The position numbers were made by a program, and so were the translations under genes. A stretch of DNA of 57,152 nucleotides from Ruminiclostridium sp. (GTDB lineage Bacteria; Bacillota; Clostridia; Oscillospirales; Ruminococcaceae): the NCBI GenBank assembly GCA_024682455.1, contig JAIKZF010000035.1, forward strand, positions 1 to 57,152. The letters are read 5' to 3'. The notes below the pieces were generated by a model. The model was given only the letters and a program-made list of their open reading frames with translations, was not told the origin of the DNA and searched no databases. Below, one piece after another: positions 1 through 57,152 of the stretch. Position 1 is the first letter of the stretch; each line of letters begins with the position of its first letter.

Positions 1-352
1 CTCCCCCAGACCCCCTCTCTCCTCCACCCTCTCTCTCTTTCGGGAAAGGCGAACCGCTTCGCCTTGCAGCGGGGGTAGGTATACCCCTTGACAAGTAACA
101 GTAAGCAAAAATATCAAAAAAAATCTGCGCCTATACAAGCAATAGGCGCAGATATTTGTTTTACTGTAAATAGCAGGGACTTGTAATAGGCGTACTACCT
201 ACCCCCATAGCAAGGCGAAGCGGTTTGTTTTAGGGTCCAGCCCTTTTTTAAAAGGGCTGGCCGCCGGAGGCACTTTAAAAATTTTCTTCTCTTTTCTTCT
301 CTTCTCTCTTCTTTTCTCGAGCGAAGCGGCTACTCGAGCGCAAGCGGCCACT
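1..352. repeat. Intergenic palindromic repeat, copy A (terminator-bearing)
   Basis: Non-coding stretch at the left edge. A core at about 56-221 has inverted ends: GCTTCGCCTTGC followed by GGGGGTAGGTA on the left, and TACCTACCCCC followed by GCAAGGCGAAGC on the right. Between them is an intrinsic terminator hairpin. Outside the core lie a CCAGCCC/GGGCTGG hairpin (237-260), the phrase GCCGCCGGAGGCA, a pyrimidine tract and two CTCGAGCG-AAGCGGC units directly next to the stop codon of the adjacent minus-strand gene. Three related copies occur in this window. No protein-coding capacity is apparent. It behaves like a short non-autonomous repeat attached to gene 3' ends, but its mobility is inference. 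Confidence 0.8.
123..153 (-). terminator. Intrinsic terminator inside repeat copy A
   Basis: A perfect 12-bp stem, ATCTGCGCCTAT / ATAGGCGCAGAT, with a short loop. Read on the minus strand it is followed by a run of eight T. It therefore fits as the terminator of the BMP-family lipoprotein gene that ends at 356. Confidence 0.75.
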
Positions 353-355
353 CAA

Positions 356-1780
356 TTACTCCGCCGCGGCTGTGGCTTCGATAACAACATCGTCCTCGGC
401 GGGCTCGGTGGTTTCGGCGGACTCGGAAGTTTCGGAAGTTTCCTCGGCGGTGGAGCCCTTGATAACAAAATCGGAGCTTGTGGGGTTTTCGTTTATCTCG
501 GTGAACGAGGTCGTCCTGCGGACGGTGTTGATGAGCCAGTTTATCTCAAAAATATTCGACGCTTCAAGAGACTGTCCCTTCTCGACCATGACAATACCGT
601 TGGCGTTCTTGATCTCGCCGGTGAAAATCTTTGCGCTGCCGGACTTGATATAATCATAATACTTCGAGCAAATGGTGCCGGTGCCGGTCTTTGCGGCGGG
701 GCTGAACTCGACCAGTCTTATCATGCCCGCGCCTATATCGCCCATGAACTTTGTGGGATTGAAGTTGTCGTTCATGACCGAGCGCACCTTATCAACGACG
801 TGTGTGGAAAAATTGAAATGGAAGCCTGTCAGGTAATCGTCCGGAGCGAGCTCGGGGATATTCGCGGCGTTCGCGATGAGCTTGACGCCTTTGCCCGCGG
901 CGTATCTTACGGCATAATCCGACTCCATGTAGGACATTATTACGTCGCAGCCCTGTGCTATGAGGTCGTCGACCGAGGCTCTTATCTCCTCCTCGCTGTT
1001 CGACCACGCCCAGTCGACGCGGACATCTGTCTGAGCCCCGAGTATCTCCGCAGCGCCGAGGCAGAACGCGTCCAGAACGCCGTACACGTTGTACTGACCG
1101 GGATCGGAGATTATGCCTATCTTGTTGGTCACGGTATTGTGCGCGGCAGCCATGCCCGTTACAGCAGCGGTCTGGTACAGCTCGCCCCCGAAAACGGTTA
1201 CGCACGCCGAGGTCTTTTCGCCGCCGAAGCTTATATAGGTCGTGCCGTTGAGGACGCGCGCCTCACGGTCAACGGAATTGGCGAATTTCTGGCTTGTGGA
1301 CACGATGATGTTGCAGCCCGCGTCACGCAGTATCTCCACAGCCTCGGGGAAGTCCGCGACAAGCACGTTCTCGATGTAGCAGGTGTCGAGACCGAGGGAC
1401 TTCTTTATCTGGGCGCGCGCCGCCTCGAACATGAGGTTGGTGGTGCTGCCCTCGACGGGGCCGCTGTACACGAACCCGACCTTATAGACTATCTTTTCCG
1501 GCTCGGGCAGCTCCTCGTATTCGTACTGGGGGTTGCCGCTCTCGTCGGTGACTATCGCGCCGAAGTCGTCGGTCACGAGTATGGTCTCCAGCGGCACCTC
1601 GGTAAAGGCGGGATTGCCCTCCGCGTCGGTCACGAGGTCGCCGTATTCGTCGGTCATTGTGACGGTCTTCATCGGCGGGGGCTCCTCGGGCTCGGTATTG
1701 CAGCCCGTGAGCGTGAATATCATCGCACCTGCCGCGAACGCCGCGGCGAGCATTTTCAGTTTCGTTCTTATTGCAGTCAT
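356..1780 (-). CDS. BMP-family (PnrA-like) substrate-binding lipoprotein
   Basis: 474 residues from an ATG preceded by AAGGGAG. An upstream in-frame extension to 1888 exists but lacks a ribosome-binding site and runs through the promoter. The N-terminus is a lipoprotein signal with lipobox LTGC (Cys27). Residues about 41-92 hold two copies of a roughly 24-residue repeat (TD-x2-G-x2-VTD-x2-GNP). Residues about 98-430 match the Med/BMP periplasmic-binding fold (VGFVYSGPVEGS, TNKIGIISDPGQYNVYG, GCDVIMSYMESDYAVRYA), which in relatives binds nucleosides or autoinducer-like ligands for an ABC importer. A Thr/Glu-rich tail follows. No permease or ATPase gene is adjacent, so the ligand is unknown. 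It is transcribed divergently from the PrsA-like gene. Confidence 0.85.
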   Translation of the reverse strand: MTAIRTKLKMLAAAFAAGAMIFTLTGCNTEPEEPPPMKTVTMTDEYGDLVTDAEGNPAFTEVPLETILVTDDFGAIVTDESGNPQYEYEELPEPEKIVYKVGFVYSGPVEGSTTNLMFEAARAQIKKSLGLDTCYIENVLVADFPEAVEILRDAGCNIIVSTSQKFANSVDREARVLNGTTYISFGGEKTSACVTVFGGELYQTAAVTGMAAAHNTVTNKIGIISDPGQYNVYGVLDAFCLGAAEILGAQTDVRVDWAWSNSEEEIRASVDDLIAQGCDVIMSYMESDYAVRYAAGKGVKLIANAANIPELAPDDYLTGFHFNFSTHVVDKVRSVMNDNFNPTKFMGDIGAGMIRLVEFSPAAKTGTGTICSKYYDYIKSGSAKIFTGEIKNANGIVMVEKGQSLEASNIFEINWLINTVRRTTSFTEINENPTSSDFVIKGSTAEETSETSESAETTEPAEDDVVIEATAAAE

Positions 1781-1828
1781 TCTTATTCTCCCTTCGGATA
1801 AAACTGCATAGTCTGCCATATTATATTC

Positions 1829-1834
1829 ATTATA
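1829..1834 (-). promoter_or_regulatory. Extended -10 promoter of the BMP lipoprotein gene
   Basis: On the minus strand TGCTATAAT forms an extended -10 (TG-n-TATAAT) about 50 bases upstream of the ATG. The upstream -35 position is AT-rich and poor, as is common with extended -10 promoters. Confidence 0.6.
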
Positions 1835-1916
1835 GCACATTTTTTTAAAAAAATCATTACTTTTTTTAAAAAATATTACTTTTTTCAAAAATTCACGTAA
1901 ATTTAAAAAAAATATT

Positions 1917-1945
1917 TTGCTTTTTTCAGAAATATATGATATACT
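1917..1945 (+). promoter_or_regulatory. Sigma-A promoter of the PrsA-like gene
   Basis: TTGCTT, a 17-base spacer and TATACT, with TG one base before the -10. A second TATAAT lies about 15 bases downstream. A ribosome-binding site AAGGAG precedes the ATG at 1991. Confidence 0.55.
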
Positions 1946-1990
1946 ATATTTTGTTATAATTTATTAAAGAAAAACAAGGAGAATACGGTT

Positions 1991-3370
1991 ATGAGAAAAA
2001 GACTTACAGCGGGTACAGCGGTGCTCATCGCGGCGGCAATGCTTCTGACGGGCTGTAACGGCAGCGGCAGCGAGGCTCCGGAAACGACGCAGGCCGCGGC
2101 AGCCGCTCCCGACAGGGCGGCGGAGATAGCGGACAAGTTCTTCGTCGGCGGTGCCGACAGCTACCCCGCGTGGACGGACACCGACCGCTCGAAGCTCGTT
2201 GCTTCCGTTCCCGAGGGCACGGAAAGCAAGGACTTCTTCGACATCACGTTCGGCGAGTTTTTCAGCGAATATATGTACTATCTCGTTTCGTACAAGATAA
2301 CCGACGATATGTCCGAGGAAAACAAGGCTACCTGCGAGAGCTACCGCGACAACATCATCAGCTATCTCACCTTCGAGAGAATGTACCTGTACATCGCCGA
2401 GCACGAATACGGCTTCACCGAGGCTTCGCTGACCGAGGAGCAGCTCGGTCAGATAAAGTCGGACTCCGACGAGGTAAAGAAGAACTGGGCGTCGAACTTT
2501 TACGCGTCCGCGGAGGAAGCTCTCGGCGAGGGCGCGTCCGAGGAGGAGAAGGAAGCCCTCTGCAACGAGGTGCTGAACGTTATCCTCGGCAGGTGCGGGC
2601 TTGACGGCAATATTTTCTATAAGTGGGAGCTCAGCCGCTTCATACAGGAGCTCGTCATCACCGAAATGACCAAGACCGCTGGCGAAGTCACGGACGCGGA
2701 CGTTCAGGCAATGTACGACGAGTTCGTCAGCGAGGCGAAGGATAAGGCGGAGAACGACCCTGCCGCCTACGAGAGCTTACAGGCGTACTCCATGGTATAT
2801 ATCCCCGAGGGCACCCGCACGGCTAAGCAGATAATGATAAGCTACGCCGACGAGGATCTCACAAAGATCGCACAGGCGCTCAACGACGGCGATATCGAGA
2901 CCGTGGCTTCGGCTTCTCTCGAAGCGTACAACGACGAGATCAGGGCGAAGGTCAGCGAGATATCCGAGAAGCTTGCGGCAGGCACCTCCTTCGACGAGCT
3001 GCAAAAGGAATACGACCAGTCCGGCAGCAGCGAGATGATCGTGCCGAAGAACTCCCCCTCGTTCTTCGACGCGTACAAGAACGCGCTCTACGCGCTGGAG
3101 ACAAAGGGCAGCGTGAGCGAGCCCGTGATCTACTCTAACGGCGTTTACTTCATACAGTACTCCGACGACGCGGCAGTCGCGGAAGCCGATGTAGAAACGA
3201 TAAAATCGAGCATGAAGAGCTATCTCCAGGACAACAAGAGCCAGACCGTGCAGAACGAGGCGTATACCCAGTGGGCGAAGCGCTTCCCCTACACGATAGA
3301 TTATGAGACGATAAAGGTAGACGCATCGAGCTCCGTGCTCAACGAGACTTTAAAGACCGCGCAGGAATAA
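1991..3370 (+). CDS. PrsA/SurA-like peptidyl-prolyl isomerase lipoprotein
   Basis: 459 residues with a lipoprotein signal peptide and lipobox LTGC (Cys22), so it should be anchored outside the membrane. The long helical, Glu/Lys-rich middle resembles the SurA/PrsA chaperone arm. Residues about 270-425 resemble a parvulin domain: they start with ARTAKQIMISYA-type sequence, continue with LAAGTSFDELQKEYDQSGS and end with GSVSEPVIYSNGVYFIQY, the usual beta-strand close of parvulins. Such proteins fold exported proteins after Sec translocation. The gene ends one base before the GTG codon that opens the pepF reading frame, so the two are almost certainly one operon. Catalytic activity of the parvulin domain cannot be judged by eye. 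Confidence 0.8.
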   Translation: MRKRLTAGTAVLIAAAMLLTGCNGSGSEAPETTQAAAAAPDRAAEIADKFFVGGADSYPAWTDTDRSKLVASVPEGTESKDFFDITFGEFFSEYMYYLVSYKITDDMSEENKATCESYRDNIISYLTFERMYLYIAEHEYGFTEASLTEEQLGQIKSDSDEVKKNWASNFYASAEEALGEGASEEEKEALCNEVLNVILGRCGLDGNIFYKWELSRFIQELVITEMTKTAGEVTDADVQAMYDEFVSEAKDKAENDPAAYESLQAYSMVYIPEGTRTAKQIMISYADEDLTKIAQALNDGDIETVASASLEAYNDEIRAKVSEISEKLAAGTSFDELQKEYDQSGSSEMIVPKNSPSFFDAYKNALYALETKGSVSEPVIYSNGVYFIQYSDDAAVAEADVETIKSSMKSYLQDNKSQTVQNEAYTQWAKRFPYTIDYETIKVDASSSVLNETLKTAQE

Positions 3371-3383
3371 GGTGGTGTCAGAA

Positions 3384-5183
3384 ATGGAAGAAAAGAACTT
3401 ACCGAAACGAAGCGAGATACCGGAGAAATTCAAGTGGCACATCGAGGATCTTTTCCCGTCCGACGAGGCGTTCGAAAAGGCTCTCGCCGACGCGGGGCAG
3501 TTCCCGGAGCAGATAGAGGCGTACGCGGGAAAGCTGTCCTCCTCGGCAAAGAAGCTGCTTGCTTATCTTAAAGCCGACGACGATATGACCGTCATACTCG
3601 AAGATCTCGCCAACTACGCGAACCGCAAAAGCGACGAGGACACGTCGGTTAGCCTGTATTCGGGCTGCTGCGACCGCGTGAACGCGCTATTCGTCCGGAT
3701 ATGCAGCGCGGCGGCGTTCGCGGTGCCGGAGATACTCTCAATATCCGACGACGATATGGAGCGGTTTTACAGGGAGGAGCCCGGGCTGGAGCACTACCGC
3801 CTCGCGATAGACCGCATCAGGAAGAAGCGCGAGCATATCCTCTCCCCCGAGGAGGAGCGCATAGCCGCCATGGCGGGCGAAATGTCCGCGACGCCGTCCT
3901 CGGTGTTCAACTTCCTCGATAACGCTGATATCAAATTTCCTGACGCCGTCGACAAGGACGGGAACAAGCACATAGTCACCCACGGCAGCTATATCCCGCT
4001 CATGCAGGGCGAGGACAGAGTGCTGCGCAAGTCCGCGTTCGAGGGGCTTTACGGCACCTACAAGGGCTTTGAGAACACTTATTCGTCGATACTCGCGGGG
4101 CATCTGAAAACGCTCGCGTTCAATGCGGACGTGCATAAGTATGAGAATACGCTGGAGGCTGCCCTCGACAGCACCGAGGTGCCGACGGAGGTGTATTACA
4201 AGCTTATCGACGCTGTACACGCGAATATGGACAAGATGTACCGCTATGTGGAGCTGCGCAAAAAGCTGCTGGGCGTTGACGAACTGCACTATTATGATCT
4301 GTACGCTCCCATGGTCAGCGAGGTCGAGGACAAGATAACCTACGACAAGGCGAAGGAGACGGTGCTCGAAGCCGTGAAGCCTCTCGGCGAGGAGTATGTG
4401 TCGATCATGCGCGGAGGCTTTGAGAACGGCTGGGTCGACGTATACGAGAACGAGAACAAGTGCAGCGGCGCTTATTCCGCGGGGACAAGCGTTCACCCGT
4501 TCGTACTGCTGAATCACACGGACGATCTCCAGTCGGAGTTCACCATTGCGCACGAAATGGGTCATGCTCTTCATTCATATTATTCGAACAAGTATCAGCC
4601 CGTCACCTACGCGGATTACAAGATATTTGTGGCTGAGGTTGCCTCGACGTTCAACGAGTCGCTGCTCATGCAGCATCTTCTTAAGACCACCACGGACAGG
4701 AAGCGCCGGGCGTTCCTGATAAATTATTTTCTGGAGCAGTTCCGCACCACGCTCTACCGTCAGACGATGTTTGCGGAATTCGAGCTGAAAATAAACGAGA
4801 TGCAGGCTCGCGACGAGGCTGTGACGAGCGACGCGCTCTGTAAGCTGTACGGCGGGCTGAACGACCTGTACTTCGGTGAAGGTATAGTCCACGACCCCGA
4901 GATCGACCACGAGTGGCAGCGCATACCGCATTTTTATTATAATTATTATGTGTATCAGTATGCCACGGGCTTCTCGGCGGCGATAACGCTGTCGCAGCGC
5001 GTCCTGAACGGCGGCAGCCGGGAGGTCGAGGACTATCTCGGCTTCCTCAAAGGCGGCTGCTCAAAGACCCCCATTGACCTGCTCAAAGGCGCCGGCGTCG
5101 ACATGACCGATACCAAGGTCGTCAGCGACGCCCTCGCCCTCTTCGGTAAGCTGCTCGATGAAATGGAAGAGTTAACAGAGTAA
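3384..5183 (+). CDS. pepF: Oligoendopeptidase F (M3 family zinc metallopeptidase)
   Basis: 599 residues from the ATG at 3384, which has AAGGTGG at good spacing. The frame is also open to a GTG at 3372. The M3 zinc site IAHEMGHALHSYYS (HExxH starting at about residue 390) and the downstream glutamate in VAEVASTFNE are intact. The length and N-terminal phrase FKWHIEDLFPSDEAFE are typical of PepF, a cytoplasmic enzyme that cuts peptides of about 7-17 residues. Downstream of the PrsA-like lipoprotein gene it may turn over signal-peptide or misfolded-protein fragments, but that link is inference. The sequence right after the stop is a long purine tract. Confidence 0.95.
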   Translation: MEEKNLPKRSEIPEKFKWHIEDLFPSDEAFEKALADAGQFPEQIEAYAGKLSSSAKKLLAYLKADDDMTVILEDLANYANRKSDEDTSVSLYSGCCDRVNALFVRICSAAAFAVPEILSISDDDMERFYREEPGLEHYRLAIDRIRKKREHILSPEEERIAAMAGEMSATPSSVFNFLDNADIKFPDAVDKDGNKHIVTHGSYIPLMQGEDRVLRKSAFEGLYGTYKGFENTYSSILAGHLKTLAFNADVHKYENTLEAALDSTEVPTEVYYKLIDAVHANMDKMYRYVELRKKLLGVDELHYYDLYAPMVSEVEDKITYDKAKETVLEAVKPLGEEYVSIMRGGFENGWVDVYENENKCSGAYSAGTSVHPFVLLNHTDDLQSEFTIAHEMGHALHSYYSNKYQPVTYADYKIFVAEVASTFNESLLMQHLLKTTTDRKRRAFLINYFLEQFRTTLYRQTMFAEFELKINEMQARDEAVTSDALCKLYGGLNDLYFGEGIVHDPEIDHEWQRIPHFYYNYYVYQYATGFSAAITLSQRVLNGGSREVEDYLGFLKGGCSKTPIDLLKGAGVDMTDTKVVSDALALFGKLLDEMEELTE

Positions 5184-5330
5184 CAAGAGAGGAAGAGAGA
5201 AGAGAAGAGAAGAGAAGAGAAGAGAAGAGAAGAAGAAAGAAAGAAAGCCCCTTTCTGGGGGAGGAAGAGAGAGGGCAGGACGGGAGCCCCTTTCCAAGGA
5301 AACGGGCTCCCCCCCCCCCCTCTCCCGCCC
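5184..5330. repeat. Polypurine (AGAAG)n tract, short hairpin and C-run
   Basis: Starts directly after the pepF stop. About 60 bases of AGAAG/GAGAA repeats are followed by purine-rich sequence, a GGGAGCCC/GGGCTCCC hairpin (5282-5311) and a run of 12 C. Open frames here are serine-, glycine- or arginine-rich low-complexity artefacts. Confidence 0.75.
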
Positions 5331-5672
5331 GCCCCCAGACCCCCGCTCTCCCGCGCCCCGCCCTCCCGCGGGAAAGGCCACGCGCTTCGCCTTGCAGCGG
5401 GGGTAGGTATACCCCTTGACAAGAAAAAGAAAAGAATAAACCAAAAAAAATCTGCGCATATACAAGCAATAGACGCAGATACTTTTTTACTTACATCGAG
5501 AAAAAACTATTGGTTCTGATTCGCGTATCGAATCTCCGTGGTACGGTATTTAGTTTAGGGTCCACCCCTTTTTAAAGGGGTGGCCGCCGGAGGCAACTCT
5601 AAAAAATCTTCTTCTCTCTTCTCTCTTCTTCTCTCTCTCGTTCTCGAGCGTTAGCGGCCTCTCAAGCGTGAG
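5290..5672. repeat. Intergenic palindromic repeat, copy B
   Basis: Lies between the convergent pepF and GNAT genes. It repeats copy A's left module (CTTCGCCTTGCAGCGGGGG, then TAGGTATACCCC and TTGACAAG), the terminator hairpin, the AGGGTCCA..GGTGG hairpin module and the phrase GCCGCCGGAGGCA, then a pyrimidine tract and CTCGAGCGTTAGCGGC units beside the GNAT 3' end. The right-hand core module (CTACC..GCAAGGCGAAGC) is replaced by unrelated sequence near 5490-5550. The hairpin at 5562-5583 is CCACCCC/GGGGTGG, against CCAGCCC/GGGCTGG in the other copies: a paired change that keeps the stem. Confidence 0.75.
5450..5480. terminator. Bidirectional terminator inside repeat copy B
   Basis: Stem ATCTGCGCATAT / ATAGACGCAGAT with one mismatch. 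It is preceded by A8 and followed by ACTTTTTT, so it has a U-run in both directions, suiting the convergent pepF and acetyltransferase genes. Confidence 0.6.
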
Positions 5673-5678
5673 CGGGGT

Positions 5679-6170
5679 TTACAAGGTTTTGTAGTACAGG
5701 ATGATATTGTCGTAGGAACCGTCAGGACGCAAAAAACCGGCGGGTATTTCGCCGAGACGTACAAACCCGAGGCTTTCGTAAAGCCCCTGAGCAGCCGTGT
5801 TCGATGCGGTGACCGCGTTGAACTGCATAATGCGGAACCCGCGCTCCCTGCCCTTTTCGAGAGAGTGCTCAACCAGCATCCTGCCGATCCCGTAGCCGCG
5901 GGCAGTCTCGTCAACGGCAAAGCTCGCATTACATATGTGACTGCACCTGCCGACGTTGTTCGGGTGAAGAATGTAAAGCCCGACTATATCGCCGTTCCTG
6001 ACGTCCTCCGCCACGCCCGTAAATGTCTGCGAATTGAAGAAATGAGCCGCCGTATGACCGTTCAGCTTGGTGCTCTGCGGAAAGGCGTTCCCGTCGTCAA
6101 CGACCTTGTTCCAGATCCCGATCATGTCGCGGAGATCCTTGGGTTCAAATTCTCTGATAACAATATCCAT
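5679..6170 (-). CDS. GNAT-family N-acetyltransferase
   Basis: 163 residues, the normal size for a single GNAT domain. The acetyl-CoA pyrophosphate-binding loop appears as ARGYGIGRML (Q/RxxGxG/A type, about residues 91-100), followed by the beta-bulge and the closing ASNTAAQGLYESLGFVRLGE block typical of motif B. It should transfer an acetyl group to an amine, but the substrate cannot be read from the sequence. The ribosome-binding site is weak. It lies downstream of the terminator of the 6246-7622 gene on the same strand, and no clear promoter was found in the 75-base gap. Confidence 0.85.
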   Translation of the reverse strand: MDIVIREFEPKDLRDMIGIWNKVVDDGNAFPQSTKLNGHTAAHFFNSQTFTGVAEDVRNGDIVGLYILHPNNVGRCSHICNASFAVDETARGYGIGRMLVEHSLEKGRERGFRIMQFNAVTASNTAAQGLYESLGFVRLGEIPAGFLRPDGSYDNIILYYKTL

Positions 6171-6205
6171 AGTATTACCGCTTTTTCGTATGATTCTTAG
6201 ACAAA

Positions 6206-6226
6206 AAGCCCCGTTTTCCGGGGCTT
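6206..6226 (-). terminator. Intrinsic terminator of the first SPDTG-protein gene
   Basis: On the minus strand AAGCCCCG, loop GAAAA, CGGGGCTT and then TTTGTCT. It follows the stop codon at 6246 by about 20 bases. Confidence 0.75.
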
Positions 6227-6245
6227 TCTGCTGTTATGGGATAAA

Positions 6246-7622
6246 TTACTTTCTCTTCTTTGCGATCACGAAAGCACCGGCAGCCGCAAGTGCAAGACCT
6301 GCAGCAGCAGCTACATCGGCAACACCTGTGTCAGGCGAGCCCTTGCTGCTCTCGGCAGCCGCGTCAACAGCGCCTGCAGCAGGAGTTTCAACTACGGGAG
6401 CTGCTTCCTCTTCCTCTGCAACGGCAGGAGCTTCCTCAACCTCAACAGGTGTGGTAGCCCATATAACGTCACCGTTCTCGTCGAGTACCTCGATCTGAAG
6501 GATCGTTACATTGCCGCCCCATGTCTGGAGCCAGAGGTGAGCGTATGTATCGTCAGCGGAGAATATAGGCTCTGTGTCCATCCACTCGATAACGCCTGTC
6601 TCAAAGTCGGGAGTGATCTCCTTCTCGCCTTCAGCCTTGCCCCACTCGTGAGATTCCCAGCCGGTGGACTCGGAGTTTGCGCCCATGCCGCCGCCGATCC
6701 ATACGGAGTCGTCAGCAACTTCAGCAGCATCGAATGCAACGGTATATCTTACGCCGTAAACATCAAGTATCTCGTCTGTCATTCCGGTAAAGAGCGAAGC
6801 CTCGCCTGTGTCAGCGCCGGAAAGGATACGGAAGTATCCGTTATCATTTACCTCGTCGGGTGTGTAATCGGTAGCAACGTCAGCCGCGTCGGGAAGAGTG
6901 TCGGTATCGTCATCATCATCGTCGTCATCGGCCTCTGTGGTGGTCTCCTCAGCCGCTGCAGTATCGGTCACTTCCTCGGTGTCGGGAGTCTCTTCCTCTG
7001 CGGGGGCCTCGGTCTCTTCCTCAGCTGTGGTCTCTTCTTCTTCCTCAACGCCGACAGCACCTGCTACGCCGCCCTTTACGTATGTCATATCGTATACGGT
7101 AACGGTAGCTGTGATATCGCCGTAGCTGTCGAGCTCGGACTTCGGGATCTCTACCTTGTAGATATCGAATGTGCCGTCGATACCGGGGTTGTACTGATCC
7201 TTGACGATCTCCTTGGAGATATCGATCGTGCCCTCGCTGATAGTTCCGTTGGCACCTGTGATCTTGTAATCAGCCTTAGCCGCGAAGCTGTCGCCGATCT
7301 CGAACTCTGCATTATTGCTTCCGTCCTTGTCGGTATAGAACTGGAGACCGAACTGAACGGTACCGTCGCCCTTGGGGTTGAGGTCGGCAGCCTTTGCTGT
7401 GCAGGTAAGGGTAGCCTCTGTGTCACCGTTTTCAAACTTTACGGTGCCGCCCGAGGTCCATCCCCAGTTTGTTGTACCCATTGCCCAGATCTGTGCGCCG
7501 AAATCGGAATATTCTACAACTCCGTTAATGTCATACGCGCTCGAAACGATCGCAATAGAGGTAGCTGCAACGGCAGCTGCCAGTGCGGCAGAACTGATCC
7601 TGCCAAATTTTCTGAATTTCAT
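6246..7622 (-). CDS. Secreted SPDTG-tail protein 1 (two beta-sandwich-like domains)
   Basis: 458 residues. An N-terminal Sec signal (SSAALAAAVAATSIAIVSSA) is followed by a Trp/Gly-rich region of about 30-195. Next comes a Glu/Asp/Thr linker with eight consecutive aspartates, and a second domain at about 260-395 (SVWIGGGMGANSESTGWESH, YAHLWLQTWGGNVTILQIEV). The last 34 residues are SSKGSPDTG, a hydrophobic stretch and KKRK: the layout of a cell-wall sorting or tail-anchor signal, with SPDTG (429-433) in the sortase-motif position. The domains look like carbohydrate-binding beta-sandwiches, but that is only an impression. It is paralogous to the two genes upstream. It probably shares a transcript with the 7729-8994 gene, since only a hairpin and no promoter lies between them. 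Confidence 0.75.
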   Translation of the reverse strand: MKFRKFGRISSAALAAAVAATSIAIVSSAYDINGVVEYSDFGAQIWAMGTTNWGWTSGGTVKFENGDTEATLTCTAKAADLNPKGDGTVQFGLQFYTDKDGSNNAEFEIGDSFAAKADYKITGANGTISEGTIDISKEIVKDQYNPGIDGTFDIYKVEIPKSELDSYGDITATVTVYDMTYVKGGVAGAVGVEEEEETTAEEETEAPAEEETPDTEEVTDTAAAEETTTEADDDDDDDDTDTLPDAADVATDYTPDEVNDNGYFRILSGADTGEASLFTGMTDEILDVYGVRYTVAFDAAEVADDSVWIGGGMGANSESTGWESHEWGKAEGEKEITPDFETGVIEWMDTEPIFSADDTYAHLWLQTWGGNVTILQIEVLDENGDVIWATTPVEVEEAPAVAEEEEAAPVVETPAAGAVDAAAESSKGSPDTGVADVAAAAGLALAAAGAFVIAKKRK

Positions 7623-7677
7623 CTGATTTATCCTCCTGAATGTTTTCTGCGGCTATGACCGCGTTTTTCTGTTTAAT

Positions 7678-7707
7678 ATGACCGGAACCCATTATGATCC
7701 CGGTCAT
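7678..7707 (-). other. Intercistronic hairpin between two SPDTG-protein genes
   Basis: Stem ATGACCGG / CCGGTCAT just after the stop of the upstream gene. No T-run follows on the minus strand, so it looks more like an RNA-processing or stability hairpin, or a leaky attenuator, than a full terminator. Confidence 0.5.
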
Positions 7708-7728
7708 TTAAGCTACTGTCTTAAAGAA

Positions 7729-8994
7729 TTACTTTCTCTTCTTTGCAACTGCAACTGCACCGGCAGCTATTACTGCGAGACCGGCTACAGCGGCTACGTC
7801 AGCGGCACCCGTATCGGGCGAGCCCTTCGAAGAATCTGTTGCAGCGTCAACATCACCGGTAACGGGAGCGGGAGCGATCACCTGGGGAGCCTGACCGAAT
7901 GTGGCAACTACGGAACCGTCGGCAGCGAGGAATCTGATAGCCTCTACCTTTGCGCCTGCCTCTGTGCCGTTCCACCAGTTCTGTACCTGGAGCTCTGCGA
8001 AAGCTACCGTACCGTCGTCGTTTACAACGGCTATGGTCTCCATGGGAGCGCCGAGGTCGAGGATGGTCTGTGTAGCCTTACCGTCGGGAGCGACAGCCTC
8101 GTTAGCGTTCGCTGCGCCGAACTCGGCACCCATTGTCCATGTCTCGCCGTTTATGATACCGTTTGCGATGCCGGCACCGCCGCACCACTTCTCACCGGGT
8201 GTCCATGTGAAGTCTGCTTCGATCTTTGTGAACTTGTTCCAGTCGTCGCCGAGGATAGCGTAAAGATCGAGCTTTCCGCCGAGCTCGAACTTTTCGTTGA
8301 GCTCCTTCATAGCAGCGGCGTCATAGTAAGACCAGAAATCGTCAGCCGACTCGTCTACCGCAACGTCGAGGTCGCCGCCGTCGAGGCCTGTTACCGTGAA
8401 AGTCACCTCGATCTTATCGTCGAAGCTTATGAGGCTCTTGTCGATAGCGGGATCCTTGGCTGTATCGCCGTACTCGTTCTGGATCTCTATTCTGAGCTTG
8501 CCGTTGCCCTCTATATCACCGAAAATTATCTTGGAAAGATCAACGGGGATATCTGTGGTCGTTCCGTCTGTGCTGTATGTTGTGATCTTGAGGTCTGTGA
8601 TGTCGATGCCCTTGGACTGAGCGAAGGCCTTCTTCTCTGCGCCGGTCTTGAGGTCCTCATAACCGTCGGCGCCCTTGCCGAAGCCGTGCTCCTCTGCGAG
8701 ACCGTCGATATCCACGCAGAATACCATAGCGCCGTTTGCAACGACTGTAACGAGCTCGCCTGTATCCTCGTCCTCTGCCTGAGAGCCCTCAACGGAGCTG
8801 TCAACATAGACCGTATATGTACCGTCGCCTGTAACATCCGCGGTACCGGGGCAGGAAGCAGCGTCCCATACACCCCAGGCCCAGCTGTCGTCGGTGTACA
8901 TGAGGAACGCCTCGTTAGCGCTTGCCGCAGCTGCCAGAGCTGTCGCGGCGACTGCGGACGCCATAACGCCCGCGAATAAATTCTTGAGTTTCAT
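7729..8994 (-). CDS. Secreted SPDTG-tail protein 2
   Basis: 421 residues from an ATG with GGAGG. A Sec signal (FAGVMASAVAATALAAAASA) precedes an extracellular part with at least two regions. One, at about 30-210, contains DGTYTVYV and DKIEVTFTVTGLDGG. The other, at about 260-375, contains WCGGAGIANGIINGETWTMG and FAELQVQNWWNGTEAGAKVE and resembles the second domain of the neighbour at 6246. The tail is SSKGSPDTG (SPDTG 392-396) plus a hydrophobic segment plus KKRK. The function is unknown; a surface glycan-binding or adhesin role would be a guess. It has its own strong sigma-A promoter and is probably cotranscribed with the downstream paralogue. Confidence 0.75.
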   Translation of the reverse strand: MKLKNLFAGVMASAVAATALAAAASANEAFLMYTDDSWAWGVWDAASCPGTADVTGDGTYTVYVDSSVEGSQAEDEDTGELVTVVANGAMVFCVDIDGLAEEHGFGKGADGYEDLKTGAEKKAFAQSKGIDITDLKITTYSTDGTTTDIPVDLSKIIFGDIEGNGKLRIEIQNEYGDTAKDPAIDKSLISFDDKIEVTFTVTGLDGGDLDVAVDESADDFWSYYDAAAMKELNEKFELGGKLDLYAILGDDWNKFTKIEADFTWTPGEKWCGGAGIANGIINGETWTMGAEFGAANANEAVAPDGKATQTILDLGAPMETIAVVNDDGTVAFAELQVQNWWNGTEAGAKVEAIRFLAADGSVVATFGQAPQVIAPAPVTGDVDAATDSSKGSPDTGAADVAAVAGLAVIAAGAVAVAKKRK

Positions 8995-9068
8995 ATTTGA
9001 TTATCCTCCGTCTGATCATTTTGACCATTTAAGCATTACAACCGCTTGAAAAAACGATTTACACGTAT

Positions 9069-9097
9069 ATTATAGCGCATTGCCGTTAATTTTACAA
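9069..9097 (-). promoter_or_regulatory. Sigma-A promoter of the SPDTG protein 2/1 operon
   Basis: On the minus strand TTGTAA, a 17-base spacer and TATAAT, about 70 bases upstream of the ATG at 8994. A GGAGG ribosome-binding site follows. Confidence 0.7.
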
Positions 9098-9199
9098 TAC
9101 GCATTTTGCACAAAATTCAATTAAGCATTTGTTATTTTTGTTCAAGAAAACTAATATTTTCTTACATTTTTAACAAAAATTAAACAAATAAAAAAACAA

Positions 9200-9221
9200 G
9201 ACCCCCGGATGACCGGGGGTC
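9200..9221 (-). terminator. Intrinsic terminator of SPDTG protein 3
   Basis: Perfect stem GACCCCCGG / CCGGGGGTC with a four-base loop, followed on the minus strand by TTGTTTTTTT. It separates this gene from the next SPDTG operon. Confidence 0.85.
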
Positions 9222-9233
9222 GTTTGATAGAGC

Positions 9234-10019
9234 TTACTTTCTCTTTCTTGTAAGAGCGATACCTGCGCCTGCTGCGATAGCAAGACCGGCAACTGCCGCT
9301 ACATCGGCAACGCCTGTGTCAGGAGAGCCCTTGGAAGAAGCAGCCGCAGCGGTGGTATCACCTGCTGTTGCGGCACCTGCATCAGCAGCAGCGTCAACGG
9401 AAGCAGCCGCAGCAGATTCACCGCTGCCGAGACCCTCAACCGTGAAGGTGATAGCAACGTCGCTTGTCGGGAACGCAAGACCCCAGGATCCTACGTCGGG
9501 ATTCCAGATGTTTGCGAAGTCGATCTCGATGTACTGAGCTGTCTCATCGTACGTAACGGTGTCGAGAGTCTTGACAACTGTACCGTCAACAGCAACACTC
9601 GCGTCCTTTATAACGATGCCTTCGCCTGCGGGAAGGTCGGTGGATACGAATACGAGGTTAAAGTCTGTCTCGCCCTTAAGACCCCAGTCGATGCCCTCAG
9701 CCTTAACTGTATAAGTGCCGTCAGCCTCGATAACAGCGTCTGTGTATGTAGCGGGGAGAACATAACCGTTGATATCATAATCGAAGTTGTCCTCATACTC
9801 GGGGAAGCTCTCCTCGGGTGTATCGCCGTCGCCCCATACTACCCAGCCGCTGAAATAAGGTGTAGCTGCACCGTAGCTGCCCTCTGTCCATGCGTTTCTG
9901 AAGCTGTAGGTCTGTGTCTGGAGACCGATGTAAGCGTTATAAGCGCTTGCCGAAACTGCGAGTGCCGACGCGGAAACGACTGCTGCCGCGATCACCGCGA
10001 TCATTCTGCTCTTTTTCAT
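9234..10019 (-). CDS. Secreted SPDTG-tail protein 3
   Basis: 261 residues. The ATG at 10019 is preferred: it has GGAGG eight bases upstream, whereas an in-frame ATG five codons earlier overlaps that site. A Sec signal (IAAAVVSASALAVSASA) is followed by an extracellular domain (about 28-195) with ADGTYTVKAEG and SDVAITFTVEGLGSG, matching parts of the 7729-8994 paralogue. An Ala/Asp/Thr linker leads to SSKGSPDTG (232-236), a hydrophobic helix and RKRK. No catalytic motif is seen. The same tail on three consecutive genes points to a shared sorting or retention machinery, encoded elsewhere. Confidence 0.75.
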   Translation of the reverse strand: MKKSRMIAVIAAAVVSASALAVSASAYNAYIGLQTQTYSFRNAWTEGSYGAATPYFSGWVVWGDGDTPEESFPEYEDNFDYDINGYVLPATYTDAVIEADGTYTVKAEGIDWGLKGETDFNLVFVSTDLPAGEGIVIKDASVAVDGTVVKTLDTVTYDETAQYIEIDFANIWNPDVGSWGLAFPTSDVAITFTVEGLGSGESAAAASVDAAADAGAATAGDTTAAAASSKGSPDTGVADVAAVAGLAIAAGAGIALTRKRK

Positions 10020-10052
10020 TTTTTTATCCTCCATAGATATTTTTTCCGTTTT

Positions 10053-10070
10053 GGCGGTAAAATACCGCCT
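10053..10070 (-). other. 5'-leader hairpin of SPDTG protein 3
   Basis: GGCGGTA / TACCGCC inverted repeat in the leader, between the -10 and the ribosome-binding site. It may stabilise the mRNA; no ligand-binding architecture is visible. Confidence 0.4.
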
Positions 10071-10082
10071 ATTAACGTTTAC

Positions 10083-10111
10083 ATTATATCATACTCTTTT
10101 TTGGAAATCAA
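10083..10111 (-). promoter_or_regulatory. Sigma-A promoter of SPDTG protein 3
   Basis: On the minus strand TTGATT, a 17-base spacer and TATAAT, with TG one base before the -10. Confidence 0.7.
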
Positions 10112-10142
10112 TAGGTTTTATATATATTTCGTGAATTTTCTG

Positions 10143-11921
10143 CTAATTTACCGAAATATGAGTGTTTTTTTCGTTATAATTGTCGATAATCAAGCGCCAT
10201 TTTGTGTTTCCGGCCTCGTCGGAGCTTATTTTTTCAAAGCCGAACCTGTCGAAAAGCTCTCTGACCATGGCGTTTTTCGCTGTCGGATAGTAGTAACCGT
10301 ATATCTCGGTGATGCCTTTTTCCTTCGCGCGGCGCACGAGCTCGTCGAGCATCGCGTACTCCATGTCGCGCTTGAGCACGCGGCAGCTCATTATCCACAG
10401 GTCTATGTGCAGTTCCGCGCCCCTGATATTGCCGATCACCACGGAGACCACGCCGTTGTCGCCGAACTTGTCCGAGAGCCGTCCGTACAGCGGGATATAC
10501 GAAACGTCGTGGCTGATGTTCGCGATCTCCGCCTCGGAATAGCGCCGCGTGGTCACGTTGAACTGATTGCTCTTGTTCGTGAGCTGGGCGATGCGCGCGA
10601 TATACATGGGTATGAAGGTGTTTATCTCCGCCTTCATCTCCAGGCTGTCGAGATACTCGCCGTAGTCCGCTATGCTGTGCTGAGCGGCGGCACGGGCGGC
10701 ATTCGCCCTGTACATCTCCCCGCGCCTGAGGTCGTCCTCGGACAGGTGCAGCACCTCAAAGTACCTGCCGCGGTCGAGTATGCGGATATAGTTCTCCGCG
10801 CCCTCCATTTCCGGGACCGCAGCTCCCTTTACACGGTCGCGCACTATCTGGCGCTCGGCGGGATTGTCGTCCGCGAAAACAAAGCTCTCCGGCAGCAGAG
10901 ACAGCTCCTCCGCCGTGCGGAGCAGATTCTCGTCCTTGTTCTCCCAGTTCGCCTTTATGACCGTGAAGTCGTCCGGGCGCAGCGTGCCGTCGGGGTGCTC
11001 AAGACCCGTCATCGCTATGCCGAGGTCGTTCTTCGAGCAGACCGTCAGCAGCACGCCGATGTCCTTGTGGAGCTTGACGTACTCCTGAAATTCCGAGTAC
11101 ACCTGCCCGCCGGGAAGGTCCCTGCCTATCTGTAAATTCTCGGCTCCGTCGTCGCCGACGACTCCTCCCCAGAGGGTGTTGTCGAGGTCGAGAGCGAGCA
11201 CCTTGCGGCTCTTGCCGTACATCGCCTTTATTATCGCCGCAAGGTTCGACGCATACGCAGGCACCGCGTTCATCGGCAGGGCGTACTTGTACATATACCA
11301 CTGCGTTCCGTCATGCCACTCGTCCAGCCCATAGCACGCGCTGACATAGTTGATGTCGCAGATGTAGAAGCCCGTGTGCGCCCCCGCGTACTCCGCAAAG
11401 CGCGCGTTCAGGCGGTTGATATAGTTCACTCTGCCGTGAATGTCCGCAAAGCCGCTGTTGCCCAGCAGTCTGAACGGCGGCAGCTCGAAGTTGTTCTGTA
11501 TTATCGGGCATTTCAGCTTCTCCGTCACGCTCTCCCACGCCTCGGTGAAGTGCGTGAACTGCGCGTCGAGCTTCGCGTTCACCTCGTCGGCGGTGTCGGA
11601 CGTCCTCGGAAATTCCGTCAGAGTGCGGTACGAAGTGCAGAAGTACACGACGTCGGGCTTAAACGCGAGCAGCTCCTCGGGCGGGTACACCGCGTCGTTG
11701 TAGTACTGCGCGTACTCGGAGATGTAAAACTCCGGCTCGATGCCCGCGTCCAGCAGGAACAGCTCCGTCACGTCGGCTATCGCGTCCACCGTCGAGCCTC
11801 CGAGTATCGCTATGCGCTTCTTCACGCGCGACGTGCCGTCCTCCAGCAGCTCTCTTTTCAGCTTCTTGCTTTTTCTCATTATCTCCGCCGCGTCGAACGG
11901 ATATTCAAAGATCTCACTCAT
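10143..11921 (-). CDS. FkbH-like protein (HAD-IIIC phosphatase family)
   Basis: 592 residues, the usual size for FkbH-like proteins. The N-terminal third resembles an SGNH-type fold (KKRIAILGGSTVDAI). The central HAD-IIIC domain starts with LALDLDNTLWGGVVGDDG (about 245-265) and contains TVCSKND and FADDNPAERQIVRD. The C-terminal part looks like a GNAT fold (EIANISHDVSYIPLYGRLSD). Homologues load activated glyceryl or acyl units onto carrier proteins, or take part in surface-polysaccharide modification. No acyl-carrier or polyketide gene is nearby. Two DHHW-family genes lie immediately upstream in the same direction with a 15-base gap, which favours a cell-surface glycan role. That is inference from context. 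Confidence 0.85.
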   Translation of the reverse strand: MSEIFEYPFDAAEIMRKSKKLKRELLEDGTSRVKKRIAILGGSTVDAIADVTELFLLDAGIEPEFYISEYAQYYNDAVYPPEELLAFKPDVVYFCTSYRTLTEFPRTSDTADEVNAKLDAQFTHFTEAWESVTEKLKCPIIQNNFELPPFRLLGNSGFADIHGRVNYINRLNARFAEYAGAHTGFYICDINYVSACYGLDEWHDGTQWYMYKYALPMNAVPAYASNLAAIIKAMYGKSRKVLALDLDNTLWGGVVGDDGAENLQIGRDLPGGQVYSEFQEYVKLHKDIGVLLTVCSKNDLGIAMTGLEHPDGTLRPDDFTVIKANWENKDENLLRTAEELSLLPESFVFADDNPAERQIVRDRVKGAAVPEMEGAENYIRILDRGRYFEVLHLSEDDLRRGEMYRANAARAAAQHSIADYGEYLDSLEMKAEINTFIPMYIARIAQLTNKSNQFNVTTRRYSEAEIANISHDVSYIPLYGRLSDKFGDNGVVSVVIGNIRGAELHIDLWIMSCRVLKRDMEYAMLDELVRRAKEKGITEIYGYYYPTAKNAMVRELFDRFGFEKISSDEAGNTKWRLIIDNYNEKNTHISVN

Positions 11922-11936
11922 CTATTATGCCTTTCT

Positions 11937-13292
11937 TTAACGGTTCAGTATATATTCGAGGTATTTGCCCGCGTTCCCGGCGACCATCATCACGCAGTCC
12001 GTGAACAGCAGGTCGGTCGCTCCCACGTCCTTGCAGAACTGCACGCCGTTCAGCTCGAAGTATCTCATATCGCAGACGTAGATCTTCTCGAAGCCCGAGG
12101 TCAGGAACGGTATCAGCGCGTTGCCGTAGCTCATCTTGAACACCACGAGCGTCCTGCCGTTCTTCACGTCGGTCTCGATCTCCGCGATACGGTCGTCCGA
12201 GCCGAGGAACGAGCAGTAGTACGAAGCCGCCTTCCTTGACACGAACAGATCCCCGGCATACGCGCCGCCGAAATAGGAGTTGCGGTAGGTGGTCTTTATC
12301 CTGTCGGCGTTGGGCGAGAGGTACATCGTGAACACCTCGGGGTCGTTGTACAGATGAACGTCCTTCGAGTAGGTGTACATAGAGCCCACGTAGCCTCCCA
12401 GCGATACGGGCGTGTAGCTGCCGAGCTCGGGGAAGTCTACCCCCGCCGCGTCCGCGAAAGCGTTCGCGGCGTAGTACGCGCCCAGAGGGTTCCAGTGGTG
12501 ATCGGTGCGGGCGTATATGTCCTCGTCCGTATGCGCCGCCAGAGCCGAGTAAACGTCAACGGCTGTCACTCCGGAAAGGTTCTCCGCGATATGCTCGATC
12601 TTGTTGAGCTGCTTCGTCGTGAAGCCCTGGTCCCAGAATTTCTGCGGGGTATAGAATTCGCTCGCTATCGGTATGACGAGGCTGTACACGTTCGTGTCCG
12701 GCAGCTTCGCGGCGAATTTGTTCAGCGCGTTCGTCCACCTGTCGCACATATCGTAGGTGCCGTAGCACGCCATGATGCCCCGGTAATGCCCGTTCTGATA
12801 CGACACGAGTATGCCGTTCTCGCCGATAACGTTGTAGTCAGCGGACTGCGCGGCAGCGGCAGTCGCCGCCTTTGTCTCCTGCACGGCTGTAACGGCGGTC
12901 TCCGGAGCGGCTGTTGTGGTCGTAGTTTCCGGAGCGGCTGTTGTGGTCGTGGTGGTCTCGGGAGCCTTTGTCGTGGTAGTAATCTCGGGAGTCGTAGTCG
13001 TAGTCGTAGTCGTGGTCGTGGTGATCTCCGGGACGGCTGTCGAAGTCACGGTCTCCGCAGCCTCCGTATCCTCGGGAGCCTTACGCTTCGCAGTCGAGGT
13101 AACGCCGTCGTCAGGTATCACGTCATAGTCCACAGCTCCGGGACCCGCTTCGTCGGGCTCGACTATCACGACCTTGCCGGTCTCCTTCGCCGGAGCCGGG
13201 GTCTGCGCGCCGCTGATATCGCTGCACGAGCACGCCGTCAGCAGCGCGAGCGTCGCCGCGGCGAGCTTCACCGCGTTGTCGGATATCTTCAT
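11937..13292 (-). CDS. DHHW-family surface lipoprotein (AlgX/AlgJ-like)
   Basis: 451 residues. The N-terminus is a likely lipoprotein signal (LLTAC, Cys21). Residues about 90-140 are a Thr/Pro tract (TTTTTAAPET-type repeats) that is probably an extended, perhaps glycosylated, stalk. The C-terminal domain has the family hallmark RTDHHWNPLGAYYAANAF and a later SYGNALIPFLTSGFEKIYV block with the Asp/Ser arrangement of SGNH-like acetyl-esterase/transferase folds. DHHW proteins usually act with an MBOAT acyltransferase in O-acetylation of polysaccharide, but no MBOAT gene is present here. It is a paralogue of the gene one base upstream (13294-15078) and is translated in tandem with it. Confidence 0.85.
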   Translation of the reverse strand: MKISDNAVKLAAATLALLTACSCSDISGAQTPAPAKETGKVVIVEPDEAGPGAVDYDVIPDDGVTSTAKRKAPEDTEAAETVTSTAVPEITTTTTTTTTTTPEITTTTKAPETTTTTTAAPETTTTTAAPETAVTAVQETKAATAAAAQSADYNVIGENGILVSYQNGHYRGIMACYGTYDMCDRWTNALNKFAAKLPDTNVYSLVIPIASEFYTPQKFWDQGFTTKQLNKIEHIAENLSGVTAVDVYSALAAHTDEDIYARTDHHWNPLGAYYAANAFADAAGVDFPELGSYTPVSLGGYVGSMYTYSKDVHLYNDPEVFTMYLSPNADRIKTTYRNSYFGGAYAGDLFVSRKAASYYCSFLGSDDRIAEIETDVKNGRTLVVFKMSYGNALIPFLTSGFEKIYVCDMRYFELNGVQFCKDVGATDLLFTDCVMMVAGNAGKYLEYILNR

Positions 13293-13293
13293 T

Positions 13294-15078
13294 TCAGTTC
13301 GCGGTCTCCTTTATCTCAGTTACGGGATTGTCAAGAATGACATCGAGGTGGTCGGCGTTCGTTCCTACCGCCGAGAATGTGCACATCGTGAACAGCAGGT
13401 CGGTGGCGCCGGTGAATTTTACGAACTCAACGGCGTTGAGCTTGAAGTAGCGCATATCGCAGACCCAGATCTCGTCGAAAGAGCCGAAATAGAACGGTAT
13501 CTCCGCGTTTCCGTAGCTGTCCTTGAACACGACGAGCTTCCTGCCGGTGCCGGCGTTCGTCTTTATGCGCACTATCTTGTCGTCGCTCGCCATGAAGGTC
13601 GAGTACGAGCCGCTCACCGGCATGGGTATGAAGAAGTCGAAATTGCCGGTGAAGTTGTATTCTGTATCGTAGTACCAGCACTTATAGCTGCCCCTGTCGG
13701 GCTTGTAGTAGGTGAAGGTCTCGGGGTCGCTCAGCAGGTTCGCGCTCTGCGTGAAGCCGTACATCGTCCCCATATAGCCGTCAACGTCCACTCTCGTCAT
13801 CGTCGAGATGTCCGCGAACGGCAGTCCCGCCGTCTCCGCGAAGCACTGCGCGGCGTAGTACGCGCCGATAGGCTGCCAGTGGTGGTCGGTGCGGGTGTAG
13901 ATAGGCTCGTTTATGTGCTCCCAGAGCGCGAGGGACGCGGGCACAGGGGTCACTCCGACGAGCTGGGAGTCTATGCTGTCTATGCTCTTCTGGTGGCTCG
14001 CCGAATAGCTCTCATAGCCGCTCGGCAGGTAGTATTCGCCCGCCGTCGGCACCACCATGCTGTACACGTTCACATCGTCGCCGAGCGCCTGCCTGAACCG
14101 GTTCAGGGAGGCCGCGTATTTTGCGCCCTTGCCGCCTCCGAACAGCGATATGCCCCACCAATGCCCGTCGGAGAGCTTGGTGACCACCTGTCCGTTGGTT
14201 ATGACTCCCTCGGCGATCTCGTTGACGTTCTTTGTGGTCTCGACGGGCTTTTTCGTGGTCTCGGCGGTCGTGGTCTCCGCTGTCGTCGCCGAGGCTGTCG
14301 TCGTCACGGCGGCGTCCGGGGCGGAGGTCTTCTCCGTGCTCTCCGGAGCCGCGGTCGTGACTGCGGGGGTCGTGTCCTCGACTATAACGGGCTCGGGCTC
14401 GTTATCCGCCTCCTCGGTTATCACGGCGATAGGACCCGATATCTCCGCGCCGCCGTAGCTCACGCCGAACAGACCCAGCACCTGCGCCGCGGCCTTTTTC
14501 AGCTCGTCGCGGTAGGGGATCCTGTCGTTGAAGTATTCGGTTATGCCGTTGGTGTAGCCTCCGTTCAGGAAGGACTCGGCGGAAAACTCCGGGAACTCCG
14601 CCAGCCTGCGCTGCTCGGTCTCCGAGGTCTCGGGGCGCGGCAGAGCTATGAATGCCGCCGTCAGCACCGCGAACACTATCGCCGGGTAAGCTATGTTCGC
14701 GACCCGGAACAGGGGCTTCAGAGGCTTGATTTCCGCGGGCTTTGACTTTTTCTTCTTCTCTGCGGACCTGCCGGAGCCCGCCGGTCTTTCCCGCTTTCCC
14801 GGCGCGGCAGTCTTCACGTGCACCGCGCGCTTTGCGGAAGCGGAGGGCTCACCGGCGGAGGACTCCTCCGCTTTGCCGCCGTCGAGCCCGACGGCGGCGG
14901 CCATGTCCGGAGAATACGGCAGATCGTCGTCGGACTTTCCGGACTCCTCCGGCTGCATCTCCAACGACAGCTCCGCAGTGGGCAGTATCGCCTCGGCTAT
15001 ATTACCGGGAGCCCGGTGACCGCGCTCCGCAGCCGGGGCTGCCGCAGCGCCGCTTTTCTTCTTTTTCTTGCTTCCCAT
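13294..15078 (-). CDS. DHHW-family membrane protein
   Basis: 594 residues. A long charged cytoplasmic N-terminus (about 1-128, Lys/Ser/Pro-rich) is followed by one transmembrane helix (IVFAVLTAAFIALP), so the bulk is outside the cell. The region after the helix (RRLAEFPEFSAESFLNGGYT) is the typical start of DHHW domains. A Thr/Ser/Pro linker follows, then RTDHHWQPIGAYYAAQCF and the DSYGNAEIPFYFGSFDEIWV block. It has the same two-part DHHW core as its downstream paralogue and differs in anchoring (helix versus lipid). The pair could work on the same surface polymer. The pth gene lies upstream with an 11-base gap. Confidence 0.85.
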   Translation of the reverse strand: MGSKKKKKSGAAAAPAAERGHRAPGNIAEAILPTAELSLEMQPEESGKSDDDLPYSPDMAAAVGLDGGKAEESSAGEPSASAKRAVHVKTAAPGKRERPAGSGRSAEKKKKSKPAEIKPLKPLFRVANIAYPAIVFAVLTAAFIALPRPETSETEQRRLAEFPEFSAESFLNGGYTNGITEYFNDRIPYRDELKKAAAQVLGLFGVSYGGAEISGPIAVITEEADNEPEPVIVEDTTPAVTTAAPESTEKTSAPDAAVTTTASATTAETTTAETTKKPVETTKNVNEIAEGVITNGQVVTKLSDGHWWGISLFGGGKGAKYAASLNRFRQALGDDVNVYSMVVPTAGEYYLPSGYESYSASHQKSIDSIDSQLVGVTPVPASLALWEHINEPIYTRTDHHWQPIGAYYAAQCFAETAGLPFADISTMTRVDVDGYMGTMYGFTQSANLLSDPETFTYYKPDRGSYKCWYYDTEYNFTGNFDFFIPMPVSGSYSTFMASDDKIVRIKTNAGTGRKLVVFKDSYGNAEIPFYFGSFDEIWVCDMRYFKLNAVEFVKFTGATDLLFTMCTFSAVGTNADHLDVILDNPVTEIKETAN

Positions 15079-15089
15079 TTATATCATTC

Positions 15090-15722
15090 CTATGAATTGT
15101 ACTTGTTCATTGCCTCGTCGGTCTTTCCCGCAGCGATGAGCTTCGCGGCCTCGGCGGCGTCCGAGAACGCCTTTTCCAGCAGCTCGCCCTGCTCCTTCGG
15201 GAACCTGCTCAGCACCCACGCCGCCAGATCGTAGTCCGGGTGGGGCTTCGCGCCCACGCCGAGCTTTATGCGCGTGAAGGCGTCGCTCCCGGTGAGGTAT
15301 ATGATGCTCTTGAGCCCGTTATGCCCGCCGTCGCTGCCCTTTCTGCGTATGCGCACCCTGCCGGTGTCGAGCGAGATGTCGTCAACGATGACCAGCAGAT
15401 CCTCGGGTCTCAGCTTGTAGAAGCTCAGAGCCTCGACAACAGCCTCGCCGCTGTTGTTCATGAAGGTGGTCGGCTTCATCAGCAGGCAGTGCCTCCCGCC
15501 GATCACAGCCTCGCCGGTCAGCGACTTGAAGCGCAGCTTCTTTACCGGGACGTTAAGGCTCTCCGCCAGAGTGTCGAGCGCCATGAAGCCCATGTTGTGG
15601 CGTGTGTTCTCATACTGCGTGCCGGGATTGCCGAGCCCGCATATTATAAAGTCCACGGCTCCCGCGGGAGTCTCCGCGGCGCGCTGCTCGTCGAGCTTCC
15701 TGAAAATATCGAGCACGGACAT
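15090..15722 (-). CDS. pth: Peptidyl-tRNA hydrolase
   Basis: 210 residues. It has the Pth fold with catalytic His in NTRHNMGF, the conserved FIICGLGNPGTQYENTRHN start, substrate Asn in TTFMNNSG, and Asp in VIVDDISLD. It frees tRNA from prematurely released peptidyl-tRNA in the cytoplasm. About 15 residues precede the usual start, but the ATG at 15722 overlaps the upstream stop (TAATG), which supports translational coupling. The pth-mfd neighbourhood is common in Firmicutes; here a small helical gene is inserted between the two. Confidence 0.95.
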   Translation of the reverse strand: MSVLDIFRKLDEQRAAETPAGAVDFIICGLGNPGTQYENTRHNMGFMALDTLAESLNVPVKKLRFKSLTGEAVIGGRHCLLMKPTTFMNNSGEAVVEALSFYKLRPEDLLVIVDDISLDTGRVRIRRKGSDGGHNGLKSIIYLTGSDAFTRIKLGVGAKPHPDYDLAAWVLSRFPKEQGELLEKAFSDAAEAAKLIAAGKTDEAMNKYNS

Positions 15723-15967
15723 TACTTATTTTCCCCGCCCGTGCCGCTGCCCTGCACGAAGTCCTTTATCTCCCTGCCGACGGTCTCCGCGACCTCGGTA
15801 AGGCGCTCGTCGGCGTTCTGCATACCCTTTTCGAAGCGCTCCTTGAGCTCCGCCTTCTTCTCGGGGGTCATAGTTTCGTCGTACTTTGCCTTCGCGCGTC
15901 CGGCAGCGTCCGCAGCGGCGCTTTCAAGCTGCCCGGCAGCCTGCTCGAGCTTATCCATTATTCCCAT
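15722..15967 (-). CDS. Small Ala/Glu/Lys-rich helical protein, function unknown
   Basis: 81 residues from an ATG with AAGGAC upstream. The frame is open further, but the extension overlaps mfd and lacks a start signal. The protein is nearly all amphipathic helix (MDKLEQAAGQLESAAADAAG, then a Lys/Glu-rich part with TPEKKAELKERFEKG), ending in a Gly/Asn tail. This composition resembles small stress-associated or antitoxin-like helical proteins, but no family is recognised. It lies 17 bases after mfd and overlaps pth by one base, so it is probably translated from the same message. Confidence 0.65.
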   Translation of the reverse strand: MGIMDKLEQAAGQLESAAADAAGRAKAKYDETMTPEKKAELKERFEKGMQNADERLTEVAETVGREIKDFVQGSGTGGENK

Positions 15968-15983
15968 TTTTACAGTCCTTTCT

Positions 15984-18900
15984 TCATTTCGCCCCGCCGT
16001 AGCCGTCAACGACGGTCTTTACCACGGCAAGGGGCTTCTCGCCCTTCTCCGGCGTTATCCGGAAGCACATCTTCCCCATAAGATCGAGGCTTATGCGGCC
16101 TCCGAGCTTTGAATTGAGCTTTCCTATGCGCTCCATATCCGGCTCGTCGGTATAGAAGGCTATGCCCTCCTTGCCCTGAACTATCTCGGAAATCCCGAGA
16201 GCCTGCGCGGTACTGCGTATCTGCGCCACCTCGATGAGTCCCTGCACGGGCGCGGGTATCTCGCCGTAGCGGTCTATCAGCTCGTCGGTAACGTCCGAAG
16301 CGTCGTCCTCGGTGCGTATCAGCGCTATGCGCTTGTAGCAGCTTATCCTCTGCGCCTGGTTCGATATATAGTCCTCGGGGATATAAGCGTCGACCTTCAC
16401 ATCTATGAGGCATTCGCTCTCCTTCTTCGGCTCCTCGCCGCGCTGCTCCTTCACAGCCTCGTCGAGCAGCTTAAGGTACATATCGTAGCCCACCGCGCTC
16501 ATGTGTCCCGACTGACTCGCTCCGAGTATCGAGCCCGCCCCGCGTATCTCCAGGTCGCGCATTGCTATCCGGAAGCCCGACCCGAACCGCGTGAACTCGC
16601 GTATCGCTTCGAGGCGCTTTGAAGCCGTTTCGCTCAGCTCCTTGCCCCTGCGGAACGTGAAGTAGGCGAAGGCCCTTCTGTTCGTTCTCCCGACGCGCCC
16701 GCGGAGCTGGTGGAGCTGCGCAAGACCCATGCAGTCGGCGTTCTCGATTATCAGGGTGTTGCAGTTCGGCACGTCGATGCCCGTCTCTATCAGCGTCGTG
16801 CAGACGAGAACGTCTATCTCGTGCTCCAGAAGCTTTCTCCACACCTCCAGGAGCTCGTCCTCCTCCATGCGCCCGTGGGCTATGCCTATGCGCGCCTCGG
16901 GGACTGCCTTGTGCAGGTCGGAGGCGCACTGCACTATCGACTCTATGCGGTTGTGTATATAGTAGACCTGCCCGTTCCTGCGCAGCTCCTTGTTTATAGC
17001 CTGCGCGATAACTCCCTCATTATGCTCGATGACGTAGGTGGTAACGGGCTGTCTGTCCTGAGGCGGGGTCTCGATGACGCTCATATCGCGTATGCCGGAC
17101 ATCGCCATATTCAGCGTGCGGGGTATCGGCGTCGCGGAGAGCGTGAGTATGTCCACTCCCGCGAACATCTGCTTGAACTTGTCCTTGTGGGCGACTCCGA
17201 AGCGCTGCTCCTCGTCGATTATCACGAGCCCGAGATCCTTGAACGCTATATCGTCCTGCACGAGCCTGTGCGTACCTATGACGATATCGCAGGAGCCGTG
17301 CTTCATCTTCTCTATCGCCGCCTTTATCTCCTTCTGCGTGCGGAAGCGCGACAGCAGCTCGATGTCTATGCCGAAGCCGTCCATGCGCTTCACGACGGTC
17401 TGGTAGTGCTGCCACGCGAGCACCGTCGTAGGACAGAGCAGCGCGCACTGCTTCCCGCTCATTATGCACTTGAACGCCGCGCGCAGAGCGACCTCGGTCT
17501 TGCCGAAGCCCACATCTCCGCACAGCAGCCTCTCCATGGGCTTCGCGGTCTCCATATCCTGCTTTATCTCGCCTATGCAGCGGAGCTGGTCGTCGGTCTC
17601 GACGTAGCTGAAATGGTTCTCGAACTCGTACTGCTCCGGCCCGTCGGGGTCGAAGGCGTAGCCTCTGGTGCGCATACGCTTTGCGTACAGCTCGATGAAC
17701 TCAGCCGCCATTTCCTTTGCCGCGGCCTTGGCACGGGTCTTGGTCTTCTGCCACGCGTCGGAATTCATCTTCGACAGCTTGACCGTGCTCTGGTCGCCGG
17801 TGCCGATGTAGCGGGAAATGAGGTCGAGCTGGGTGACGGGCACATACAGCACGTCCGTCCCGGCGTACCTTATTTTTATATAGTCCTTGCTTATGCGCTC
17901 CTCGGTGAGCTTCTGCACTCCCTCGAAAACGCCTATGCCGTAGGTGTTGTGAACAACAAGATCGCCGACCGAGATATCGTTCAGCGAGTTTATCATCTCC
18001 GCCTTCCTGCGCTTTACGGGAGCCTCGCGGGTCTGAAGGGTCACGGAGGTATGCGATATGGCGGCGAGACGCGCCTCGGGGTAGCTGTAGCCCGAGGTCA
18101 GCACGCCGGGGGTGATATATATGCGCTTGGCGTAGAGCTTTTTCGGCTCGCCCGCGTAGTCCGCGGGCAGTCCGTCGCCGCGCAGATCCTCCGCGAGCAC
18201 CTTTGCGGACTTTTCCGTTCCCGCCATGACGATGACGCTGAAATTCTCGTCGAGGTAATTTTTCAGCTCGTCCGTCAGCACTCTGTACTCGCCGCTCCAC
18301 GGAGCGACCTGCCCCGCAGAAACGCTCAGCAGCTGCGACAGCCGCAGGTCTCCGCCGCGCATGAAGTTGTCGAAATACGCGCTCACACGGGCCTCGTACG
18401 CCGCCTGATACTCGGCGCGGGTCAGCATATAGCGGTCGAGCCCCTTGCAGAGTATGCCGTCCTCGAACAGCAGCTTTATATCCTCGGTATGCTGTGTGAA
18501 CGCCGCCTTGAAGCTTTCATTGCAGGCTGTGTTCTCGCATACTATCACATTGCCGGCGTAATCGAACAGCGTTTCCTCCTCGTCGTAGCAGACGGGCAGG
18601 TATCTGTCCGTGTTCGCGCAGCACAGTCCCGCCTCGGTGTTCTCGATGTCGTGCTGTATGCGCGCTTTCACGTCGGCGGCGCGCTTGCCTCTGATCTTCG
18701 GCAGCAGCTCGCGGAGCTTGCCGCGTATCTGCTCACCGTCAAGGAACAGGGTCTCCAGCGCGGGGGCTATGTCTATGCTCTTTATGGTATCCACACGGCG
18801 CTGGCTCTCAAGGTCGAAGACGGATATGCTGTCCACGTCGTCGCCCCAGAGCTCGATACGCACCGGGACACCGAAATTCACGGGGTAAACGTCAAGTATC

Positions 18901-19436
18901 GCGCCTCTGACCGAGAACTGGGAAACTCCCTCGATCTGGTCGCAGCGCGAATAACCCGCCTCGACGAGCGCGGCGGTGATCTCCGGCAGCGATATCGTAT
19001 CGCCGCTGTTTATGGTTATCGTGCGTTTTTTGAGTATGCGCCGCGGTATGGTTATCTGCGACGCTGCCTCCGGGGTCGCGCAGACTATCGCCGCGCGTCC
19101 CGAGATCATTCTCGATAAAATGCCGATACGGCGATGTTCGTATTCGCGTGAGACCGCGTCGACATCGCCGAGTATCAGATCTTTAGCGGGATAGGAGAAC
19201 GCCGTCTCCTCCCCCGTCATTGTATTTATGTCCGCGCACAGCTTCGCGCCCTCGCCCTCGGTATCGCAGACGACTATGAGGGGGAGCCTGTACTCCGGCT
19301 CCATGGCGATCGCCGCGAGAAAATGCGCCTTGTGTATATGCGAGAGTCCCGTCACCATGACGGGCATACCGCCCGGTGCCGCGGCTGCCGCCCGGTATTC
19401 CCGGAGCTGCCGCGCCGTGTTCAGAAAATATTCCAT
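15984..19436 (-). CDS. mfd: Transcription-repair coupling factor Mfd
   Basis: 1150 residues, full length. The UvrB-like N-terminal module is followed by the RNA-polymerase-interacting domain (DLVVHNTYGIGVFEGVQKL). The RecG-like helicase then shows Walker A GDVGFGKTEVALRAAF, Walker B IIDEEQRFGV, SATPIPRTL, and motif VI HQLRGRVGRTNRRAFAYF. A TRCF C-terminal domain closes the protein. Mfd removes RNA polymerase stalled at DNA lesions and recruits UvrA. It is followed closely by the small helical gene and pth. Confidence 0.97.
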   Translation of the reverse strand: MEYFLNTARQLREYRAAAAAPGGMPVMVTGLSHIHKAHFLAAIAMEPEYRLPLIVVCDTEGEGAKLCADINTMTGEETAFSYPAKDLILGDVDAVSREYEHRRIGILSRMISGRAAIVCATPEAASQITIPRRILKKRTITINSGDTISLPEITAALVEAGYSRCDQIEGVSQFSVRGAILDVYPVNFGVPVRIELWGDDVDSISVFDLESQRRVDTIKSIDIAPALETLFLDGEQIRGKLRELLPKIRGKRAADVKARIQHDIENTEAGLCCANTDRYLPVCYDEEETLFDYAGNVIVCENTACNESFKAAFTQHTEDIKLLFEDGILCKGLDRYMLTRAEYQAAYEARVSAYFDNFMRGGDLRLSQLLSVSAGQVAPWSGEYRVLTDELKNYLDENFSVIVMAGTEKSAKVLAEDLRGDGLPADYAGEPKKLYAKRIYITPGVLTSGYSYPEARLAAISHTSVTLQTREAPVKRRKAEMINSLNDISVGDLVVHNTYGIGVFEGVQKLTEERISKDYIKIRYAGTDVLYVPVTQLDLISRYIGTGDQSTVKLSKMNSDAWQKTKTRAKAAAKEMAAEFIELYAKRMRTRGYAFDPDGPEQYEFENHFSYVETDDQLRCIGEIKQDMETAKPMERLLCGDVGFGKTEVALRAAFKCIMSGKQCALLCPTTVLAWQHYQTVVKRMDGFGIDIELLSRFRTQKEIKAAIEKMKHGSCDIVIGTHRLVQDDIAFKDLGLVIIDEEQRFGVAHKDKFKQMFAGVDILTLSATPIPRTLNMAMSGIRDMSVIETPPQDRQPVTTYVIEHNEGVIAQAINKELRRNGQVYYIHNRIESIVQCASDLHKAVPEARIGIAHGRMEEDELLEVWRKLLEHEIDVLVCTTLIETGIDVPNCNTLIIENADCMGLAQLHQLRGRVGRTNRRAFAYFTFRRGKELSETASKRLEAIREFTRFGSGFRIAMRDLEIRGAGSILGASQSGHMSAVGYDMYLKLLDEAVKEQRGEEPKKESECLIDVKVDAYIPEDYISNQAQRISCYKRIALIRTEDDASDVTDELIDRYGEIPAPVQGLIEVAQIRSTAQALGISEIVQGKEGIAFYTDEPDMERIGKLNSKLGGRISLDLMGKMCFRITPEKGEKPLAVVKTVVDGYGGAK

Positions 19437-19449
19437 TACAGTCGCTTAA

Positions 19450-19535
19450 ATCGAGTCAGGGAAGACCTTCACAAAAAGGCTTCCCCGAACCCCTTTCCGA
19501 AAAACTTTCAGTGCTTCGCGCGGGAGACCCCGCAG
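19450..19535 (-). other. Gap between the ECF S-component gene and mfd, with weak hairpin
   Basis: About 100 bases. On the minus strand GGGGAAGCCTT and AAGGTCTTCCC can pair, but no T-run follows. It could be an attenuator or a worn repeat. Confidence 0.3.
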
Positions 19536-19537
19536 GC

Positions 19538-20155
19538 TCAGCGTGTGCCGAGCATCTTTCTCGCGTAGCCGATGAGCGTTACCGTCACCGCGCTGAGCGC
19601 CATGTTGACAAAGAGCTCGACGATGAAGTTCAGTCCCACCATTCCGGTAATGATGAATTCGAGAGCCGGCAGACCGCCCGACCACTCATTTATGGTATCT
19701 ATAAAGAATGTCATGCAGCCGACGATGAACAGACCGGTATTCACCACAGGCGCGGCTATACCTGCCGCTACCACCGCGAGATACACGTTCTTCTTCTCAA
19801 TAAGCTTGTATACAAGGCTTGCGAGAAGTCCCGCCGCCGTGCTCTTCACCAGTACGACGGTAAGCGTGCCGGGTATGCTCACGGCGAGGAAAGCCGCCGC
19901 GTCGCCGCTCAGCAGCACCGTCACCGCCATAACAAGACCGAGCCACGCGCCGCCCTTGAGCCCGTAGAGCGCGCCGCCGACGATTATCGGCGTCAGCGCC
20001 AGCGTGATGCTGAACGGTCCGAAGTGTATCACCGACGACATCAGCTGAAGCACCACTACTATCGCGGTAAGAACGCCCATACCCGCTATCACGGATACGT
20101 AGCCGCGGTTTTTCTCTTTTTCCGACAAAGCTGTCTTCTTTTCTGTCTCTTCCAT
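19538..20155 (-). CDS. ECF transporter S component (vitamin-type substrate binder)
   Basis: 205 residues with AAGGAGG before the ATG. After a short charged N-terminus there are six likely transmembrane helices. The sequence has the small-residue-rich style of ECF S components (VLQLMSSVIHFGPFSITLAL, PIIVGGALYGLKGGAWLGLV). These membrane proteins bind a vitamin or metal and pair with a shared EcfAA'T energising module, which is not in this window. The substrate cannot be read off, and no riboswitch is visible in the 50-base leader. It lies 53 bases downstream of the small gene at 20208-20435. Confidence 0.8.
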   Translation of the reverse strand: MEETEKKTALSEKEKNRGYVSVIAGMGVLTAIVVVLQLMSSVIHFGPFSITLALTPIIVGGALYGLKGGAWLGLVMAVTVLLSGDAAAFLAVSIPGTLTVVLVKSTAAGLLASLVYKLIEKKNVYLAVVAAGIAAPVVNTGLFIVGCMTFFIDTINEWSGGLPALEFIITGMVGLNFIVELFVNMALSAVTVTLIGYARKMLGTR

Positions 20156-20207
20156 AGTTTCCTCCTTGTTCTTGCCTCCCCGCTCGCGGGTGAAGCAGCT
20201 TTTGGGT

Positions 20208-20435
20208 TTATTTTATAAATACTGCCGGTACATTCCCGGTTTCGTCGCATCTCTCGCGGGAGAACTGGGCGATTATGGTGCCGCCGTCAGTCTCGGCAAG
20301 CACAACATGATCCCTGCCGCCGCACATCAGGGTATATCTCATCACGGCATCGGCGAAATCGTCAAAATCCTCGCTTTCGACCTTCAGGTTACCGCCGTTG
20401 TCATAGCGTTCGGTATAACAGAGAAGATATTTCAT
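20208..20435 (-). CDS. Small protein of unknown function
   Basis: 75 residues from an ATG with AAAGGAG (the frame is open upstream, but through the promoter). It begins MKYLLCYTERYDNGGNLKVE and has an alternating beta/alpha pattern with a central DFDDFADAVMRYTLMCGG. It looks cytoplasmic, with no signal or membrane segment. No family is recognised. It has its own promoter and may head the transcript that continues into the ECF S-component gene and mfd. Confidence 0.65.
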   Translation of the reverse strand: MKYLLCYTERYDNGGNLKVESEDFDDFADAVMRYTLMCGGRDHVVLAETDGGTIIAQFSRERCDETGNVPAVFIK

Positions 20436-20472
20436 AAGAGCTCCTTTCCCGCGGACATACCTGTACGGTTTT

Positions 20473-20501
20473 ATTATAGCACATTTCAAATTGCAAGTAA
20501 A
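20473..20501 (-). promoter_or_regulatory. Sigma-A promoter of the small-protein/ECF transcript
   Basis: On the minus strand TTTACT, a 17-base spacer and TATAAT with TG one base before it. The ATG lies about 40 bases downstream. Confidence 0.6.
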
Positions 20502-20599
20502 GGTTAAAATAAACACAAAATCAAGAGAATTTAATCATTTTTAGGGCATTTTTTACATCACCGCACGAAAAAACCAACACAACCCGCGCCGCGCCGGTA

Positions 20600-20960
20600 A
20601 AAGAAGCCGCTTACGCTCGGGAACGGGAACAAGTGGCCGCTGCGCTCGAGAACGGGAACAAGAAGCCGCTTACGCTCGAGAGGCCGCTGCGCTCGAGTGC
20701 CTCCGGCGGCCAGCCCTTTTAAAAAAGGGCTGGACCCTAAAACAAATCGCTTCGCCTTGCTATGGGGGGAGGTAGTGCGCCTTTTCAAGTAACTGCCAAT
20801 TGAGAACTGCCCTCAATCTGATGAACCTCACGGCTGCGAGGCACAGACCCGCCCATAGCAGAAAAGTAACAGACGGATTCGCCGCGGGGCGCTCCCCGCC
20901 GCCTTGCTATGGGGGGAGGTAGTGCGCCTTTTGATAGTAAAAATACCAACTGCACTTTTT
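20600..20960. repeat. Intergenic palindromic repeat, copy C (rearranged)
   Basis: Non-coding. It starts with four GCCGCT-n2-CGCTCG units alternating with GGAACGGGAACAAG spacers. Next come the phrase TGCCTCCGGCGGC, the CCAGCCC/GGGCTGG hairpin (20710-20733), and GCTTCGCCTTGCTATGGGGG with AGGTAGTGCGCC. A second GCCTTGCTATGGGG module follows at about 20900-20935 in the same orientation instead of inverted. The segment between them shares no terminator with copies A or B. At 20570-20598 there is a worn copy of the nearby htrA terminator stem, which suggests a local duplication. Confidence 0.7.
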
Positions 20961-20970
20961 TGACATACAA

Positions 20971-21000
20971 AAACCGGCACAGCCTGCGCCGTGCCGGTTT
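20971..21000 (-). terminator. Intrinsic terminator of the htrA-type gene
   Basis: Stem AAACCGGCAC / GTGCCGGTTT around a GC-rich loop, followed on the minus strand by TTTG. It lies about 20 bases after the protease stop codon. Confidence 0.75.
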
Positions 21001-21020
21001 TCTCAGCCCGTTATCCGGGA

Positions 21021-22481
21021 TCATTCCTTGGTGCTCTCGGTGAGCTCGATGTCGATATCTATGCTGTCAACGCCGCCGAGACCGTTCTCGCGGGCTACCG
21101 TCACCGTGACGGTGTCGCCTACCTTGAACTTGCTCAGTATGGTCTGTACGTCCTTCAGCGAAGCCACGTTCGTGCCGTTCACCTTGGTGATGATATCGCC
21201 TACGCTCAGACCGCTCTTCTCAACGGGAGCTCCCTTGTTGAGCGAAGCTACCAGCATACCCTTGGAAAGCTTGGTGCCGTAGGCTCTCGCTCTGTATTCG
21301 TTGAGCGGTATGGTCGATATGCCGAGCACCGGACGGCTCTTTACATAGCCGTAGGTGAGCAGGTCTTCCATAATCGGCTTTGCTTCGTCTATCGTCAGCG
21401 CAAAGCCTATGCCCTCATACGTCGTGACGACTATCTTGGAGTTTACAACGCCCACGACTCTGCCGTACATATCGAACATTCCGCCGCCGGAGTTGCCGCT
21501 GTTGATGGCAGCGTCGGTCTGGATAAGGCTTATGCTGTAGCCGCTTTCGTTGAGGCACTCAACGTCGAGACCAGAAACGATGCCCGTAGTCATGGTATGC
21601 GCGAACATGATGTCGGCTGTGACGCCGGGGTTGCCTATGATGGCTACCTGCTCGCCCACGCGCAGGCTGGAGCTGTCGCCTATCTTCGCCGCGAGGAAGG
21701 GCTCGTCACGCTCGATCTTGATGACCGCGATGTCCGTGGGGGTGTCGGAGCCTATTACCTTCGCCTCATATTCGTGGGTGACATCGGGGTCGGTGTAATC
21801 ATTCACCTCGACGACGAGCTTTGTAGCTCCCTCGACCACATGGGCGTTGGTGAGTATATATCCGTCCTCGGTGAAGACTATGCCGCTGCCGTAGCCCGTA
21901 TATACAGGCTCGGAGCTGCCGCTGCCGCTGTCTCCGCCGTAGCCGAAGAAGTAATCGTAGTAATCATAGGATTCCGCCGAATCCTGATACACCTTAACGA
22001 GCACTATCGTGTCGTTTACTGCCTCATACAGCTCGGGAAGCGTGTACTGACCGTTCACGCCGGTAGGTACGACACTCGACGCGCTCACCTTTGCCGCCGT
22101 AGTATCGCCGCTGCCGGACTCGGATATCGCCGCGATAGCCGACGATACCGACGGGTCGGTGTTTCTGGTGCCGCTCGTCGACGCGGGAGCGGGCGACCCT
22201 TCGGAGGAGGATGCAGCTCCGCCGGAGTCGGTGCCTATCACGCGGTTCGCGAGGTACGCTCCCCAGAAGCCCGTGCCTGCGCCTATCACAGCCACCGCCG
22301 CCACAAGAGCGACAGCCTTTGCGAATTTATTCTTCTTTCTCGGCGCCTGCTGAGGCATCACCGGCTGGGCGTACACGTATGAGCCGTTGTCATAGCTGTA
22401 ATTGCCGTTGTTATTGTTATTGTTATTGTTATTGTTGTCGTATCCGCCGTTATAACCGTTGTAATTGTAATTCTGTTCCAT
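21021..22481 (-). CDS. HtrA/DegP-type membrane-anchored serine protease with PDZ domain
   Basis: 486 residues. The cytoplasmic N-terminus is Asn/Tyr/Gly-rich with ten consecutive Asn (about 16-25), followed by one transmembrane helix (about 53-77) and an extracellular Ser/Thr/Gly linker. The trypsin-like domain shows the triad His in LTNAHVVEGATK, Asp in TDIAVIKIE and Ser in INSGNSGGGMFD. One PDZ domain near the C-terminus (KGMLVASLNKGAPVEKSGLS) is followed by a short tail. Such proteases degrade misfolded exported proteins. Gene-specific regulation is not obvious in the leader. The Asn run is encoded by a trinucleotide AAC/AAT microsatellite. Confidence 0.92.
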   Translation of the reverse strand: MEQNYNYNGYNGGYDNNNNNNNNNNGNYSYDNGSYVYAQPVMPQQAPRKKNKFAKAVALVAAVAVIGAGTGFWGAYLANRVIGTDSGGAASSSEGSPAPASTSGTRNTDPSVSSAIAAISESGSGDTTAAKVSASSVVPTGVNGQYTLPELYEAVNDTIVLVKVYQDSAESYDYYDYFFGYGGDSGSGSSEPVYTGYGSGIVFTEDGYILTNAHVVEGATKLVVEVNDYTDPDVTHEYEAKVIGSDTPTDIAVIKIERDEPFLAAKIGDSSSLRVGEQVAIIGNPGVTADIMFAHTMTTGIVSGLDVECLNESGYSISLIQTDAAINSGNSGGGMFDMYGRVVGVVNSKIVVTTYEGIGFALTIDEAKPIMEDLLTYGYVKSRPVLGISTIPLNEYRARAYGTKLSKGMLVASLNKGAPVEKSGLSVGDIITKVNGTNVASLKDVQTILSKFKVGDTVTVTVARENGLGGVDSIDIDIELTESTKE

Positions 22482-22654
22482 AAAGCTGCTTCCTTTCTTC
22501 CGTTATCGGTCTATGTATTGCCCGAGGGCTTATCTCCCTCTTTATCTGATATATTACACCCCGTTTGTGAAATCCGTGTGACCGTATATTTACAGAACGG
22601 GATAAATTGTGAAAAAGAAAGGCTTGGTAAATGTGAAGAAATGTGAAAGAATGA
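22482..22654. other. Leader and upstream region of the htrA-type gene
   Basis: The AT-rich gap contains the ribosome-binding site GAAAGGAAG and likely promoter elements near 22545-22590 (TTCACA and TAATAT on the minus strand). They are not good enough to call. No gene is seen. Confidence 0.35.
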
Positions 22655-22814
22655 AGGGTACCTCTAAAAACCGCTTTGAAAAGAGAAAATGAGATAGCCG
22701 CGTCGGATACAAGGAAAGCCGACGAAGCCGGGCTGGCGCCCGGTTAGGAGGTTTGACGCCGTAGACGGCGTGGATAGCTCCTTTTCTCTCAAATTGGGTT
22801 TTTAGAGGTTCCCT
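22655..22814. mobile_element. MITE-like element with inverted terminal repeats
   Basis: A non-coding segment of about 160 bases whose ends are near-perfect inverted repeats: AGGGTACCTCTAAAAACC at the left, and the complement of AGGGAACCTCTAAAAACC at the right. TGAA flanks both sides if the element is taken as GGG...CCC, which would be a 4-bp target duplication. Subterminal AAAAGAGAAAATGAG and the complement of GAGAGAAAAGGAGC also pair. The inside has several GC hairpins (for example GCCGGGC..GCCCGGT and ACGCCG..CGGCGT). It is too short for a transposase. It ends seven bases before the maturase stop codon. Confidence 0.7.
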
Positions 22815-22821
22815 GAAGTAT

Positions 22822-24237
22822 TCAGCAGCCGGGAGTCGCTGTGCTCTCGTCCGCGGCGCGCTCGCCGAGCTTCACGCCGAGGGCTATGCCGCATTCGACG
22901 CGCTTCTTCATCATGGCGCACTGTATCGCGTGCGGAGTCCTCACGTCGCCCTCGTAAATGAAGCCGTTGGCGTTGCAGCCTCCGGAGCAGTAGAACCGCG
23001 CCCAGCAATCCGAGCAGCCCTTCTTGCTGTAAATATGCGTCTTGGCGAAGTAATCCGCGATCTTCTCGTCGACGTCGCCCGTATATATGCTGCCCATTTT
23101 CCACTCGTCGATGCCGACGAACTGGTGGCAGGGGTAAATATCCCCGTCCGGGGTCACAGCGACGTACTCGTTCCCGCAGCCGCAGCCGCGCAGCCTCTTG
23201 ACCGCGCAGGGTCCCTGATTGAGGTCTATCATATAGTGGAAGAAGTTGAACGGCTTTTTGCCGGTCTTTTCCACGCTGTCCGCCATTATCTCGTACAGCC
23301 TGTCGTACTGCTCATATATCGCGGGCAGGTCGTCCTCGGTTATAGCCCAGGGCTTGTCGGACGGCGCGGACACCGGCTCCACCGAGAGCTGATAGAAACC
23401 CAGCCCGGCTATATGCTTCACGTCCTCGGAAAAATCGAGATTGTACTTTGTGAAAGTCCCTCTCACATAGTAATCGGTGCGTCCCTCGTTCACTCTGCCC
23501 TCAACGAGCTTCCTGTACCTCGGCACGATGATATCGTAGCAGCCCTTGCCGTTTGGCGTGACGCGGATATCGTCGTTGACCTCTTTCCTGCCGTCCAACG
23601 AGAGCACGCAGTTCGACATCTCGCGGTTGATGTAGTCGATCTTCTCATCGTCCAGCAGCATACCGTTGGTGGTGATCGTGAAGCGGAAGTTCTTGCCGTG
23701 CTGCTTCTCGACGCTGCGGGCGTAGTCCACGGTCGCCTTGACGGTCTCCCACGCCATGAGAGGCTCGCCGCCGAAGAAGTCGAGTTCGAGGTTCTGTCTG
23801 CCCATGGACTTTTCGATAAGGAAATCTATCGCTTTCCGCCCGGTCTCGGGGGTCATTATCTTTCTGCCCGTGCCGAAGTCCCCGGTAGCGGCAAAGCAGT
23901 ATTTACAGCGCAGGTTGCAGTCGTGGGAAACGTGCAGGCACATCGCCTTTATCGGCGCCTTTACCGCTATATCGGCGTATTTTCTGTATTCGTCGGCGCT
24001 GTAAAGAATGCCGTCCTTATAGAGCTCGTATATCTCGGCGTAGCACTCGCGGAGCTCCTCCTCCGGGTACGCGCTCATCTTTCCGGGCAGCTCCGGGGGC
24101 ATTTCCGCGGTCAGCGGGGGTTCAAGCAGCCCGGTCATCTCGTAGACGATATCATCGACGATATGCACGCCTCCGCTGTTTACGTCCAGTATTATATTTT
24201 CTCCGCCCTGTCTGAATCTATGTATCGTGTTTGTCAT
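22822..24237 (-). CDS. Radical SAM maturase of the SCIFF ranthipeptide (SPASM domain)
   Basis: 471 residues. The radical-SAM cluster motif is HDCNLRCKYCF (Cys107, 111, 114), preceded by an N-terminal RRE-like region and followed by the SAM-domain signature LDFFGGEPLMAW. The C-terminal SPASM part has cysteines in CGCGNEYVAV, IYPCHQFVG and CSDCWARFYCSGGC for two further iron-sulfur clusters. Known relatives install thioether crosslinks from Cys to non-alpha carbons of the SCIFF peptide. The substrate gene lies directly upstream (24307-24450), separated by 69 bases with a hairpin. No dedicated exporter or protease gene is adjacent. A MITE-like element abuts the 3' end. Confidence 0.93.
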   Translation of the reverse strand: MTNTIHRFRQGGENIILDVNSGGVHIVDDIVYEMTGLLEPPLTAEMPPELPGKMSAYPEEELRECYAEIYELYKDGILYSADEYRKYADIAVKAPIKAMCLHVSHDCNLRCKYCFAATGDFGTGRKIMTPETGRKAIDFLIEKSMGRQNLELDFFGGEPLMAWETVKATVDYARSVEKQHGKNFRFTITTNGMLLDDEKIDYINREMSNCVLSLDGRKEVNDDIRVTPNGKGCYDIIVPRYRKLVEGRVNEGRTDYYVRGTFTKYNLDFSEDVKHIAGLGFYQLSVEPVSAPSDKPWAITEDDLPAIYEQYDRLYEIMADSVEKTGKKPFNFFHYMIDLNQGPCAVKRLRGCGCGNEYVAVTPDGDIYPCHQFVGIDEWKMGSIYTGDVDEKIADYFAKTHIYSKKGCSDCWARFYCSGGCNANGFIYEGDVRTPHAIQCAMMKKRVECGIALGVKLGERAADESTATPGC

Positions 24238-24260
24238 ATTTTCTCCTTTAAAGAAGTATA

Positions 24261-24281
24261 GGGCAGCTTTTCAAGCCGCCC
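24261..24281 (-). terminator. Attenuator-like hairpin between SCIFF peptide and maturase genes
   Basis: On the minus strand GGGCGGCTT, loop GAA, AAGCTGCCC (one mismatch), then TATACTTCTTT. A leaky terminator here would give more peptide mRNA than maturase mRNA, as is common in RiPP operons. Confidence 0.55.
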
Positions 24282-24306
24282 GTTACCCGCATACTCAAAG
24301 TGGAAC

Positions 24307-24450
24307 TTACTTGTTAGCCTCGCACTGCTGATTAGCGATAGTGCAGGAGGTCTTGCAAGCGGACTGGCAGGAAGTCTGGCACTTGCCGCAGCCGCCCTTT
24401 GCCGCTGTTTCCTTTAAGTTAGCCTTGTTGATCGTCTTGATGTGCTTCAT
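24307..24450 (-). CDS. SCIFF peptide (six cysteines in about 45 residues), ranthipeptide precursor
   Basis: 47 residues from the ATG at 24450, which has AGGAGG at good spacing; the longer open frame runs through the promoter. The leader MKHIKTINKANLKETAAKGG is the typical conserved SCIFF start. The core has exactly six Cys (21, 24, 28, 32, 36, 43) in the pattern CxxCxxxCxxxCxxxC, then six residues and the last Cys. It is followed by the radical-SAM/SPASM maturase that should form thioether bonds. SCIFF is almost universal in Clostridia, and related ranthipeptides have been linked to population-density signalling. The mature product here is not known. Confidence 0.93.
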   Translation of the reverse strand: MKHIKTINKANLKETAAKGGCGKCQTSCQSACKTSCTIANQQCEANK

Positions 24451-24481
24451 AATGATCAACCTCCTATATTTATTTCTTAAT

Positions 24482-24510
24482 ATTATAGCATAAATATCCG
24501 CAAATTGCAA
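24482..24510 (-). promoter_or_regulatory. Sigma-A promoter of the SCIFF operon
   Basis: On the minus strand TTGCAA, a 17-base spacer and TATAAT with TG one base before it, about 30 bases upstream of the ATG. It overlaps the 3' side of the XRE regulator gene's downstream gap. Confidence 0.75.
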
Positions 24511-24536
24511 TACCCTGCGCCGAAAATATTGAAGCA

Positions 24537-24866
24537 TCAGCCTATAATGTTTTTTATGCTTTTCACTATGTCGAGAACAGCTTTCTGTTCGCGCGCAGGC
24601 ATTTCAAGTATGAGCTCGTAGATCGTCTCGGCTGTGTTTTTCTCCCCGTCGGCGCTCATATTCTTGAACAGCTCCGAGGGGGACACATTCAGTCCTCTGC
24701 ATATCCGCATTATCGTTTCGAGAGACGCGTTTTTCTCGCCGCGCTCTATCTGTCCTATATATGTGGGGTGCAGGTCGCACATTTCCGAGAGCCTTTCCTG
24801 CGACAGTCCGCGCTGCTTTCTTATGCTGCGGACTCGCTGGCCGAATGTAACCGCTATACTGTCCAT
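24537..24866 (-). CDS. XRE-family helix-turn-helix regulator
   Basis: 109 residues from the ATG with AAAGGAC eight bases upstream. A second in-frame ATG seven codons earlier lacks such a site. Residues about 5-65 form a Cro/C1-type HTH (RSIRKQRGLSQERLSEMCDL, HPTYIGQIERGEKNASLETI). The short C-terminal helix (MPAREQKAVLDIVKSIKNII) is a probable dimerisation segment. It lies between the SCIFF operon and a divergent lipoprotein gene. A 14-base direct repeat in the divergent promoter region is a natural operator candidate, so control of itself and the lipoprotein is plausible but inferred. Confidence 0.88.
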   Translation of the reverse strand: MDSIAVTFGQRVRSIRKQRGLSQERLSEMCDLHPTYIGQIERGEKNASLETIMRICRGLNVSPSELFKNMSADGEKNTAETIYELILEMPAREQKAVLDIVKSIKNIIG

Positions 24867-24894
24867 ATCAACAGTCCTTTCATTCATATAAATC

Positions 24895-24968
24895 TATACT
24901 ATAAATATTTTATGGAATTTTTAACAGACTATTGACATTATTTCAATTATAATATATACTATAAATAT
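24895..24968. promoter_or_regulatory. 14-bp direct repeats between divergent genes (operator candidate)
   Basis: TATACTATAAATAT occurs at 24895-24908 and again at 24955-24968, 60 bases apart (about six helical turns). The right copy overlaps the -10 of the lipoprotein promoter. The left copy sits just upstream of the XRE regulator start, where its own -10 (TATAGT on the minus strand) would be. This is a layout expected for a regulator that represses both directions. Confidence 0.5.
24932..24960 (+). promoter_or_regulatory. Consensus sigma-A promoter of the 25022 lipoprotein
   Basis: TTGACA, exactly 17 bases and TATACT. The ATG lies about 60 bases downstream with CGGAGGA as ribosome-binding site. 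Confidence 0.75.
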
Positions 24969-25021
24969 CGTTTTATATAAAACGACAAGCAAAAAAATTA
25001 TTATTTTATTCGGAGGAACAA

Positions 25022-26191
25022 ATGAAAAAAACACATTCATTACTTATGGGGGTTCTTGTTTTAGGCGCGGCTATGCTTCTCTCGGGCTGCGGCGGCAAGA
25101 GCGTAAAGCTGGAGGATTATCTTATCGTCGATTACATCGGCTATGATACGGTAGGCACCGCTCACGCCCAATTCGACGTTGAGAAGATGATCGCCGATAA
25201 TCCCGAGGCGTTCGGCATCAAGGGTGAAGCATCGGAGCTGGAGATAGCGAGCGTTGAGATCGCGCTCGACGGGATAGGCGGCTCTCTCGATAAGTCAAAG
25301 GAGCTTTCAAACGGCGATACCGTCACATGGAGCTGGAAAATAAAGAACGAGGAGAAGCTCTCCGAAAAATTCCCGGTAAAGTTTATATACAGCGATGTGA
25401 AATATACTGTTGATGGGCTTGACGAGGCGGAAACGTTCGATCCTTTCGCGGGGATAACGGTGACTTTTGACGGTGTGGCACCCAACGGCAGGGCAAACAT
25501 AGACGCGAGCAACAAAGAGATTTCCGGACTCAGATACACGGCGGACAAGACACAGGGACTCAAAAACGGCGATATCGTGACCGTCAAGGCCGAAGCGAGC
25601 GGCGATCTGAACGAATACTGCATAAAGTACGGTAAGCTCCCGACGCGCGCAGAAGCCGAATATACCGTAGAGGGTTTATCCGCTTACGCAATGAAGCTCG
25701 ACGAGATACCGGACGATATGAAGACGAAAATGCTCTCGCAGTCCGAGGATATCATCAGGGCATACGCGGCGGGCTGGATCGAGGACAATACGTTGAAGGA
25801 GCTCACTCACCTCGGCTACTATTTCCTTTCGGTAAAGGACGGCTTCAGTTCAAGAACGACCAATCAGCTCTTCTGCGTTTACAAGGGAACGGCAAGACTC
25901 GGAAACGCAGTTACCCCCGAAGATCATAAAACCGAGATCGTCGGTGAGGAAGCCTTCTATACTTACGTTTATTTTGACAATATAATGCTGCTGCCGGACG
26001 GTAACGCCTCGGTAGACCTGAGCGCGGGACAGATGACCGGCAACAGCTTCAAGAGCAGCAAGTACGGTTATATGAACTGGGGCTACAATTCTTACAGCTA
26101 TAAGGGCTTCCCCGATCTTGACACTATGTTCAACAAGTGCGTTACAGCTCAGGTAAGCAACTATAACTATGACAATACCGTAAGCGGCTGA
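25022..26191 (+). CDS. Lipoprotein with two tandem repeat domains, function unknown
   Basis: 389 residues. A lipoprotein signal with LSGC (Cys23) is followed by two repeats of about 90-100 residues. Each opens with a V-D/T-F-x-G-type strand and ends in a matching strand (VKYTVDGL and AEYTVEGL); each also carries an NGD-T/I-VT strand (SNGDTVTWSWK, KNGDIVTVKAE). The C-terminal part (about 220-389) has LTHLGYYFLSVKDGF and FCVYKGTARLG and looks like a separate alpha/beta domain. This arrangement is seen in exported proteins of uncharacterised families in gut Clostridia; no function is assigned. It has a strong promoter and is divergent from the XRE regulator. Confidence 0.75.
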   Translation: MKKTHSLLMGVLVLGAAMLLSGCGGKSVKLEDYLIVDYIGYDTVGTAHAQFDVEKMIADNPEAFGIKGEASELEIASVEIALDGIGGSLDKSKELSNGDTVTWSWKIKNEEKLSEKFPVKFIYSDVKYTVDGLDEAETFDPFAGITVTFDGVAPNGRANIDASNKEISGLRYTADKTQGLKNGDIVTVKAEASGDLNEYCIKYGKLPTRAEAEYTVEGLSAYAMKLDEIPDDMKTKMLSQSEDIIRAYAAGWIEDNTLKELTHLGYYFLSVKDGFSSRTTNQLFCVYKGTARLGNAVTPEDHKTEIVGEEAFYTYVYFDNIMLLPDGNASVDLSAGQMTGNSFKSSKYGYMNWGYNSYSYKGFPDLDTMFNKCVTAQVSNYNYDNTVSG

Positions 26192-26221
26192 TACTACAAA
26201 ACACTTGACCCGCAAAAAATC

Positions 26222-26251
26222 AAAAAGCACCGACAAATATCGGTGCTTTTT
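26222..26251. terminator. Bidirectional terminator between lipoprotein and recJ
   Basis: AAAAAGCACCGA / TCGGTGCTTTTT is a perfect 12-bp stem with A- and T-runs on both sides, serving the convergent genes. Confidence 0.9.
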
Positions 26252-26253
26252 GT

Positions 26254-28281
26254 TTACTCCGCTTTGCGCAGCCGTTCAAGCACGCGCGAGCTTTCGAGGT
26301 CAACCTTCGCGCGCACGGGCAGCAGCTCCACGCTGTCCCCGGCGATATCGCGGCGCGCTATGCCGAACTCCTCGAAAATATCGAGTATTATGCCGAACTT
26401 GCAGCAGTTGATATCCGCGCGGTCGGCGATCATCTCAGCCTTTGAGAGCGAGCGGACCGTGCGCAGGATATCATATACGCTGCGGCGCTCGGCGTCTGTG
26501 GGTATCATTCTGACGAGCAGCTTCGGGTCGACTCTGCCGCAGCGGTAATCCTCATAGGCGGACTTTGCAGCAAGATAGCGCTCCTGCCGGAAGCCCTCGT
26601 ACCGCATATCCCGCACGAACGCCGAGATACTGCGCTCGCCGCGGAACTCGTTTATCATCAGCGTGACTATCATATCCACGCGGTCGCCCTCCGAGTAGGG
26701 GAACGCCTCATAGGACATTCCCGAATACACCGCGCGCAGCTCCCTGCCGCCGAAGGTCACGCCGAAGGACGTGCTCCTGCCCTCCTTGACGGGCTTCTTC
26801 GAGCGTATCTCGCAGCCGCGCAGCAGGAACAGCGGCTCACGGTTGCCCTCGCCGAACGGTTCAAGGTTCGATATCGGCTCGATAGCCGCCATGTCTATAT
26901 CCTCGGGCTCTGCGGCGAGGTCGGCGATAAGGGTGCCGCAGCAGGGTCCGGTCATGTGGTCGTCGCAGTAGGCGTGAGCAGCGTCGATGAACTCGCCGAG
27001 CCTGTCCGTCTCGACGGTGAGCCCCGCCGCTCGGGGGTGTCCTCCGTGCCGCAGCAGCAGCCCGGAGCAGCTTTCGAGCATCTCGAACATATTCAGCCCG
27101 TCGATGCTGCGGGCGCTCCCGCGTGAGGTCTCGCCCTCGCGGGTGATGACGATATTCGGCTTGCCGTACTTTTTCAGCAGCTCGCCGCTCGCGAGGCCTA
27201 TGACTCCGTGCTGCCAGCCGTCGCCGCTTACTATCAGCAGCCTGTGGTCGAGCAGCCCGGGATCCCGGCTTATCTGTCCGTCTATCTGCGCCGCTATCGC
27301 TTCGCCCAGCTCCTTGCGCCTTGTGTTCATCTCGCACAGGGCGAGAGCCTTTGAAGACGCCGCGTTCATCGTCTCCGCGAGAAGGGTCTCCATAGCAGCC
27401 GCGGGGGTGTCTATCCTGCCGGCGGCGTTTATCTTCGGGCTTATCTTGTAGCCGATGAAGGACGAGGTTATCTCCATGCCCTCCTCCCAGCCGCTCATCA
27501 CCAGCAGCCGGTTAAGCCCCATATTCTCGGTATTCTCCATGAGCCGCAGCCCCTCGCGCACGATGACGCGGTTCTCGCCTCCGAGATCCACGACGTCCGC
27601 GATAGTGCCGAGAGCCGCCATATCCGCGTACTGCGTGAATATGCTGTCCGCGCTGCCTCCGGTCAGGGTCTCCATAGCCATGAGCAGCTTGAGCGCGACT
27701 CCGCACCCCGCGAACTCCTTGTACGGCGAGGTGTCGTCGGGGCGGTGCGGGTCGACCACGGCTATCGCGTCGGGCATTTCCTCCGGTACCTGGTGGTGGT
27801 CGGTGATTATCAGCCTCATGCCCTTTTCCTTGATATAGCGTGCCTCCGCAGCCGCCGAAATGCCCGTGTCCACCGTGACTATCAGCTCGGTGCCGCGCTT
27901 TTTCAGCAGGTCTATCGCCGGGATATCGAGCCCGTAGCCCTCGTCGCGCGTAGGGATATACCAGTCTACCTCGGCTCCGCACGCCTGTAAATAGTTCACC
28001 ACCATATAAGTAGATGTCACGCCGTCGCAGTCATAGTCGCCGAACACCGTGATGTGCGTTCCGTCCTCTGTCGCCTGCGCCAGAGCCGCGGCTGCCTTGT
28101 CCATATCCTTTATCGTCAGCGGGTCGGAAAGCTCCGTGCCGTTGAAGAACACGTCCGCGGCTTCCTTATCCGCTATCCCTCTGGAAACGAGTATGCGGCA
28201 TATCAGCCGCGGAAGCCCCGTGGTCTGACACAGAGCGTCAACGGCTGCCGCGTCGGGTTCATTTATCTGCCATTTATACAT
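26254..28281 (-). CDS. recJ: Single-stranded-DNA exonuclease RecJ
   Basis: 675 residues. The DHH phosphoesterase motifs are intact: VFGDYDCDGVTSTYM (motif I), VTVDTGISA (II) and ITDHHQVPEEM (III), followed by the DHHA1 region with GGHPRAAGLTVE. The OB-fold part contains EPFGEGNREPLFLL. RecJ degrades 5'-ended single strands in recombination and mismatch or base excision repair, using Mn2+ or Mg2+. The C-terminal extension (about 540-675) is common in Firmicutes RecJ. It is a single gene with its own GAGGTAATT ribosome-binding site, and its 3' end meets the shared terminator. Confidence 0.95.
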   Translation of the reverse strand: MYKWQINEPDAAAVDALCQTTGLPRLICRILVSRGIADKEAADVFFNGTELSDPLTIKDMDKAAAALAQATEDGTHITVFGDYDCDGVTSTYMVVNYLQACGAEVDWYIPTRDEGYGLDIPAIDLLKKRGTELIVTVDTGISAAAEARYIKEKGMRLIITDHHQVPEEMPDAIAVVDPHRPDDTSPYKEFAGCGVALKLLMAMETLTGGSADSIFTQYADMAALGTIADVVDLGGENRVIVREGLRLMENTENMGLNRLLVMSGWEEGMEITSSFIGYKISPKINAAGRIDTPAAAMETLLAETMNAASSKALALCEMNTRRKELGEAIAAQIDGQISRDPGLLDHRLLIVSGDGWQHGVIGLASGELLKKYGKPNIVITREGETSRGSARSIDGLNMFEMLESCSGLLLRHGGHPRAAGLTVETDRLGEFIDAAHAYCDDHMTGPCCGTLIADLAAEPEDIDMAAIEPISNLEPFGEGNREPLFLLRGCEIRSKKPVKEGRSTSFGVTFGGRELRAVYSGMSYEAFPYSEGDRVDMIVTLMINEFRGERSISAFVRDMRYEGFRQERYLAAKSAYEDYRCGRVDPKLLVRMIPTDAERRSVYDILRTVRSLSKAEMIADRADINCCKFGIILDIFEEFGIARRDIAGDSVELLPVRAKVDLESSRVLERLRKAE

Positions 28282-28434
28282 AATTACCTCGGAAGAGAAG
28301 ATGCGAACAGTAAGAAGCTGACCGCAGAGCGGACACCTCAGCTATTCGCTGTTCATTTTTCATTAACTTTTCTATTATATCACTTTTCTCCGCTTTTTTC
28401 AAGTCCTTTTCCGGCACAATTCCATTGGAAAAGA

Positions 28435-28456
28435 GAGCGCAGATGTTTCCGCGCTC
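28435..28456 (-). terminator. Terminator after the DUF6033-like gene
   Basis: On the minus strand GAGCGC, loop, GCGCTC, followed by TCTTTTCC. It lies about 45 bases after the stop codon. Confidence 0.55.
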
Positions 28457-28499
28457 CCCTTTTAAAATATATATAATCCAAACCAACAGTCATAATGTA

Positions 28500-29387
28500 T
28501 CATACAGACGCGCTGAAACGCCGTCCGTCCTCGGCATCGCCGCCGAGCAGTATATCGAGCTCCGACTGCTTGTTGTCGGTGCGCTCCGCAAGCAGCTTGG
28601 CGACTATATCGGCCTCCATGTTCTTCATCTCGCCGATCTCCTCGGGAGAGACGGATTCCGCCTCGTCGGCTTCATCCTCCGTTTCGGCGAGCTCCTCGAT
28701 CTTCTTCGCGCGCAGCTCCGCAAGCTTCTCAGCCTGGGCGTCGCGCGCCGCTTTGAGTTTTTCGAGCATCTCCTCCACGGTGGCTGCCTTTATCGTGTCG
28801 CTGCCGTCGTCGGCAAGCAGCCCGTCCATGAGCTTCGCACGCAGGGTAAGGTTGCCGTCCGCGTCGATAGTGGTACCGAGCTTATCGACCATGTCGGCGT
28901 CCTCGCCGAGATCCTTCTTGACGGCGTCTATGCTCTCTATGCTCTTGTCGATAAGACCCTCATACTTCGCGGCGGTCTCCTCGTCCGCAGCCATTCTCTC
29001 CAGCAGCGCGGGAGTGATGACAGCGTTGTACTTGCCCTTGCCCGTCGCCAGAAGCGCGTCCGCCTCGGCGTCGGTCTTATAGTCCGCGACGATGAAATCG
29101 ACGCTGCCGTACTTCTTTTTCAGGTTATCGAGATACTTCTGCGCGGTCTCACTGAGCTTCGGAGCGTTGTCCGATGCAGCGCCTATGCGCATACCGCCGT
29201 CGGTCTGCTCCGACCGGGGCTGCTCTATCAGCGATGAGAACTCAGCCTTGTCGTAGTTTCTCTCCACGGCGTCGGACGTCTGCTTTTTGCCGCCTCCGAC
29301 CTCGCCGCGCCACGGCTCGCCCTTCTTGCCGGTGCTGACCGGGTGTGCCGAGCCTACCTTGCCGTAACCGTTTATATTCTGTACCAT
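28500..29387 (-). CDS. DUF6033-like protein, putative motility-regulon member
   Basis: 295 residues from an ATG ten bases after AAGGG; an ATG three codons earlier is an alternative. The N-terminus (MVQNINGYGKVGSAHPVSTG) is low-complexity and looks unstructured. The core (about 75-215) has LSETAQKYLDNLKKKYGSVD, a LLERMAADEETAAKYEGLID block and a LGTTIDADGNLTLRAKLMDG strand, which I recognise as resembling DUF6033 proteins of Lachnospiraceae and relatives. The C-terminus is Glu-rich coiled coil. No signal peptide is seen. It lies directly downstream of the flagellar operon terminator and has its own sigma-28-type promoter, so a role in motility, chemotaxis or filament assembly is likely. The exact function is unknown. 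Confidence 0.75.
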   Translation of the reverse strand: MVQNINGYGKVGSAHPVSTGKKGEPWRGEVGGGKKQTSDAVERNYDKAEFSSLIEQPRSEQTDGGMRIGAASDNAPKLSETAQKYLDNLKKKYGSVDFIVADYKTDAEADALLATGKGKYNAVITPALLERMAADEETAAKYEGLIDKSIESIDAVKKDLGEDADMVDKLGTTIDADGNLTLRAKLMDGLLADDGSDTIKAATVEEMLEKLKAARDAQAEKLAELRAKKIEELAETEDEADEAESVSPEEIGEMKNMEADIVAKLLAERTDNKQSELDILLGGDAEDGRRFSASV

Positions 29388-29454
29388 TCGCCTCATCGCC
29401 CTTCTTTTTTTGATACCGGAGCGTTTCCGGGAACCCAATCAACTGTCAATTATA

Positions 29455-29481
29455 ATATCGTCTGCGTGCAGGAAAACTTTA
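29455..29481 (-). promoter_or_regulatory. Sigma-28 (FliA/SigD) promoter of the DUF6033-like gene
   Basis: On the minus strand TAAA, a 15-base spacer and GACGATAT, against the consensus TAAA-N15-GCCGATAW: one mismatch in the -10. The -35 has the usual C before TAAA (CTAAA). A TATAAT lies just downstream but has no usable -35 at 17 bases. Confidence 0.7.
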
Positions 29482-29520
29482 GTGTTTTTAAAGCAGCCGC
29501 CCGATTTTTACATTTCAAAC

Positions 29521-29551
29521 AAAAAAGCGCTCCTTATCGGATACGCTTTTT
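29521..29551 (-). terminator. Terminator of the flagellar operon (after the FapA-family gene)
   Basis: AAAAAGCG and CGCTTTTTT arms with a TCC/GGA inner stem, one bulge, and a T6 run on the minus strand. It separates the long operon from the DUF6033-like gene. Confidence 0.75.
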
Positions 29552-29559
29552 GTCGTTTA

Positions 29560-30999
29560 TCACAGCATTACTATCGCGCTGCCGTTCGATTTAATGGTCG
29601 GGTGAGCGCGGTCGGCATGGATTATCTGAGTGAACGTGTCTATCTTTACTATAGTGCCGCCGTAGATCATGGTCTTTGCACGCAGCGTGGCGTTGTTCGC
29701 GAGAGCAACTATCTCTTTGAGCTGCTTAAGCCGCTCGGTAAGCGGAGTCTTATCCGCGACCTTCTGCGCGCGTATGCGCAGAGCCGCTTCGAGGAAGCTC
29801 TCGTCGTCCAGCGTGGCTGCGCCGACCTTCTCGCGCTCGCGGATATCGTTCACCTGGTGCATTATCTTCGATATTTCCTTGTCGAGCCGCTGTATGCTCG
29901 CTTCAAGGCTTTCGATCTCCTTCGAGTACTCGTCGTGGTTCCCGAGCACGAGCCTCGTCTCGGCGTGCTCGCGGTTGCCGACCAGCAGGCAGGTTACGTT
30001 CCCGGCGCAGTATACCTCGCCTCCGGAGATACGTCCGGCTCCGGTAAGGCAGTCTATGCCGTAGACGCTCTTCACCACGCAGCCCTCTATCGTATCGGCG
30101 ATTATCCTGTTCCCCGCCACTATGGTGCTGTCGTAGAGCTCCTTGCCGGTTATTGAGCCCTCCTCCGCGGAAACCGAGGATTCAAGCACTCTTCCCTCGA
30201 TGACCACGTTCTTCGCCGCCTCGATCACCGCGTAGGAGACCTTGCCGTGCACTATGACGCTGCCGCCCGCGTGAATGACGCTCTTGCTCATAACGTCGCC
30301 GTTCACGACTATCGTGCCCTCGAACGTGACCACACCCATGGACTGCTCGATGTTCTGGTCGAACACCTTCTCGTTGACGACGCAGTATTTCCCGTCGCGC
30401 TGTATGAAGCGCCCCGTACATTCGGAATAGACGCGGCTGCCGCGCTTGTATATGCCCTCGCCGATCTCGAAATCGGCTTCCTTCCCCGGCTCTGCCGGCA
30501 GCACTCTGCCGCGGACGTCCATGCCGTCCCTGCCGGGCTTGGGCATTATTATGTGACACAGCTCGACGTCCTTCTCGACGTTGGAGGCTTTGCTGTTCCC
30601 GGGGGTGACCTTCAGCTTGAGGCTGCCGTCCGCGCCGCTTACCGGCGGAGTGCCGTTCGCGATGACCACCGGCTTGTTGACGAGCTTTTCCTCCGCTATC
30701 CTGCGTATCGCGTCCTCGTCTATGCCGCAGAATACTCCCGCGGCCGAAGCCTCGCGCTTTATATCGTTGGCGGTGAAGGGCTTATGGCTCTGCGAGCCGA
30801 CGTTCACGGTGCAGGTAGCCTTCATATTGTCCGGCGAGATCTTGACGGAGATCAGAGTCATGGACTCCGCGAGCCCCTCGATCCTGCCCGCGCGCACATC
30901 TGCGAACGGGTTCCTGAACGTGCCTGCCTTCTCGGGGTGGATGATCTCCTCGATTATACTGTCAAAGAGATCGTCGAGCTTTTTCAGTTCTTCTTCCAT
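29560..30999 (-). CDS. FapA-family (DUF342) protein
   Basis: 479 residues. The N-terminal domain (about 1-190, with MPKPGRDGMDVRGRVLPA) and the central right-handed parallel beta-helix (about 190-370; repeats such as GTIVVNGDVMSKSVIHAGGS and VIVHGKVSYAVIEAAKNVVI) are typical of the family. A coiled coil follows (about 370-450). FapA-type proteins occur in and around flagellar and chemotaxis operons of many Firmicutes and Proteobacteria, and are thought to be polymer-like cytoplasmic scaffolds. The exact role is unclear. It is the last gene of the motility operon here, 14 bases after cheD. Confidence 0.85.
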   Translation of the reverse strand: MEEELKKLDDLFDSIIEEIIHPEKAGTFRNPFADVRAGRIEGLAESMTLISVKISPDNMKATCTVNVGSQSHKPFTANDIKREASAAGVFCGIDEDAIRRIAEEKLVNKPVVIANGTPPVSGADGSLKLKVTPGNSKASNVEKDVELCHIIMPKPGRDGMDVRGRVLPAEPGKEADFEIGEGIYKRGSRVYSECTGRFIQRDGKYCVVNEKVFDQNIEQSMGVVTFEGTIVVNGDVMSKSVIHAGGSVIVHGKVSYAVIEAAKNVVIEGRVLESSVSAEEGSITGKELYDSTIVAGNRIIADTIEGCVVKSVYGIDCLTGAGRISGGEVYCAGNVTCLLVGNREHAETRLVLGNHDEYSKEIESLEASIQRLDKEISKIMHQVNDIREREKVGAATLDDESFLEAALRIRAQKVADKTPLTERLKQLKEIVALANNATLRAKTMIYGGTIVKIDTFTQIIHADRAHPTIKSNGSAIVML

Positions 31000-31013
31000 T
31001 TAGCTTCACAGCC

Positions 31014-31496
31014 TTATATCATCTTCTTGCCCATGACCGTCGAACTGATCTCGACATTTCCGTTCTCCGCCCAGAAGGTCATCGTGCGTCCGTAGTTGAG
31101 ACCGGTATCCTCCGCGAGGATCGGTATGCGGAGCTTGCGCAGAGCCTCCTTGACAGCCTCAATGTTGCGCTGGCCTATGTTGAACTTTGAATTGGTCGTC
31201 TGGAACATTACCGCGCCTCCGGCTATCTTTGCCTTGAGAGCCGCGGTGTTCGCGCCCATTGCCCTCATTTTGTCCACCATGTCCGGCAGAGCGGTGTCCG
31301 CGAACTTCATTCTGGTGGTATGTCCGTCTATGATAGCCGTACTGTCGGGCAGCATTATGTGCGAAAGACCCGCTATGCCGGTCGTCTTGTCATACAGACA
31401 GGTACCGATGCACGAGCCCAGCGCGTAGGTGACGAGTATGTCGTCGCCCCTTCCGACCTTCCAGTCGGATATGCCGATTATAAGTTTCTGCCCCAT
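31014..31496 (-). CDS. cheD: Chemoreceptor glutamine deamidase CheD
   Basis: 160 residues, normal size. The catalytic Cys is in YALGSCIGTCLYD, followed by GLSHIMLPDST with the catalytic His, and AKIAGGAVMF. CheD deamidates glutamines of chemoreceptors and forms a feedback pair with CheC. The gene overlaps cheC by one base (TAATG), consistent with coupled translation of the CheC-CheD complex. Confidence 0.95.
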   Translation of the reverse strand: MGQKLIIGISDWKVGRGDDILVTYALGSCIGTCLYDKTTGIAGLSHIMLPDSTAIIDGHTTRMKFADTALPDMVDKMRAMGANTAALKAKIAGGAVMFQTTNSKFNIGQRNIEAVKEALRKLRIPILAEDTGLNYGRTMTFWAENGNVEISSTVMGKKMI

Positions 31497-32116
31497 TACG
31501 CGACACCCAGCTTTCCGAGCAGGTTATCGAGTGAGTCGATCGTAGGGAGAAGCAGCATCTTTGACTGTATGCTCGTATTGTCTATTATCATGTTGTTGTC
31601 GATAAACAGCAGCTTGTCTCCCATTTCGCCCATTTCTATCGCGGGTACGCTCATTATAGCGCCCAGCATATCGACGGTCATGACGGGCACCTCGATGTCT
31701 ATGGTCATCCCCGCGAGCTGAGCGATAGCGTTGACGTAAGAGCCCGCCATAATGTTGCCCATTTCGTTGAGCGCGGAGTTTTCCGCCTCGCTGAGCGAGA
31801 AGATGTCCTTCGGCGCCTGACCGAAGAAGGTCTCCTCTATCAGAGCGATGAGGTTCTGCTCGAACAGGAACATTATCATGCCCTCAATATCGCCGTTGAT
31901 ACGTATAAGAATTCCCGCGATGACCTTTTCGGGACCGCCGACCGCGTTGATCGCCTCGTTGAAATCGAGCACCTCGACTCTGGGCACCTCTATGTCTATC
32001 ATCTTCCCCACCATGGAGGAAAGAGCCGTGGTTGCGTTGCCGGAGCCGATGTTGCCGACCTCGCGGAGAACGTCGATCTGCATATCATTGAGGTCTTCGT
32101 ATTTTCCGATACTCAT
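31496..32116 (-). CDS. cheC: CheY-P phosphatase CheC
   Basis: 206 residues. Both CheC active sites are intact: the pattern D/S-x3-E-x2-N-x22-P is seen in DVLREVGN followed after 22 residues by Pro, and again in SALNEMGN followed after 22 by Pro. CheC removes phosphate from CheY and binds CheD. With FliY, which also has two such sites, this gives the cell at least four phosphatase sites on two proteins. It lies between flgG and cheD in the motility operon. Confidence 0.95.
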   Translation of the reverse strand: MSIGKYEDLNDMQIDVLREVGNIGSGNATTALSSMVGKMIDIEVPRVEVLDFNEAINAVGGPEKVIAGILIRINGDIEGMIMFLFEQNLIALIEETFFGQAPKDIFSLSEAENSALNEMGNIMAGSYVNAIAQLAGMTIDIEVPVMTVDMLGAIMSVPAIEMGEMGDKLLFIDNNMIIDNTSIQSKMLLLPTIDSLDNLLGKLGVA

Positions 32117-32152
32117 ATCCGTATATTTCCTTTCAATTAAATAACGTAATCA

Positions 32153-32935
32153 TCAGCCGCGCAGATTGTTGGCTATGTTCATCATCTCGTCCGAGGTGGT
32201 GACCACTCTCGCGCTGAACTGGTACGAGCGCTGAGTCTCGATCAGATGCACCATTTCCGCCGCGAGATCGACCGTTGACATCTCCAGAGCCTCGCGTATC
32301 AGCTCCCTGTCCTCGGCGACCACGGGCTCGCCGGAGCGCGGAGTCACGGCGAAGTGGTTATCCTCGTTCTGGTCGAGCCCCCAGTTGTTGTCCACGGCGA
32401 AAATGCCGATCATATCCGTGAGGGCGTCGTAATCTATCTTCGTGGTCATATAGCGCTCGGTGCCTGTAATATTGCCGTCCGCGTCCATGACCGGTCTTTC
32501 CTCCTCGACGAACGGTACGACGATGTGGTTCCTCTCGCTGTCGAGAACGAACTCGCCGCGCGCCGTCACGAGCTCCCAGTGGTCGTTGTCTATATGGGAT
32601 ATCTGGAACGAGCCGTCACGGGTAAGGTATTCTCTCCCGCGCTCGTCCCGCACCATGAAGAAATTGTCGTTTGGTATGGCATAATCGAGGGGCTGGTCGC
32701 TCATATAGAACATACCCTGCTCCCACATGAAATCGGTCTTCATTATGTACTGACCGTGTCCGGTCTGCCACTCCTCCTCGGTCGCGCGCTGCACCGTATA
32801 GACGCAGTCCGCGAAGCTCGGCCGCAGCGACTTGAAGCCGACGGTATTCACGTTCGCGATGTTATGCGAGTATATGTTCATGCCTTCCTGCTGCGCGATC
32901 ATACCCGCCGCGCCGGTATAAAACGATATATTCAT
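32153..32935 (-). CDS. flgG: Flagellar distal-rod protein FlgG (FlgF/FlgG family)
   Basis: 260 residues. The N-terminus MNISFYTGAAGMIAQQEGMN and NIYSHNIANVNTVGFK is the flagellar basal-body rod signature. The C-terminus STVDLAAEMVHLIETQRSYQ and FSARVVTTSDEMMN is the FlgG-type hook-basal-body end. It should build the distal rod outside the membrane and is exported by the flagellar type III system without a signal peptide. In Bacillus the equivalent pair is FlhO/FlhP. Assignment as FlgG rather than FlgF rests on the C-terminus. Confidence 0.85.
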   Translation of the reverse strand: MNISFYTGAAGMIAQQEGMNIYSHNIANVNTVGFKSLRPSFADCVYTVQRATEEEWQTGHGQYIMKTDFMWEQGMFYMSDQPLDYAIPNDNFFMVRDERGREYLTRDGSFQISHIDNDHWELVTARGEFVLDSERNHIVVPFVEEERPVMDADGNITGTERYMTTKIDYDALTDMIGIFAVDNNWGLDQNEDNHFAVTPRSGEPVVAEDRELIREALEMSTVDLAAEMVHLIETQRSYQFSARVVTTSDEMMNIANNLRG

Positions 32936-32975
32936 ATATCTACCTCGCTCTTACGGCATTTGAGCCGCTCTGCGC

Positions 32976-33713
32976 TTACGATATCGAAGCGATATCGACA
33001 GCCTTGCTGTTTATCTGGTCGAGTGCCTTAAGTATCTTGCTGTTTGCCTCATACAGGCGGTGAGCCTCCATGAGCTGGGTTATCTCCTTGTTGCCGTCCA
33101 CGTTTGAATGCTCCCACGCGCCCTGAATCACGTCGAAGAACTCGCCGTCGGGGAGCTGCTCGCCTCCCTCGTAGAGCATAAGGTCGTTTCCGATCTTGTC
33201 GACGTCCGCGTCGGGCGGGATATAGGTGAGCAGCAGCGTATCGACGACCTCGCCGTTCATGGTTATCACGCCGTCGTTGTTTATCTCGAAGCCGTCGGCT
33301 CCGAGGTAAATGTCGCCGTTCCTGCCCTGGACTCTGCCTGCCTTGCCGAGTATCAGGTATCCTTCGCCGTCAAGCTCCCACTGACCGTTGCGGGTCTGGT
33401 AGACGTTGCCGGCCTTGTCGCGGATATTGAAGTACACGTTGCCGTATATCGCGACGTCGAAATCGCTCTCGGTGTACGTGAAGTTGCTCTGCTCAAGATT
33501 GGTCTTGGAAATGTCGGCGTAGGTCTGGAGGAAATGCCCCGATGTCTCGCGCCGTCCGTTGACAAGTATCAGCTCGTCCATGAAGGTGTTCGTGACTATC
33601 TCGTCCTTGCGGTAGCCGGAGGTATTGACGTTTACGATGTTGTTGCCTATCGCGTCGAGCTGTCTCTGCTTGACTATCATGCCCTGCGCGGCGTTGTAAA
33701 AACCTCTTAACAC
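32976..33713 (-). CDS. Flagellar rod protein, FlgF-like
   Basis: 245 residues from a GTG start with AAGGAGG. It begins MLRGFYNAAQGMIVKQRQLD with AIGNNIVNVNTSGYRKDEI, the rod-protein motif. It ends EITQLMEAHRLYEANSKILK and ALDQINSKAVDIASI. It is paralogous to the downstream gene and, with it, replaces the FlhO/FlhP pair of Bacilli. It could equally be called FlgG; the position (first of the pair) and size favour FlgF. Confidence 0.85.
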   Translation of the reverse strand: MLRGFYNAAQGMIVKQRQLDAIGNNIVNVNTSGYRKDEIVTNTFMDELILVNGRRETSGHFLQTYADISKTNLEQSNFTYTESDFDVAIYGNVYFNIRDKAGNVYQTRNGQWELDGEGYLILGKAGRVQGRNGDIYLGADGFEINNDGVITMNGEVVDTLLLTYIPPDADVDKIGNDLMLYEGGEQLPDGEFFDVIQGAWEHSNVDGNKEITQLMEAHRLYEANSKILKALDQINSKAVDIASIS

Positions 33714-33777
33714 GGGCTGTCCTCCTTATATCCCGGTGCGCGGCGGTATCCCGCGCCGGGGCGCTGTCCGTTGATCG

Positions 33778-34518
33778 TTATTTTTTCATGTAATCGGCGA
33801 GCCGGTGCTTCAGGTACAGTATCGCCTTTGAATGTATCTGGCTGACGCGGGAATCGGTCAGCCCGAGCACCCGCGCTATCTCGCTGAATTTCAGCTGTTC
33901 GTAGTAATAGAGCGTGATGACCTGCTTTGCGCGGTCGCTCAGCTCGTTTATCGCCTCGGTGATGACCTTTTTCTGCTCCGCGCGGTACATAGCCGCGTCG
34001 GCGGCGTCCTCGGACTCCATGATGTCGAAGTTGTCCTCATACAGCAGCTCCTCGAAGGACAGCGTCACCGCGCCTGCGGACTCTGCCATGCGCTTTTCGA
34101 GCATTTCCCGGGAAAGTCCCATGTACTCCGCGAGCTCCGAGTTCTTCGGGTGCCTCCCGAGCTTCGTGAAGAGCTCGTTGTACGCGGCGTCCAGCTCTCT
34201 GCCGAAGGTGCGCACCTGCCGGGGTATCCAGTCCTGCTTGCGGACGAAATCGACGATAGCGCCCTTTATCTTGATATTCGCGTAGGTCTCGAATTTCACG
34301 CCTCTGTCGAGGTCGAAGGTATCTATCGCGGACATCAGGGCTATGACTCCCTCGTTCACGACGTCGTCCGGCGAGGCGTACTTTATGTAGATATTGCGAA
34401 GCGACATGGCAAGCATACGCACAAGGTCGAGGTAACGCAGCACGATATCGTTGCGTAAATTGATATCCTGCGTCTCACGATATTCGCGTATAGCCTGCAA
34501 TACATCATAATCCGCCAT
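33778..34518 (-). CDS. fliA: RNA polymerase sigma-28 factor FliA/SigD
   Basis: 246 residues. Region 2 contains DLVRMLAMSLRNIYIKYASP, DDVVNEGVIALMSAIDTFDL and GVKFETYANIKIKGAIVDFV, as in FliA/WhiG sigma factors. Region 4 contains RAKQVITLYYYEQLKFSEIA and LTDSRVSQIHSKAILYLKHR. It recognises TAAA-N15-GCCGATAA promoters and drives late flagellar and chemotaxis genes. One such promoter occurs 4 kb downstream. It lies between flhA and the rod genes. No anti-sigma factor FlgM gene is visible in this window. Confidence 0.95.
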   Translation of the reverse strand: MADYDVLQAIREYRETQDINLRNDIVLRYLDLVRMLAMSLRNIYIKYASPDDVVNEGVIALMSAIDTFDLDRGVKFETYANIKIKGAIVDFVRKQDWIPRQVRTFGRELDAAYNELFTKLGRHPKNSELAEYMGLSREMLEKRMAESAGAVTLSFEELLYEDNFDIMESEDAADAAMYRAEQKKVITEAINELSDRAKQVITLYYYEQLKFSEIARVLGLTDSRVSQIHSKAILYLKHRLADYMKK

Positions 34519-34566
34519 CTGCGTCCGCCCCCCATCCTTGGTAATTGCCGCGGCGTCATGCCGCTC

Positions 34567-36648
34567 TTAAAGTGATATGCTCCCCACAGACTGTATCTGC
34601 GTCGTGCTGTCTATCTCGCTGTACGAGAGCACGGTTATGTTCTGGAGGAACTGGTCTATCAGCTTCTTGAAATAAACTCTTACTATCGGCGAGGTAAGTA
34701 TTATCACATTCGGGATAACGTCCTTTATCTTGTTCACCTCGTCCGTAGTCTTTGCGACGATGCGCTGGATAGTGTCCGGGTCCATGGACAGGTAGCTGCC
34801 CTGGTCGGACTTCTTCACGCTCGCCACTATCATATCCTCTATCCTCGGGTCTATCGTTATCACGCGCAGAGAGTTCGCCTCGGCGAAGCGCCTTGTGATC
34901 GTGCGCCTGAGTGCCTGCCGCACGTACTCCACGGTGATGTCTATGTCCTTCATTGTGGTCAGGTGGTCGCTGAGCGTTTCGAGTATGGTCTCCATATCCC
35001 TTATCGGAACGCCCTCACGCAGCAGCATGGAGAGCACCTTCTGGAGATAACCGTAGGAGATGACGTTCGGGACCAGATCCTCGACGATAGTGGCGTTGGT
35101 CTTCTTGATGTTCTCCACCATGGTCTTGACGTCCTGACGGGTGAGTATCTCGCTGCAGTGCTGCTTGATGACCTCGGAGAGGTGTGTTATCATCACCGAG
35201 ACCGGGTCTATCAGCGTATAGCCGGCGACGTCCGCGGCGACCTTCTTGTCCTCGCTTATCCAGCGGGCGGGTATTCCGAAGGCGGGCTCTATGGTGTCGA
35301 TACCGTCCACGGGCATCGAAACGTCGCCGTTGTCGAGCGCCAGGTAGTGATCGACGAGTATCTCGCCTCTCGCGACCTCCTCGCCCTTTATCTTGATTAT
35401 GTACTGGTTCGGGTTTATATCCGGGTTATCGCGCATACGCACCGAGGGTATTACCATGCCCATATCCATAGCGAACTGCTTTCTGAACAGCACGACGCGC
35501 TCGATGAAGTTTCCGCCGCTGCGCTCGTCGACAAGGTGCAGCAGCGAGTAACCGAACTCCATTTCGACCTGCTCGACGTTCAGGAGCTTGAAAACGTTGT
35601 CGATATCGCGGTAGTAGTCCGTATCGGTGGTCGGGCGCTGTTCCTTTGCCTCCTCGATCTGCTTCTGAGCCTCGGCGGCCTCCGCCACCTGCGCCTCACG
35701 GCTCTGCGAACGCCTCAGGAAGATGCCCGCGTACAGGAGCGCGGCTCCGAGCATGGCGAGTATGGGCTTCGGGAAGCCCGGCACCAGCATGAGCACGAGC
35801 ATTACCGCGCCGGTGATTATGAGAACTGTGGGATTGCTTGTGAACTGGCGCTTCACGTCCTCGTTGAAGCTGCCCTCACTCGCCGTTCTGGTAACGACCA
35901 TACCGGTCGCCACGGATATGAGCAGCGAGGGTATCTGCGAGCACAGACCGTCGCCGACGGTAGCCAGCGAGTAGGTACTCATGACGGTGTTTATATCCGC
36001 ACCGCCTATGACTCCGATTATCGCTCCGCCGATAAGGTTTATCAGCGAGGTGATTATCGACATTATCGCGTCTCCCTTGACGAACTTGGTGGCACCGTCC
36101 ATGGCTCCGAAGAAGTCAGCCTCACGCTGCACGTTCGCGCGGCGTATCTTGGCTTCCTCGTCCGTTATCGCGCCTGTGTTGAGGTCGGCGTCTATGGACA
36201 TCTGCTTACCGGGCATAGCGTCGAGGGTGAATCTCGCCGCGACCTCGGATACACGCTCCGAGCCCTTGGTGATGACAAGGAAATTCGCAAGGAATATTAT
36301 TATAAAGATGATGAATCCTACTACGGGGTCGCCGCCCATTACGAACTGTCCGAATGTTGCGATGACCGAGCCCGCCTGCCCGGTGCTTAGTATGCCTCGG
36401 GTGGTGGAGACGTTCAGCGCCAGCCGGAACACCGTGGTGATGAGCAGTATCGTCGGGAAGATCGAAAATTCGAGGGCTTCCTTTATATACATTGTCAGCA
36501 GCAGTATGACCAGCGACAGTCCTATATTCACAAGAAGCAGAAAATCAAGCAGCGCTCCGCCCATGATGCCGTTAAGCGGTATGATGAGCGCCAGGATGAT
36601 AAATACGACGAACACGGCAAATACATTGCTCATCATTCTTTTTACCAT
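34567..36648 (-). CDS. flhA: Flagellar export gate protein FlhA
   Basis: 693 residues. About eight N-terminal transmembrane helices (VFVVFIILALIIPL, LDFLLLVNIGLSLVILLLTM) surround the FHIPEP-type region (RFTLDAMPGKQMSIDADLNT). The cytoplasmic C-terminal domain has the nonameric-ring features of FlhA (EFGYSLLHLVDERSGGNFIE). It is the export-gate ring component that hands substrates to FlhB. flhF and flhG, which normally follow flhA in Clostridia, are absent: fliA comes 48 bases later. Confidence 0.97.
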   Translation of the reverse strand: MVKRMMSNVFAVFVVFIILALIIPLNGIMGGALLDFLLLVNIGLSLVILLLTMYIKEALEFSIFPTILLITTVFRLALNVSTTRGILSTGQAGSVIATFGQFVMGGDPVVGFIIFIIIFLANFLVITKGSERVSEVAARFTLDAMPGKQMSIDADLNTGAITDEEAKIRRANVQREADFFGAMDGATKFVKGDAIMSIITSLINLIGGAIIGVIGGADINTVMSTYSLATVGDGLCSQIPSLLISVATGMVVTRTASEGSFNEDVKRQFTSNPTVLIITGAVMLVLMLVPGFPKPILAMLGAALLYAGIFLRRSQSREAQVAEAAEAQKQIEEAKEQRPTTDTDYYRDIDNVFKLLNVEQVEMEFGYSLLHLVDERSGGNFIERVVLFRKQFAMDMGMVIPSVRMRDNPDINPNQYIIKIKGEEVARGEILVDHYLALDNGDVSMPVDGIDTIEPAFGIPARWISEDKKVAADVAGYTLIDPVSVMITHLSEVIKQHCSEILTRQDVKTMVENIKKTNATIVEDLVPNVISYGYLQKVLSMLLREGVPIRDMETILETLSDHLTTMKDIDITVEYVRQALRRTITRRFAEANSLRVITIDPRIEDMIVASVKKSDQGSYLSMDPDTIQRIVAKTTDEVNKIKDVIPNVIILTSPIVRVYFKKLIDQFLQNITVLSYSEIDSTTQIQSVGSISL

Positions 36649-36690
36649 CTGACAATTCCTGCCTCCCTTCCTTTTTTTCGTTTACTGCGG

Positions 36691-37806
36691 TCATTCCGCG
36701 CTCCCGTCCGAGCGTCTTGTCGCGTCCTCGGGGGGCTCGAACTTTATGCCCTTCGCGGTGAACATATCGGAGATGACCACCGCGACCGCCTTGAACAGCG
36801 TATTCGGTATCTCCTGACCTATCTCCACCGTCTCGTACAGCTCCCTTGCGAGGGGTCTGTCCTCCGTTATGAAAACGCCGTGCTGTTCGGCGATCTCGAT
36901 TATTTTCAGCGCCAGAGCGTCCTTGCCCTTCGCGGTGACGTACGGCGCCATATACGCCGAGGTCTCCGTATCGTATTTCAGCGCCACGGCGTAGTGCGTA
37001 GGGTTCCTCACGACCACGTCGGAGCCCGGTACCTGCTCCATCATACGCTGCTGAGCCATTTCGCGCTGTTTCTGCTTTATCTTGCCCTTTATCTGCGGAT
37101 CACCTTCGGTCTGCTTGTACTCGTCCTTGACCTCCTGCTTTGACATTTTCAGGTTCTTCTCGAACTGGTACCACTGGAAGAGGTAATCCCCCGCAGCCAC
37201 GAACACGAATATGATGCAAAGTATCATCACTATCGAAAATATCGTATTCGCTATATATGCGACCGCGTAGACGGGCTCGGTGTCCACGAGGCTCACTATC
37301 TCGGTCATGCGGCTCTCTATCTGCCCGTAGACCACGAAGATTATCGCCGAGAGCTCGATGAGCCCTTTCAGGATCCCCACCGCCGACTGAGCCGAGAACA
37401 TCTTCTTGATGCCGTTCAGGGGGTTGAGCTTCGAGAACTTCGGTTTCAGGGGCTTCATCGTGAACAGTCCGCGGGTCTGCGCCATGACCGTTATCACCAC
37501 GATAAGCCCTATTATCGCGCACAGCGGCAGCACTATCATTACCGCCTGCCTGACGACGTTCAGGAATATATTCGTATAGGTGCTGAAATCGTTGTCGAAC
37601 TCGTCGCCGACGTGCTCCAGCCCCTCCTGCAATATTCTCGTGAGCTGCACGAACATATACGAGCTGAGCACGGCAAGCGCCGAGAACGTTCCGAGTATCG
37701 AGACCGCAGTCACGACCTCGTTGCTCTGGAGCACCTGTCCTTCCTTTTCTCTCGCGTCGCGGCGCTTTTTCGGCGTCGCCTTTTCGGTTTTATCATCTCC
37801 CGGCAA
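36691..37806 (-). CDS. flhB: Flagellar export switch protein FlhB
   Basis: 371 residues from a TTG start preceded by GTGAGGTGAT. The usual N-terminus MPGDDKTEKATPKKRRDA follows, so the start is secure. Four transmembrane helices are followed by the cytoplasmic domain with the autocleavage motif NPTH in VRNPTHYAVALKYD. It switches export from rod/hook to filament substrates after hook completion. It lies 22 bases after fliR in the export cluster. Confidence 0.96.
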   Translation of the reverse strand: MPGDDKTEKATPKKRRDAREKEGQVLQSNEVVTAVSILGTFSALAVLSSYMFVQLTRILQEGLEHVGDEFDNDFSTYTNIFLNVVRQAVMIVLPLCAIIGLIVVITVMAQTRGLFTMKPLKPKFSKLNPLNGIKKMFSAQSAVGILKGLIELSAIIFVVYGQIESRMTEIVSLVDTEPVYAVAYIANTIFSIVMILCIIFVFVAAGDYLFQWYQFEKNLKMSKQEVKDEYKQTEGDPQIKGKIKQKQREMAQQRMMEQVPGSDVVVRNPTHYAVALKYDTETSAYMAPYVTAKGKDALALKIIEIAEQHGVFITEDRPLARELYETVEIGQEIPNTLFKAVAVVISDMFTAKGIKFEPPEDATRRSDGSAE

Positions 37807-37828
37807 CGACGATCACCTCACCCGGGAA

Positions 37829-38620
37829 CTATACGAAATGTGCGGCTGCCGCGTCAAGGTTCGTCCACAGATACCCGAACAGCTTGTCGATGAGCTCCGA
37901 CAGCGGTCCCGCGGCGGCTATTATTACAATGAAGCCTACTATCAGCTTCAGGTGGATATTCAGTACAAATATCTGTATCGTCGGCACCGCCTTCATTATG
38001 ATGCCCATACAGAACTCGACTATCAGCTCCGCCGCCAGCAGCGGCATCGCGAATTTAAGCGCCAGCTCCATTATCGTGCCCATGTACATGACGATAATGA
38101 GAGCCAGATCTATGGTGCTGTCCGTGAACGCGTACCCCAGCGGTATAGTCTCGTAGGTCAGCTTGAAGAGTCGTATATACGAGAGGTGACTTCCCGTTAT
38201 GAAGAAGTACAGCACGAACATATAGTAATAGTAATTGCCGAATACCGGCATAGTGACGCCCGTTGCGGGGTCGTAAGCCTTCGCCATGCCGAGGCCCACC
38301 TCGGTATCCATGATCTCGCCGGCGTACAGAAGCACCGTTATCATCAGGTTCGTGAAGAACCCGAAGACCATGCCGATGAACAGCTCCTTTATGACGATGA
38401 ATGCGAAGCCGATGACTCCCGTGAATTCCGGAGCCGCGGCCTGCCCGCCCATCGACGCGGTCATCACCACCGCCATGACCACGGACATGAAGGCTTTTAT
38501 ATTGGCAGGCGTATTGTTTCGTGAAAATATCGGGTTAAACGTGAATATCCCCGTCACCCGGCACAGCACGAATATGAACGCCGTGAAATTTCCGTACAGA
38601 GTTTCCCAGACGAACATCAC
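37829..38620 (-). CDS. fliR: Flagellar export protein FliR
   Basis: 263 residues with six predicted transmembrane helices (FTAFIFVLCRVTGIFTFNPI at the N-terminus). Family blocks include AYDPATGVTMPVFGNYYYYM and LYFFITGSHLSYIRLFKLTY. It is part of the FliPQR export gate. It overlaps fliQ by four bases (ATGA), so translation is coupled. Confidence 0.95.
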   Translation of the reverse strand: MMFVWETLYGNFTAFIFVLCRVTGIFTFNPIFSRNNTPANIKAFMSVVMAVVMTASMGGQAAAPEFTGVIGFAFIVIKELFIGMVFGFFTNLMITVLLYAGEIMDTEVGLGMAKAYDPATGVTMPVFGNYYYYMFVLYFFITGSHLSYIRLFKLTYETIPLGYAFTDSTIDLALIIVMYMGTIMELALKFAMPLLAAELIVEFCMGIIMKAVPTIQIFVLNIHLKLIVGFIVIIAAAGPLSELIDKLFGYLWTNLDAAAAHFV

Positions 38621-38889
38621 GGAATAGGCGTGGTCGCCATGAGCTCGACTATACGGTTAAAGAAATCTATTATGCTTGAGCACATCCACGGTCCCATAGC
38701 AAGGAGCGCGAGCGCTACGATTATCGCCTTCGGAGCGAAGGTGAGGGTCTGCTCGTGCACCTGCGTCGCCGCCTGGAGTATCGCGATTATCAGTCCGACG
38801 AGCATGGCTATCAGCAGCGTCGGCACAGCGAGCTTGAACGCGAGGATTATCGCCTCGGTGAATATTTCAAGTACAAGATCCTCGGACAT
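38617..38889 (-). CDS. fliQ: Flagellar export protein FliQ
   Basis: 90 residues, normal size, with two transmembrane helices (AFKLAVPTLLIAMLVGLIIA and ALLAMGPWMCSSIIDFFNRI). The between-helix phrase IAILQAATQVHEQTLTFAPK is characteristic. It is a component of the FliPQR gate. It lies between fliP and fliR, as in most bacteria. Confidence 0.95.
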   Translation of the reverse strand: MSEDLVLEIFTEAIILAFKLAVPTLLIAMLVGLIIAILQAATQVHEQTLTFAPKAIIVALALLAMGPWMCSSIIDFFNRIVELMATTPIP

Positions 38890-38920
38890 TTATATACCGA
38901 CCTCCCAAGTCCGTACTCCG

Positions 38921-39916
38921 CTAAACATTGAACGAATTTACCAGCGTGCCTACGAGCATCTGCCAGCCGTCGACCAGCACGAAAAGCATGATCTTGAACG
39001 GCAGCGATATCATCGAGGGCGGCAGCATCATCATACCCATTGCCATGAGCGTCGAGGAAACGACGATATCTATGACAAGAAAAGGTATGAACAGCATGAA
39101 TCCCATCTGGAACGCCCTTGTCAGCTCGCTGATTATGAACGACGGTATCACAACCTCAAGCCCGAGCTGCTCCGCGTAGTCCGTGAGCGCTTCGTCGGTC
39201 TGCGTCAGATCGACAGGCACCTGAACTATGCTTTCCACGGGTTCTATGGGCTTTATGAAGTCCGGGTCGATAACGCTGCCGTTCTCCTCGGGAGCCGTGG
39301 TCTGAGCGGCCTCAGCCGCCTCGGCGCGCGCCTCCGCCCTGTACACGGACTGTCCGCGCAGGTCGAGGAAGAACTGCATATTCTTCCGCGAGGTATTGCG
39401 CAGCATGAAGTCCTTAAGCGTATCGCCGGAGCGTTCGAGCATCTCGTTTATCTGTATCTCTCCCGCGGCGTAGGGCTGATACGCGTTGTCGTTTATCTGC
39501 GTGAAGGTAGGCCACATCACGAACAGCGTAAGAAACAGCGAAAGCCCCATCAATACCGAGTTCGGCGGGATAGACTGGGTCTGCATCGCATTTCTCAGAA
39601 AGCTGAAAACTATGACTATCCTCGTGAACGAGGTGAGCATCACGAGGAACGACGGGGCGACCGACAGAATGGTGATTATCAGGATCACCTCAAGGGACTG
39701 CGAGCCGTCTATGCCGATGAGCTGCTTGAGCAGGGAATCGTCCACGGGCTCGGTGCCGGGGTTCGCGGCGAGCACCTCGGTCTCTGCATCGCCCTCGGCG
39801 GCTCCCAGAGCCGACGCGGTGACACATATCACCGACAGCAGCAGACACGTCACGACAAAGGAAATAATGAACCTGATAAAATACTTACTGTTCTGTTTTA
39901 TCGTTTCCTTGACCAT
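38921..39916 (-). CDS. fliP: Flagellar export protein FliP with an inserted loop
   Basis: 331 residues, roughly 70-90 longer than usual FliP. A Sec signal-like helix and linker precede the conserved SLEVILIITILSVAPSFLVM and SFTRIVIVFSFLRNAMQTQS. The usual end ISELTRAFQMGFMLFIPFLV and VDIVVSSTLMAMGMMMLPPS is intact. The extra sequence is an Ala/Glu/Pro-rich block of about 60 residues (about 185-245, around ARAEAAEAAQTTAPEENGS) in the extracytoplasmic loop after FFLDLRGQ. The start overlaps the end of fliO by 32 bases. The core residues look complete, so the protein is probably functional. Confidence 0.93.
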   Translation of the reverse strand: MVKETIKQNSKYFIRFIISFVVTCLLLSVICVTASALGAAEGDAETEVLAANPGTEPVDDSLLKQLIGIDGSQSLEVILIITILSVAPSFLVMLTSFTRIVIVFSFLRNAMQTQSIPPNSVLMGLSLFLTLFVMWPTFTQINDNAYQPYAAGEIQINEMLERSGDTLKDFMLRNTSRKNMQFFLDLRGQSVYRAEARAEAAEAAQTTAPEENGSVIDPDFIKPIEPVESIVQVPVDLTQTDEALTDYAEQLGLEVVIPSFIISELTRAFQMGFMLFIPFLVIDIVVSSTLMAMGMMMLPPSMISLPFKIMLFVLVDGWQMLVGTLVNSFNV

Positions 39917-40274
39917 TGCCGTTATCCTTTCCCGTGCCTTTATTCCTTTTCATGACCTCGGCAAACGCGGCGGCGAATGACATTCCGCCCTGCGCTTCGG
40001 GGGATGGCTGCTGGGCATAGTATTCCTCCGGGCTCATATCTATGTCGGCGAGCTTTTCGATATGCTGTCCGGTCACGCCGACGAGCATAAGCTTACCCGC
40101 GACGCACACGACGACTATCATACCCTCTCTTCCGAGCGACACCCTGTCGATGACCTTCATTCTGTTCCCGTTGACGCAGCCGATGCCTCCGTTGAGCTTC
40201 TTCACCGCGTAAACGAGTATGAAGAAGAGTCCGAGTACGCCCGCGAGGGAAAGGATCATCCAGATCCATTCCAT
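39885..40274 (-). CDS. fliO: FliO-like flagellar biosynthesis protein
   Basis: 129 residues. A single N-terminal transmembrane helix (WIWMILSLAGVLGLFFILVY) is followed by a small cytoplasmic beta domain (MKVIDRVSLGREGMIVVVCV, LVGVTGQHIEKLADID) and a Lys/Gly/Asn tail. Its place directly before fliP and the helix-plus-domain shape match FliO, which assists FliP ring assembly. The sequence is poorly conserved in the family. The last 10 or so codons overlap fliP. Confidence 0.85.
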   Translation of the reverse strand: MEWIWMILSLAGVLGLFFILVYAVKKLNGGIGCVNGNRMKVIDRVSLGREGMIVVVCVAGKLMLVGVTGQHIEKLADIDMSPEEYYAQQPSPEAQGGMSFAAAFAEVMKRNKGTGKDNGNGQGNDKTEQ

Positions 40275-40280
40275 GCCGGA

Positions 40281-40643
40281 TCAGCCGAGTATCTTCGTAA
40301 CTGTCGCTATTATTCTGTCGGGCTTGAAGGGCTTTACGATGAAATCGAGCGCGCCGAGCTTGATAGCCTCAACGACCATTGCCTCCTGACCCATAGCGCT
40401 GCACATTACGACCTTTGCGGCGGGGTTCATCTTCTTGATGTCCGCGAGAGCCTCGATACCGGTCTTATTGGGCATGGTTATGTCCATTATGACGAGGTCG
40501 GGCTTTTCCGCCTCATAGGTCTGGCAGGCGATAGCGCCGTCCTGGGCCTCAAGGATATTGGTATATCCGTTCTTCGTGAGGGTGTCCTTGATGAGCATTC
40601 TCATGAAAGCCGCATCGTCGACCAGTAAAATCTTCTTGTCCAT
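40281..40643 (-). CDS. cheY: Chemotaxis response regulator CheY
   Basis: 120 residues, a single receiver domain. Asp9 and Asp10 bind metal, Asp54 in VIMDITMPNKTG is the phospho-acceptor, Ser82 takes the switch Thr/Ser position and Lys104 is in FIVKPF. It binds the motor switch when phosphorylated. No CheA kinase gene is in the window. Its natural partners here are FliM, FliY and CheC. It is located six bases after fliY. Confidence 0.95.
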   Translation of the reverse strand: MDKKILLVDDAAFMRMLIKDTLTKNGYTNILEAQDGAIACQTYEAEKPDLVIMDITMPNKTGIEALADIKKMNPAAKVVMCSAMGQEAMVVEAIKLGALDFIVKPFKPDRIIATVTKILG

Positions 40644-40649
40644 AGCTGT

Positions 40650-42044
40650 TTACTCCTTATTAATAGAATCTATTAGTTTAGATTTGATTATTTCCGTTAT
40701 CCTGACCGCGAAGTTGTCGTCTATAACGACTATATCGCCCTTGGCGATAAGGTTGCCGTTCACTATTATATCGACGGGAGCTCCCGCCTGCCGTTCAAGC
40801 TCGATTATCGTGCCCTGTGTGAACTCAAGTATATCCTTGACCTTGCGTCTTGCGGTGCCTATCTCGACGGATATCTCCAGAGGCACGCCCATCAGGAGCT
40901 GAAGGTTGGTCTTCTGATCTCCCGAGAGCTGTATATCCGGGGAATCGAACTGATTGAGCTGCGCGTTCTGCAGGTTCATTGACGGGGGCTGCTGGTAGCC
41001 GTACTGGGGCGGGTAGCCGTACGGCATCTGCGGCATCGCTCCCTGCGGCGGGTATCCGTACTGCGGGGGGTAGCCGTACGGCATCTGCGGCATACCGGGC
41101 TGCATCTGTGGCATTCCCTGAGGCATTCCCTGGGGCATACCCTGCTGCATCTGAGGCATACCCTGCGGCATACCGGGCATAGGCTGCTGCATCTGGGGCT
41201 GAGCCGGAGCTCCGCCTCCTCCGCCGCCCGCCATAGCGGCGAACATGGCGTCCATCTCCGCCTGCGACATGGTGCCGCCGCCTCCGCCGCCGCCTGCCGC
41301 GGGCGCGGGAGCCGGGGCTCCGCCTCCTCCGCCGCCCGCCATAGCGGCGAACATGGCGTCCATTTCCGCCTGCGACATGGTACCGCCGCCTCCGCCTCCG
41401 GCGTCCGCGGCGGGCTCCGGAACGGGGGGAGCCTCATTCTCCTCCGCCGTGCCGAGCACCTTGCGCGCTATATAGCTGGCGAGGTCGAGGGTAAGTATCG
41501 AGGCGAACTCCGATTTTATTACCCCGTCTATCGTAAGGTCGAAGTATATCGCGACGACCTTGTCGTCGGGCTCGAAGCTCTGCACCTCGCTGAGGTCGAT
41601 GTTCTCCATGATATAGGGCGTCGGCGTGGAGATATCCACCACGATGCCCAGGAAGTCGGACAGCGCCGTTGCGCTCGCGCCCATCATCTGGTTCATGACC
41701 TCGGAGACGGCGCTGATATTCAGCTCGTCGAACTCAAAGTCCGGCGTGACCTCAAGAGGCTGACCCATGAGCTGATTGAGTATCATCTGCACGTCGTCCT
41801 GACGGAGCACCATAAGGTTGTTGCCCGAAAGACCCTTTACATATTCTATTTTCACGCAGACGGCGGGCTCAAGCTTGTCATACTGGAGCATATCGTCCGC
41901 TCTGACGACTTCCACTCTCGGGGTAGTGATCCAAACCTTGGCGCTGAGAAGCTCAGAAACAGCTGTTGCCGCGCTTCCCATGCTTATGTTCATGACTTCG
42001 CCGAGGGCGTCCTTTTCCATCTCGGAAAGGTCTGTCACAGCCAT
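40650..42044 (-). CDS. fliY: Flagellar motor switch phosphatase FliY (with FliN domain)
   Basis: 464 residues. The CheC-like half has both phosphatase motifs intact: Asp12/Glu16/Asn19 with Pro42, and Ser111/Glu115/Asn118 with Pro141. The FliN/SpoA domain is at about 370-455 (LLMGVPLEISVEIGTARRKV). Between them is an unusually long linker (about 200-365): Gly runs, two exact copies of TMSQAEMDAMFAAMAGGGGG (223-241 and 259-277), then Met/Pro/Gln repeats (GMPQGMPQMQQGMPQ) and YGYPPQYGYPPQ. The MSQAEMDAMF units resemble the CheY-P-binding LSQ-x-EIDALL peptide that normally sits at the N-terminus of FliY and FliM; this FliY starts without it. It removes phosphate from CheY-P at the switch. Confidence 0.93.
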   Translation of the reverse strand: MAVTDLSEMEKDALGEVMNISMGSAATAVSELLSAKVWITTPRVEVVRADDMLQYDKLEPAVCVKIEYVKGLSGNNLMVLRQDDVQMILNQLMGQPLEVTPDFEFDELNISAVSEVMNQMMGASATALSDFLGIVVDISTPTPYIMENIDLSEVQSFEPDDKVVAIYFDLTIDGVIKSEFASILTLDLASYIARKVLGTAEENEAPPVPEPAADAGGGGGGTMSQAEMDAMFAAMAGGGGGGAPAPAPAAGGGGGGGTMSQAEMDAMFAAMAGGGGGGAPAQPQMQQPMPGMPQGMPQMQQGMPQGMPQGMPQMQPGMPQMPYGYPPQYGYPPQGAMPQMPYGYPPQYGYQQPPSMNLQNAQLNQFDSPDIQLSGDQKTNLQLLMGVPLEISVEIGTARRKVKDILEFTQGTIIELERQAGAPVDIIVNGNLIAKGDIVVIDDNFAVRITEIIKSKLIDSINKE

Positions 42045-42047
42045 ATA

Positions 42048-43037
42048 TCAAACCTCGCTTCTGTAAACATTTTCGATCTTGATAGCCTTGTTCTGGTTGA
42101 ACGAGCCGAGCTTTCCGTCGAACCAGATCTTGTTGCCTATCCTGAGCTTCACATTGCTGTCGATGCTCATATCCAGCGGGATTATGTCGTCCACCTGGAG
42201 GTTGAGGACGTCGTACACATCGAGCGACGTATTTCCGAGCACCGCCGTGATCTCCAGCGACGTTTCGTTGAGCGCCTTCATTATGTGGTCACGGCGCTCC
42301 TGCTCTCTCGCGGCGTCGAAGCGCCGGGTCGTCCTTACCGATCTTGTCATATATTTCTGCATTACCTCGTCAAGGCTGAGCACGGGCATACAGATCGTGA
42401 TTATCGTCTTTGTGTCGTTGACGGTCGCCTCAAGCGCGACGAGTATCATGGTATCGTCGTAATCCACTGCCGAGTAAACGCGGGAGTTGGTCTCGATATT
42501 GACCACCGTGGGGTTTACCTCAAGGTAGGGCTCCCACGGCTCGCGCAGCAGCGCCGCCATATTGTTGATTATCTTGTCGATTATGCTGACCTCTATCTCG
42601 GTGAAGTCTCTGTCGGCGTCCTTATATTCGCCTCTGCCTCCGAGAAGTCTGTCTATAAGCGTATATGTCAGCGAGTTTGAAAGCTGGACTATCGAGGTCA
42701 CGGTGCCTATATCGTCGTCGTGTATGCCGAGGTCGAGCGTTCCCATCATTACGTAATCCGGGAGCGCGTTGTTGAACTCGAAATATCGCTGTTCCTCTAT
42801 GGAAGCGAGGGTGACCTTGCAGTACAGTCTCAGAAGTCCCGTCAGATACGAGGAAAGAAGTCTCGCGTAGTTGTCGAAAATGCTGTCGAGTATCTTGATA
42901 CGCTCTTTTGTAAATTTCTTCGGCGCTCGAAAGTCATATTCCTTGACATCCGGCTCCTTGCTGCTCTCGACTACCCCGCCGGACATCGCACTGCTCAGCA
43001 GCGCGTCTATCTGTTCCTGCGTAAGGGTCTCAGCCAT
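42048..43037 (-). CDS. fliM: Flagellar motor switch protein FliM
   Basis: 329 residues. The N-terminal CheY-P-binding peptide is present (MAETLTQEQIDALLSSAM). The middle CheC-like domain lacks phosphatase residues as expected and includes DFRAPKKFTKERIKILDSIF. The C-terminal FliN-like domain ends LRIGNKIWFDGKLGSFNQNK. It forms the C-ring and switches rotation. It lies directly after motB and three bases before fliY. Confidence 0.96.
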   Translation of the reverse strand: MAETLTQEQIDALLSSAMSGGVVESSKEPDVKEYDFRAPKKFTKERIKILDSIFDNYARLLSSYLTGLLRLYCKVTLASIEEQRYFEFNNALPDYVMMGTLDLGIHDDDIGTVTSIVQLSNSLTYTLIDRLLGGRGEYKDADRDFTEIEVSIIDKIINNMAALLREPWEPYLEVNPTVVNIETNSRVYSAVDYDDTMILVALEATVNDTKTIITICMPVLSLDEVMQKYMTRSVRTTRRFDAAREQERRDHIMKALNETSLEITAVLGNTSLDVYDVLNLQVDDIIPLDMSIDSNVKLRIGNKIWFDGKLGSFNQNKAIKIENVYRSEV

Positions 43038-43086
43038 TCAAACCTCACCTCGCCTTCTCTGTGGGATATCCTCTGTGTAACGCCGG

Positions 43087-44145
43087 TTATTCCTCGGCAG
43101 CCTCGGTCTCTTCCTCAGCGGGCTCCTCGATCTCCTGGAGTATGGATTCCGGTATCTCCGAGATCGGTATGCTGTATGTCGGGCCGGTATAATCGTCGTC
43201 GCCGCCGTCGGAACCGGATATCGCGCCGGAGTACTTGCCGTCGAGGCCGTCGATGATCTGCTGCACGGTATCGTCCGAGGTGCCGCCGTAAACGTCGGTG
43301 CGGTCGATGATATCGGAGTGCGAATATTCTATGCCGTAGTCGTACATCAGCATATCCTGGATGACCTGGGTATCCTCCGCGGCTATCTCGTTTCTGGTGA
43401 TGACCAGCTCGACGCGGCGGTTCTGGGCTCTGCCCTCCTCGGTCTCGTTGGTGGCTATCGGGTCATACTGCGCTCTGCCCTCGGGGACGTACTTGTTGCT
43501 GTCCACGAGGCGGTTGAAGTCCATATACTTCGTGACCGAGCAGGCTCTCGCCGCCGACAGATCCCAGTCGTTCACGGTCGAGAAAGCCACCGCGGCGGTA
43601 TGTCCCTGGACTCTGATAGACTTGATATACTCGCCTATCGCGCCGATTCCGGGCATTATGGTGCGTATAGCCTTCTTGCCGCTCTCCTTGAGCACAGCGC
43701 TGTCGCCGTCGAACATTATCGAATTGTCAAATCTGATATTTATGCGTCCCGCCGAGGACTGGGAAACGGATATCGACTCGGAGAACTCGCTCTCCGCAGC
43801 CGCTCTCGACGCCCACGCGAACAGCTCGTCGAAGTTGTTCGGCAGACCCATTTTTGTCTCGGTCTCGTTCATCTGTGTGCCGTCTCCGGTGTTCATCGGG
43901 GTATCGGAGTTGCCTTCTCCGCTGGACCTGCTGTTTCCCTCGTCTATGTCCTCCAGCACGAACGGGTTTATGTACTTGCCCTGGCTGTTGAAGGACTGGA
44001 ATATGTACTGGAACTTGACCGGGTCCTGTGTGGACGCGGCGTAAAGAAGAACGAAGAAGCACATCAGCAGCGTTACCATGTCGCCGTAGGTGGACATCCA
44101 CTCATCGACGCCGGTATGTATGATCTTGACTTTTTTCTTTGCCAT
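43087..44145 (-). CDS. motB: Flagellar stator protein MotB (OmpA domain)
   Basis: 352 residues. One N-terminal helix (GDMVTLLMCFFVLLYAAST) with Asp22 as the ion-binding residue. It is followed by a Ser/Asp/Asn-rich plug/linker and an OmpA-like peptidoglycan-binding domain (GHTAAVAFSTVNDWDLSAAR, EEGRAQNRRVELVI). A longer-than-usual acidic C-terminal tail (about 275-352, ending EEPAEEETEAAEE) follows. It anchors the stator to the cell wall. It has its own promoter (44242-44270). fliL, normally next, is absent. Confidence 0.92.
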   Translation of the reverse strand: MAKKKVKIIHTGVDEWMSTYGDMVTLLMCFFVLLYAASTQDPVKFQYIFQSFNSQGKYINPFVLEDIDEGNSRSSGEGNSDTPMNTGDGTQMNETETKMGLPNNFDELFAWASRAAAESEFSESISVSQSSAGRINIRFDNSIMFDGDSAVLKESGKKAIRTIMPGIGAIGEYIKSIRVQGHTAAVAFSTVNDWDLSAARACSVTKYMDFNRLVDSNKYVPEGRAQYDPIATNETEEGRAQNRRVELVITRNEIAAEDTQVIQDMLMYDYGIEYSHSDIIDRTDVYGGTSDDTVQQIIDGLDGKYSGAISGSDGGDDDYTGPTYSIPISEIPESILQEIEEPAEEETEAAEE

Positions 44146-44241
44146 TTACTGTGACCGGCAGCCGTCAGGGTGCCTCTCCTTTCGCTTTTTTTGTGAGCCC
44201 CGCCGCACCGGCGCTGACGGTTCCGGGCAGGGGAATAATAT

Positions 44242-44270
44242 ATTATACCATAAAAACAGGCGTTTTGCAA
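44242..44270 (-). promoter_or_regulatory. Internal sigma-A promoter upstream of motB
   Basis: On the minus strand TTGCAA, a 17-base spacer and TATAAT, about 95 bases before the motB ATG. It lies in the only large gap within the operon (278 bases). Confidence 0.7.
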
Positions 44271-44280
44271 TATTTTTTTG

Positions 44281-44400
44281 CATTTTTCCGGCGGAGCTCC
44301 GCCGTTCGCATACCGGGAAGTCCTTTCCCGCGCACGAGTCGTCCGCTCCTCCGCACATCCGCTCCTCCGCACGCCCGCTCCTCCGCACGCCCGCATTGAC
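44281..44400. repeat. Hairpin plus three 16-bp tandem repeats between motA and motB
   Basis: Three head-to-tail units of CCGCTCCTCCGCACGC (44343-44358 with two differences, 44359-44374, 44375-44390) and a partial fourth follow the motA stop on the minus strand. Between them and the motB promoter is a palindrome, CGGCGGAGCTCCGCCG (about 44289-44304). No coding capacity is convincing. Confidence 0.65.
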
Positions 44401-44423
44401 TGCACGCCCGCGGCGCCCGGATA

Positions 44424-45206
44424 TCAGCCTCCCGAGCTTTCTTCCTTCTTCGCCGACTTCGGCATCATGAATTCGAGCTTTTCCTTTATCATTCGGGGGT
44501 TGGAGCCCGCGGCTATCGCCATTACGCCCTCAATGATTATCTGCATACAGAATACCTCGTCGTCGTGAGCGTTCTTCAGCGAGGTCGCGATAGGCGTAAA
44601 GATAACGTTCGCGAACAGCGAGCCGTAGAACGTGGTGATGAGCGCGGTCGCCATGGCAGGTCCCAGGTCGCCGCCGTCCAGGTTCTGGAGCATGATAACA
44701 AGTCCGACCAGCGTTCCTATCATTCCGAACGCCGGGCACAGGCTGGCGCCCTTCTCAAAGAAGCCTCTGTTCGCCTCGTGACGGGCTTCGAGGAACTCCA
44801 GCGAGCCCTCCAGCATCTCTCTGACCTTCGCCGAGTCGTTGGCGTCAACGATAAGCATAAGGCTCTGCTTCATAAACGGGTCGTCGCACTTGTTCGCACT
44901 GTCCTCCAGCGCGAGAAGTCCCTTGCTTCGCGCCGTGTTCGCGAACTCGACTATCTGATCTATGTACTTCTGCGGATTGTACTTCTGCGGCATTATCGCG
45001 AGAATGAACAGCTTCGGCAGCGTTTTCAGCAGCGAGATCGGTGAAAGTGCGATAAGTACGCCGAAGGTTCCGCCGACGGTTATCATCAGAGACGGTATAT
45101 CTATGAACCACGGGAGCTGTCCTCCCTGGAAGATACCGAACAGGATAAGTCCGAACGCTATTACCCAGCCTATGATCAGTGTAATATTCAAAAAGGTTCC
45201 CTCCAA
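44424..45206 (-). CDS. motA: Flagellar stator protein MotA
   Basis: 260 residues with four helices (FLNITLIIGWVIAFGLILFG, ITVGGTFGVLIALSPISLLK). The conserved cytoplasmic loop contains EARHEANRGFFEKGASLCPA. The helix 3-4 region contains AFGMIGTLVGLVIMLQNLDG and DLGPAMATALITTFYGSLFA. MotA5-MotB2 forms the ion channel that powers rotation. It is followed by a 278-base gap before motB instead of the usual overlap. Confidence 0.95.
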   Translation of the reverse strand: MEGTFLNITLIIGWVIAFGLILFGIFQGGQLPWFIDIPSLMITVGGTFGVLIALSPISLLKTLPKLFILAIMPQKYNPQKYIDQIVEFANTARSKGLLALEDSANKCDDPFMKQSLMLIVDANDSAKVREMLEGSLEFLEARHEANRGFFEKGASLCPAFGMIGTLVGLVIMLQNLDGGDLGPAMATALITTFYGSLFANVIFTPIATSLKNAHDDEVFCMQIIIEGVMAIAAGSNPRMIKEKLEFMMPKSAKKEESSGG

Positions 45207-45303
45207 TAAATATATTTTCTCACGCCAAATCCCGCATAAACCCGGATACCTGCCGCTTTAACGCGGCGAAGCATTCGGGATCACACGGTAATAAAAGCAT
45301 TAT

Positions 45304-45513
45304 TCAGCTTTCGCGCGGGTTTTCCCTTGTCCTTGCGTGACAGGCGCGGTTGAACCCCACGATCTTTCCCATTATCTCATTGAGCGACTCCTGCACGATA
45401 TAGCTGTTCCCGTTCACCATATTTATCACGGTGTCCGGAGATTCGACCACATTCTCGATGTGCCTTTCGTTCAGCATTATATCCTTGCCGTTGAGTTTTG
45501 TAAGAATTATCAT
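45304..45513 (-). CDS. flbD: Flagellar protein FlbD
   Basis: 69 residues from the ATG at 45513; the frame extends further but that part overlaps the flgE end and lacks a start signal. The pattern MIILTKLNGKDIMLNERHIE and TVINMVNGNSYIVQESLNEI matches the small FlbD family found next to flgE and motA in Clostridia and spirochaetes. Its biochemical role is unknown; it is thought to help motor or hook assembly. Confidence 0.88.
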   Translation of the reverse strand: MIILTKLNGKDIMLNERHIENVVESPDTVINMVNGNSYIVQESLNEIMGKIVGFNRACHARTRENPRES

Positions 45514-45576
45514 ACTATATCCCTGTGTAAACCGCCTATGCGGTGAGGGGCAAGCCCCCACCGCCGCGGAAGTTTA

Positions 45577-47520
45577 TTACCTCTTCAGGTTGATGAGCTC
45601 TTCAAGCATCGTATCCGATACCGTGATGATACGGGAGTTTGCCTGATAGCCTCTCTGCGTGATTATCATGTCGGAGAATTCCTGCGCGAGATCGACGTTG
45701 GACATTTCGAGGGCGCCCGAAACTACCTCGCCTGCGCCGTCCTTGCCCGCGATCTTGACCTGTGCCTCGCCGGAAGCGAGCGTGGCTCTCCAGAGCGTGG
45801 TGCCTGCCTGCTCAAGACCCGTGGGGTTCTCGAAGGTGGCGATGTCTATACGTCCGAGGAACAGCAGTCCGTGTACGGCGTGGCGGCCGATAATGGTACC
45901 GTCGTTCTGTATGCGCAGAGTCTCCAGATCGGCGACTGTCTGCTCGGCAGCCTTGCGGCCGTCGGTTAGAGATACCGTGCTGAGAGCCGTGGCGATGTCG
46001 GAGAAGAAGTTGTTGCGTCCGCCGACCAGACCGAGACGCTCGGTCCTGCCTTCGAGGGCGTTGGAGAAATCAAAGTATTTGCCGTCAATGAAGTCCTTAT
46101 CGCTTACATCTTTCGTTCCGGTAACGACACCGTTGGCGTCCTTCACATCAACGGTATGCTTGCTTTCCGTGGTATCGGTGGAAGCGGATACGGTGATACC
46201 GTAAGCGCCGTCGGCGCTCTTCTCCGCGGACGCCTTGTCGATAGCCTTCTGGATATCTTCGAGCGTTGCGTTGCTGGGGAGAGTCAGTATGAGCGTGCTG
46301 TCCTTCCACTTCGCTGTCGGAGTGGTGCTGGTCGAGCTGTACTTAAGGTCTATCTCGAACTTGTTGGCAGTCTCGCCGGGGGTATTCGCCGTAAAGGTCA
46401 GCTTTACCTTGTCCTTTACGCTTCCGTCTTCATTGTAGTTTTCAAGCGTTATCTCGTTCGACGCCTGAAGAGCCTGCACGTCGCTGAAGGGCGGGAGCGC
46501 GTCAAATTCGACATCGAGCGGGATAACGTCGTCGGAAAGATCGACGCCGCCCTGCTTTATGGCTTCATTGAGCTTGTTCTCGAAATCCTCCAGAGCCGCC
46601 TGGGTGTACTTGTTCCTCGCGTTGGAAACGGTATCGCCCAGCGTCGTGTTGGTCTCCATGGCTTCGCTTATCTTGTCCTCGTACTTTCTGTACACTTCCT
46701 CATAATACTTGGGGTCGCTGAGGTAGGGGAGCGGATCGGTGGTCACGCCGTTGTTGTACTTGTCCTGGATAGCCTTTATATCCACAGCCTCGGCGCTTGT
46801 GGCTTCGAGAGTGCCGTAGTACGCGTCAACGACGGTCTTGTAGAACTCCTGGAGAGCCTCTCCTCCGAAGTCCTGGTCGAGGTCCATATAGATAGTGAGT
46901 GTCGAGCCGCTCTTGGTAGCGTAGGGCGTGTCGGAATTGACGACCGTAAAGGAGATGTTGCCCTCCTCGCCGTTTCCGTTTGCGCGTATGGTGATGTCAT
47001 AGCCGTTGACGTTCTTTGTCGCCGAAGCCCTGTTGTCGTCCACGGCAGGCACCTTTATGTTGATGCGCTGGGACTGGCCGGTCTCGACCTTGGTGGGGTC
47101 GCCCGAAACGCCGAGCACCATGTTTCCGTTCTGGTCGCAGAGGTTGCCGTAGCTGTCCACGGAGAACTTGCCCGAACGGGTATAGTAAATATTTCCGGAG
47201 CTGTCCATTACCTGGAAGAAGCCCTCGCCCTCAAGAGCACAGTCATAGTAGCTGTCGGTATATGTGAAGCCCGACTGCGTCATTACCTGCTGCACCGAGC
47301 CGAGCTGAGCGCCGTAGCCTATCTGCGTGGGGTTCTTGCCGCCCGTGGTAGCGTCGCCCGCCGAGGGGTTGACCTTGGTCTGGTAGTAAACGTCCTTGAA
47401 CGTTACCGCGCTCGCCTTATAGCCCGTTGTATTGACGTTGGAGATGTTATTGCCTATAACGTCCATTCTCTGGTTATGAGTCTTCATTCCGGCAACACCG
47501 GAGTACAATGATTTCATCAT
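45577..47520 (-). CDS. flgE: Flagellar hook protein FlgE
   Basis: 647 residues from the ATG at 47520 (AAGGAATAACCGCT before it). MMKSLYSGVAGMKTHNQRMD and VIGNNISNVNTTGYKASAV are the rod/hook N-terminal signature. The end VDLAQEFSDMIITQRGYQAN and RIITVSDTMLEELINL is the FlgE C-terminal motif. It is longer than the common 400-450 residues because of a variable surface-exposed middle (about 160-560) rich in Thr, Asp and Asn. It polymerises into the hook, capped by FlgD and length-controlled by FliK, both upstream in this operon. Confidence 0.93.
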   Translation of the reverse strand: MMKSLYSGVAGMKTHNQRMDVIGNNISNVNTTGYKASAVTFKDVYYQTKVNPSAGDATTGGKNPTQIGYGAQLGSVQQVMTQSGFTYTDSYYDCALEGEGFFQVMDSSGNIYYTRSGKFSVDSYGNLCDQNGNMVLGVSGDPTKVETGQSQRINIKVPAVDDNRASATKNVNGYDITIRANGNGEEGNISFTVVNSDTPYATKSGSTLTIYMDLDQDFGGEALQEFYKTVVDAYYGTLEATSAEAVDIKAIQDKYNNGVTTDPLPYLSDPKYYEEVYRKYEDKISEAMETNTTLGDTVSNARNKYTQAALEDFENKLNEAIKQGGVDLSDDVIPLDVEFDALPPFSDVQALQASNEITLENYNEDGSVKDKVKLTFTANTPGETANKFEIDLKYSSTSTTPTAKWKDSTLILTLPSNATLEDIQKAIDKASAEKSADGAYGITVSASTDTTESKHTVDVKDANGVVTGTKDVSDKDFIDGKYFDFSNALEGRTERLGLVGGRNNFFSDIATALSTVSLTDGRKAAEQTVADLETLRIQNDGTIIGRHAVHGLLFLGRIDIATFENPTGLEQAGTTLWRATLASGEAQVKIAGKDGAGEVVSGALEMSNVDLAQEFSDMIITQRGYQANSRIITVSDTMLEELINLKR

Positions 47521-47609
47521 AGCGGTTATTCCTTTCTGGTCTGCCGCCGCGCCGTCCTTCTGTCGTTCGGGACGGCGATATCCCCCGGGAACTTCTCCCG
47601 GGTCCGATA

Positions 47610-48014
47610 TCACACTATAACGGCGGAATCAATGTTGGTAAATACGTTTTCCTTTAAGTCCTCTGCCGATACCGTTGTTATCACGGTATTATTCTTTACG
47701 CTGACGATGAACGCCGTGCTGTCCACGAGTATGAGACTCTCGTCGCAGCCCTTCTCCGCCGCGAGCTCAACGCCTCTGTTCAGCCTCTCGATCCTGTCGT
47801 TGCCGACAATGTCGATCTGTCTGCTCTCAAGCCGCTTTATCGCGTGATTGGAGAACTCCACCTCTTTGCTTCCGAGCTTTTCCCGAAGCTCCTGCGCGAA
47901 GCTGCCCGCGTTTTCCTCCGCCCGTTCCGCGCCCTGTGCGCCGGGAGAAGTCCGTGCCGCTCCTGTGGATACGCTTATCGCGCCGCGTCCGGCAAGATAC
48001 TCACTGATTAGCAT
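47610..48014 (-). CDS. Flagellar operon protein, TIGR02530 type
   Basis: 134 residues. EFSNHAIKRLESRQIDIVGN, followed by LNRGVELAAEKGCDESLILV and FIVSVKNNTVITTVSAEDLK, is the signature of the small flagellar operon protein that sits between flgD and flgE in Firmicutes. The N-terminal 40 residues are Ala/Gly/Ser-rich and variable. No enzymatic activity is known. It is a presumed assembly factor for hook or hook-cap export. Confidence 0.88.
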   Translation of the reverse strand: MLISEYLAGRGAISVSTGAARTSPGAQGAERAEENAGSFAQELREKLGSKEVEFSNHAIKRLESRQIDIVGNDRIERLNRGVELAAEKGCDESLILVDSTAFIVSVKNNTVITTVSAEDLKENVFTNIDSAVIV

Positions 48015-48039
48015 CGTGATCCCTCACCTTTCAGGTCTG

Positions 48040-48891
48040 TTATTCAAACAATTCGTAGATGTCGTCGATATCGTCCTCGTCTGTCTCTATGACGCCGCTG
48101 TCGCTGCCCGTATCCTGAGGCTGTACCGATGCCGCCTCTTCAGCCGCGATATCCTCGATATCCTCCTCGTCCTCGGGGACTTCCTCGACCGCGTCGTTTC
48201 CGTTCGCCGCTGCCGCTTCCTCTGCCGAAACGCTGTCCGGCTCGTCAGCCGCCGCTGTCTGCTCCGCCTGCTCGGGTCCGTTGACCTTCACGATATCCGT
48301 AGCGTCGTAGGCATAGCCGTTCACTATGACTCTCACATTGCCCTTTTCGATCTCCAGCGAGCTTACCACGCCTTCGTCTATGTAGGTCATGCCCATCGAG
48401 TCTATCGACTGCACCACTACCGTTCTGCCGAGTATGCCTGCCGCGAAGGCTCCGTAATCGCCTATTCCCGAGGCACTCTGCGCGCTCTGGTCGTGTACCT
48501 GGCTTATCGAGCTGAGAAGATACTGCTTCCCGCCTACCATTACCTTGGGCTCGTCGCCGTGAGTCACGGAATCGACCGTACCCGTGATAGCCTCTCCGTC
48601 GCCCGCCGTTACCGTGACTGTCTTTCCCACGAGAGTGTCGGCGTAGTTCTGCTTCTGGGTGTTGTAAGCGTCCTGCTGTGCCTGGAGCGCCGTGAAGCTC
48701 GCCATCTGGGAAATGAACTCGGTATTGGACGTGGGCTCAAGAGGATCCTGATTCTGCATCTCCGCCACAAGGAGCGAGTAGAAGTTGTCCATGGTGATAA
48801 GGTCGTGCTTATCGTTCGTGAACATATCCTTATACTTCTCGTAGTTGCTCTGCGGGGAGGCGAGATTGTCAAGTCCCGTTACCGCTGCCAT
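48040..48891 (-). CDS. flgD: Flagellar hook-capping protein FlgD
   Basis: 283 residues. The N-terminal FlgD motif DNFYSLLVAEMQNQDPLEPT and NTEFISQMASFTALQAQQD is clear. A beta domain follows (about 100-205, KTVTVTAGDGEAITGTVDSV). The last 75 residues are an acidic, apparently disordered tail (EEVPEDEEDIEDIAAEEAAS) that is not usual for the family. It scaffolds hook polymerisation. It lies 18 bases after fliK. Confidence 0.93.
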   Translation of the reverse strand: MAAVTGLDNLASPQSNYEKYKDMFTNDKHDLITMDNFYSLLVAEMQNQDPLEPTSNTEFISQMASFTALQAQQDAYNTQKQNYADTLVGKTVTVTAGDGEAITGTVDSVTHGDEPKVMVGGKQYLLSSISQVHDQSAQSASGIGDYGAFAAGILGRTVVVQSIDSMGMTYIDEGVVSSLEIEKGNVRVIVNGYAYDATDIVKVNGPEQAEQTAAADEPDSVSAEEAAAANGNDAVEEVPEDEEDIEDIAAEEAASVQPQDTGSDSGVIETDEDDIDDIYELFE

Positions 48892-48909
48892 ATTATTCCT
48901 CCTTTTCTG

Positions 48910-50631
48910 TCAGATGCTTTGCAGAAGGTCGTAGAAATTCTCGCCGTCGTCATCGTCCGGCTTCTTGTTTTCGCCGTCCTGTCTGCCGTATGGGTTCTTG
49001 CTGCTGCCGTCGTAGCTCTGCTCGTTGAACTGCGTGTCCTCGTGCTCGGAGACTATCTGGCATTTTTCGAGCTGCACGCCGCTGTCACGGAGCATATTCT
49101 GGAGGCCTTCGTTCCTTGCCGCCAGCATAGCGCCCGTTCTCGGGTCGTCAGCCGTGATCTCCACCGATATCCGCTCTCCCGCCGCCGCTATCTTTACGGT
49201 TATGCGTCCGAGCGATTCGGGGTTGAGTACCATTGTGAACTCGGTATGGTCGTCCTGCATCGTGCTTATGCGGTCAAGTATCTGCTCCGCTGTCTGCACC
49301 TCGGGGGGTCTTACCTCCGCCGCTTCGGGGAACATCGGCTCGTTCTCCACGGGGATATCCGTTTCGGTCCTGCTTCCCACCAGCTCTGCCGCCATGTGTA
49401 CGGCGTCGTAGGTCTCGGTCTCCGTTTCGGGCTTTTTGCCGTCCCCGGCCACAAGATCGGCTCTTGTTCCGTTGAGGATATGATCGAGCTCTCCCGTGCG
49501 GTCTGTACGGAACATTCTGTTCGATAGCTCCGCGTGACTGCCCTCAGCCATGGTCGCAGCCGTTTCGTTGCCGCCGTAGACGTGTCTCGCGCTGATCTCG
49601 GTGATCCCGAGCTCGTCCTTGACCTCCTCGATGAGATCCGCCAGCAGCTTCACGGTCTCCGTGACCGTCATTTCGCTCAGATCGGGGGCTTCCTCGGACT
49701 CCGCCGCCGCAGCCGTCTCAAAATCGACCGCCGCCGCCTCTACCGACAATTTCCCGTCCGCGAGCTTCTGCACCGATTCTCCGACAAAAGCCTTAAGCCC
49801 GTCGTCCTCGAAGCTCTGCTCTGCCGTCTGCCGGAATATCTCTCCGCCGTCCGCCGGCTCGTCCGTCAGGGTCTGCACCGCCTTTGCGAAGGTCTCGCCT
49901 GCGGTATGCTCCGGCTCTGTTTCCGGCGCTTCTTCGCCCGTCACAGCCGCCTCCGTGCCGTCCGCGATCTCCGAAGCCGCCTCACCGACCGCTGCCGCAG
50001 CTTCATCGACCGGCAGATCCGCGATATCCGATATACGCATATCGTCGGTAACGGTCCCGGCTGCCGCCGCACCCTCCGCCGCGCTGTCCGAGACTGCTGC
50101 GAGCACCTGTATGACCGCGTCTATGAGCGCGTCCTCGGGCACACGAGCTTCCTCGTCGCCGCTTTTCAGCGTTTTCAGGGCTTCCGACAGCATTTCTGCC
50201 GCCTCGGTCCTGTCGGGCTTCTCACCGGTCTCGCGCACTGTCTGTGTGACCAGCTCCGCCGCTTTTGTCAGCAGCTCGTCCGCCGCAGCCGCGTCGAACT
50301 GTTCCGCGCCTCCTGCCGGGCTCCCGCTCATGCCGGGCTGTCCGCGCATATCGTCGGAAATGCTGCCTGCGGGTCTTCCTCCTGCCTTTTCGGTAAAGGT
50401 GAACTTTCGTCCGGTCTCTCTGGTGCCGGTGACCTCGCCGCCGGGTCTTCCCGCCGCATTGCTGCTGCGTCTGCCGACTGCCTCACCGCCGCGTCTGCCG
50501 GGCTCCTGTCCTCCGCCGTCCTTTCTGACGCTTCCGAGAACGTCCGAAAAGCCGTTATCGGCGTCGCCGCGCTGTCCGCCGCGGTTTGCGGTACCCACCT
50601 TCATATCCATGGATACTGCTTTCGTTAACAC
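48910..50631 (-). CDS. fliK: Flagellar hook-length control protein FliK
   Basis: 573 residues from the GTG at 50631, seven bases after AAAGGAGG; an ATG eight codons earlier overlaps that ribosome-binding site. The long variable N-terminal region is Gly/Ala/Glu/Asp-rich, as in FliK rulers. The conserved C-terminal domain (about 445-530) has TEFTMVLNPESLGRITVKIA and MLAARNEGLQNMLRDSGVQL. FliK measures the hook and triggers the FlhB specificity switch. It is the first gene of this operon after a consensus promoter; fliE-fliJ are not upstream of it. Confidence 0.92.
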   Translation of the reverse strand: MLTKAVSMDMKVGTANRGGQRGDADNGFSDVLGSVRKDGGGQEPGRRGGEAVGRRSSNAAGRPGGEVTGTRETGRKFTFTEKAGGRPAGSISDDMRGQPGMSGSPAGGAEQFDAAAADELLTKAAELVTQTVRETGEKPDRTEAAEMLSEALKTLKSGDEEARVPEDALIDAVIQVLAAVSDSAAEGAAAAGTVTDDMRISDIADLPVDEAAAAVGEAASEIADGTEAAVTGEEAPETEPEHTAGETFAKAVQTLTDEPADGGEIFRQTAEQSFEDDGLKAFVGESVQKLADGKLSVEAAAVDFETAAAAESEEAPDLSEMTVTETVKLLADLIEEVKDELGITEISARHVYGGNETAATMAEGSHAELSNRMFRTDRTGELDHILNGTRADLVAGDGKKPETETETYDAVHMAAELVGSRTETDIPVENEPMFPEAAEVRPPEVQTAEQILDRISTMQDDHTEFTMVLNPESLGRITVKIAAAGERISVEITADDPRTGAMLAARNEGLQNMLRDSGVQLEKCQIVSEHEDTQFNEQSYDGSSKNPYGRQDGENKKPDDDDGENFYDLLQSI

Positions 50632-50702
50632 ATTCACACCTCCTTTTCCGTTCATTATAGCAGCAAAAAGGGCATACTACCCCTTATACTACTATTAATC
50701 TC

Positions 50703-50731
50703 ATTATACACAAAACTCCCCGAAAAGTCAA
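50703..50731 (-). promoter_or_regulatory. Sigma-A promoter of the flagellar operon
   Basis: On the minus strand TTGACT, a 17-base spacer and TATAAT, about 70 bases before the fliK start. A short palindrome, GTAACAAAAATGTTAC, lies upstream of it (about 50770-50785). Confidence 0.8.
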
Positions 50732-50818
50732 TGTGATTTTGTAAGTTTTTACGATTATTTGCAATATCGGTAACATTTTTGTTACTTTTACACTAAAAAT
50801 TTCGTACAAACGACGGCA

Positions 50819-52192
50819 TCAGCCCTCCGCGCTCTCCGCGTCCCGCTTCGGGAGCCGGCGCCTCATGAAGAAGAAGCATATCAGGTGCACGAGGAACGTG
50901 GTTATCCACGAGGCAGGGTAGGACATGAAGAGCCAGAACTCGGTGTGGAACTCCTCAAGCTGAAAGCCCGTGAAGATCCAGAGCAGGCGCAGTCCGCACG
51001 CACCCAGCAGCGAGACTATCGTCGGGGTTATGGCGTACTGCATTCCCCTTATCGAGCCCACGATGCAGTCCATAAGCCCGCAGGTGCAGTACATCGTACA
51101 GACGAGGCTCATGCGCACAAGACCCGCCTCTATGACCTCGGGGCGGCTGTCGTATATGCTGAGCAGCGGCCTCCCGAGCATGTAGGCGATATTCCCCAGC
51201 ACCACTCCCGCAGTCGCCGCGCAGGCGCAGGATATCACGGCTATGCGGTTTATGCGGCTGTACTTCCCGGCTCCGACGTTCGCACTCGTGAATGTCAGCG
51301 CGCCCTGCGAGAACGCGTTCATCGACACCCATATAAAGCCCTCTATGCTCGCAGCCGCGCCGCTCCCCGCCATTACCACGGGTCCGAAGCCGTTGACGGA
51401 CGACTGTATCACCACATTGGACAGCGAGAACAGCACCCCCTGAAAGCCCGCGGGTATGCCTATCTTCATCATCTTGGACACCGTCTGTCCGTCCAGACGC
51501 AGCTTCCGCGGGTCGAGCCTCAGAGGGCCCTCCTCCTTCATCAGGCAGCGGATTATAAGGAAAGCGGATATGCACTGGGATATCACGGTCGCCAGCGCCA
51601 CTCCCGCCACGTCCATGCCGAACACTATGACGAACAGCAGGTTTAGCCCCACGTTTATCACTCCCGATATCGTCAGGAACACGAGAGGGCGCTTTGTGTC
51701 GCCCTTCGCGCGCAGTATCGAGCTGCCGAGGTTGTAGACGAGCATCGCGACCATTCCCGCGAAATATATGCGCAGGTACAGCGCCGACAGCCCTATCACC
51801 TCGGGCGGGGTCTGTATCAGCCCCAGCAGGTCGTCCGCGAACACGCAGCCGATAAACGTGAGCAGCAGCCCGCTTATCACGGACAGCAGCACCGACGTGT
51901 GCACCGTCCTGCCGACGCGCTCGTCGTCACGGGCTCCGAGATAGTGCGACGCCAGCACGTTCGCGCCCGTCGAGAACCCGAGGAACAGATTCGTCATCAG
52001 GTTCACGAGCGACGAGGTAGCCGTCACAGCCGCCAGAGAGTGCTCGCTCGCGAAGTTGCCGACTACGATGATGTCGGCGGCGTTGAACAGCAGCTGAAGC
52101 ACGCTCGACAGCATCAGCGGCAGCGACAGCCGCAGAAGCTTCGGCAGTATGGAGCCGCTCGTCATATCTATACCGTTCTTTGTTTTTATCAT
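50819..52192 (-). CDS. MATE-family multidrug/Na+ or H+ antiporter
   Basis: 457 residues with 12 predicted helices in two halves. The start KLLRLSLPLMLSSVLQLLFN and ADIIVVGNFASEHSLAAVTA is a MATE signature, as is SNVVIQSSVNGFGPVVMAGS in the second half. Such proteins export cationic drugs or organic compounds in exchange for Na+ or H+. The substrate is unknown. It is divergent from the 52273 gene, with an 80-base gap; no distinct promoter was picked for it. Confidence 0.92.
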   Translation of the reverse strand: MIKTKNGIDMTSGSILPKLLRLSLPLMLSSVLQLLFNAADIIVVGNFASEHSLAAVTATSSLVNLMTNLFLGFSTGANVLASHYLGARDDERVGRTVHTSVLLSVISGLLLTFIGCVFADDLLGLIQTPPEVIGLSALYLRIYFAGMVAMLVYNLGSSILRAKGDTKRPLVFLTISGVINVGLNLLFVIVFGMDVAGVALATVISQCISAFLIIRCLMKEEGPLRLDPRKLRLDGQTVSKMMKIGIPAGFQGVLFSLSNVVIQSSVNGFGPVVMAGSGAAASIEGFIWVSMNAFSQGALTFTSANVGAGKYSRINRIAVISCACAATAGVVLGNIAYMLGRPLLSIYDSRPEVIEAGLVRMSLVCTMYCTCGLMDCIVGSIRGMQYAITPTIVSLLGACGLRLLWIFTGFQLEEFHTEFWLFMSYPASWITTFLVHLICFFFMRRRLPKRDAESAEG

Positions 52193-52222
52193 TCGGATCA
52201 GCCTTTCAAAGCAAAAACGCGC

Positions 52223-52251
52223 TTGACAATCTCCGCTCGTTAATATATAAT
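52223..52251 (+). promoter_or_regulatory. Sigma-A promoter of the 52273 gene
   Basis: TTGACA, 17 bases and TATAAT, a full consensus match, 22 bases before the ATG region with GGAGGGG as ribosome-binding site. Confidence 0.85.
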
Positions 52252-52272
52252 CATAAGCGGAGGGGAAGTGTC

Positions 52273-53403
52273 ATGAAGATCTACTGTATAAGCGAAGATT
52301 CCATATATCGTGTGGACGAAACAACGCCCCGGAAAATAGAGTGCGGCAGGATAAAGGACTACCTTTCCGCAGTGAACGGGATGAAGAAGCGCGACGAGTG
52401 GAAGACCACCGGCAAGGGCGCGCACTTCATGAACGTCGAGGAAAAATACTACGATACCGAGAGCCGCTTCCTGCGTTCCCTCGGCACGGACGGCGAACGG
52501 CTCATATATACCACATACATAGACGGCGTGGGCGGCATCTATCTGAAAGACCCGGAGTCCGGGGACGAGACCTACATCACCGCGAACCTCAACGCCGACC
52601 CCGGGCGCATCTCCGTGAACAGCGGGAAATACTGCATCGACGCGGGAGAGGGAGCCTATGAGCGCCACATCGCCATGCTCGACCCGCATAACGGCAGCGT
52701 CGATCAGATAACCGAGGGCTTCACGAACGAGAGCAGTCCTTTCATATCCCGCAGAGACCCGTCGAAGATATACTACGCCGCCATAGGCTACGCGCAGAAC
52801 AACGCGGGCTACGTCCAGGAAAAGAGCGCCAGCTCGATATGCGTGTACGACTCGGACTCCGGCTCTCTCGAAGATGTCATAGCGGACCCGGGATACGATT
52901 ACATCAAGCCCTCGGATACCGCGGACGGCGACCTCTACTATATCCGCCGCAGATATCAGCCCATGCGCCGCAAGTCGAACATAGGCAAGGATATCCTTAT
53001 GTTCCCGGTGCGCATCATAAAGGCGATAGGCGGGTTTTTAAGCATATTCTCGATGATCTATGGAGGCGAGCCCCTGCGCACGGGCGGCGGCAACCCCGCA
53101 AAATCGAGGAACAAGGACGAGCGCGAGTGGTTCGTCGAGGGGAACCTCATAAACGCCCGAAGGATATCGGAGGCGCAGGAAAACGGCGACGAAGCCGTGA
53201 TACCGTCGGAGTGGGTGCTTATAAAGCGCTCGCCGGACGGCACCGAGACAGTCGCGGCCAAAAGCGTCATGGACTATAACCTGCTTCCGGACGGCACGAT
53301 CATCTATTCGGACGGCAGCTCCGTGCGCAGGCTCAATGCCGACGGCTCCTCCGTAAAGATATGCAGACTTAAGCTCGCCAACTGCATCACCGTGACAGAA
53401 TAA
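52273..53403 (+). CDS. Putative cytoplasmic beta-propeller protein, function unknown
   Basis: 376 residues from the ATG at 52273 (GGAGGGGA upstream); the open frame extends to 52180 without a start signal. Repeats of the type RLIYTTYIDGVGGIYLKDPE, HIAMLDPHNGSVDQITEGF, SSICVYDSDSGSLEDVIADP and DLYYIRRRYQP look like blades of a WD/TolB-like propeller. A short hydrophobic patch (about 250-275, FPVRIIKAIGGFLSIFSMIY) is not preceded by a signal peptide and could be a membrane or interface segment. No known family is recognised. It has a full consensus promoter and its terminator overlaps the cdd 3' end. Confidence 0.7.
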   Translation: MKIYCISEDSIYRVDETTPRKIECGRIKDYLSAVNGMKKRDEWKTTGKGAHFMNVEEKYYDTESRFLRSLGTDGERLIYTTYIDGVGGIYLKDPESGDETYITANLNADPGRISVNSGKYCIDAGEGAYERHIAMLDPHNGSVDQITEGFTNESSPFISRRDPSKIYYAAIGYAQNNAGYVQEKSASSICVYDSDSGSLEDVIADPGYDYIKPSDTADGDLYYIRRRYQPMRRKSNIGKDILMFPVRIIKAIGGFLSIFSMIYGGEPLRTGGGNPAKSRNKDEREWFVEGNLINARRISEAQENGDEAVIPSEWVLIKRSPDGTETVAAKSVMDYNLLPDGTIIYSDGSSVRRLNADGSSVKICRLKLANCITVTE

Positions 53404-53406
53404 CGA

Positions 53407-53805
53407 TCACTTCATAGAGCTGCTGCCGAATCCAAAGGGCAGCAGCTCTTTCATTGTGTGCGTTTCGTAACCGCCGTCCCTGTCGCAGCAGATGACCGTC
53501 ATATCTTCGCCGAACTCATACAGGAACTGTCTGCACATCCCGCAGGGCGTGCAGACCTCCCCGGAGCTGCCGATGACGGCGACCGCTCCGATCCCGCGGC
53601 GCCCCTCTCCGACGGCTTTCGCCGCGGCGGCGCGCTCGGCGCATATCCCGCAGGGGTAGGAGGCGCTCTCGACATTGCAGCCCGTATATATCTCCCCGTC
53701 CGCGAGGACCGCGGCTCCGACCCTGTACCCCGAGTACGGCGCGTAGGCGTTCTCCCGCGCCCCGGCGGCGGCTTTTATCAGCCTTTCGACTGTGCTCTTA
53801 TCCAT
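53407..53805 (-). CDS. cdd: Cytidine deaminase
   Basis: 132 residues. The zinc site is complete: Cys55-Ala56-Glu57 in PCGICAERAAAAK, and Cys88 and Cys91 in TPCGMCRQFLYEF. NVESASYPCG is the substrate-binding segment. It converts cytidine and deoxycytidine to uridine for pyrimidine salvage. It is convergent with the 52273 gene, and the last codons form one arm of that gene's likely terminator. Confidence 0.95.
   Translation of the reverse strand: MDKSTVERLIKAAAGARENAYAPYSGYRVGAAVLADGEIYTGCNVESASYPCGICAERAAAAKAVGEGRRGIGAVAVIGSSGEVCTPCGMCRQFLYEFGEDMTVICCDRDGGYETHTMKELLPFGFGSSSMK
53416..53449 (+). terminator. Terminator of the 52273 gene, embedded in the cdd 3' end
   Basis: AGAGCTGCTGCC / GGCAGCAGCTCT is a perfect 12-bp stem followed by TTCATT on the plus strand. 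It sits inside the last codons of the convergent cdd gene, so the coding sequence also serves as a terminator. Confidence 0.6.
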
Positions 53806-53846
53806 TTTCGTTACCTCCCTGCCGTTTTGTATGCTTCATCGCTTGA

Positions 53847-53875
53847 ATTATACCACATAAAGCGAAAAAAAGCAA
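53847..53875 (-). promoter_or_regulatory. Sigma-A promoter of cdd
   Basis: On the minus strand TTGCTT, a 17-base spacer and TATAAT, about 45 bases upstream of the ATG; GGGAGG serves as ribosome-binding site. Confidence 0.65.
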
Positions 53876-53879
53876 TGGG

Positions 53880-54059
53880 AGAGGGAAATAATATATTTAT
53901 GCCGGACTGTCCGGGAGGGCGGCCTCCGCGCTTATATCACATTTACACAAAAAACGGGCGCGTTTTTCGTATATATCAACAAATTGTGCTCTGCAAAAGC
54001 CCTCAATACCATATCTTGGAAGTTTTTCAAAAATTTCATCAAAAATTTTAAAAAAATAC
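53880..54059. other. Gap between cdd and ppdK promoters
   Basis: AT-rich, with a GGCCGGACTGTCCGGG-like palindromic patch near 53900 and an ACGGGCGCGTTTTT patch near 53956. No gene, no clear regulatory element. Confidence 0.3.
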
Positions 54060-54088
54060 TGGAAATTCCGTTAAAAATATGCTATAAT
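54060..54088 (+). promoter_or_regulatory. Promoter of ppdK
   Basis: TGGAAA, 17 bases and TATAAT with TG one base before the -10. A leader of about 90 bases leads to AGGAGGACAAATCC before the ATG at 54183. Confidence 0.6.
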
Positions 54089-54182
54089 AAATGTGTATTA
54101 CAGATGACCGTTGAAAAGACGCGCTCGCGCTTCCGGACGGACAGGCTGTGAAACCAAATAAATACACAGGAGGACAAATCCA

Positions 54183-56813
54183 ATGGCAAAGAAATACTGT
54201 TACCTGTTTTCCGAAGGTAACGCAGACATGAGAGAGCTTCTCGGCGGTAAGGGCGCAAACCTCGCGGAAATGACCAAGATCGGTCTCCCCGTTCCCCAGG
54301 GCTTCACTATCACTACCGAGGCTTGCACTCAGTACTATGAGGACGGCAGAAAGATCAACGACGAGATCATGGCTCAGGCTATGAAGGGCGTTGAGGAAAT
54401 GGAAAAGATAAACGGCAAAAAGTTCGGCGACAAGCAGAATCCCCTGCTCGTATCCGTTCGCTCCGGCGCAAGAGCTTCTATGCCCGGCATGATGGATACT
54501 ATCCTTAACCTCGGTCTTAACGACGAGGTCGTTGCCGCTATGATCGCCGGCAACCCCGACCCCACCTTCGAGCGCTTCGTTTATGACTCCTACAGACGCT
54601 TTATCCAGATGTTCTCCGATGTTGTTATGGAAGTCGGCAAGAAGTACTTTGAGCAGCTCATCGACAAGATGAAGGAAGCAAAGGGCGTTAAGTTCGACGT
54701 AGAGCTCACCGCCGCAGACCTTAAGGAGCTCGCAGGCCAGTTCAAGGCCGAGTACAAGAACCAGCTCGGCAAGGACTTCCCGTCCGATCCTATCGAACAG
54801 CTCAAGCTCGCTATCGAGGCTGTTTTCCGTTCTTGGGACAACCCGCGCGCAAACGTATACCGCCGCGACAACGATATCCCGTACAGCTGGGGTACAGCAG
54901 TAAACGTAATGCCTATGGTATTCGGCAACCTCAACAATGAGTCCGGTACAGGCGTTGCATTCACAAGAGATCCCGCAACAGGCGAAAAGAAGCTCATGGG
55001 CGAGTTCCTGAAGAACGCTCAGGGCGAGGACGTCGTAGCAGGCGTTCGTACTCCTATGCCTATCGCTCAGATGGAGCAGGAGTTCCCCGAGGCTTACGCT
55101 GAATTCGTAAAGGTATGCGACATTCTCGAAAAGCACTATCACGATATGCAGGATATGGAGTTCACAGTCGAGAACAAGAAGCTCTATATGCTCCAGTGCC
55201 GCAACGGTAAGAGAACAGCTCCCGCTGCCCTCAAGATCGCTTGCGACCTCGTTGACGAGGGAATGAAGACAGAGCAGGAAGCTGTTCTGATGATCGACCC
55301 CCGCAACCTCGACACCCTTCTCCACCCGCAGTTCGATACGGCAGCCCTTAAGGCGGCTACACCTATCGGCAAGGGTCTCGGCGCTTCCCCCGGCGCAGCC
55401 TGCGGTCAGATCGTATTCACCGCTGACGACGCTGAAAAGTGGAAGGCTCAGGGCAAGAAGGTCGTTCTCGTAAGACTGGAGACCTCCCCCGAGGATATCA
55501 CCGGTATGAAGGCTTCTCAGGGTATCCTGACGGTAAGAGGCGGCATGACCTCGCACGCTGCTGTCGTAGCGCGCGGTATGGGCACCTGCTGCGTATCCGG
55601 CTGCTCCGATATCAACATGGACGAGGAGAACAAGAAGTTCACTCTCGCAGGCAAGACCTTCGTTGAGGGAGACTGGATCTCCATCGACGGTACAACAGGT
55701 AACATCTATGACGGTCAGATCAAGACCGTTGACGCTAAGATCGCAGGCGAGTTCGGCAGAGTTATGGGCTGGGCTGACAAGTACAGAAAGCTCAAGGTAA
55801 GAACAAACGCCGATACACCCGCAGACGCCAAGAAGGCAAGAGAGCTCGGCGCAGAGGGCATCGGTCTCTGCCGTACAGAGCACATGTTCTTCGATCCCGA
55901 CCGTATCGGGCCGTTCAGAGAGATGATCTGCTCCGACACAGTTGAGGAGAGAGAGGCTGCTCTCGCTAAGATCGAACCCATGCAGCAGGCTGACTTCGAG
56001 AAGCTCTATGAGGCTCTTGAGGGCTATCCGGTAACTATCCGCTTCCTCGATCCTCCGCTTCACGAATTCGTTCCCACGGAAGAAGCCGACATCAAGGCTC
56101 TCGCCGACAAGAAGGGCAAGTCCGTTGAGCAGATCAAGGCTCTCATCGCTTCCCTCCACGAGTTCAACCCGATGATGGGTCACAGAGGATGCCGTCTCGC
56201 GGTAACTTACCCCGAGATCGCGAAGATGCAGACAAAGGCTGTCATCAAGGCCGCTATCAACATCAAGAAGGCTCACCCCGACTGGAACCTCGTTCCCGAG
56301 ATCATGATCCCGCTGGTTTGCGAGATCAAGGAGCTCAAATTCGTCAAGAAGGTTGTCGTTGAGACCGCCGACGAAGTTATCAAGGAAGCAGGCTCCGACC
56401 TTAAGTATGAGGTAGGTACGATGATCGAGATCCCGAGAGCTGCTCTCACAGCCGACGAGATCGCCAAGGAAGCTGATTTCTTCTGCTTCGGCACAAACGA
56501 CCTCACTCAGATGACATTCGGCTTCTCCAGAGACGACGCAGGCAAGTTCCTCGGCGCTTACTACGATACCAAGATCTTCGAGAACGATCCTTTCGCTAAG
56601 CTCGATCAGACAGGCGTAGGCAAGCTCATGGAAATGGCTATCAAGCTCGGTAAGCCCGTAAACAGCAAGCTCCACTGCGGTATCTGCGGTGAGCACGGCG
56701 GCGACCCGACCTCCGTTGAGTTCTGCCATAAGATCGGCCTGGATTATGTATCCTGCTCGCCTTTCCGCGTTCCGATCGCTCGCCTCGCAGCCGCTCAGGC
56801 AGCTCTTCGTTAA
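54183..56813 (+). CDS. ppdK: Pyruvate, phosphate dikinase
   Basis: 876 residues, the usual length. The ATP-grasp N-terminal domain starts KYCYLFSEGNADMRELLGGK and GANLAEMTKIGLPVPQGFTI. The phospho-histidine is in TVRGGMTSHAAVVARGMGTC (about residue 455). The PEP/pyruvate TIM barrel has GLCRTEHMFFDPDR, RFLDPPLHEF and a catalytic Cys in HCGICGEHGGDP. It interconverts ATP + Pi + pyruvate with AMP + PPi + PEP; in anaerobic Clostridia it serves a PPi-linked glycolysis. Codon use is strongly biased to a few codons (for example AAG, GAG, CTC, ATC), unlike its neighbours, which marks it as a highly expressed gene. Confidence 0.98.
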   Translation: MAKKYCYLFSEGNADMRELLGGKGANLAEMTKIGLPVPQGFTITTEACTQYYEDGRKINDEIMAQAMKGVEEMEKINGKKFGDKQNPLLVSVRSGARASMPGMMDTILNLGLNDEVVAAMIAGNPDPTFERFVYDSYRRFIQMFSDVVMEVGKKYFEQLIDKMKEAKGVKFDVELTAADLKELAGQFKAEYKNQLGKDFPSDPIEQLKLAIEAVFRSWDNPRANVYRRDNDIPYSWGTAVNVMPMVFGNLNNESGTGVAFTRDPATGEKKLMGEFLKNAQGEDVVAGVRTPMPIAQMEQEFPEAYAEFVKVCDILEKHYHDMQDMEFTVENKKLYMLQCRNGKRTAPAALKIACDLVDEGMKTEQEAVLMIDPRNLDTLLHPQFDTAALKAATPIGKGLGASPGAACGQIVFTADDAEKWKAQGKKVVLVRLETSPEDITGMKASQGILTVRGGMTSHAAVVARGMGTCCVSGCSDINMDEENKKFTLAGKTFVEGDWISIDGTTGNIYDGQIKTVDAKIAGEFGRVMGWADKYRKLKVRTNADTPADAKKARELGAEGIGLCRTEHMFFDPDRIGPFREMICSDTVEEREAALAKIEPMQQADFEKLYEALEGYPVTIRFLDPPLHEFVPTEEADIKALADKKGKSVEQIKALIASLHEFNPMMGHRGCRLAVTYPEIAKMQTKAVIKAAINIKKAHPDWNLVPEIMIPLVCEIKELKFVKKVVVETADEVIKEAGSDLKYEVGTMIEIPRAALTADEIAKEADFFCFGTNDLTQMTFGFSRDDAGKFLGAYYDTKIFENDPFAKLDQTGVGKLMEMAIKLGKPVNSKLHCGICGEHGGDPTSVEFCHKIGLDYVSCSPFRVPIARLAAAQAALR

Positions 56814-56819
56814 GAAGCC

Positions 56820-57152
56820 GTGCTTCGCACTCGAGTAGCCGCTTGCGCTCGAGTGCCTCCGGCGGCCAGCCCTTTAAAAAAGGGCTGGATCCTAAAACAA
56901 ATCGCTTCGCCTTGCTATGGGGGGAGGTAGTACCCCTTTTACAAGTCCCTGCGATTTACAGTAAAACAAATAACTGCTCCTTTCGTAACAAAAGGAGCAG
57001 TTATATTTTTTATTCTTCTGATTTCTTCTACTCTGTAAAGGCGCACTACCTATCCCCATAGCAAGGCGAAGCGCGTGGCCTTTCTCGCGGGAGGGAGGGA
57101 GGGGAGAGGGAGGGAGGGAGTCTGGGGGAGGGAGGGAGAGGGGAGGGAGGGA
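56820..57152. repeat. Intergenic palindromic repeat, copy D
   Basis: Non-coding to the window end. It starts with TCGCACTCGAG and GCCGCTTGCGCTCGAG units beside the ppdK stop, then TGCCTCCGGCGGC, the CCAGCCC/GGGCTGG hairpin (56866-56888) and the core: GCTTCGCCTTGCTATGGGGG at 56904, inverted as CCCCATAGCAAGGCGAAGC at 57054-57072. Inside the core is the ppdK terminator. The right flank is a GGGAGGGAGG polypurine tract. It is the closest relative of copy A, with a core of 169 versus 166 bases. Confidence 0.8.
56971..57003 (+). terminator. Terminator of ppdK, inside repeat copy D
   Basis: TAACTGCTCCTTT / AAAGGAGCAGTTA, a perfect 13-bp stem with a short loop, followed by TATTTTTTATTC. Its sequence is unrelated to the terminator of copies A and B although it sits in the same core. 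Confidence 0.85.

Follow-up and report, generated by a model that had tools for sequence, protein, structure and literature searches.

The same intergenic repeat occurs four times in a 57,152-nt stretch of the genome of a Ruminiclostridium sp. (contig JAIKZF010000035.1; hereafter the window), which raises the question of what this repeat is and why it sits with transcription terminators at the 3' ends of genes. An earlier note on this DNA had described a conserved palindromic frame with variable contents, perhaps a cassette for terminators or for inserts around them, and had assigned it to no described family. We followed the repeat through its own genome, through 71 genomes of the genus, and through the genomes of other species.

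Four copies in the window and an interspersed family

The four copies (A to D) and their modules were confirmed in the sequence where they had been placed. Copy A (1–352, minus strand) lies at the contig edge and adjoins the stop codon of a gene for a PnrA-like protein with a Bmp domain (356–1888, minus). It contains repeats of the GCCGCT..CGCTCGAG unit (316–330 and 333–348, minus), GCCTCCGGCGGC (260–271, minus), a CCAGCCC hairpin, and an inverted core pair marked by GCTTCGCCTTGC (56–67, plus; 210–221, minus) that encloses one hairpin with a T-run. Copy D (56816–57152, plus) follows immediately on the stop codon of a gene with pyruvate phosphate dikinase domains (54183–56813, plus), and has the unit at 56838–56853 (plus), GCCTCCGGCGGC at 56855–56866 (plus), the CCAGCCC hairpin, and an inverted core pair at 56903–56939 and 57037–57073, with GCTTCGCCTTGC at 56904–56915 (plus) and 57061–57072 (minus). 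One hairpin is enclosed at ~56969–57006, and a G-rich tract runs from there to the contig edge. Copy B (5290–5672, minus) lies between convergent genes for an M3 peptidase (3372–5183, plus) and a GNAT protein (5679–6170, minus). It carries the unit with one mismatch (5643–5658, minus), GCCTCCGGCGGC (5583–5594, minus) and the CCAGCCC hairpin, but its second half differs and only one core end is present (GCTTCGCCTTGC at 5384–5395, plus). Of the inverted GCTTCGCC core ends ascribed to the repeat, only one is present in B, where a different module takes up the other half.

Copy C differs from the earlier picture in having a hairpin on both sides, instead of a terminator within the core, and a second partial core (20900–20932). 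Its 370-bp body (20599–20968, plus) begins with a worn left end, AAAAGAAG, followed by four units within 20606–20697 (plus), GCCTCCGGCGGC at 20699–20710 (plus), the CCAGCCC hairpin, the core with a single GCTTCGCCTTGC (20749–20760, plus) and the partial core, and closes with the right end CTTTTTTGACATACAA (20955–20970), which has three mismatches to the consensus. A terminator hairpin stands at 20569–20598 (plus) and again at 20969–20998 (plus; ACCGGCAC..GTGCCGGT, then TTTT). The two copies share 25 of 30 bases, the 5' arm of the left one having drifted or worn, and the right one faces the 3' end of a gene for a trypsin-like protease with a PDZ domain (21021–22481, minus).

Copies A and B have GAAGAGAA-type purine tracts nearby, at 282–317 and 5186–5250, and copy D is bordered at the contig end by a GGGAGGGA tract (57077–57152). 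Both ends of the window fall in the repeat because such repeats probably broke the assembly.

The whole-genome search that the earlier note had proposed found copies well beyond the window. With copy D as the query, there were 89 matches at E ≤ 0.01 in the own genome (1.94 Mb, 109 contigs, 86% complete), a count that takes in partial and inverted self-matches, and another copy (L019) had matches at E ≤ 0.001 in 10 of the 71 genus genomes, including its own. The repeat is far more abundant than expected by chance, and the description of an interspersed, terminator-linked family at gene 3' ends, with a conserved frame and variable contents, was supported. Crude ORF calling placed a plus-strand gene on the left and a minus-strand gene on the right in 16 of the 41 copies with both neighbours called; in the same crude scoring, 21 of 53 copies had a hairpin with a T-run downstream by a strict definition. 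Since both strands contain long spurious frames, this scoring is unreliable and carries no weight here.

Element ends, duplicated hairpins and empty sites

When the copies of the own genome were aligned in one direction, a common order emerged, in which one hairpin is followed by GAGAGTGTCAAAGAAG, the units and modules, and CTTTTTTGACAGACTG, after which that hairpin recurs. Many copies thus have 16-bp inverted ends, GAGAGTGTCAAAGAAG…CTTTTTTGACAGACTG, and are flanked on both sides by one and the same terminator hairpin. Its sequence varies from site to site, and the hairpin is therefore a duplicated target rather than a part of the element. Our census took in 53 core copies in the fetched stretches, two of which were cut by stretch ends, leaving 51 testable copies; a duplication was called when it scored above the best of 20 shuffles. 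The hairpin was duplicated in 23 of the 51, copy C of the window included (17 of 41 copies picked by the core and 6 of 10 picked by the end motif), and in the other 28, among them A, B and D, no duplication was detected. Elements with a duplication were 159–370 bp long in the own genome and 135–297 bp in other species. These are the features of a MITE: short length, many copies, inverted terminal repeats, a target-site duplication (23 of 51 copies, with empty sites at three of eight loci, see below), and the lack of a transposase gene, as judged by length only.

These duplications bear directly on the idea of a terminator cassette, or of a REP-like regulatory repeat kept for 3'-end processing or transcript stability. 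It draws on copies A, B and D, where a single hairpin stands amid conserved flanks, and on the fact that every module forms hairpins. A cassette would carry its terminator as part of the element, whereas the hairpins of the 23 duplicated copies are of local origin, each a target specific to its site. We also found no match to PF01797, the Y1 transposase expected of a TnpA-REP system, in the own genome and no Rfam family at the gathering score in the window. We regard this explanation as very unlikely, although the repeat may still have a regulatory role.

The description of A, B and D, with a single hairpin that adjoins a core or is enclosed by an inverted core pair, still holds, and no detected duplication explains it; copy A also has no end motif. 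The flanks of the enclosed hairpin are alike in A (1–222) and D (56903–57073), and the hairpin itself differs in sequence. Judged from this layout and by comparison with loci L007 and L116, A and D could each be two elements abutting a single hairpin from either side. More generally, where no duplication was detected, as in A, B and D, the copies may be worn, truncated or stacked members of the family, a reading we hold less firmly than that of the duplicated copies.

The earlier note had also proposed looking for presence and absence at orthologous sites, which succeeded in part. We searched the joined flanks of eight own-genome sites against the 71 genomes, with four candidates scored per genome. 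At three of the eight sites (L017, L008 and L011), one or more other species gave an alignment running unbroken over the junction; for the other five queries, the scored candidates covered one flank or nothing over the junction. Site L017 has one hairpin and no element in the relatives G056 (92%), G022 (85%), G048 (79%) and G059 (78%).

The empty site speaks against replacement or partial deletion of the hairpin in the manner of IS1272, with the second hairpin being an unrelated tandem terminator. Such replacement has a precedent, since IS1272, itself an IS1182 member, targets hairpins without duplication in the available parts of PMC5678879 and PMC4923244. At our sites, however, the paired hairpins are alike within a site and different between sites, and L017 has one hairpin when empty, whereas filled sites have two. 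Replacement is contradicted at the sites examined and is extremely unlikely as a general explanation; it could hold for copies that lack the left hairpin.

Same-type ends with other interiors were found in four further genomes of the genus (G055, G054, G058 and G023), with the hairpins duplicated in many of these elements. The end-pattern search gave 23 matches in the own genome versus 1 in the control, 17 versus 4 in G055, 14 versus 5 in G058, 12 versus 1 in G054 and 8 versus 2 in G023, and outside those few genomes it returned mostly chance matches. At three loci with the same ends (L144, L146 and L153), the duplication is 7 or 10 bp long and contains no hairpin, and five other end-motif loci (L142, L149, L154, L157 and L158) had no duplication above shuffles; the short-duplication check of end-motif loci left out L164–L170, L050, L061 and L068. 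Own-genome loci L131–L137 contain an inner palindromic insert, TCTGTCGGTCAGCCCCTCTG..CTCCCCGCTAACGGGGAGAC, and similar inserts occur at loci of G054, G055 and G023. It seems to represent another family of repeats, nested in its turn within the MITEs.

Autonomous IS1182-type relatives and the feet of the hairpin

A transposase remnant of IS1182 type was found in the genus, in G039 (L116); it ends in GTTTTCGACAGACTGA, a matching right end, with a hairpin directly after it. Its 157-aa fragment scored 114.8 bits against NF033551, below the cut-off. At this locus, a right end, a hairpin and a left end stand in series, resembling the arrangement of copies A and D.

A scan of species genomes with the L116 transposase fragment yielded 70 loci, of which we examined 39. 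Twelve of them, representing 11 distinct insertions, had inverted ends together with a direct repeat (score of at least 20); at the remaining 27, many of which lie at contig ends or have partial genes, no bounded duplication was found. The 11 elements are 1093–1598 bp long and are flanked by duplications of 21–38 bp, identical in 9 of 11. The full-length proteins of L175, L178 and L181 scored 390–400 bits against the NCBIfam IS1182 model (NF033551; cut-off 270), which places them in that family, and one of them carries PF13751 and PF05598. The remaining partners were assigned to IS1182 by similarity only, and several other insertions have broken or short transposase frames. The elements lie in other Clostridia, among them Oscillibacter valericigenes Sjm18-20 and Anaeromassilibacillus sp. 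An172, and the remaining host genomes are mostly metagenome-assembled; as the genome of Sjm18-20 is complete, the insertion in it (L214) speaks against an assembly artefact.

The MITEs and these autonomous elements share their right ends. Read as the reverse complement of the right end, the own-genome consensus is CAGTCTGTCAAAAAAG and that of the IS elements is CAGTCTGTCGAAAAAC, with 14 of 16 positions in agreement when the consensus sequences are compared by eye. The left end of the own-genome copies resembles the IS ends less than the right end does.

In both kinds of element, the duplication mostly coincides with the hairpin. The hairpin feet lay within 3 nt of both duplication ends (score of at least 5) in 10 of 11 autonomous insertions, in 16 of 21 own-genome cases, a set that omits L016 and L027 with their short matches only, and in 11 of 15 cases from other species, where the set was chosen by hand among rows with a duplication and the fraction describes duplications rather than all end motifs. 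The same match of feet was found in 0.36%, 0.46% and 0.40% of shuffles, respectively. Pooled, 37 of 47 cases show this match, compared to ~0.4% of shuffles, and on inspection of the sequences several of the ten exceptions (e.g., L195, L028 and L038) proved to be a hairpin with added flank or a bulge. Among right-end-like motifs in the 70 IS loci, 34 of 38 lead straight into a hairpin (0.9% of shuffles). Around these GC hairpins, the outer flanks were A-rich to the left of the left hairpin copy (A-fraction 0.57–0.63) and T-rich to the right of the right copy (T-fraction 0.55–0.67). Decay of the left copy, which is cut off from the T-run, was expected and was not seen overall, the mean stem scores in the own genome being 7.7 on the left and 7.2 on the right.

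The autonomous insertions also bear on whether the flanking hairpins are a target duplication at all, or were instead made or kept alike after insertion, for example through gene conversion or selection that favours two terminators. Minor base differences do occur within some hairpin pairs, and two pairs have loops of opposite orientation, as would suit such later changes. Against this, 9 of the 11 autonomous insertions have identical copies bordered by the element ends, relatives have a single hairpin at the empty site, and the duplication at times takes in flank outside the hairpin (L028 and L038). We consider likeness acquired after insertion highly improbable. The inverted loops are those of L028 (contig C25, near 46536; ATTTT vs AAAAT) and L021 (C12, near 12858; ATT vs AAT), both in the own genome, and may point to hairpin-based flipping.

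In the own assembly (109 contigs, 86% complete), no intact helper IS with matching ends was found. PF13751 had no match at E ≤ 1e-5 in this 86%-complete assembly, and the best score against NF033551 there was only 20.5 bits (cut-off 270), from a fragment of another IS with different ends that is nested in a repeat copy. A transposase fragment beside a copy on contig C93 was ruled out as the parent element, as its relatives have TTAACTAGTTTCTCCTCA.. ends; it therefore belongs to a separate IS nested in the repeat. This nested IS occurs at C93 4720–4949 (L031) and at the end of C68 (L082), and relatives of its transposase were found in 7 of the 71 genus genomes. Other candidates in the genus were dropped: L115, L118 and L121, which match PF13751, have different inverted ends, and the inverted pair of L119 was no better than chance-like (14 of 18 matches).

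A proposed insertion mechanism and its relation to known elements

Taken together, the end-bounded form of the repeat is very probably a MITE belonging to an IS1182 clade that targets terminators, with a transposase that would join the element at both feet of the hairpin. The MITE, mostly 135–300 bp here, would be mobilised in trans by an IS1182 transposase absent from the assembly, which would recognise the imperfect ends GAGAGTGTCAAAGAAG (left) and CAGTCTGTCAAAAAAG (right, read as its reverse complement). Insertion would be directed to an intrinsic terminator, selected by its hairpin and not by its sequence. Each element end may be joined to a different strand, one at either foot of the stem-loop, and repair of the gap would then duplicate the complete stem-loop. 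The A-rich flank of the target would end up to the left of the left hairpin copy, and the T-rich flank to the right of the right copy. The transcript from each neighbour should then still reach a hairpin and a U-run, so that, as far as the sequence indicates, the neighbouring genes probably keep a working terminator after insertion. With a terminator rebuilt on either side, insertion would be nearly harmless, hence the location at gene 3' ends.

Few DDE transposases choose their target by its secondary structure. It is reasonably likely that this clade reads DNA shape instead of sequence, joining at the feet of an extruded cruciform, so that the hairpin sets the length of the duplication and outward-facing terminators are rebuilt.

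Direct repeats of widely varying length are listed for IS1182 in the IS reference tables. Our autonomous elements resemble that family in their transposase, their size of ~1.5 kb and their inverted ends, and differ from it in that the target duplication spans the entire hairpin and varies in length with it. Targeting of palindromes has been attributed to some members of the family (Siguier 2015, as cited in the available parts of PMC4923244 and PMC5678879). IS1272 and TnSha1 of staphylococci are IS1182-family elements that likewise target hairpins, several of them confirmed terminators, with no sequence preference; unlike our elements, IS1272 deletes or replaces the hairpin, with no duplication in the available text (PMC4923244, PMC5678879). 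In the parts of PMC5678879 that were available, duplication of a whole stem-loop figures solely in a hypothetical model, as its pathway b, alongside the replacement seen for IS1272, and joining at opposite strands of the hairpin feet followed by gap repair, as in that pathway, is the simplest account of our observations. The MITEs derived from ISMac2 in Methanosarcina acetivorans (160 and 169 bp) are likewise short, non-autonomous partners of an IS1182 element, but their direct repeats of 4 and 0 bp, as given in the available part of PMC3852290, are not hairpins. The pneumococcal SPRITE, BOX and RUP repeats are also small, modular, interspersed and intergenic, and SPRITE is terminator-like (PMC10969869; PMC3049150, both available in part); compared by description, the terminator-like part belongs to those repeats, whereas here the hairpin is the target.

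The statement that no described family has this structure was thus too strong, since ends and behaviour place the end-bounded form in the IS1182 family, and the suggestion of inserts around terminators came close, the element entering the terminator itself and duplicating its hairpin. Palindrome targeting by IS1182 was known. The documented duplication of a whole hairpin is new so far as the open literature searched shows: we found no report of a case there, the main IS reviews lying outside that search.

These insertions form a natural series, with duplications of 21–38 bp that end at hairpin feet, in many species and with empty sites, which makes reading of a cruciform by a transposase directly testable. 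They account for one class of 3'-end repeats that has gone unannotated in Clostridia of the gut and rumen, and offer a sharp way to locate the borders of such repeats. They also show a route by which mobile DNA enters terminators with both neighbours probably spared. If the reading of DNA shape is correct, the element would follow a self-repairing safe-site strategy, by which it and its MITEs could fill the 3' ends of genes in Clostridia at little cost.
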